From assembly GCA_020631605.1 (NCBI GenBank), contig JAHDGZ010000006.1:1-44125 (forward strand): a stretch of DNA of 44,125 nucleotides. The letters are read 5' to 3'. A program made the translations under genes and the position numbers. This document shows positions 1 through 44,125 of the stretch, in pieces. Position 1 is the stretch's first letter. Every line of letters starts with the position of its first letter. The stretch is from a bacterium. GTDB lineage: Bacteria > Patescibacteriota > Gracilibacteria > Absconditabacterales > Absconditicoccaceae. The notes beneath the pieces were generated by a model. The model made no database searches. It saw nothing but the letters and a program-made list of their open reading frames with translations, and had not been told where the DNA came from.

Positions 1-911
1 GTGGTCAAATTGATAAATCATGCTGCATGACGTAGTATCTCTGCTTTCTCTTGATCATCATCTATCCATCAGAGAAAAGTGATCGTCGGCCCGGCAATAT
101 CCTTAAGATACGCCTCATCTGGTCATGAACCCATGATCAAGAGCGGCACGTGAAGTGTATTGAAGAGTTCAATAATACGGTCATACTCTTTAACCAGACG
201 AACTAATCTCCCACTTGCTACTCGATAGGCACGAGGCGTAGCTACTGCAACATCGAAAAACACTTCACTGATACTAGGATATGCTATTACCGAGTCGAGT
301 CAGTAGATATGCGTGGCTTGCTCTGATGTATAAGCACTGTTGGTGTAGACAGTGTTATAGAGTCTCTTTTTTGTGTCTCGATGACGTAGAGGCCTTGATA
401 TACTTTTGAACAAGAAGAGCTTTATTCATGTGAGTTTGTTGATGTATTCATGATAGTGTGAGTGTATATACTGCATAGGTGAGTGAAGATAGAGTATGGT
501 ATCTCAGAGTGCAGTATCTTGTCACGGTTGGACAATATTCTTTGCTATAGCAAAAGATGAAATGATGGTTTTTTGAGGTTTGAGTTGAGTGGCTTTTCTT
601 CTCATCAAACGGACAAGAAGTGGGTAGAAAAACATGAGGTTTCTATAATCAAAGAGCCAACTCAAAAGAGGAAAACGGTGTTTTTGAAAGTAGGAAAACA
701 CAGCAGAGATCCAGTGAGGTAGCGCAGAGATGACAGGATATATCTTATTGTTATGCTCAATAGAGTCTACGGCGCTGATAAGCGTTATGATGTATTTTAC
801 GTCAGAAAAATCTGTCAACAATTCCTTCACAACATTGAATGCTCAGCCGCTCATCAGCCGACAATGCACCAAGAGAGAGTTTGTTTTTGAAGAGGAATTT
901 ACACTTGACAT
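1..911 (-). CDS. GT4-type glycosyltransferase, 3' end beyond window
   Basis: Table-25 reading: MSSVNSSSKTNSLLVHCRLMSGGAFNVVKELL...GRLVRLVKEYDRIIELFNTLHVPLLIMGSGPDEAYLKDIAGPTITFLGWIDDDQEKAEILRHAAGFIN; the GSGPD...L..IAGPTITFLG pattern is typical of GT4 C-terminal domains. Includes ORF 522..830(-). Confidence 0.8.
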
Positions 912-967
912 TATTTATGTAATATGTACAAAAATTGGATATATTTTTACTCGTTAGTAGTGTTTTG

Positions 968-2491
968 ATGCAAGCAATCGCAAAACGAATTTGTGCAGTA
1001 CTTTTTATTTTAGGTATGGGAATAGGTCTATCGGTCACTGAAGCCGGTTATACCAATTATAGCTATCCATACAACGCAAACTATTCTAGCTTTCCAGTAG
1101 TTAATTCCAATCCGTATTCTTTTAATAGGGCAGTGTCATCTGATTGTTTGATGCAATGATATTGTGGTAACACAGTCTACATGAATAGAGGATGATACGG
1201 AAACTATTATGACCAGACAAATAGCTACCCAAGACAACACCAATGATTGACGGACAATACGATCAACAATAGCTACAACACTACCAATAATATTGAAATT
1301 GATTATAAGGTAGACAATAGACACTACTATGACTACAAGTACAACTATAATTACAATATCAGCAACTCATACAATCAAACCACAACACAACAAGCACCCA
1401 TAGTAAGACCTCAGCCAATAGTTAAACCTCAAACAGTAGTTACTAAACCAGTCTATCAGATACCACAGCACGTGACACCAACGCCTACATACCAATGTAA
1501 GTCAGGTGAGTCTATGGTATGGTGAAAAAACCAATGTCTTTCAGGACAGTGATCAGTATGCTATCAGCGTCCAGATGGAAAACGATGTACAAAAAAAGGA
1601 ACTGTCGCACCTCCAACTTTCAATTGCCCTTCTACGTACCAGCCAGTATGTGGAGCAAATAGTGCAACGTATTCTAATAGTTGTGTAGCTCAACAAGCAT
1701 GAGTAGCAATTACATGTCAGTGAACATGTCCATGTAACAAACCTACACCAACACCACCTACCTATCAATGTAAGTCAGGTGAATCAATGGTGTGGTGAAA
1801 GAATCAATGCCAGCAGTGATATTGATCAGTATGTTACCAACGTCCAGATGGAAAACGATGTACAAAAAAATGACATACACCACCACCAGAAAACTGTGAA
1901 GAACAACCAGAAGAGGTGTGTACTACACAAGTGAAGTCTAAAAGAGGAGACAAGTATATGTCTACTCTCGGATTGACTATCCCTACATCATTAAGTCATA
2001 TCAAACAATACCGTATCCAATGGTTCAATGGAACGCGAAGTCAGTGGTATACACCAGGAAACAATGATATAGATCGAAAAACTAATTGTGAATGAAATAG
2101 TACACAAACAAACAATTGTGCAAGAAGAGTATGGTCATATTTCGATGATCATACATACGAAGTCAAAACTTGTACTATCAAGTATCCAACAACAAATAAA
2201 TGTACACAGACAACCAACTATTATCATCAACCACAACAACAAAACAACTATGGTTGATACACATCTTCTGCATACACCAACTCATATAGAAACTCAATAA
2301 CACCAACAAACAACGCATATGCTATTCAGAGACATTATGGTCCTACAGCAAGTCCATCAAGTAACGCAGCCTCAGCTTCTCACAATAGCCCATCATGATC
2401 TTCAAATTATGGATGGAATACTGATGCTCACTATACTGCAAACCCAAGAACATATGGATTTGTAGAAGATATCAACAATACCTTTAGATAG
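968..2491 (+). CDS. Secreted Cys-rich protein with Kazal-type inhibitor-like domain and duplicated Cys module
   Basis: N-terminal signal-like MQAIAKRICAVLFILGMGIGLSVTEA; low-complexity Tyr/Asn region; CPSTYQPVCGANSATYSNSCVAQQAGVAITCQGTCPC matches the Kazal pattern; frame 2 open across TGA to TAG at 2489-2491. Confidence 0.75.
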
Positions 2492-2500
2492 GAGAGTCAT

Positions 2501-3052
2501 ATGGCAAAGGCAAACAAACCAATGAGTTATCGATCAACTCAATCATATCACAGCAATGATGTATATACATCTATAGCAACAACACTGCGTGATAAGATAG
2601 ATGATACTGCAAACAAAATTGAGGATAAGTATGGTAGGCATAAAAATATCCAAATTATGCTTGGTTTTTTGGACAACCCTCATGGTCGTATGCAATGTGA
2701 GTATGTCAATAGAGACAAAAAGAAACTATCTAAGGAATTACTTGCGGCAGTCAACGATATTCAGTATCATATACAGGTCGAGTTTCATTTGAGACAGGCC
2801 CTGAAAAAGCAAGAAAGAAAACAGGCACATTTTTTCATAGGTCAGTTGGAGACAATAAGTCCCAACTTGTTGCACATAATTTTGACCAAAATTCATGAAA
2901 ATGAACGACCTAAAGAAGATCTTGAGTTACTGTTTGGAAAAGTACATCCTAATGACCGAATAGATGACTGGAGCGTCATTATTCAAGTCGCCTGATACTT
3001 GAGTAGGAGAAGTGCATTGTTTATCGAAGAAGATATTGATTGAGAGGATTAG
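2501..3052 (+). CDS. Hypothetical protein
   Basis: ORF 2501..2995 extends through TGA to TAG at 3050-3052; starts 9 nt after the preceding gene. Confidence 0.7.
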
Positions 3053-3100
3053 AATCGATACAAGTATACACACAAAATTTAACTAATAGGCATATGGTGA

Positions 3101-4444
3101 ATGAGACATATTCAAGACCAGGATAGCAGCCTATGAAGCTCCGAAGATGAATTTAACGTGTTGAATAGGGATGAGGTCGAATCAGTGATAAGTCAGTGAA
3201 GTATTTTGTTTGACTCCTTATCTGATAATGCTCCTTTAGTATATTCACAAAAGAAAGATATAGGAGAAATTATGGGAACAGATATTGCCCATATTAACAA
3301 TGAATGAGTAACATTCATGTTGCACGAAATACAACTTTTTGAGGAACTTGTTACTTATTGGGAGTTGTCATGAAGAGATCAAGAGTGGCTCACACGTTAT
3401 CTTTCTCATTTTTCTGATGAAAAAATGAAATCTATAAAAACTCTTGTTGCAGAGATTTCACATGTGTTTGCTGTGTTGCCAGAAGATATTCAGATCAGTC
3501 CACAATATGATAACCCAAAAGTAAAATCTTTAGTACATGCTATCAAGGACACTAAAGTTTCTCAACTTCTATTGCTTGAGGTAGCCAGAGATTATATTGA
3601 TGCGGAAAGATATAATATCTTAGATCTTTTGAGTATAAAGCCTGTGGCAGATTTGCCTGAACGAGAAGGGAATGTTCGTAAGAGATATGCTAGCTATTCG
3701 CTAAAAAGCATGAAACTATTTGATAGATTTTTCTTCAAACGAAGTCTTACGTGATTTGACCCGGATCGACTGAAAAAAAACACAAGATCTCTGGGTCATC
3801 AAAAACGAAAACAGCTGTTTGCCATTGCCAATGAGCTCAATGAACTCAATGATGATGAAGACTATACCGATAAGATCAACAAGATGTATAATGGTTACAG
3901 ATTGTCTGATCTAGTTGATATGATGTCTCAAGATGAAGGAAATAGATCTGAAGATGAACTATTTGAAGAGTCCAAAGAATCGAAAGCAAATAGATCGGCG
4001 GTGAAAATGGTGCAAGAATTTAAACACCAATATCCATGATTGGATTCAGAATTGTTTATACAGATAAGTGATGAAGTTTCTTCTAGGTTAGCAAACGGAA
4101 AGATGAGTTATGGAGAGGTTAAGTCAGAGATAATACAGGAATACCAGGATGAGTTTGAAGAAATAGAATTTGTCCAAGTAGAAGAAATGATCGGAGCAAT
4201 GTCAGAGTTTGATCATGAAAAAAATGAAGATATGAAACAGCTCGAGAAATTTATTAGCAGTAGGAAAGAACAGCTTTCAAAGATGTCAGAATGACCAATA
4301 CAAGAGCTGATAGAGTATTTGGAAGAGTGTTTTGTGGGAAGTAAGTCAATTGAAGAATTGTCACAACTGATACTAGACAACAAAAGACATGAGCTTATGA
4401 ATCCTTCAGAGGCATTTGATCTTGAGGTTCCAGAAGAGGAGTAA
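3101..4444 (+). CDS. Hypothetical acidic protein
   Basis: Continuous frame joining ORFs 3425..3754 and 4040..4294 across TGA; MRHIQDQDSSLGSSEDEFNV... to TAA at 4442-4444. Confidence 0.7.
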
Positions 4445-5881
4445 TTAGCTAAGTGATGTAGTAAGTTTTTCTAAGATAATTGTATGGGGCACTTGTCCTT
4501 TGGTGTCTCTCATTACCTGTCACATCAAAAATTTGATAGCAGTATCTTTCCCACCTTGATAGTCTGAAACGGCGTCAGGGTTTTTTTGTATGACAGAAGA
4601 AATAATTTCCATAAGTTGTTCCTCAGAGAGTCATGCTTCGTCAAATTTATGTGCAGACACAATAGAGTCAGGATCATCTCCTGTTGCTAACATTTCTTTC
4701 ATAACAATTTTAGCCTGACTATTGGTAATAGCATGAGATTGTATCAGACGCAAAAAGCGTATCATTTTCTCTTGATCAAAAGGAAGTGCATCTATCTCTA
4801 CAAAGTGCTCTTTGCAGTAAGCGGCGATTGGTCCAGCAAGCCATTTCACAATAGATTTGGGTTCAAAATCATGAAGAAGCATAGCATGAAAATAACGGTG
4901 CATGACAGGACTACCTATGAGTACGTTGATATATTCTTTGTGGAAACCAAATGTCTCAACATAAAGCTGAATAAAATCAGCAGGGATGACCAACTCACTA
5001 GTATTCATTGCGTCCAAGATAGTCTCATCCAAAAGCAAAGGAGGCAGATCTGGTTCAGGAAAATAACGATAATCGAGTGCATCTTCTTTGCTTCTCATGA
5101 GTATAGTGGTTCATGATTCAGCATCCCAACGTCTTGTTTGTTGAGTCACAGTATCTCATTGTTGTAAGATCTCTAGTTGTCTGGCATATTCTACGTGAAT
5201 AGCGGCTTTAATATTAGAAAAGGTATTAATATTTTTTATTTCTACTCTTGTTCAATATTCTTTTTGTCCAGTGGGTCTGATAGAGAGATTGACATCGACT
5301 CTCATTTGTCATTTCTCCAAATCTGCATCTCCAATATTGTTGAATCTTGCAATTCTTTGAATTTCTTTCAGGAAGTTAGTTACTTCATCAGCACTACGAA
5401 AATCAGGTTTCGTTACTATCTCAACAAGAGGAGTACACGCACGATTGAAATCTATAAAAGAGTCATCACCATCATGAATAGTTTTGGCAGTGTCAGTTTC
5501 AATTTGTAGGGCATGAATACCTACATTAGTGCTATTACTATAACTTTCATTATAAAAACTTACTGTTCACTCTTTTCCATATGGTTTGTAGAACTGAGTA
5601 ATCTGATAACCCAAAGGGAGATCAGGGTAAAAGTATGATTTTCTATCAAAAAGACTGGGGTTGTTGAAGCTACATTTTAGTGCTCTTCACAGGAGTAGTG
5701 ATTTTTCCACAGCTCATCTTTGTAAAACAGGCAAAGATCAAGGTTGTCAGGTACAGACAGGGCAAATGTTGCTATTGGGCTGCGTTTTGATGAAATCCTG
5801 TAAATTGCGACATGCACAAAAAAGTTTCTTCTCACTATTTATTTTGAGATGTATTTCGAGACCTATAACAAGTTCAAACAT
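4445..5881 (-). CDS. gatB: Aspartyl/glutamyl-tRNA amidotransferase subunit B
   Basis: [24 protein letters not shown]...NICPVCTGQPGSLPVL...[21 protein letters not shown]; GatB signatures, with several Gly encoded by TGA. Confidence 0.97.
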
Positions 5882-6092
5882 TAATCGAATAGATAGAACA
5901 AAAACAGTACCCAAAAAGTGCTTATTTAGAGGAAATTTGCAAGTCTTTCAATGAATTATCCACAGATAAAACGCAATTACATCATATTTAAAACAAAAAG
6001 AGTACAAAAGACTTTTTTGATAAGTGTTTTTTTGCTATTACCGCAGTGGTAGAGTATCATAAGTATATGATTTAGACATATCCTACAACAAG

Positions 6093-8636
6093 ATGCCAAA
6101 AGATCCATTTTTTCAGACTGAAGATCTACAACAAAAATCTCAAACAGCATGAGCAGAAAAAGTAGTAAGCCAGACTCCACAGGAAAAAGTAGTGCCAATT
6201 ACCACAGTTAGTGCTGAGGTGCAAAAATCAACTGAAACAATAGTCAAAAATGTTCAGAATGTAGAAAAGAAGATTATTCCGGAGAGTCAATCATCACCTG
6301 TCATCGAACAAAAAGAAACTTCAATATCCGAAATAGAAGCAACCACAGAAAACAATCCAGAGGAGATCTTAGAGCAAAAACTTAACCAAGTGGAACAAAA
6401 GACACCTCCTATCAAAAAGGTTAATGCACCTCAGAATTCAAATAGACAAAGATCAGGTAGCCGTCTATCATTTAGGTGAGTAATGATTGGTTGTTTGTTA
6501 TTTCTCTTACTGATCGTATGAGGTTTGAGTTTTGTCTTCTACTCAATGTTGGCAGATCCAAGTCAACAACGAACTATTATCCCACGTCAGGCAGCGCAAG
6601 ATCTACTTATCACATTTGCATGGGTATTCTTTGTAGTTATTTTCTTCGTGGGAGTATTCTTCTTCACAGTAAACATCACAAGATTGTTAAGCAAAAAGCG
6701 TAGCAAAAAACTTGTATACTCATTTGGTGCATTCATTTGATTTCTCCTGATGTTGTTGGCAGTGTGATTGGGTATTCCAACAGTAACATCTATATCTCAA
6801 GCTGGGGAAAGCAAGATAGATCGTATCGTTGACCCATATGTATTATTACCAGACGGTGCGACATACGCCGCAAGCGAACCAAGAGTCTTACTTATTGCAC
6901 CTACCAAGATATTCTATCAGCTAAATTCAGATATATACAAATCGAGAGTATTGTTGCCACTAGGTTCACCAGATGTGACATGACTTACTCTGAGTTGTTG
7001 AAACGGACAAGAGATTGGCTATGACTCAGAAACAAATGGATTTGGTTCATGTCTCTATACAGAGAAAAAAATATATCCCGTAACATTGAATCTACAATAT
7101 GTGGATAGACAAACAGGAGAAATCAAACAAGATACAAGAAAATTGGCAGATCTCAGTATGGATGCAAAGATAGATTTTGATATCGTTGATGGTGAATTAA
7201 CTACCAATGATAAGGCGGATGAGGTTCTCCTAGGAGAAGCTCCTGTTAAACTCCGTCTAGATGCTCAGGATATAGTGACAGCTTTCGGTTTGACAAGCAA
7301 TGAGATCAATTGGGATATAGATGGAGATGGAGAATATGAATCATTACAAACAGCAATTATCAAACAACAATTTCTCCGTTCTCAACTTTATACTATCAGA
7401 TATCAGATACCATGACTTTCACCATATGTGTATTCTATCCAAGCGAGAGTCTTGCAGCCAGAAACACCGGTATGTCAGGTAAATATTATACAACAATCAG
7501 ATAGTGTCTATCGTTTTGATGTAAAATTCGTCGAATGAAGCGAAAAGATTAGTCAGTATGCATTTGCTATCAAAGATCTTGCAAATGGTAGTGTGATAGA
7601 TCAGAAAAAAGTAAGATGAAATTCTTTGCAATATGATTTTCTTCAATGAGGAGATTATGCGGTCAAAGCTGCATTTATCACTCAGGATGGTAAGACCTCA
7701 TCTTGTGAGAGTGATGACTTCATGGTAGGAGATGTAGCATACGAAGTAGACTATGATTTGACTATTAAATCACCAACTGACCAAAAGTTTCTTGCTATCA
7801 ATGAGAGTAGAGTAACAGTCTCTGAAGAATGAATTAGTGTCAAAGAGTTACCTACAACATTACGCTTTACTGATATTGAAGTATTTCCTAGAACAACTGA
7901 AACCAGCACAACAATGTTGCTAGATGGTCAAGCTGTTTTAGCAAATGCAGATGGAGGATATGATGTGATTATTGCTACGCAATGAGAACATATGATACAA
8001 ATACAGTCAACTAATCAAGAGAGTGGACAATCAACTATAGTAGAAACTATTGCTGTAGACACAGACTTACAATGAGTGATAGGTAAATTGTTAGTAAGAC
8101 CTGATACGGTAGGAACAGAGCCTTTTGAAGTTGAGTTTGATGCTTCTACAACAAAGATCAATGATCCAGATGATGAAGTTGTCTACTTCACATGGGATTT
8201 TTGAGATGGAGAAGTAAAACAAAATATTAATCAGGCTATCATTAAGCATACCTATTATTTTGATGAAGATAGTGCTGATGGAAGATACAACCCTCAACTG
8301 ACTATCACAACAAAGAAATGACGTGAGTTAGTAGTTGATTTGGATAATCCAATTATAGTGAAAAGATCATTGAGAGACGCTCGTATTTCTATTGATTCTC
8401 ATCCAGGTCAGATTGCCAAAACAGGTGAATTTGTTAAATTTTCACTAACCGCTGATGGTGTACCAAGTCGTGTTACATGGACATTTGGTCCTGATGATAC
8501 ACTAGAGTGTGCTGCAAGAGAATGTACTGAAGCAAGTCGTACCTTTACTGAGGCATGAGAGTACACCATTCAAATCAAAGTAGAGTATGAAGATCATCCA
8601 GATGTCTTAGATGAAGTGGAGCTTATCATACAATAA
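6093..8636 (+). CDS. Membrane-anchored PKD-domain protein
   Basis: Frame 0 open from MPKDPFFQTEDLQQK to TAA; hydrophobic segments (GVMIGCLLFLLLIVGGLSFVFYSM; LLITFAWVFFVVIFFVGVFFF; a third near 6720-6790); PKD core YFTWDFGDGEV near 8190-8220 with TGA as the first Gly. Confidence 0.85.
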
Positions 8637-8637
8637 G

Positions 8638-9351
8638 TTACTTCTGACTAGCATAGAATCAGATGACATCGTTGACATCATATCTTGGATCTTGTCTATT
8701 CTTATATCGCCACTGATGTGGTTGATGAACATGCATATGAGAGAGTTTTTTCCAATCTTTGAATATCCCCGATGAGGTGCACAGTAGAGTAGTTGCTTCT
8801 CAAGATTTTATCTTCCAGTAACAGCTACTACGTTGTTTTTCGGTACGTTTTCAGCTATCAAGTCAGACTCGATTTTTTCCAATCCATTTCCTCCCGTAGA
8901 AATAAAGAGCCCACAGATTGGGAAAGACTATTATAGATTGCTCTCATGTGGTACTATTTTTCTCAATAAGACAATTGTTTTCTGTATCCCAAGTGAGAAG
9001 AGTAGTCGAGGATTTTTTATTTTTCTTTTTCAGTACGTTTTTTCTTTTGAGAAGTTGATCTATATCACTACCAAGCCAAAGAGGAATAATATTCTTGTAT
9101 GAGCTAAAGTATTCTTTGACAAGTAGATGCACCATCTTCATCGCTGCTTGTGAGATAAGCTGCTTCTCTGCTAGATGATAATCTACTGTTCATTCAAGTT
9201 TGTATTCACATCACCAAGCGACAGTCTTTCATAGTACAAGAAAATATTGACCTTGTAGAAGTATACAGTCTCAAGGCTTGGCATTAATTTTTTGTGGATA
9301 GAGAACAACTCTATCATTGCCATAATAGTTGCCAAAGTGGAAGAGATACAC
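8638..9351 (-). CDS. Truncated/degenerate PriA-like protein (start uncertain)
   Basis: GEQSIIVFPNLWALYFYGRKWIGKNRVGLDSGKRTEKQRSSCYWKIKSGEATTLLCTSSGIFKDWKKLSHMHVHQPHQWRYKNRQDPRYDVNDVIGFYA aligns by eye to PriA VLVPEIALT...W..I..GEA..VIGTRSALF.PF..L..I.VDEEH..SYKQ...PRY.ARDVA. In-frame upstream stop TAG at 9385-9387; GTG at 9351 is the proposed start. Confidence 0.6.
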
Positions 9352-9516
9352 GGAATCATATGCGTTATAAATACAGTGAGAGTACTATTTTTCTTTGCAA
9401 AATCCACCGATATCCCTATACTTATAGATGTATCAAAACAAGGTATTCCTTGCGATGATCGACACACACATGAGACAATTGTATCTCTTTTGTCTACTAA
9501 CCTTATTACAGTAATG

Positions 9517-12500
9517 TGAATTTTTTCGGCAGCAGAAAAACTTGCTCACTCATTGGCTAAACCCCAAGGAAAAAAGCAAACTGATATTTCTGTCTGATCA
9601 AAAGATATAATATTCCAGTTGTTGCCCTTTAGAGATAATGAACTATGAGTAAGTCATTGGCATGCCTTACTACAAAATTTTGTGAAAGTAAAAAAAGAAA
9701 TACATTTTTATACTGTATGAGATGTTTCAAACATTAAGTTTTTTGCAGTAGTACCTTCATCTTTGTCAGACTACTTTAGAAATCAGTTTTTTGCTGCATA
9801 TCCGACATCAGATTTAGTGCAATACAGCAAGGGATTAAAACTTCCTTCAGCACGAACATATGTGCATATTGAACCTAAGACTGAGATTGCAACCAAGGAA
9901 TACTTTGTGCAAGATGGCTCATATATTGATCCAATGAAAGATATTATGACCATCTATGGTTCAATTCCAAAATGATGACAGCTGGTGCTCAGCTACAGTT
10001 ATATGTTTAGTAAGTCCACCTCATTCCGAGAAAAGGTATGGAAAAATACTAAGAAGGTAGCAAATCTTCTGCGAAATGGAGCAAAAAAGAAAGAAGAAGA
10101 ATGAGATAAGAAAGATGATGCAGACAAAGTCATGCAATATGAGCAAAACACCAATGAGGTCTTGTTGGCTCTATGATGCGGATTTCAGTGAGTAGATGCG
10201 GTGACGGAGTCGACAACACTAGACGCACTAACAAAAACATACGGAGCATTGTTACAAAAAGGAAAGCTCAAGATAAAAGAGAAAAAAAGACATATTCCAA
10301 TGAGTCGTAGCCAGGCAGTCAATTTTTTTCATGTGCCAACCAAAATAAATTTTGTACAATGATTGGAATATGCAGTCTTCCGTAAGCTGCCATTCCCAAG
10401 TAATCTTCCAACGCCCGAGAATACCTCTGAAAAGGAACTAGCAGTATTGGGTAAGACAGATTACAAAAGTGAATTGCACAAGTTTGGGATCAAGGATGAA
10501 GACAAGTTTAGGCATGTTTATGTAGTGGGTAAAACTGGTACAGGTAAATCAACGTTTCTATCTAATATGATCAAATCTGATATGATCGCAGGAAAGTGAT
10601 TGTGTCTGATTGATCCTCATGGTGATTTGGTAGATACAGTCATGGAGCACGTACCAAGCTATCGTGTAAACGATGTAGTACTTTTTGATGTGGGAGACCA
10701 AGAATTTCCTATAGGATTCAATCTCTTGCAACACAAGACAGAAGAGGAGAAGTTACGTGTGGTCTCTGGAGTAGTTTGAGTGTTTCATAAGATGTTTGGA
10801 CATAGTCGATGACCGAGACTAGAATATATTTTGAGAAATATTCTTCTTACCTTGGTAGATTATCCAAATGCTACTATCTTACATCTCTTGCGTATACTCA
10901 CCGACAAAAACTTTAGAGAGGATGTGTTGGTGCACTTGAAGGACCAGGTAGTGATGTGATTCTGGCGTAATGAATTTGATAAACGACAAGATAGACAGGT
11001 ACAAGATGCGATTGGTCCTATTACTAACAAAGTATGACAGTTTCTCTCATCATCTATTGTAAGAAATATATTTGGTCAGCCGAACTCCAAGCTGAACATG
11101 AGAGAGGCGATGGATAGCTGAAAGATAATTCTAGTAAATCTCTCCAAAGGTCGTATTGGTGAAGATAATGCCAAGATGATTTGATCACTCTTGGTGACCA
11201 AGGTAGAGATTGATGCTATGTCGAGAGCGGATATACCGGAGCGCGATAGAAAGGACTTTATGCTCTATATTGATGAGTTTCAAAACTTTGCAACTGAATC
11301 ATTTGCGACAATTCTCTCCGAGGCACGTAAGTATCGTCTCTCATTAATAGTAGCTAATCAGTATACGTCACAACTTGATGAGGTAGTACGTGATGCTATT
11401 TTTGGAAATGTGGGTACCGTGATATCCTTTACGCTAGGTCGTGATGACGCTGAAGTCATGTCCAAGCAATTCAAAGAAATGATATCACCAAATGATCTTT
11501 TATCATTGCCTAAGTTCAACGCGTATGTGAAGCTTATGATCGATGGAGTCATGTCCAATCCATTTAATATGTGGACATTGCCATTATCATCTCCAGAACA
11601 ATCAGAAGAAACAAAAGATAAGATAAGACGTCAATCTCATCAACGTTATGCAATGGAAAAATGAAGGCTAGAATCTCTTTTGGATGCACGGGCCAAGAAA
11701 AATTTCTCCAAACAAGAGGCAATTGCACAAAAAGCTAAGTTAGAGTGATTAGGTCTCGGTGCGGAGGAGATAGAGACTCTTACTGATATCAGGATAGAAA
11801 AACGTTTACTATTGTTCACTGATTATGCTATTGCATGAAATGAGCCAGATATGATGCTGATAGATGTAGAGCAGTGAGATCACAAAGCGATCTGGTATCG
11901 CAAGCCTAGATGATTTGAAGATCATACCAAGCTAGACATGAAGAGAATCAAAGGAAAGGACTATGAAAAAGATGGCAAGAAAATATATGAAGTAAAAGTG
12001 TGAATGTACGAACACAAGACTATTCAGAGTGAGGATGGAGACTGGTTGGATATCCGGATTGGAACAAAGAAAGAAGTAGTAGAGCAGTTGGATCACTGAT
12101 TCCAAAAAAAGGATAAACGAAAACTAGTGTCAAATATTAACAAGTTGCAAAATCCACAACCTATGAGTTATTCCCCAAGACAAGAGGAGGCAAAGGCAGA
12201 TAAATCATTAGAGAAATACAAAGAATATTTCACAGCATACAAGCTTGGTAATGAAGAGCCAGATGAATTAATCGTTGATACAGAGAAGTGAGCACATAGA
12301 GCTGTATTTTACTCAAAACCTGAATGAATAGAGCAGGAGGCGACACTTGATCCAAAGAAGACTAAATGAGCAGAATTTGCGATCCAGTGACATACTTTGC
12401 GTATCACAGTTGATAAGTATCACCACAAAACACTACAAAATGAGGCTAATAAGCCTTTAGAGATACGGGTTGGAACAGCTGAAGAAGTTGAAGAGCAACT

Positions 12501-12897
12501 GATTTACTGATTTTGAAATACTACCAAATATAGACCATTGCCTAATACAGAGAAACCAGCAGTTAAGAAAGTTACAAAAGCACAAAAAGGTGGGACTAAT
12601 GCGAAGAAAGTAACACCAGCCAGTGCACCGATAGATACAGGATGATGAGGTACATTTACCATCGCAGATATCAAAAAGTGAGAGCGATATGAGGGATATG
12701 TTAAGTTACTATACAATTATGGTATTTTTGTAACAGTAAAATGAGTTGAATGACTACTACACAAAAATTTCATTGTAGAAGTAGAGTGAGTGAAATTCAA
12801 AGACTACTATAATATTGGTGATAAAATTCGTGTCAAAGCCGACGGTTTCAAAGATGTGAAAGGTGAGCAAAAAGTAATCTGGAGTCAAAAGAAGTAG
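9517..12897 (+). CDS. TraC/VirD4/VirB4-like ATPase with duplicated C-terminal domain and S1-like domain (frame is open from 9292)
   Basis: Walker A VYVVGKTGTGKSTFL; GLCLIDPHGDLVDTV; FMLYIDEFQNFATESF; LIVANQYTSQLD. C-terminal GERYEGYVKLLYNYGIFVTVKGVEGLLHKNFI...YYNIGDKIRVKADGF resembles S1. Joins ORFs 9763, 10363 and 11191. Confidence 0.85.
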
Positions 12898-12991
12898 AAT
12901 CTCATGAAAGTAATTGAAAAATGAGATATGTTGACAAAAAGTGTTATATGTGTATAATTTGTATGTTTATTATACAATATCTTTTTGTTCA

Positions 12992-14419
12992 ATGAGAAAT
13001 GATTTAGCTACCAGTATAGTGCAATGATTGTCAGAAAATGGAGATGTTGAATCAAAAATTAATCTTTTCGCCTCCTTGGATATGCCTGATCTTCCTGAGG
13101 AGCTTAGGAATTTGATAGAACAAGCGTTAAATATAGTTTCAAATTTTTCCACAAATGTGGCTAAGTACAAAGACGTATACAATAAGTTAAGTCAGAAACG
13201 TGAGGAGGATAGTTTACCTTCATTAGAGACTATATTGCTAACCATGGGTATGAGCAATGACCAAAAAGCAGTAAGGTTAAAGAGTCTAACAAAAGATATA
13301 TCTCAGTTTCAGTGATTAAAAAAAAACAATATAACTACATGTCTGACTCAAATTCATAAGTTACATGAAGAGCATAAAATCTGACCATTTGAGTTACAAA
13401 AGCATCCATCAATTATGGAGCAAAATATAAAGACATTACAAAAAATCAATGATCTCACACGAGAAGACGCAAAATCTCTATTCCAACTTGGCGCAGATCA
13501 CTGAGTATTTTGAATTGATGAAGAGATAGAAAGTCTCAAAAACATCTTAAGACATTGTGATGACATCAATCCTAGGGGTTTTGTAAGAGTTGGATCTAAT
13601 ATTATTAAAGTATTAGTGTCTGTAGTTTTATCGATGATGTTTACTACATTACAAACATCAGATCCAAATGATTATTCTCATCCCTTAAAGACATGATTAC
13701 TATTTGCACTAGTATTTGGAGCTAGTTTCGTCTGATTCAGTAAATTAATGAAATTGACAGATGATACGTGAGGACCAACACAATACGATGAATGATTACT
13801 CTTGGCTAACAAAGATGAATTTCTTAGGATTCAGCAGTCACTTCAACAAAAGTGAGATCATCTAGACAAAATAAAGACTCTGGATATATCTTTTGACGAA
13901 TGAGTTGATACAAGTGTTTTGGTTAAACAATGAATTTTCACCAAAGAGGAGTATGGTAATCTGAGCGAAGAGTTTATCTTGCAAAATGAGAAGAATCAAG
14001 CCAGGATTATGGATTATCTAAGTTTAAGCGAATTGTGAAGATTGAGGTTGAATAAAAAAATAACTTCTAAAATGATCGAGCATATACTCAAGAAGAAAGC
14101 ACTGATTGATAGAGTAGCAAGGGTCAAGAATAAGAAGTTAACTGAAATAATGGATACTTATATCAAAATAGCTGAGTTAGATGATGCTGAAGAACAAAAG
14201 TACTGATTTTGGGATGCAGAGTTGATTTTAAAAACAATATTCCCACAGTACGATACTTTTGAAAAAGCAGACATAGGTTCAATACTTCAATTATTAAGCA
14301 TATTTATGGACCCAGAAAATGGATGAGAGTATTCTTTTCCAGAGTCTTTGGAGAATAAAGATCAACCTCTTGATTTAGAAGAGTTGAAACTCCCTATAAA
14401 AGAAGATAGAAAGGCCTAA
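12992..14419 (+). CDS. Hypothetical protein with central hydrophobic hairpin and charged/coiled-coil-like flanks
   Basis: MRNDLATSIVQGLSENGDVESKINLF...; two hydrophobic stretches (IIKVLVSVVLSMMFTTLQT; GLLFALVFGASFVGFSKLM); TAA at 14417-14419. Confidence 0.7.
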
Positions 14420-14844
14420 GCAACCTTATAAGCACTATTGATATCTTGCATCAGTCTCATTGGTTCTTCGAGTGCCCAACCAAATGTCATATGCAAGAAG
14501 TTGTTCTTGCGTTGTGCTGATTGTAGAGTAGCCATATGTTCGTTCATAGTTGCTACCAAGCCGTATTCTTGAGTGTGGGCTCATCATTGTGCGAGGTCTT
14601 TTTGGATATCACGAAGGTGATGTCTTAGTTTTTTGATTAATCAAACAACACGATCTACCATCAAGAAGTCGCCGTGTCATCCAGATCATCAGAAATTACT
14701 AACTACCTTACTTGCATATTCTCTGATAGCTTCCCAAGTAAGAGTCATAGCTTGACTGATTTGATTGACGCAGTCAGAGATGATGTTAAGGTGTCATTGA
14801 ACAGAATTAGATGATTCGCTAGCTGTGTTGATTGATCAATTCAT
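14416..14844 (-). CDS. Hypothetical protein (start uncertain)
   Basis: Minus frame: MNGSINTASESSNSVQGHLNIISDCVNQISQAMTLTWEAIREYASKVVSNFGGSGGHGDFLMVDRVVGLIKKLRHHLRDIQKDLAQGGAHTQEYG...VA*; frame remains open upstream to about 14997 without ATG. Confidence 0.55.
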
Positions 14845-15100
14845 GAGTAGGGTAGTAGAAGAATAAATGTTTTGTGATGATTCCAGTGTACGAACGAATA
14901 GAAAAAAAACTACTTTTCAGACTTTTTTGTCACCAAAATAATCAGAAAAAAAGAGAAGATCAAAAAATATAGTGACAAAAAAAATATACGACGTAGAGTC
15001 GAAAACCTAAAGTTATCAGCAAGAAAGATGTCTAGGGGTGATAATTTGCACAATAGCAGCACGTAGTGTATAATCAGGTATCTTTACTTGGTATCTACTT

Positions 15101-15859
15101 ATGTCAAAGCTGTGATGGATCACCTATGTATTATGAATAGGAGTATATGGAGTCGTGTCTTGGTGAATTGCTAGTGACATGTTTTATCATGCAAAAACAT
15201 ATGAGAATACAATAGTACAAGAAGTAGAAATAGACGGGCAAGTTGTTGAAGTTGCTGAAGAAGAGTATACAGATAGAGTAATAGAAGAAAAGAGTGTGAG
15301 TCCTACACCCACATTAAGTTTTTCAACACAAACAGTTGAGTGAGTATGAGAAGAAGACAAAGAACTAACCTTGTGTCAGAAGCAAGGTGATATGTCAGAG
15401 TCAGAGTGTGAGACGCTACTTGCATTCTATGAACAAATGAATGGAGACGTGTGGAAAAATAATGATTGACGAAAAAAGACAGAGAGTGTGTGTAGTTGGT
15501 ATGGAGTTTGATGTCAGTGATGAAGTGTAGTGACACTTCAGTTAGCAAACAACAATATAGTCTGATGGTTGTCTCCAGAAATTGGTAAGCTATCAAGTCT
15601 CATATCATTAGATCTATCTGGTAACAACAAACTAACCTGACCACTTAAAGTGGTAGAGGAGTTGGAATTTCTCAAAAGAGTAAACGTAGTTGATGCAAGC
15701 CTGTGTTGAAGATTAGGTGATGGTATGATTGAAAAGTTAGAATCAAACAAAGCGTTCAATCTCTACGCAAGATGAAACAATCTTTTGTTAGATAAACTTA
15801 GTGAACAGGTTGCCTATACTATAGGAGAACAGAAGAATCCAAGAATCTGTGCACGTTAA
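15101..15859 (+). CDS. Membrane-anchored short leucine-rich-repeat protein
   Basis: N-terminal hydrophobic anchor MSKLGWITYVLGIGVYGVVSWGIA; LLAFYEQMNGDVWKNNDGRKKTESVCSWYGVGCQGGSVVTLQLANNNIVGWLSPEIGKLSSLISLDLSGNNKLTGPL resembles an LRRNT cap followed by LRRs. Confidence 0.8.
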
Positions 15860-15863
15860 TATA

Positions 15864-16262
15864 TTAGAGGAGGGAAAGTGATTGTCCTGGGACAAAGTAC
15901 TTAGGTGTGCCCAATCTTTTCATCATTACTTCACGACAAAAATCTATAGCTATAGATTGTTCAACAGTAGGAAAAGGTATTACAAAAGTAGCTCATCCAA
16001 TTCATTCCAGATGTTGTAGATGATGATCATATCAGTTAGTGATATCTGCTAGATACACTGATGGTTTTTCAGTTTCAAAGACACTAGTTTGATCTATATT
16101 CGTGTCATAGAGAAAAATAAAATCATCAATATGAATGATCGAGTGACTTTCATCTTTAGACAATGAATGTGATGGGCCATTAATGAGTACTGTTTTTTCA
16201 TCAATAGAAATTCAAGGATGAGATAAGAAGATCGTTTTGTCTCAATCAAAGCGTATTTCCAT
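15864..16262 (-). CDS. Hypothetical protein
   Basis: MEIRFDGDKTIFLSHPGISIDEKTVLINGPSHSLSKDESHSIIHIDDFIFLYDTN...; TAA at 15864-15866. Confidence 0.65.
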
Positions 16263-16293
16263 AGAAGTTAGTAGTAGAGCTGATAAGAGTGTT

Positions 16294-16788
16294 TTAGTCT
16301 AGTTTTTTAAGAAAGTCTTCTTTGATCTGTGATCTTTTGTCCTGTTTCGTGATAGAGAGATGTGCAGTTCTGATAAGTTCTCTCATATCAGGGTAGTAGA
16401 GTAGTTCGATAATAGTAGAAATACTTGCTCGCATATAAACACCAAGATATCATTCACCATCAAAAATTTGTACGGATGAAGGATCTCCAGAATACTCAAC
16501 GAGGAAATAGGTAACATCTTTATTTAGTGTTCAATGTCCGTCAGCACTTCTTAACTGAGTAGTTCAAACTTTTTGTTTCAAAAGGAGGTTGTTGATCGGC
16601 AATCATGTTTCTTCTCAAATTTCTCTAAGAGCAGCAGTTTCTGTGCTTTCTCATTGTTGGATCTTACCTTTGGGAGCAACCCACTCAATCTTTCCTGATT
16701 TAGCGTGTCTTTTGATAAGCAAATATCTTGGTCAGTCATCACTGATATAATAAACGATACCTCAAGCTGATTGTATTATTTCTGTCAT
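16294..16788 (-). CDS. Nudix hydrolase
   Basis: MTEIIQSAGGIVYYISDDGPRYLLIKRHAKSGKIEWVAPKGKIQQGESTETAALREIGEETGL; Nudix box (GX5EX7REXXEEXG) with TGA glycines. Confidence 0.9.
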
Positions 16789-16821
16789 AGGTCTAGTGGT
16801 AATGTATGTATAAAAAGTTGG

Positions 16822-17283
16822 TTAGAACAAACTTCGCTTGCTGCTATCAAAGAGATCTTCATCAATCATAGTCGCAATGCGATTGGCAGCAGAGGCACGT
16901 CATTCTTGTACACGTGCAAAGCTCGTATCTATTCAATCTATGCTATTGTTATCTGAAAGTCTGTCTTGTTGTCCAGATCAAGTATCTTGTATGTTAGTCT
17001 CGTCTACGATCTTTTGACGTGTCTCGATTACTTCTTGTTTGAGATTGTCAAAGTCTTTGTGAGGTGCCTCAGCTAGTGACTCGTTGCTTAGTATCTCTCC
17101 ATGAAGATCTTTCAATTCAGATGTGGTTTCGAGAACAACGGTTTCTGTTAGAGTATCTTTTCGTTTTTCTAAAGTAGTCAGAGATCTTTTCGTAATGTCT
17201 TTCACACGATCCCATAAGGAGAGGGCATTTTTCTGCTCATTCTGTGACTGTTTTTCAAATGTGTTATCAAGTATATTTACCAT
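16822..17283 (-). CDS. Hypothetical protein
   Basis: ORF 16978..17283 extended through TGA: ...NIQDTGSGQQDRLSDNNSIDGIDTSFARVQEGRASAANRIATMIDEDLFDSSKRSLF*. Confidence 0.65.
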
Positions 17284-17311
17284 AGGAGAGAAAAAGAATA
17301 TCAGAAGTGAT

Positions 17312-17980
17312 CTAACCGTATTGTTGTACTATCTTGTTTAAGATCGAAAGATTTTTTTTGTAATCAACTCTTAATGGTCAGAGAATACAAACTATACCAT
17401 TATAGCCGTTAACATTTACTTTTCCATAAACACATGACATGATAACTCATTCATGATCAATAAATGTATAGTATGCTTCTTGTTGTTTGAGCATCTTTGT
17501 TCCAATGGTCTCAACGATTTCTTTCTTCTCAATAAAGTCAACAATGGTCTCTACCGTTTCTTGCTCATCATTGACATGCTTGAGCAATTTATTAACACCT
17601 AGGTAGTAGTACTCATCATTATCAAGAAAGCCACAGACAACTCAGTCTGCTCGTTCTCCTATCTTTTCTACTAAATATTTTAGTGAGTTTCTTGCCATAT
17701 CAGTATCTAAGTTTGCTGGAACCAGTGAGGTTCACTTATCACTTTGAAAAGTATCGATATATGCACTGAGTCACTCCACCGTTGGTATTCTTCCAGAGCT
17801 ATTGTATGGTTGATAGACTAGTCCACTTTCTTCCAATAGATTTAAATATTTTCTCAATGTAGAAGGTGCGTATTTTACATCTTCTAAAGTATGGAGATAT
17901 TTAGACCCAACTGGTCATCATTTTTCAATATAATTTTCGATCACTATGTCTAGCAGAGCTAGAAGTTTATCTTTTTTCAT
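17312..17980 (-). CDS. hrcA: HrcA-like winged-helix repressor
   Basis: MKKDKLLALLDIVIENYIEKGGPVGSKYLHTLEDVKYAPSTLRKYLNLLEESGLVYQPYNSSGRIPTVEGLSAYIDTF; matches HrcA N-terminal PVGSK...SP.T.R..L..LE..GL..QPH.S.GR.PT..G...Y. Confidence 0.8.
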
Positions 17981-18082
17981 AATTGAATAGTAGCATAAGA
18001 AGGATGCTTTTACTATAAAAAAAACCTCGTCTGACGCAAGGTGAGTTACTTGAAGAAAAAAGTAATGTATAACATGAACTCT

Positions 18083-18589
18083 TTACGTCAGTGAAGAAGA
18101 AACAATGGTAGAAACTGGTGTCTGAATGCATATCCTCAGTGATGATGCATGAAGATACTCAGTAATGGTAAAAACTAACATAGCTTTGAGTGTATGTATA
18201 ATCTGCCATTTTTGTCATTCGATATCGTTGTCACGTTGAGAGAGGAGTGAGGAAATGTTACCAGGGATAAGAGATCTTCATCTTTGTGAAATATAATAAT
18301 CAATGCTGATTTCCTTCTTTGATTGTGTCTGTGTGTCTGTTTCTGATTTAGTTGGTCATTGGTTGAGAGAGACAAATAGTTCTTTCATAAGACGATTGTT
18401 TTCACTGTCTATAGTCTCAAGATGTTCTGCAAAGGCTTCTTTGAACTGTCGCAGATTTATTGCTTTATAAAAATTCATATGCTCAAAAGAACGTTCTACT
18501 TCTTCACGAAGATATCATGCAATATCTAATGAGTTCAGATAATGAGTTATTTCACGTTTATAGTGAGTTTTTTTTGATAGTGGCTTCAT
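18083..18589 (-). CDS. Hypothetical protein
   Basis: MKPLSKKTHYKREITHYLNSLDIAGYLREEVERSFEHMNFYKAINLRQFKEAFAEHLETIDSENNRLMKELF...; ends 28 nt upstream of the ABC ATPase stop, same strand. Confidence 0.65.
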
Positions 18590-18616
18590 ATCTATGAGAC
18601 TAGTGAGTATAAATTG

Positions 18617-19366
18617 TTATGCAGATTTTTTACGAGTAATGGTGTGATCAATCAATGATCCTCTTGTGTAAGAAGATGCTTTCTTGGTTCTCTCTAGTTG
18701 TGTTCATTCTAGTGTAATAAAACGTACCTGAGATTGTTCAGTGATGTATTTGGTAAGCATTAAGTCATGGGTGATAACGATCATTGTATGACCGAGCTTG
18801 TGAGCTGAAATCATAAGATCAGCAGTCAGCTTACTTGAAGTTCGATCAAGGTTTCATGTTGGTTCATCAGCGATCATGAGAGTTGGCTTTTTAATCATTG
18901 CTCTAGCAAAGGATACTTTTTGTTTTTCTCCACCAGAAAGATGATGTAACATTTTTCCTCAGAGATGAGCTATTCAGAGTTGCGAAACAATATTTCTATA
19001 TGCAGAGTCAATACTATCGAAATCATGGCCCATTAACCACAGTGGATAAGTGATATTGTCTGCAACATTTTTACTGCTCAGTAAGTTGTTGTTTTGGAAG
19101 ACAAGACCTAGTTGTTTTTTATATGCTTGTAGTTCATTATCAGAAAATCTGCTGATATCTTCACGGCCTCGAAATACTTGCCCAGTTTGCGCTGGTAAGT
19201 TTCCTGTGAGTAGTTTCATAAGAGTTGTTTTACCTGAACCAGAAGCTCATTGAATAATCACAAAGTCTCCCTTGTTAATCTCTAGATTAAGTCAATTTAA
19301 TAAAGGAGTATCATCGTATGACCAGGTAAGGTTATGTGTTGAAAGTATAGTTTCTGTTGAGTGCAT
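18617..19366 (-). CDS. ABC transporter ATP-binding protein, FtsE/LolD-like
   Basis: Walker [18 protein letters not shown]-loop VFQNNNLL; signature [16 protein letters not shown]; Walker [15 protein letters not shown]-loop VITHD. Confidence 0.93.
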
Positions 19367-19418
19367 ATGATGGTAGTTGATATAAATAGTACAATTTCAA
19401 CTATATAGAATCCTCCAT

Positions 19419-19487
19419 ATGAGTAAAAAAAACAAGACTCATTTCTTTATGATTGATTGACATTTTTCTTCTATGCATCGTGAGTAG
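19419..19487 (+). CDS. Candidate leader peptide of pheS attenuator: MSKKNKTHFFMIDGHFSSMHRE
   Basis: 22-codon ORF read with TGA=Gly, three Phe codons, TAG at 19485-19487, between the divergent ABC gene and pheS. Confidence 0.4.
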
Positions 19488-19504
19488 GTATTTGTGCTTT
19501 GCAA

Positions 19505-19557
19505 TTATCTCTAAGATGCCTATAGGGAGATAACATAGGATTTACTATCTCTTTTTT
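19505..19557 (+). promoter_or_regulatory. Candidate attenuator upstream of pheS
   Basis: TTATCTC (19505-19511) pairs with GAGATAA (19527-19533); alternatively GAGATA (19527-19532) pairs with TATCTC (19546-19551) followed by T6 (19552-19557). Confidence 0.45.
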
Positions 19558-19565
19558 GCAAGAAG

Positions 19566-20573
19566 ATGACAAAAGAAAAACTCTTACAGGAATTACACGC
19601 AATTACTGAAAAACAAGAACTTGATAACTACTTTCAAGAGTACCTCTGAAAGTGAGGAAAAATAACAACAGAGTTTAAGAATCTAAAATCTTTGACTCCA
19701 GAAGAGAAAAAGCAAAAAGGTGCAGAACTCAAAGAGATGAAAAATGAGGTGGAAGATGCGTATCAAAAGAAACTAAGAAGTATTGAGATTGCTTTAACAA
19801 ACGAACAGTTGATAAGAGAAGATCCCATTGATATATCACTGGATGCTCCTCAATGATATGACGCACATGTTAATTTGTTGGCGAAAGAAAGAAGACACGT
19901 CGAAGATGTAGCAAAATGATTATGAATGACGGTTGAGTATGGCCATGACATAGTCAGTAAATATGAAAATTTCTATTCAGTGAATATCCCAGCAGATCAT
20001 CCTGCAACTGAAATGCATGATACAATATACTTGAAACAAAAAAATGAAAAAGGAGAAAATTTTGTATTAAGGACACATACAACTGCTCATGATGTCCAGT
20101 ATATTAAGAAGTACGGAACACCTCTTTCACTATTAACACTCGGGAAAGTATATAGATATGAAAAGCTGGACGCATCACATGATACAGCATTCTGGCAAAT
20201 TGATTGACTAGTGATAGACAAGGGTATGTGAATAGCACATTTTAAGTCGTTTATGACACAGTTCCTTTCTGCACTTTTTGAAGAAGAGAAGCATATTAGA
20301 TTGAGACCGGCATACTTCCCATTTGTTGAGCCAGGATTCGAAATAGATGTGAATTATAACATTGGTTCAAAAGAGTGAGATGATAATCGACTAGAGCTTT
20401 TAGGTGCCTGAATGATTCATCCACACGTCTTACGCGAAGGAGGTCTGGATCCAGAGGTATATAGTGGTTTTGCCTTTGGGATAGGTCTAACAAGACTAGT
20501 TGCAATCAAGCATGGTCTCAAAGATGTTCGTTTGCTGACAAACGGAGACCTTAGATTTGTAAAGTCCTTCTAA
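19566..20573 (+). CDS. pheS: Phenylalanine-tRNA ligase alpha subunit
   Basis: [13 protein letters not shown]...[13 protein letters not shown]...[28 protein letters not shown]...[16 protein letters not shown]...LLGAGMIHPHVL...[18 protein letters not shown]; class II aaRS motifs. Confidence 0.95.
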
Positions 20574-20614
20574 GAATACACACTATATTTAATTGAGTAA
20601 AAGTACGATCACTG

Positions 20615-21241
20615 ATGACTTCATTAGGTTTGTTGTTGAGTATAGTTTGAGTTCACCTATTGGCAGTAGTAAGTCCTGGACCAGACTTTATCGTAGCAGT
20701 CAAAAATTCTCTTCGTTATGGGAGAGGAGCAGGCTTGTATACAGCAGTCTGATTTGGTCTATGAATTGCGGTACATGTAACATATTGTGCGTTATGATTA
20801 GCTCTGATTATTTCAAAATCTATCATCTTATTTACTGCTATCAAGTGGTTGGGTGCACTGTATCTCATTTGGTTATGAGTGAGCTCTTTAGTGACAAAAT
20901 CATCACCATTAGAGATTCTTGAACCAACTTGTGATAAAACAAGCATTACAAGAAAAGCCGCAGTTATGCAATGATTTTGGACAAATGTGCTAAATCCCAA
21001 AGCAACAATTTTTTTCCTCTGATTGTTTAGTATGATGATAACACCAACTACACCTATACGAGTGATAGTGCTATCGTGCGTACTGATGGTTATCAATACT
21101 ATAGTATGGTTTGGGGTTGTGACTGTTTTGTGTACGAATAGCAAGGCGAGACCACTTATTCAAAAATATCAGAAAGGTATCTCTAAGGTCCTTTGAGCAG
21201 CATTAGTTGCATTATGAGTGAAAGTGATTGCTACGGAATAA
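20615..21241 (+). CDS. LysE/RhtB family amino acid exporter
   Basis: MTSLGLLLSIVGVHLLAVVSPGPDFIVAVKNSLRYGRGAGLYTAVGFGLGIAVHVTYCALGLALII...KWLGALYLIWLG; family signature SPGPDF and multiple TM segments. Confidence 0.88.
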
Positions 21242-21262
21242 TTTACACAAAAACCAACATTA

Positions 21263-21793
21263 ATGTACGAAGAAAACGAAATTAAAGTACTGAAGATAAA
21301 TGCAACAGACATTATAAACAAGCTTAACGTATTATGAGCACAAAAGGTATTTGATGATGAAAGAGTGATTTCTAGTTATGATTATGTAGATTGAACCAAG
21401 ACATTGCAGTCAAAATGACAGCACCTCAAAATAACAGAGGAAGGAACTACAAAGATAAGTATAGATGGAAGATCAGAAAGTTGATTGATCACATCTATCA
21501 AAAACAAGATAAGCAGAAAAAGAGAAATGGAGTCGCTCTTGGATGTTTTGTGATTACAGAAAGTAGCAGAAGTACGTGCCAGAAGAGTGTCTTTTGAGCG
21601 AAATTGAGTAGATATAGATATAGATTTTTTTCCAATGATTCAACCCTTTGTAGAGATAGATGCAGACTCAAGTGAGGCAATTGAATGATGTTGTAGTCAG
21701 CTATGATTAGATGTCAAAGAATGATTCATCGGTTCTACAATAGAGGCACATAAACAACTATGAGTTTCATATTTCGAAGTATATAAAAAATAA
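21263..21793 (+). CDS. CYTH-domain-like protein (triphosphate tunnel metalloenzyme candidate)
   Basis: EENEIKVLKINATDIINKLNVLGAQKVFDDERVISSYDYVDGTKTL...VRARRVSFERNGVDIDIDFFPMIQPFVEIDADSSEAIEGCCSQLGL; EXEXK-like start, R.....D.....P.FVEIE-like order. Confidence 0.65.
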
Positions 21794-21797
21794 AAAA

Positions 21798-21859
21798 CAG
21801 TGTAAATATAATTGACATACCAAGATAATAAAGTATGTGTATAAATGTTTTTTACACTG
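21798..21859. repeat. 9-bp perfect inverted repeat flanking a promoter-like element
   Basis: CAGTGTAAA (21798-21806) and TTTACACTG (21851-21859); TTGACA at 21812-21817 with downstream TATGTGTATAAAT. Confidence 0.5.
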
Positions 21860-21890
21860 ATTAATGATTTATGGCGCCTATGTTTCATAG

Positions 21891-23291
21891 ATGATGCTAG
21901 AAGTATGATTCACGAGAAATGTAGATAAACGACTTTTCTTGTCTACTCTTATGAAGGATGAAAATGCTGATTTATATCAGTTGTTTTCTCGCGATTGATG
22001 AAAAAAATTTGCTGAGGAGTGGGCTACAGTGCAGCAGATACCAGAAAATGAAAAGTTACTACAGTATTATCCAACTGGAGATAGAGAGAAAATTGCATTA
22101 GTGCAAAAGCTCTACAATCTTTTTGATGTGAACACAAGGGTGCTTGTACAGAAACAAGCAGAGTGGGATACAGAACTTTCAGTATGGTGAAAAGACATCT
22201 ACGCAAATCTGAAATCTACACAACCACAATCAATCAAGCGTATCGAACATAGAGAGTCTACTATGACCAAGTCCCAATATTTTGAAATAGAGCATCCGCG
22301 GTGAGAAGATGTTATCAGAGTTTCCAATCATGGTCCAATGAGAACACAACCGAGAGGAGGGGAGCGTAACATCTTATTTACCCGTAGTTATGATTCTACA
22401 GTAGATGCAGTACAAAAGGAACTGGCTATAATCACTGCTAGAAAGACAGGTGAACGCATCAAGAGTTTCGCTCATCTATGTACACAAATAGGAAATGTTT
22501 TTTCTAGCGGCCATCTTAATGATTATCAAAAAAACCAAAAACGAAATGATCTAAGACAACAGGTTGAAACTTCTTCTATTGGTTTGAGGTGAGCAGATAA
22601 GCTCTTTGATGATCTACTAAAGTTTTCTGAATCAGAGCAAATGAGACCGTATTACTATGAAGAACTGCTAAGTCAAATGTGTGGTATCAATCCAGAGTAT
22701 CTGATAGGGAAAATTCATTTCCAGGAAATAAATGCGTTTATCTCATCTGCATTTACCACAACCTTCTTAGAAAAAGCATGCAATGAGTTGTGACCAGATC
22801 TTTTTTTTGAATCCACAGAGGGTACAAATGATCTCAACAGATGATTTAATGCAATCCTCAACTATTCCGTCTACCTCACAGGGGTATTGTTTAATATCAA
22901 AGGAAAATCTCTCTACAAAGATTTTATGCAAGATCTCTATGATCATAAAAGAGAAGTATTAGGTTCTCTCTGGTCTATCGTACGTGAAGTCAAAAAGACA
23001 TATAAGAAAAAGGAGCGAGCAAAAGCATTGTTTATTGATTACAGTGGAGCGAATGCCCTGCTTGGTTTTGAGATTCAATGAAAAAGAAAAGTGATAGCAA
23101 AACCTAATTTTGGAACAAAGCAAAACAGAGAAGCATTTCAACAGTTATTTGACTCATGAGTTGTCTCCAATCGCATGTATCCACTAAATATAAAGCGCTT
23201 ACTTCCATTGAAGAAGTATGCGGCCCAAATAGAGGAGCACTACAATCATCATAAACAACAATCGAAACAGACGTACTCTTTTCTAAGATAG
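21891..23291 (+). CDS. Hypothetical protein, 466 aa
   Basis: MMLEVGFTRNVDKRLFLSTLMKDENADLYQLFSRDGGKKFAEEW... joins ORFs 22338 and 22887 to TAG at 23289-23291. Confidence 0.7.
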
Positions 23292-24035
23292 GTAGACTTG
23301 TTTGCGTCAGACACAGAATGTGTTTCTCGCATCTCGTCGATTGGAGTTGAGTTGCCCTTCTTTGTTAATAAATCAACCGGTATCAAAAATGAATCAGGCT
23401 CCCAAGAATAAATTTTCTAATTCACGAAGACGGAATATATGATAATATCTATGATACGTGTGTTCGCGATCTTGGGTCTTTCGAGGTATCAGAATATCGT
23501 TGTTCATCCACTTTGGTTCGAAAATACTTCTCCACAGAGAAGATGCTATCTCATTACGAAAACGCTTAAGAAATCGTTGAGAGTAAGATCGATTTGTCAT
23601 GACGACAGTACCACCATAACGTAAGACCCTGTAGCATTGATTGAGATAGTTTTGTCTTTCTTCTTTGTTTAAAAGGTGCTGAAAGCTAGCAATCGCTATG
23701 ATACAATCGACAGATTCACTTTCCATTGCTTCAAGTGCGCTCAGCATGTCATGCGCTTCTCGTTCTGCACGAGGGAAATTGTCTTTAGCAATTCAGATCA
23801 ATTCTACACTAAAGTCTATACCCTTATAAGTATTGATGTTGACTCACTCATCAGTGAGAAATCAAAAGAGTCTTCAGTCACCACACCCAAGTTCAACTAT
23901 ATCTAACGATCTAGGATCTTGTAGTACAAGACGCACATGGTCAAACTCTGGTCGATGTCTTTTTCTAGTTCCGGAAAATTTTTCAGCCTGTTGGTCATAG
24001 AAAAACTGTAGTTCTGTATAGAGTGTAGAATGCAT
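23283..24035 (-). CDS. SAM-dependent class I methyltransferase
   Basis: LDIVELGCGDGRLFGFLTDEGVNINTYKGIDFSVELIGIAKDNFP...SVDCIIAIASFQHLLNKEERQNYLNQCYRVLRYGGTVVMTN; motif I with TGA glycines. Confidence 0.9.
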
Positions 24036-24056
24036 AGAATACGAGTAGAAAACAAA

Positions 24057-25061
24057 CTAAAGTAGTACTCCTCAGTCAGTAGGTACGATCTCTGAATCAG
24101 GAGTTTTCTTGTTTTTTTTCTGACTTTTTGTGACAAGGTCTTCTAGAGTAAAGTCATTCTGTTCACCTTCTCGATAGATGGACAAATATTCCATGAGGTA
24201 CAAAAAGGTGAGAAGAGTCATCTTTACATCGTTTCTACAGTACTTTTTAAGCTCTTTCATTGCGCTTTCATCTCATTCGTTGAGATATCTATTGTACAAT
24301 ACCTCTGCTTCTGCTCATGACTCAAGTGTTTTTTTAACTCATACAAGTGCTTGAGATGCTCTGTTCAGTCAAATTCTTTTTCCTGTCAGATGTTGGAGAA
24401 AGAGAAAAGGATCAATACTTTTTTCATTGAGAATATCTATCTGTTCTTGAGTCCCACCTGCATTATATGCTGTAACAGGATTATCAAATCAAATTTGGTT
24501 CCATCAGATGATATACCCATCGTATTGTAATAAGTAGTTGAAGAACTTGGTATAGTCATCAGGTCATACGTATTGAAATTTGGGATTCTCTTTAGATGTG
24601 TCTATAACATATCAGATGATCCATTTACATTGTGATAAATCGTTGGTTGCATAGGTGGTTTCTATATCATAAACCAGATATGGTTTCCCATTAATTCTAT
24701 GGTGTTTTCATCACTGGAAATCCTCTCGAAGTGTGTCCATGATAGACTTATTCTTTTTGTTCATTGCCTTAAGTTTTTTTGAATTTTTCATCATAGAGTG
24801 TAGTGTGCTCACGTCATCTTCAGAGCAGTGTATTTCAACCTTTTCAACTTCATCAATAAGTGTGCATCCATGAGTTTTCTTGATGATGCGAAACAAAGGA
24901 TTACCAGATTTGAAATAGGTAGTAGTATGTCAGATACTATGACAGTTTCTCAAGAATTTTTTAAACAAAGGAATTTGTTCTTTGCGCATAATTTCACCCA
25001 AGTGATCAAACACACTTGTCTGGATAGTAGTCAACTGCTGAATTGAAAATCTTTTATACAT
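24057..25061 (-). CDS. RNase H-fold 3'-5' exonuclease-like protein
   Basis: YLVYDIETTYA (Exo I), YIIGWNQIGFDNP (Exo II-like), LKKYCRNDVKMT (Exo III-like). Confidence 0.75.
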
Positions 25062-25128
25062 CAAAAAAAGCTACATAAATAGAGCTTTTATAGTAAGATA
25101 TGATAGGTATGCAAGTATACTATTGATG

Positions 25129-26343
25129 CTAGTTCTGAGAAGATAAGACATCTTTCAGTCCTGGTCTTAGGGTTTCTAGATAAGAGATTGGATCAGTTAT
25201 AAATGAGTTAACTGACCTAGTGTCATCTAACTTAAGAGAAAATTGAGGAACACTCAATGGTTTGTTATTAATGATAATATCAGAGAAAAGTAGTCAATTC
25301 AGTGTATTGTTTTCTTGTGAATAGATACTTAAGAAGCTCGTATTTTTAAGGGTATAAGTGATACCAAAAGATCAGTTTTTTTCACTAATAGAATCAGGAG
25401 ATGTCCCAAGCGTATCTTTTATGATTGCTGCTACAGCAAGTGACGGATTATCAACCAGTGGAGAGCTAGCTTCCTCGAGTCTTTTCTTCAAAATTCTATC
25501 TATTGCAGCACCAAAGGTAGTTTTATTAGTATTTACATTTTTGATACTACTGAGAGACTGTGTTTCATCCTCATCAGATGTTTCTATGCGCAAAAGCGCA
25601 AAGTTATCATGATAGAAGTGGTAGCTACGTGTATAGAGCTCGTTCACAATACTCACATGTACAAACGAGTCATTACATTCTATTTCTCAAAATCAAGAAA
25701 GTGTATCGATGAGGTTATTACAAGTAATTTCCCTATCAGTATATTCTTGTAAGAGTTTTCTTACATCCGAGAATAGTTCTATTGAAGATATATTCTCGTT
25801 GGCTATTGTTGCGTCTATTTTTTCATTGATTGAATCTTGCGGTGTATTGAGTTGTATAATAGAAAGTTTAGATCAGCTAGTATGGTCAAAAGTGATAGAT
25901 ACATCAGTTTTCTTATTATCTTCTAGAGCAATAGACGCATTACTAATGATAGTGTTGCTATCAGTATGAAGTCTGTTGTCCTCAGTAACAAAGTCAACGG
26001 TGTCAAGCAATTTGTCTAGATTATAGTTAGCATTCTTGAATCAGACACTATTTTCTCGTTCATCGGTATTATCATCTTCTTGAAGTGTCTTTATGTTGAG
26101 TAGTGGATCATCTTGATCCCTTGTTCATGTGTTATCTCAAACAGTAGGTGTTGGTGTATCGGTGTTGGTAGAAACTCATACTTGCGCAGGAAGAGGTTCT
26201 CCAGATTGTGCTGAATTTCAACTCAACAAGAAAAAGGATACGATACTTGCAATGATGAGACTTGCGAGTATTGGTCAGTAACGGAAAAGTTTTGTATACA
26301 TGGAACCATAGTGCTCTATGATTTCTGGGTTGTCTTTAGACAT
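25129..26343 (-). CDS. Hypothetical single-TM protein
   Basis: MSKDNPEIIEHYGSMYTKLFRYGPILASLIIASIVSFFLLSGNSAQSG...; includes ORF 25372..25656(-). Confidence 0.7.
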
Positions 26344-26502
26344 TAGTTTCTCGTTAAACTAAACATAGCTAATTATAGTGATTTAAAACAAAAAAGTCAA
26401 AATCTAGGGTCAACAAATATCAGGAAATATCCCAAAATGTCTTGCATTCAATAATTTGATGGATACAGCTAGTCTATAAGTATTTTATACGGTGCTAACA
26501 TA

Positions 26503-28119
26503 ATGGTAAAGAACGTTGCAAAATTGTTTGTTGAGTGTTTGGAGGCTCATAATGTGGAGTATGTGTTTGGTGTGCCAGGAGAAGAAAATCTTGATTTGTT
26601 GGACGCTTTGAGAGAGTCATCGATCAAGATTGTTGTTACTCGTCATGAGCAGACAGCAGTCTTTATGGCTGCAACACATGGAAGATTGACAGGAAAAGTA
26701 GGAGTAGCGATGGCTACCTTATGACCTTGAGCAACTAACATGATGACAGGAGTTGCTTATGCCCAGTTGGGCTGAATGCCGGTGATGGTAATTTCCTGAC
26801 AAAAGCCAATCAAAAAATCAAAGCAATGACGTTTTCAGATACTTGATGTGGTGAGTATGATGAAACCTGTCACCAAGTTTGCGACAACCATAGTCAATGC
26901 AGCAAAAGTTTCTAGTACGATAGCTGATGCGATCATGACAGCAGAGGCAGAGAAGCCATGAGCAGTACATATAGAATTGCCTGAAGATATAGCTAGAGAA
27001 GATGCAAGTGGTCTAGTTCCTATTGTCTTTGATAAGATCAGAAGACCAATAGCAGATGAGAAGGCAATCAACGAGATAGTCTCCTATCTAGAAAAAGCTC
27101 ACAGACCCATGATATTGGTATGAGCATGAGCGAATAGGAAGAGAGTAACTAAGTATTTGACAAAATTTATCCAAAAACACAATATCCCATTTTTCACGTC
27201 TCAAATGGGAAAGTGAGTAGTAGATGAACGTCTTCCACAGTATATAGGAACTGCTGCTCTGACATCGAATGACTATATTCATGATGTGATAGACCAGGCT
27301 GATTTGTTGATAGCAGTAGGGCATGATACTATTGAAAAACCAACTAATGTAGTCCACGATGGTAAGACTAAAGTGGTGCATATTAATTTCACTCCTGCTC
27401 AAGTAGATGAGTTGTATAAACCAAATTTGCAGGTTCCATGAGATATAGGAAACACGTTGTGGAGATTGTATGAATCAGAGATAGATACATCATGATGGGG
27501 TTTCGATAGTATTTATGAGACAGCACTCAAGGCTCGTTCAATGATGGAAGCGAATACTGACACCATATGCTGTACACAGGGAGTGACACCAGCGCGATTC
27601 ATCAGAGAATTACGTAAAAACATAGAAGATGATGCAATAGTCGCTCTTGATAACTGATTGTATAAAGTACGATTTGCACGTAACTTCCCAACCTATTCTC
27701 CTAATACATTGTTGTTGGATAATGCTTTAGCTACTATGTGAGCATGATACAGTTCAGCCATGATGGCAAAAATATTACACGAAAATCAACAAGTGATTGC
27801 AGTAGTATGAGATTGAGGTCTGTTGATGAATTTAGGTGATTTAGAAACGATTGTGAGGCTATGATTAGATATGACAATCATTGTACTCAATGATAGCGCA
27901 TATGGGATGATCAAGTGGAAGCAAAGTGCTATGTGATTAGCATCATTTGGTTTAGATTTAACAAATCCAGATTTTGTATGACTTGCAGAAAGTTTTGGTG
28001 CCAAGTGATATAGTCTAGACGCATGAAATAATTTTCATGAGGTTATGCAAAGTGCATTTGCGCAGACATGACTAAAAATCATAGAAGTAAAAATTATGTA
28101 TCCTGAGAAAGTTGCTTAA
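26503..28119 (+). CDS. ThDP-dependent enzyme, acetolactate synthase large-subunit-like
   Basis: VEYVFGVPGEENLDLLDAL...VTRHEQTAVFMAATHGRLTGKVGVAMATLGPGATNMMTGVAYAQLGGMPVMVISGQKPIKKSKQGRFQILDVV...VIAVVGDGGLLMNLGDLETIVRLGLDMTIIVLNDSAYGMIKWKQ; ThDP GDG-X(n)-N motif. Confidence 0.92.
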
Positions 28120-28156
28120 TACGAAAAAAAAACATTTAGATGATAGTAGTAATCAG

Positions 28157-29521
28157 ATGTCCACACAGTTGTCTCGTAATCCATTCACTGGAGAAATCAA
28201 TATTGAAGTAGAAAAAATGTCCAATGATCAAGTAGATCAAAAGATAGCCATCGCCCAACAAGCATATATTAGCTGGAAGGATACATCTTTAGAACACAGG
28301 TCGTCTCTCTTTCATAAATTGGCAGACATTATGGATAGAGATCGTGATAAAATTTGTTTGCTTGCAACCAAAGAGATGGGAATGTTACAACATATCTCCC
28401 AAGGGATACTAACATCATGTGCCAATCTCATGAGATGGTATGCAGACAATGTAGAAGAAGTACTTGGAGATAAGGATTTTTCACATGATGGAATGACAGG
28501 GAAGTATGTCTATGATCCGCTCTGAGTGATATACTGAATTGGTCCATGGAATTTCCCTTATAATCAAGTACTAAGAGCTGCAGCTGCAAATATTATTGCA
28601 TGAAATACTACTGTCTATAAGCATTCTTCAAATGTTCCTTTGTGTGCTGCTATGATAGAAAAATTATTTGCAGAAGCATGATTTCCAGAGTGAGTGTATA
28701 CGAATGTGTATATATCTGGTAGTCAGTCAGAACATATTATCTCTAATAATGCTATTCAGGGAGTCAATATTACAGCTAGTGAACAAGCTTGAAGTATTGT
28801 TTGATGACTTGCAGGTAAGTACCTCAAACCATCAGTGCTTGAGTTATGATGAAATGATGCATTTGTATTGTTAGATCATAAAGATACTTCAGCCATGGTT
28901 GCCAAAGCCGTCGCATGTCGTATAACAATGGGAGGTCAAAGGTGTAATTCAAGCAAGAGGTTTATTATTTTAGATAAGCATTATGAAGATTTTGTAGAAC
29001 AAATGTGATTGCATATGGCTGCACTTAAAATAGGAGACCCTATGGATCCTAATTCTGATTTGCCTCCAATAGCAACAACCAAATTGCTTCATGAAATTCA
29101 TCATCAAGTAGAACAGACAATTGCTCAGTGAGCTAGATTGATAACATGATGAAAAATTGTTGGTTCAAAAGAGCAATTTTATGCAGCAACAGTACTCGCT
29201 GACGTAACGCCTGAGATGACTAGTTATCGTGAAGAGGTGTTTGGTCCAGTAGCAAGCATTGTAAGGTCTAGTTCTATTGAAGAGTCTATCAGATTGGCAA
29301 ACAATAGTGATTTTGGGCTTTCTGCAGTAGTGTACGGAGATGACATCGATCAGTGTAAGGATGTGGCGAGACAGTTGGAATGATGAATGATATTTATCAA
29401 TCAACAACCAGCGTCAAAATCTTCTTTGCCATTTGGTTGAGTCAAAAAGACCTGATATGGAAAAGAAAATTGACCAGATGGACTCAGGTCTTTCACCAAC
29501 AAAAAGGTCATTCTCTACTAG
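28157..29521 (+). CDS. Aldehyde dehydrogenase, succinate-semialdehyde dehydrogenase-like
   Basis: SRNPFTGEINIEVEKMS...GVIYGIGPWNFPYNQVLR...LELGGNDAFVLLDHKD...MGGQRCNSSKRFIILD...EEVFGPVASI; catalytic Cys in GGQRCNSSKR. Frame also open from TTG 28112. Confidence 0.93.
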
Positions 29522-29603
29522 ATCAATAGAGAGAAACGGAAAAGATACACTTGAATGAATAATTGACATAATTAGAATAAGTTGTTTAGTGAAAAAAGAA
29601 AAA

Positions 29604-31625
29604 ATGGCACTAGAAAGTTTTTTGTTTCTTTGACCGGTCTCTAGAAAGAAATCTCAAGAACCAACTATAGATCAATTGTTGGCAGAGCTGACTACTAGTG
29701 ATTACGTTGATCCAATTGCTCTTGTGGATATCAGGGCATGATTGACGTATTGACTAAAAAACATCTCAAATGAAGCATTTCATCAAGAGAGCATAGCACT
29801 TATTTCAAAGCATGTTACAGAACCACAAGTGAGAGAGAAGTTGTTTACAATGTTGGCAAAAGCAGCACGAAGAAATTTTGATGGATGAGAATCAATAACA
29901 TATTTATATGGAATTTCTGCTGTGGTTGCACAACACGAGCATAAAAAAAATGTAGATACAACGCTTTATGATTTAGATGTTGTAAACGATATAGATACAG
30001 TAAGATTGATGTTAAAAGAGTGATTAGGTTCTAGCGATGTAGTTGCCTTTCAACAATGCGCTCGCTTTCTATGAGATTTATCAAAATTGTACACTGAAGA
30101 TTCTCCAGGTATAAATGAATGGGTATTTGATCGAATAATGGGTTACCAAAGAATAGAGTGAGAAAAATACTCAGATGGTTTTGAAAGTGAGTTGATAATG
30201 CCTGTCTATAGTATTGAGAAATATGGAGAGTACTATTTACAGGCAAAAGCGAATCAATATTTGATAGATAGTGAATCAAAACAGCGATTAAGCAACAAAG
30301 ATTGAGGGGCTATAAGCACAGAAAGATTGCAATCTAGTCTAGAAAATAAAGAATTCTGAGCCAAAGAAAATGTAGTTAGGGTAGTTAGGCATAGTATCAA
30401 TGAGTTTGTGGAAAATAAATTTGTAAGCTCAGCACTAGGAAAGCAAGTGCTAAATAACTTAGACAATAATATAGCTTGATTCTATTCTGATGATGTTGTC
30501 TTAGATAGAATAAAGATAGCCTTTGACGCACTATCAGAACAAGACTGCATTGATTTGATGAAGCATTGTGATCATAGTATACTGGAAAGTAATGTATGAG
30601 AGAATCACTTGCTCAGTCAGTTACAGAGAGCTATGAATGAGAGTATAAGAGAAAGGATTGATTTGAATAAGTATATAGCTTTTTTTGTTTTATATTTCAC
30701 TCGGTGGAAAAAAAATAATAATCGAAAAAATTGAGTTTGACTTAAATATGCGTATGCAATTAAGAATGGTAGTATAAAGAATATATGGGACTATAAGAAT
30801 ATTGTAGACTGAGCAGTTGAATACCATCAGACTGATTTATTGCAATTAGCAATCTATTGAATTACTGATTTTGACTCCAAAGATGAGACTCTTGCAAAAG
30901 AGAAAGCTGAACTTCTTCAGTATATCTCTGCAGCAACAGCAAGCAAAGAATTTGAGATAGATAGACTCTTGCTGCATGAAACAACCCTATGTAATTATGC
31001 ATTATGTGATTTAGATGAACATCTTGATCAATTGATTCGCTTGTTTAGAGAGGATTTTTCGATTGATGTCCAAGAATATAGATTATATGAAGTTAAACTC
31101 CCAGCGTGTGTGCTTACGTATGGATCATTGGTGAAAAATTTGCAACAAGTGAGTAGCCGAGAAAGAGCTGCACATCCCAATAGGAAGGCAATTGTTTACC
31201 AATTATATATGGAGATAGCACTCTATTATGCACATAAAAACAAGGCGCGTGAGTGTTTTCAGGCTATGGAAAGATGAAAGAGGGTATGGAGATTCGATTC
31301 AGTGATAGAGCGCTCTAAGGAGACATGAGAAATAGTAGAAGAGTTAGAAAAGTTTAGAGCCAACTACTACATAGCTGAATGATTTAATCTACATCATCTA
31401 TGAAAAGCATTTGTTGACTACAATAATCTCCAAGAAACTGAACGAAACGCGCCAAGTAGCGAAGCGTTCACTACAGCTTGTTTTCGTATTGGTAAACGGT
31501 ATCTAGATAATTCACAAACATCTAAAGCAAAAGACTTTATCAGTAGAGCAACGTATGCGCCAGACAGCACTATAGCAGAAGAGGCAAAAGAACTCTATAA
31601 CAACTATTATAATACAACTCAATAA
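29604..31625 (+). CDS. Large hypothetical protein with helical/TPR-like C-terminus
   Basis: MALESFLFLGPVSRKKSQEPTIDQLLAEL... frame 0 open to TAA 31623-31625; includes ORF 30969..31277. Confidence 0.7.
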
Positions 31626-31649
31626 TTTTATGATCTATTCTATAACAAG

Positions 31650-32162
31650 ATGACAGATATTACAGCAACAATCAAAACGGACAAAGGAGAGATTAAGTTA
31701 GAATTGCATAGTGACAAGGCGCCTATGACAGTAGCAAATTTTGTAAACCTAGCATTGAGAGGTTTTTACAATGACCTAAACTTCCATCGTGTGATAGATA
31801 ATTTTATGATTCAATGATGATGTCCTCAAGGAACATGAACATGATGACCTGGGTATCAGTTTGCTGACGAATTTCATCCAGAGCTGCTACATGATACTCC
31901 ATGAGTATTGTCTATGGCAAACTCATGACCGCATAGCAATGGATCACAGTTTTTTATTACACATGCAGAGACGCCTCGACTCAATGGTGCTCATACAGTA
32001 TTTGGAAGAGTGGTGTCAGAAGATGACCAATGAATAGTCAATGCCGTGTCTCAATGAGATGCGATTGAAAAAATTGAGATTGAAGGTGATGTAGACTGAC
32101 TATTCAAAAAAGTAGAAGACTTTATGAGTATGGTCAATAAGGCCTTAGAGAAGGACGAATAA
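31650..32162 (+). CDS. Cyclophilin-type peptidyl-prolyl cis-trans isomerase
   Basis: [31 protein letters not shown]...[38 protein letters not shown]; five glycines in the core motif are TGA. Confidence 0.97.
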
Positions 32163-32164
32163 GT

Positions 32165-32779
32165 TTAGATTTTTTCAAAAATATAGATAACTCTTTGTAT
32201 GTCATCATCAAATAGCTTGTAGTAGTGCATCTCTTCTAGAAACAGTTTTTTTCATTCTGCAAGATCCAAAAGAAGTGGTTCTTCTTCACTTGAGAGTATC
32301 TTATAAAGTATAAGTTTTCCTCCCTTTTTGACCAAAGGTGCACATCGAGGAATGATTTTGTCTGCAAATCAAACTGCTCTGGCAGTGACATAATCAAACC
32401 TTTGAGACATGTTTTCAACTCTTGATCGTAATGTTTTCACATTCGTAATACCTACTTCATCGGCTATAAACTGAACTGCATGTGTTTTTTTTCTTCTCGC
32501 GTCTACTCAGAGAAATGTACAAGAAGGGTTGAGCATGGCAAGCGGTAGCAGTGGGAATCATCATCAAGTCCCAATGTCTACGATGGTTGATCCAGGTTCA
32601 AATTCTATTTTTTTGTGCACCTCTATGCTGTCCAAAATATGTTTTTGATAAACTGACTCTTTGTCTCTGATTGCGCTAAGATTAAGTTTTTTGTTCCGCT
32701 CAAGGAAAGTAGAAATGAGTGCATCTCGTTGTGTGTCCATAGATAGAAAAGCTGATAGGTCTAAATGTGTTACTCTCAT
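32165..32779 (-). CDS. rsmG: 16S rRNA (guanine527-N7)-methyltransferase
   Basis: FLERNKKLNLSAIRDKESVYQKHILDSIEV...STIVDIGTGGGFPLLPLAMLNPSCTFLGVDARRKKTHAVQFIADEVGITNV; RsmG signatures. Confidence 0.93.
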
Positions 32780-33339
32780 TTGATATAACTATAGTATGCA
32801 GGCAGAAAGTCAGCATATCTATATAGTTTATTCAAAGTGACATCAGATTTCCACCAAACATTTTTTACAGAGTTGGGAAGTCATTGATTCGGTCATACAT
32901 CCCATATGATAGGTATCACTAATTGATCAAGGTAAGTATATGGACCAACTATGCGTTGTTTGTTGTTCCATAGCTCAAACGTGTCGTGATAGCTATTAGC
33001 ACCAGTAGAGTATTTTTCAGTCCATAGGATGTATGTGCTTCTAGTTGGATTAATCATCACAGCATCTCGTTTCGAAGGAAGTGTAAGTGGGACATAAGAA
33101 CCATCGTTTGTGGCAATGCTGTGTTTCTCTGAGACATCTACTTGATAAGGAAAGATCTCATAGGAAAATGGTCAGACACCAAAACCTGGGTGATCATCAA
33201 TATGTACTGTAAGGTATTGGTCTGTCGGATTATCAATCCATATTTTTACTACTGGTCAGAAAAATATAGTGGAACGAGTTACTCGTGTGGCAACTATTGC
33301 TATACTTAACAAAAAAAAGCCAAAAAGCCGTTTATTCAT
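32770..33339 (-). CDS. Hypothetical secreted/anchored protein
   Basis: MNKRLFGFFLLSIAIVATRVTRSTIFFGPVVKIWIDNPTDQYLTVHIDDHPGFGVGPFSYEIFPYQVDV...; hydrophobic N-terminus; 10-nt overlap with rsmG start. Confidence 0.7.
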
Positions 33340-33436
33340 CTAGCAAAAGAAGTGTTAATTGCTAGAATCATAGGAGTTTATGATGATACAACAAGCAAAG
33401 AGACAGACAGATGCAAACCTTTAGTTATCATGAGGT

Positions 33437-34099
33437 ATGAGAAAAAAATCAATAAGACATAAAGAAATCGCTTTAGATGATCGTTTGTTAGAACCATGAA
33501 AAGATCTCTATACAAAGATCAAAGGGAACCGAAGTAGGGATTTTTTTGCTAACAACAATCCAATTACCCTTGAGATAGCTTGCTGAAAGTGAGAATATTG
33601 TGTGTGAATGTCAGCTATCTATCCAGAGCGTAACTTTGTATGAATAGACAAGAAGTGAGAAAGAATGTGGTACGGTTTACAAAAGATAAAAGAGAAAGGA
33701 GGTGCTAATGTAGGATTTTTGCGTGCAATTGTTCAAAACTTATCTGATTTTTTTGATGAGTGAGAGGTAGAAGAAATATGGATCGTACATCCAGATCCAA
33801 GACCTAAAGGTGTTGATACAAGAAGAAGGCTAACATATAAGCGCTTTTTACAGATATACAAAACACTACTCAAGCCCTGAGGTATGTTAAAACTAAAAAC
33901 AGACGATACAGACCTTTTTGAACGAAGTCAGCAATCATTAGCTCAAGATTGATGGGAATTACAAAGAATGACGAAAGATCTGTATCAATCTGACCTATTA
34001 GGTGAACATCATTGAATAGAGACTTTTTATGAAAAGACATTTGTTGCAGCATGAAGAACAATCAAATACGGTGTCTGGTCTAGGCCTGATGATGAATAA
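33437..34099 (+). CDS. trmB: tRNA (guanine-N7)-methyltransferase
   Basis: PITLEIACGKGEYCVGMSAIYPERNFVGIDKKGERMW...EEIWIVHPDPRPKGVDTRRRLTYKRFLQIYKTLLKPGGMLKLKTDDTDLF; TrmB signatures. Confidence 0.93.
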
Positions 34100-34200
34100 G
34101 TCAAAAAATGTGAGTGGTATTATAATCTTACTAAATTCTTGCATTATTATCATATGTTCAATATAGTGGGATATATCCTTTTATCGGGTGTGACTATGAA

Positions 34201-34671
34201 ATGAAATATAATATACGTCTACTGCTCAAAGATATGCCTTCTTTATTCTCATGAATCATCGTATGATGAATAATTTTATGGTTAGGATATCTTTTCATAG
34301 ATATAGATACAATTATTGGGAATAACGGAGTAATATATTTTTGGATCGAAAGAATATCACACCGATTGCTCAGTATGCTGATAGGTCTATTTGTTGCTAC
34401 ACATGTCTATAGATTTAGAAAATTGAATACATGATGATGAGCAAAGACATTTTGGTGAGCGTTAGGATCATTTTTAGGGGTCTTGATTACGTGATGCCCG
34501 AGTTGTTCAATTACTTTAGCCTGATTGATAGGTCTAGCTGGTGTTTTTAGTGCACTACCATTTGCATGATTAGAGGTTAAAATTCTTTGATTACTGATTA
34601 TGATGTGGGTAGTCTATAGATCAGTTAAAGATCTTCTGGTTTGTAAAGTAAAAAAAAGGTGAAAAGCATAG
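34201..34671 (+). CDS. Polytopic membrane protein with GCPSC motif
   Basis: SLFSGIIVGGIILWLGYLFIDIDTIIG...GGGAKTFWGALGSFLGVLITGCPSCSITLAGLIGLAGVFSALPFAGLEVKILGLLIMMWVVYRS. Confidence 0.75.
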
Positions 34672-34735
34672 CATCACTTGCATTAGAAGCAAAAAGAAAT
34701 ACATGTACTGTATACGATTTACTTATACTTAAGAG

Positions 34736-35098
34736 ATGAAAAAAGTAGTAATGATTGGTTTGATGAGTTCGCTTCTACTGCTTACTGCATGTGGAAAAAA
34801 GAACGTAGATGTAAACGTTGATATTGCTAAGACAACAGCTCTAGCTGATTGCCTATCTGAAAATGATCGAAGAATGTATGGAACAGCAACCTGTCCACAT
34901 TGTAAAGATCAAAAAGCTCTCTTTTGAAGTGCTTTTTCAGATGTAGAATATATTGACTGCCAACTCGAATCTCAAAAATGTACTATAGCTGGGATCACAT
35001 GAGTACCTGTATGGAGATGACCTAACAGTGCAGAACTAAGAGGAACCCAGCCATTGAATACATTAGCAACTACTGCTGGATGTGAGTGGACTGAATAA
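34736..35098 (+). CDS. Thioredoxin-fold lipoprotein with CPHC motif
   Basis: Lipobox MKKVVMIGLMSSLLLLTACGKK; TATCPHCKDQKALFGSAFSDVEYIDCQLESQKCTIAGITGVPVWRGPNSAELRGTQPL. Confidence 0.85.
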
Positions 35099-35115
35099 TC
35101 AATATCTAGACTAAG

Positions 35116-35496
35116 TTAGACAGTTTCTTGATTGTGGGCAGTGTCTCATGTATGAAGGAACTGTTTTTTCTTGTCCAAAAAGATGAAATGATCTATGATG
35201 ATTTCTGTCTGTGATTTATTGTTTTCATCTTTGTCTTTCCACTGTTTGGTAGTCAGTCTTCATTCAAGATACAATCTCACACTTCATTCACAAAATTCAG
35301 CAAGTAGTTCAGCTGTTTTTCAAAACGCTACACATTTATGAAACTCAGCTTCTTTGATTAACTGATCTTCAGAATTTTTGTAGCTCCTATTGGTAGCAAG
35401 TGAAAAGTTACACACTGATCATCATGTAGTGCCAATAGTTTGTCTTTCAATAGAAGCAGTCGTTCTCCCAATAAGCGTTACTTTGTTTAAATCCAT
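35116..35496 (-). CDS. ssb: Single-stranded DNA-binding protein
   Basis: MDLNKVTLIGRTTASIERQTIGTTGGSVCNFSLATNRSYKNSEDQLIKEAEFHKCVAFGKTAELLAEFCEGSVRLYLEGRLTTKQWKDKDENNK; SSB OB-fold. Confidence 0.92.
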
Positions 35497-35605
35497 TCTG
35501 CATCAATAAATGATAAAAAGATCATACAAATGATCTTGCACAATGTAAAACAAAAGTAACTTGTTACAACGATATTGTTATGAAAAAAATAGGAACATAA
35601 TCTTC

Positions 35606-36670
35606 TTAAAAAGGAAGAAATCTCTTGTTTCTGAGTTCTCGAATGATTTTTTTTTCAATCATCTTTTTAAACAATCATGAGATCCATGGTAAGTAGATTG
35701 ATCTTCATCATATGCTCAGGATTCAATCTTGTTCTCCAAGCGAGATGACTAACTTATCGTAATTGACTAGTTTTTTATAGTTATGTTGTACTCATAGTAG
35801 CTGGTCAGCAATGAGGTTTCCTATTCTTTTTCATTCACTCATAGCGTTATGTCCTGTAGAATATAATCAATGAATTGCGACATCACCACACATGTATATT
35901 CTTTCTGATTCAAGTGAATTGTATGCTCAGTCAAAGGTCAGATATGGTTTGTGGTGTTGATCATTAATACGAATACCAGAGCTCAATATCGTAACATCTG
36001 AGTCTAGCGAGAGACCAGATTGTAAGGTTATATGATCTTTTTGAATATCCTGCACTCTATCTCCTAGTATAAGTTCAACATGATGTTTTTCGAGTCGCTT
36101 TCTACTACGAATACCACAATCAGGGCAAAGACGATGCAGTAGTCTCTCTTGTGAGTGAATGAGACGGATGTGTGCATTATGATTTCTAAGCGCTAAAATA
36201 CTAGCAACTTCTACTCCGGTAAATCATCATCAGATGATGCTAATATGTTTCGCAGTAGTAAGTTTTTGATTAAGTCTTATAGTGTCTTCAGGTCGACGTA
36301 ATAAATAGCTATGAGTAGCAAAGTTTTCATTATCAAAAAAATTAGTACGAGACCCGGTCGCAATGACTGCATAATCAAATGTCCATACATCTCACTCTAC
36401 TGTAGTGATGTGTTCAGGTTGTATCGTTTGAATTTCTGCTTGTACAAAATCGTCACCATAATATTTTTTGAGGTCTATTTGTATTGAGGATAGATGATCG
36501 CTATCTAATAGACACTCATGCAATGATGGAATAAATGTGAAGTGGTTACGGAGATCAAAGAGAGTGATAGAGACATCTGGGTTACGTTTTCTTAATTGTA
36601 TGTAGCTACTGAGTCATGCAAAGCCAGCTCCTATGATCACAACTGTACTATGATGCTGAGTCTGTCACAT
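35606..36670 (-). CDS. NDH-2-like FAD/NAD(P) oxidoreductase
   Basis: STVVIIGAGFAGLSSYIQLRKRNPDVSITLFD...FDYAVIATGSRTNFF...HISIIGGGFTGVEVASIL...SERIYMCGDVA; two dinucleotide-binding motifs. Confidence 0.9.
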
Positions 36671-37136
36671 GCTGACTATCTTGTGAGTAAATCGCATAGA
36701 TGCTTGTTATCATCATGGACAAAAACGCTACCATTCAAAAGAATGCCATACTCATAAATCCGAAATACTCTACATCCATACTGCTGCAAGGAGTTGTAGC
36801 TCTTCGATCACACAGGACACTTCACCATCATCGATATTGAATTCAATACTTGTAGAGAGCTAGTCAGAAACCTATTGCTGCTAGTATCAGAATAGTATGA
36901 AAAACTTTGTTGTCATTTTTCCAAAGAGCTATTCATGAGATGACCGGTAAGGGAAACATTACAACTCTAATATATCGGCACATATCACATGCAGCAATAC
37001 CATTCAAAGTATTGAAGAAATCTCAGCTCATAAGATTTACCACTGGATCGCCATAGGTACTAAGATACAGTGAGCCCAAGACTCATAAAAGAGAAACAAA
37101 AAAGACAAAAAGAAGTATGTTGCGATTACCTTGCAT
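36648..37136 (-). CDS. DsbB/BdbC-like disulfide bond formation membrane protein
   Basis: NGIAACDMCRYIRVVMFPLPVISGIAL...SVLCDRRATTPCSSMDVEYFGFMSMAFFGMVAFLSMM; paired Cys and TM segments. Confidence 0.82.
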
Positions 37137-37195
37137 TGCTAGTATGAGACAATAAATACATATAACTTAGTATTTCTTTGAACAACTTCAAGAGC

Positions 37196-37558
37196 ATGAA
37201 AGAGGAGATTGTCGTATATTATGATGGGGAGTGCCGATTTTGTAAGCATTATGCTAGATATTTGTGACTATTCAAAAAATATACGCTAGTTCTACGCAAT
37301 GCTAGAGACTACAAAGAAGATATAGATAATTTCTACAAAAAGTGATATGATATCAATCAAGGTATGATAGTGAATCATAGTTGATCTATTTTTCATGGAG
37401 TTGCATGAGTATTATATCTAGATTGACTACTATCAGAAAAAGATATGACTCAAAGAAAAGACGATAAACCATCTCTTATGTATCGTTTATGATACAATGG
37501 GTTGAATGTTATAAGAAAGCTGTTCTTGATACTTAAAGGAGTAGAAAAAATACGCTAA
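37196..37558 (+). CDS. DCC-family (DUF393) thiol-disulfide oxidoreductase-like protein
   Basis: EEIVVYYDGECRFCKHYARYLGLFKKYTLVLRNARDYKEDIDNFY; YDGECRFC. Confidence 0.82.
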
Positions 37559-37632
37559 CACGAATTAAGAAAGTTGACAAGAGAAGAAATTAAGGTATAG
37601 TTATGTTGTTTACTATACAAAGTATTCTTGTT

Positions 37633-38046
37633 ATGAACAAACCAAAGGTAGTAATTATTGATGATGACCAGTTCTTAAACTTTCTATCAGTTGATGAAAT
37701 TTTTTGAACGCTCAATGATAAATATGAAATCAAAGTTGTTTGAGATTTTGAATGATGACTAGAAGAAATTGCTGCTGAATGAAGCAAAGATTGTTTCTTT
37801 TTGCTAGATAACTCAATCAACTGACAAGATAGAGGAGTAGATTTGGTCTTAGAGGCAGTAAAAATGTGATTAGATGCAAATAAGTTGATTGTAGTGACTG
37901 ATAATGAAAAAGTATGAAAAGAAATGCTTGCCGCAGGAGCATGAAAGGCTATTAAGAAGCCACTATGAATGGGATGGAAGGAAGGATTAGCAGAATGCCT
38001 TTCTTCTAGTGAGGGTGAAGAATTCAAGAGAGCTACAAACGCTTAG
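37633..38046 (+). CDS. Receiver-like (REC) stand-alone response regulator
   Basis: MNKPKVVIIDDDQFLNFLSVDEIFG...KDCFFLLDNSINGQDRGVDLVLEAVKMGLDANKLIVVTDNEKVGKEMLAAGAGKAIKKPLG; acidic DD, LLDNS, VVTD and KKP in receiver order. Confidence 0.75.
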
Positions 38047-39572
38047 AATTTCACAAAACTTCTACTCCCGTGTACTTTGAGTCACATTTTTCTCAATGCT
38101 CATCTTATAATTTGATTGGTAAAATCACTGGCAACGCCTTTGACAAATTTATTGTTAAGGAGATGTGAAACACTACCGTTATTTTGGTCATCTGCATTTT
38201 TTCCGTCAGCTTTTACTTTTTCAGCAATTTCCTTTTGAAGTAATTCATGAGCAGACTCTTTGTCTAGATCATCCTTATATTTGTGTATAAGTAGAGACGA
38301 CGAGATTGCTATATCTATTTCAGCTTGTGTAAGTATGTCCATTCTTGATTGCGGTGCTCTTAGATAAGTATGTGATAGAGGAGTAGGTACTCATTTTTCA
38401 TTTAGACAAGTAACAAAAGCCTCACCAATTCATAGTTCCATAATCAGGTCTTCAGGTTTGTAGTAGTCAGAAATAGGATAGTTTTCTACTGCTAGTTTGA
38501 TAGCTTTGCGATCTCTTTCGGTAACTCATCTGAGTTGATGCTGAATCTTCAATCATAACTGACTTAATACTGGTGCCGGAATATCATCAGGCAGTTGAGT
38601 ACAGAAGAAAATTCAGATTCCTTTTGATCTGATCAGCTTGACTACTGTCTCGATTTGATCAAGTAACTCACTACTAGCTTCCTTGAAGACAAGATGTGCT
38701 TCATCAATCACGATAGCCAGCTTAGGTTTATCCAAGTCTCCTGCTTCAGGAAATACATCGTATACTTCAGCCAAAAGACTGAGCATAAAGGTTGAAAAAA
38801 GTGCTGGTCTATCTTGCATATCGGTAAGTCTCAAAATGTTGATTACTCACTTTCAGTCACTTCACGTCCTAACTAAATCAAATACTTCAAAGCTTGGCTC
38901 TCAGAAAAAGATGTCTGCTCCTTGTTGTTCTAGGGCGACGATTTTCCTAAAAATAGTTCCTACACTAGATTCAGCAACAAAACCATAGCTATCTTCAAAT
39001 CATTCTTTTCCTTCTTCAGTGATAAATTTTAGAACTGTCTTCATATCATCAAGATCAACCAATCCGAGTTGTCTGTCATCACAATATTTGAATATAACAC
39101 TCATAACACTTTCTTGTGTATGGTTTAATCAAAGCATCTTAGAAAAAAGTAACGGCCCAAATTCGCTTACTGTAGATCTAAGCCTTACTCATGGTTGATC
39201 ACTAAGACTAAGAAGTTCTACAGGGAATCATGTGGCATCATAGGGAAGATCTAGTGATGTATGTCTTGAAATAATATGTTTGTTTTCACCATCACCTGGT
39301 TGAGCCAATCAACTTAAATCTCATTTGATATCCATCACGAGTGAGGGTATTCAATGATTGCTGAGTCACTCCAAGAGGAGCTGTACAGACTTAGTTTTTC
39401 AGGTACCAGTTGCACCTGCTATAAGACCATGTCTATTAAGTGTTTTGAGAGGGATAGAAATAGTGGCTTCAGAGACTACTTCATGATCTAGTTTTGCTTT
39501 TCAGAGGATCAAATGATCTCATTCGTGTGAGTATCCTTCTTGAATAGATGCTACAAAATCCTTTTTGCTCAT
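38043..39572 (-). CDS. HerA-like/DUF853 ATPase
   Basis: LIAGATGTGKTKSVQLLLEWLSNHGIPSLVMDIKGDLSGLAQPGD...LAIVIDEAHLVFKEASSELLDQIETVVKLIRSKGIGIFFCTQLPDDIPAPVLSQLGLKIQHQLRGVTERDRKAIKLA. Confidence 0.92.
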
Positions 39573-39700
39573 ATGAATCAATGAAGTATAAAAAATATAC
39601 TAAGATAGTAATGGTGATATATTCTAAAGCAAGAAAAATGGTGATGTAAATAACATGAAAACCTATACAACGAGTACTATCAGAGTGTATGATAAAAGAC

Positions 39701-40336
39701 TTATATGAGATTGGAAATGAATGTGGTTCTATGTAGTGGAGTAGGTCACAAAGACTTAATAGCTTCTCTGTGTTGCTGCGTACCATAGCCTTTATGTTGT
39801 GCAAATCAGTAGTCAGGAAATAGTGTATCTTGAGACGTCATCCATCTATCACGTTCTACTTTGGCAACGATAGAAGCCATGCTGATGAATGGATTTTTTT
39901 GATCTCATTTGATTATGGTAGTGGTGTTTCGCCATGTATCTAGACCAAAGGTATGGTTACCATCAATAGTGAGCTGTAGAGTATCGTTGGGTAGTGAGAG
40001 TAATTTTTTGAGATAACATCATCTATGTGTAGGGATTTGTAGGTCAGGATGCTCTTTTGCTATTGTGAAAAGGGCTCTAATGATTGATCGTCTGAGCGAC
40101 CGGATGATGCCATTGCGGTCTATTTCTTTGTTTGAAGCGAATCAAGAAGCAAAGAGTATTTTTCCAGATTGTGCTAATGTTTGCATATGATCATAGCAGA
40201 TATTTCTTTTATTCTCAGTCAGTTGTTTACTGTCACGAAAAAGTTTTTTTGAAAATCTAGAAAGTGGGAGAACAGCACCTACTCGGACTGGTCATGCTAA
40301 CGGTCAACGTCACGCTTCATCGACATAAATTTCCAT
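39701..40336 (-). CDS. rnhB: Ribonuclease HII
   Basis: MEIYVDEAGRGPLAGPVRVGAVL...FRDSKQLTENKR...FISMASIVAKVERDRGM...[26 protein letters not shown]; the DEAGRGPLAGPV glycines are TGA. Confidence 0.97.
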
Positions 40337-40398
40337 ACATATATAGTAGATCTAGGTTGCGGGGGCCTGCAAAGTAATAACTCACAGGTCGGTGTGTA

Positions 40399-40572
40399 CT
40401 AGAGTATTGATATACAGAGATACACACCTAAGCAGATAAGAATGGGAAACAGGATCGTAATTCCCATTGAGCCAAACAATATACTGCCGTATACGGCAGC
40501 AATGAGTAACAATGAGAGTGCTTCAGTATTGTCGCACCAGTCTTTCTGCAGTTGTTGCATGAACTTTTTCAT
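40399..40572 (-). CDS. Small membrane protein, 57 aa
   Basis: MKKFMQQLQKDWCDNTEALSLLLIAAVYGSILFGSMGITILFPILICLGVYLCISIL*; no internal TGA, two hydrophobic runs. Confidence 0.5.
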   Translation of the reverse strand: MKKFMQQLQKDWCDNTEALSLLLIAAVYGSILFGSMGITILFPILICLGVYLCISIL

Positions 40573-40751
40573 AAATCGATTTTAATGGTTATGGAAGAAA
40601 AAGTTCATAGTTTTTGATTATGCTAACTTTCTTATATTCACTATCACAGAGAAGTCAAGAATTAGTAAAAAAAAGAAAAACTGCAGTGATTGTAAAAAAA
40701 TAAAACACTCTATGTGGAGAATGTCAACATATCTACATCTATACAACATAG

Positions 40752-40770
40752 CACCTATTGCAATTAGGTG
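40752..40770. repeat. Short inverted repeat upstream of secA
   Basis: CACCTA-TTGCAAT-TAGGTG followed by ATATTTTTAT; 63 nt before the secA ATG. Confidence 0.4.
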
Positions 40771-40833
40771 ATATTTTTATAGAATAGTTACTCATTGAAA
40801 AGTAAATTTTAGAGATAATCAATAACGAGAAAA

Positions 40834-43800
40834 ATGTTCAATCGTATACTAAGTGCTATTGCATGAAACCAAAACCAAAAAGAACTAAATAAGCTAGATA
40901 GTCTTGTCTGAGACATCAATAGAATCTACGAAACTATGCATGACTTATCAGATGATGAAGTGAGAGCAAAAACAGAGGAGTTCAAAAAGAGAGTAATCGC
41001 TTGAGAGACACTGGATGATCTCTTGCCAGAAGCTTTTGCTGTAGTCAAGCAAGCCTGCAAAAGAATGGTCTGAAATAGTTATGACGTAAAAGGAGAAAAA
41101 CAAACATGGAACATGATACCATATGATGTACAGCTCTTGTGAGCAGCAGTGCTTCACAAGTGAAAGATAGCAGAAATGAAAACGGGTGAAGGTAAAACAC
41201 TCGTGGCAGCTATGCCAGTATACCTCAATGCCCTAGCAGGTAAGTGAGTACATGTAGTAACAGTAAATGATTACTTGGCATCACGTGATGGAGAATGGAT
41301 GTGAAATCTCTACCAACGATTGGGATTGAGTATAGGGATAGTAACCAAGGGAGTACCTCCACAATCAAGGCGTGAACAGTACGCATGTGATATTACCTAT
41401 GTAGAAAATTCTGAGTTATGATTTGATTACCTTCGTGACAATCTAGTCAAGAATCTTCGTGAAAGAAACCTTCTCCGAAGACCATTAAACTACGCAATAG
41501 TGGATGAAATAGATTCGATATTGATTGATGAAGCAAGAACGCCATTGATTATATCTCAAGCAGCAGATGAACCAACAGAGAAATATCTTCATTATGCAAA
41601 GATAGCATGATCATTGATTGCTGCAAAATGACCTAAGAAAGTCAGTAAAGGATTTCTGCATGATATTATGAATGATGCTAAAGATACTAAGGATGGAGTT
41701 ACATCACAAGAAGAGGATGATCAACACGGAGATTATTTCATAGATGAAAAAACCAAAACAGCAACACTAAGCTCTGAATGAATAGCAAAGTTAGAAAAAA
41801 TGCTCAATGTAGAAAATCTATATAAGGATTTAGGATATGATGAGATTCACCATATAGAAAATGCTCTTAAGGCAAAAGCAGTATATCGCCCTGACAAAGA
41901 ATATATCGTACAGTGAGGCGAGATCTTAATCGTCGATGCCAATACTGGTCGTGCAATGCCAGGTCGTCGTTTCAGCCAATGACTCCATCAGGCGATTGAA
42001 GCAAAAGAATGAGTTACCATCAGAAGAGAATCTAAAACGATGGCAACTATTACCTACCAAAATTTTTTTAAACAATACAAGAAGTTGTCAGGTATGACAG
42101 GTACTGCGGTCACAGAAGGAGAGGAATTCTCATCTATCTATGATTTAGATGTGTTGGAAATTCCAACAAACAAACCGGTAATTCGTGTTGATAAGTCAGA
42201 CAAAGTATACTTTTCTCAGAAAGCTAAGCGAGATCATACGATGGATTATATCCAGTTTGCTCATAGTATGTGACAACCAATTCTTATTGGTACATCTGCT
42301 ATACACACATCTGAATCCTTGTCGCAACAACTAACTCAAAGATCAATTCAACATAGTGTACTCAATGCTAAGTTTCATGAACAAGAAGCTAAGATTGTCA
42401 GTAATGCAGGTAAAAAATCTTCGGTAGTAGTAGCAACAAATATGGCATGACGTGGTACGGATATTAAGTTAGATGAAGATCTTAATGCAACCCTAGCGAT
42501 CAATTATGCACAGTGGATAAAAAAATCGATACATAATGAAAAGAATCCAAAGATAGTGTCAGCAACAGTATATTCACAAGTAGAATATGATTGGCTGATT
42601 GCTACCCTCAAGGACACCTTGGAGCTTAATGATGAAAATATTGCTCAGTCTCAAAAGAAACGATTCGATAAAGAGGAGCAACAGTTAGCAATAAGAATCA
42701 AGATGAACTCTTCGAAGAAGAATGCAGAAGATGCGTATGCAGAGATTATTGTTCGTGATCCAACAAAACCAGACTTGGAAACGATAGAGAGAGATCTGCA
42801 TTTTGGTTTGATGATATTGGCTACTGAGAAACATGATTCTCGTCGTATAGATAATCAATTGCGTGGTCGTGCAGGTAGACAAGGTGACCCATGAATCTCA
42901 GTATTTATGGTTGCTCTTGATGATGATATTATGAAAAAAGTTGGTGGAGAGAAGATTAGAAGCCTTGCATGAATGTTGATGGGAGCAGATGAATTGAATC
43001 AAATGGAGCTAACACAGAAACAATTTGCGACAGCAATACAAAGAGCTCAGAAACAAATGGAATGACGGCATTTTTCTACAAGAAAACATCTTTTCGATTA
43101 TGATAGTGTAGTAGATAAGCAAAGACAGCAAGTCTATGCAAAAAGAGATATGATGCTGCATGCATTAGATGAGGTTGAGCGTATTCATGGAGAACAAAAA
43201 GATTCAGATATTATTAGTACAGGAGAATCACCAGTCGCCGGAGAGGTGTTATCAATTATCCCGAAAGTAGTAGATGAACTCATGACATATCACCAAGCAG
43301 TCAGAACACCACCTACTGAATTAGTAGAGATACTCAAAAAAGAGTGTAATATAGATTTGTCAAACGATGAATTGAAGGAAATTCAATCCTCAAATCAACT
43401 AGCTAGTTTAGTAACTCAGCACATAGTCGATCATGTATCAGTACGTAGCAGCAATGTTCCTGACCATGTACAAAATCGTCTTCTCTCAACTATCTATCTA
43501 CAAGTGATTGATAGATATCGAGTACAGCATCTTTCTGCTATGCAATACCTGAGAGATAAGGTTGGACTTATGTCTTATGCACAACAAGATCCTCTTGTAG
43601 TATACAAGAAGGAGTGATACGAAAAATTTACCGCATTGATGAAGTCAATCTATCGTGAAACAGTGATCAATGTAGCGAATATTGATTGGGAGAATCTCGA
43701 GAAGAGAGTGAAGCAAGCAGAAGAACAGCGTCAGAAACAACAAGACGCACTTCTTCAAAAACTAAGTAATGTTGCAGCCAATGCTCCTGAAAAACTAGTG

Positions 43801-44079
43801 AAACAAGTAGAGCAATTGTTGTCATGACAGAATCAAACAGAGAATCTAAAGAGAGAATGAAACAAGGTTGTCTACCAAGATGAAGATTGATTTGAAATAA
43901 TAGATTTAAGCGAACAGTGACCTGCGGCAAATCAGGTAGAGAATACGAAGACTAATGCAAAGTTAAGACCCAATGATAAGGTAAATGTGAGATACCCAGA
44001 CGGAAGAATTGAGTATGATCTGAAATACAAGAAGGTAAAAGATGCAATTGATAAAGGTGAAGTAGAGTTGCTCTCATAG
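40834..44079 (+). CDS. secA: Preprotein translocase ATPase SecA
   Basis: [35 protein letters not shown]...[56 protein letters not shown]...[16 protein letters not shown]...[15 protein letters not shown]...[22 protein letters not shown] at 44077-44079. Confidence 0.98.
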
Positions 44080-44125
44080 TGTTGACAAAAGACATTAATA
44101 GTATATAAGTTTTTGTTTATGATAT

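What the first reader, a model, noticed from the sequence alone, without database searches (positions are those of the whole stretch)
1..44125. Whole window uses UGA as a glycine sense codon (table 25)
At invariant glycine sites the DNA has in-frame TGA: cyclophilin MIQGGCPQGTGTGGPGYQF is ATT CAA TGA TGA TGT CCT CAA GGA ACA TGA ACA TGA TGA CCT GGG; RNase HII DEAGRGPLAGPV uses TGA for three of its Gly; PKD WDFGDG is TGG GAT TTT TGA GAT GGA; GatB CTGQPG uses TGA for both Gly. Every gene I reconstructed ends in TAA or TAG, none in TGA. TGG still encodes Trp. UGA=Gly is established for Absconditabacteria (SR1) and Gracilibacteria, so this sets both lineage and annotation rules: the supplied ORF track systematically splits real genes.
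Basis: partly seen in the sequence, partly recalled or inferred. Interest (0 to 1): 0.7.

Follow-up and report, generated by a model that had tools for sequence, protein, structure and literature searches.

The report
UGA=Gly confirmed; CGA/CGG mean Trp
[quoted passage not shown] both changes had already been predicted for this lineage.

Summary
In-frame TGA sits at glycine positions: 30 of 34 conserved columns in the window and 467 of 545 over 625 kb of the same genome. The genome has a tRNA(UCA) with glycine identity and RF1. RF2 is absent here and in all 24 family relatives searched.

The interpretation 'table 25' is incomplete. CGA is not arginine here. In 39 conserved columns CGA falls on Trp 20 times and on Arg once; Trp beats Arg by about 146 log units. 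CGA means Arg in three standard-code control genomes under the same test. In the window CGA replaces conserved Trp in SecA, PheS and a TraG/HerA-like ATPase, and CGG replaces the usual Trp in RsmG. The tRNAs for CGA and CGG (anticodons UCG, CCG) carry tryptophan identity elements. In ValRS of 15 family relatives, CGA/CGG fall on conserved Trp 55 times and on Arg never. A UGA=Gly genome from another family of the class keeps CGA=Arg, so UGA=Gly alone does not identify the lineage.

Shulgina & Eddy (2021) predicted this triple code for Absconditabacteria, so it is known. What this genome adds is heavy CGA use (48 per 10,000 codons, TGG 62), above their range. Correct annotation needs table 25 plus CGA=W, CGG=W.

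The parts
1..44125 (.). Whole window, a complete contig (C17) of the host genome, read with TGA=Gly, CGA=Trp, CGG=Trp; TAA/TAG stops
4445..6034 (-). gatB; CTgQPg with both Gly as TGA
6063..8636 (+). PKD-domain membrane protein; WDFgDG with TGA for Gly
10807..10809 (+). CGA where three standard-code relatives have Trp (FGHS-CGA-GPRLEYILRN, TraG/HerA-like ATPase, frame 9259-12897)
15470..15472 (+). CGA in the LRR N-terminal domain (NGDVWKNNDG-CGA); Pfam LRRNT_2 passes its cut-off only if CGA=W
20388..20390 (+). CGA at the PheS tryptophan (DDN-CGA-LELLG; Trp in two phylum relatives and in the three PDB PheS alignments shown)
31626..32162 (+). cyclophilin-type PPIase; 10 TGA, including MIQggCPQGTgTggPGYQF
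32696..32698 (-). CGG in RsmG/GidB (FLE-CGG-NKKLNL); Trp in B. subtilis and E. coli RsmG, not in T. thermophilus. Reading W at this CGG and at the gene's three CGA raises the Pfam GidB score from 115.9 to 122.9 bits
33530..33532 (+). CGA in TrmB at GN-CGA-SRDFF; aligned with or next to Trp of B. subtilis TrmB (KGKWN)
33923..33925 (+). CGA in TrmB at LFE-CGA-S; Tyr in Streptococcus/Bacillus TrmB
36975..36977 (-). CGA in DsbB-like protein (CDMC-CGA-Y). Weak: Trp here is remembered from the related BdbC motif, and the Pfam score does not improve
39701..40351 (-). RNase HII; DEAgRgPLAgPV with three Gly as TGA
42229..42231 (+). CGA in SecA where 25 of 28 relatives have Phe/Tyr; named close relatives have TGG or CGA here
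43519..43521 (+). CGA at the conserved Trp of SecA (DxxWxxH[LI]); 25 of 28 relatives and the E. coli SecA in the PDB have Trp; close relatives have TGG or CGA
40819..44079 (+). secA; 25 TGA, 15 of 15 conserved TGA columns are Gly

Best explanation
The window is chromosomal DNA of an Absconditabacteria-type member of the Patescibacteria with a triple-altered genetic code. UGA is glycine: RF2 is lost, RF1 handles UAA/UAG, and a tRNA-Gly with anticodon UCA reads UGA. CGA, and very probably CGG, are tryptophan: two further tRNAs (anticodons UCG and CCG) bear Trp identity elements, are inferred to be charged by the single TrpRS, and read the two former Arg codons. Arg keeps AGA, AGG, CGU and CGC. 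Shown here: codon-to-residue correspondence, tRNA genes and identity elements, absence of RF2, one trpS. Inferred: charging by GlyRS and TrpRS, and unambiguous decoding in the cell.
For: UGA=Gly. CGA=Trp: Trp 20, Arg 1 of 39 conserved columns, versus CGT Arg 137 of 168; Trp over Arg by 145.8 log units and over Tyr by 57.2. The same test on three standard-code genomes gives CGA=Arg 34, 14 and 99 times, with Trp not among the leading residues. ValRS of 15 family relatives: CGA on conserved Trp 48, on Arg 0; CGG on Trp 7, on Arg 0. Within-clade exchange: SecA columns where the query has CGA are TGG in close named relatives, including one column that is Gln in standard-code relatives. tRNA(UCG) is G1:U72, G73, no A20; tRNA(CCG) is A1:U72, G73, no A20; tRNA-Trp(CCA) is A1:U72, G73; tRNA-Arg(GCG) has A20. 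tRNA-Arg(UCG) of standard-code relatives has A20 and A73. One trpS. CGG at the RsmG Trp.
Against: CGG is rare (40 in 86,366 codons), and no CGG column in this genome passed the strict two-reference test, so its meaning here rests on RsmG, the tRNAs and the relatives. One CGA (ValRS) lies at a column that is Arg in all three references, so low-level ambiguity or a real R-to-W substitution is possible. The DsbB Pfam score falls slightly with CGA=W (44.6 to 43.4 bits). Absence of RF2 is from an 87% complete assembly, though family-wide absence supports it. No proteomics.
Confidence: 0.95

Rival explanations
1. Plain NCBI table 25: UGA=Gly and every other codon standard, so CGA/CGG=Arg.
For: UGA=Gly part. 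Recent papers on the lineage still annotate with code 25 alone (PMC13059738). One ValRS CGA falls on an Arg column.
Against: CGA on Trp 20 times versus Arg once, with clean Arg controls; 48 versus 0 in relatives' ValRS; tRNA(UCG) lacks Arg identity.
Confidence: 0.02
2. UGA=Gly and CGA=Trp, but CGG still Arg or unassigned in this genome, split by tRNA(CCG).
For: CGG is rare, and a few single-reference alignments put it on Arg.
Against: tRNA(CCG) has G73, A1:U72 and no A20; tRNA(UCG) with U34 would read CGG as well; CGG at the RsmG Trp; 7 versus 0 for Trp in family ValRS.
Confidence: 0.04
3. Mycoplasma-type code (UGA=Trp), or readthrough/selenocysteine at UGA; ARAGORN labels the UCA tRNA 'SeC'.
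For: Only the automatic ARAGORN label.
Against: TGA columns are Gly in 467 of 545 and Trp is not among the listed residues; over 2,300 TGA in homologous frames is far too many for Sec; the tRNA has Gly acceptor identity.
Confidence: 0.005

Closest known systems
Absconditabacteria triple code (UGA=Gly, CGA=Trp, CGG=Trp), predicted by Shulgina & Eddy 2021, eLife (PMC8629427); restated for Absconditabacterales in PMC13092985
   Same: All three reassignments, GCG/UCG/CCG tRNA set, Trp identity of tRNA UCG/CCG, AGA as main Arg codon, low GC (36%)
   Different: CGA is commoner here (48 per 10,000 in ORFs with homologs) than the published ceiling of <37 per 10,000 in Pfam-aligned positions; counting methods differ
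NCBI translation table 25 (SR1 and Gracilibacteria)
   Same: UGA=Gly, UGG=Trp, UAA/UAG stops
   Different: Table 25 keeps CGA and CGG as Arg; here CGA is Trp and CGG very probably Trp
Gracilibacteria-like UGA=Gly genomes of the same class (G148)
   Same: UGA=Gly
   Different: G148 ValRS: CGA on Arg 3, on Trp 0
CGG=Trp codes of Anaerococcus and a Bacilli clade (PMC8629427)
   Same: CGG to Trp via a Trp-like tRNA(CCG)
   Different: There CGA stays Arg and UGA stays stop; tRNA(UCG) is missing

Membership tests
NCBI table 25 | UGA = Gly | tested here: met
   467 of 545 conserved TGA columns Gly; tRNA-Gly(UCA)
NCBI table 25 | All other codons standard, including CGA and CGG = Arg | tested here: not met
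   CGA: Trp 20, Arg 1 of 39 columns
Absconditabacteria triple code | UGA = Gly, RF2 lost, tRNA-Gly(UCA) | tested here: met
Absconditabacteria triple code | CGA = Trp | tested here: met
   controls
Absconditabacteria triple code | CGG = Trp | tested here: inconclusive
   In this genome one strong site (RsmG) and a Trp-like tRNA(CCG); family relatives 7 Trp, 0 Arg
Absconditabacteria triple code | tRNA(UCG) and tRNA(CCG) with G73, no A20, R1:U72 | tested here: met
   Arg-type tRNA(UCG) in standard-code relatives
Absconditabacteria triple code | In vivo Trp incorporation at CGA/CGG | not testable with these tools
   needs proteomics or tRNA charging assays
Gracilibacteria-type code with CGA = Arg | CGA = Arg | tested here: not met
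Order Absconditabacterales (taxonomy) | Phylogenetic placement in the named order | tested here: inconclusive
Mycoplasma code (table 4) | UGA = Trp | tested here: not met
   Trp not among residues at TGA columns

The most novel reading that the evidence does not exclude
Within this one family the takeover of CGA by tryptophan runs from a relic to a majority codon. In ValRS, CGA:TGG at conserved Trp columns goes from about 2:17 (G119, G120) through 9:10 (this genome) to 11:9 (G132) and 4:2 (G127). Some members would then have finished reassigning a sense codon, beyond the early-stage usage described in 2021, giving a graded natural series for how a sense codon is captured.
Probability: 0.5. Interest if true: 0.45.

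Novelty: already known. Interest (0 to 1): 0.3.

Why it matters
Anyone annotating this genome with table 25 will still print Arg at roughly 0.5% of all codons where the protein has Trp; a 2026 paper on this lineage still uses code 25 alone. The CGA reading separates Absconditabacteria-type from Gracilibacteria-type genomes where UGA=Gly cannot, and the heavy use of CGA makes the family a good place to study late-stage capture of a sense codon.

Tried and rejected
The 'SeC' label of the UCA tRNA was rejected because the acceptor stem and U73 are of Gly type and TGA columns are Gly. RsmG is found in few phylum genomes, so PDB homologs were used instead. DsbB was considered as a Trp site but Pfam does not support it. 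Strict CGG columns in this genome: none.

Full report
OBSERVATION. The four quoted glycine sites are in the sequence as described. Under table 11 the window yields only 27 stop-free stretches of at least 100 aa; reading TGA through gives contiguous genes up to 1212 codons. TGA is the commonest codon of the glycine set in these frames (449, against 202 GGT and 193 GGA). Against standard-code relatives of the phylum, TGA lands on Gly in 15 of 15 conserved SecA columns, 30 of 34 columns over the window and 467 of 545 over 625 kb of the genome. That is nearly the rate of GGA (403 of 452) and GGT (335 of 375). The likelihood of Gly exceeds the next amino acid by more than 1100 log units.

MACHINERY FOR UGA. 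The window has no tRNA gene. Elsewhere the genome has a tRNA(UCA), which ARAGORN labels SeC, with G1:C72, C2:G71, G3:C70 and U73, the glycine identity set named in PMC8629427. The prfA gene carries a PxT-type motif (PET). The other release-factor-like hits are short, ArfB-like proteins. No genome of 25 in the family passes the prfB cut-off, while ten named control genomes do.

THE CODE IS NOT JUST TABLE 25. Listing the CGA and CGG codons of the window showed them at places remembered as tryptophan: SecA DRY-CGA-VQHL, RsmG FLE-CGG-NKKLNL, TrmB LFE-CGA-S, PheS DDN-CGA-LELLG. This was tested three ways. First, columns where at least two of three standard-code genomes agree: CGA falls on Trp 20, Tyr 4, Phe 3 and Arg 1 of 39, while CGT, CGC, AGA and AGG fall on Arg; Trp beats Arg by 145.8 and Tyr by 57.2 log units. 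The same procedure applied to the three reference genomes returns CGA=Arg in each. Second, ValRS from relatives: in 15 family genomes CGA falls on conserved Trp 48 times and CGG 7 times, and neither ever on conserved Arg, whereas standard-code members of the class show Arg. Third, SecA of named close relatives exchanges CGA with TGG at the same columns, including a column that is Gln in standard-code relatives. PDB homologs agree for PheS and SecA, and for RsmG in B. subtilis and E. coli but not T. thermophilus.

tRNA SUPPORT. The tRNA(UCG) is G1:U72, G73, without A20; tRNA(CCG) is A1:U72, G73, without A20; both resemble tRNA-Trp(CCA) (A1:U72, G73) and not tRNA-Arg(GCG), which has A20. In standard-code relatives tRNA(UCG) has A20 and A73, as expected for Arg. 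One trpS was found, so a single TrpRS is inferred to charge all three.

LIMITS. CGG is rare (40 in 86,366 codons) and no CGG column in this genome met the strict test. One CGA is at an Arg column of ValRS. Pfam scores mostly rise with CGA/CGG=W (GidB 115.9 to 122.9 bits, LRRNT_2 appears) but DsbB falls by about one bit. The assembly is 86.8% complete. Charging and decoding in the cell are inferred.

COMPARISON. UGA=Gly in Absconditabacteria and Gracilibacteria is established, and CGA/CGG=Trp in Absconditabacteria was predicted in 2021 (PMC8629427) and restated in 2026 (PMC13092985). This genome fits that code, and a UGA=Gly genome of another family of the class keeps CGA=Arg. The one quantitative difference is the higher CGA usage, 48 per 10,000 against under 37 in the 2021 survey, with the caveat that the counts were made differently. 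Some relatives use CGA more often than TGG in ValRS.

VERDICT. Observation confirmed; interpretation right about UGA but incomplete; code already known for the lineage. Table 25 plus CGA=W and CGG=W is the correct reading of this window.

Noticed in passing
window 15074-15859 +: Small leucine-rich-repeat protein with an N-terminal LRRNT_2 cap, recognised by Pfam only when CGA is read as Trp.
   Followed up: partly
window 923-2491 +: Secreted-looking protein with a Kazal-type protease-inhibitor domain (Pfam Kazal_1, E 1.5e-5) and a repeated Cys-rich CKSGESMVWGKNQC motif.
   Followed up: partly
window 9259-12897 +: TraG/HerA-like ATPase fused to a C-terminal S1 RNA-binding domain, with a repeated segment (DIxIGTKKEVVEQL / EIxVGTAEEVEEQL, x = CGG).
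   Followed up: partly
window 26473-29521 +: A thiamine-pyrophosphate enzyme (pyruvate oxidase/acetolactate synthase type) next to an aldehyde dehydrogenase, unusual baggage for a small reduced genome.
   Followed up: no
host genome G000 (tRNA set): Only UCC and UCA glycine tRNAs were found; tRNA-Gly(GCC) and tRNA-His are missing, possibly because the assembly is incomplete.
   Followed up: no
ValRS loci L212-L231: Family members fall into two groups, about 44-49% and about 30% identical to this genome's ValRS, suggesting two ValRS lineages within one family.
   Followed up: no
L091:80-3145 -: One ValRS CGA lies at a column that is Arg in all three reference genomes (KYY-CGA-RFLNKLWN).
   Followed up: no
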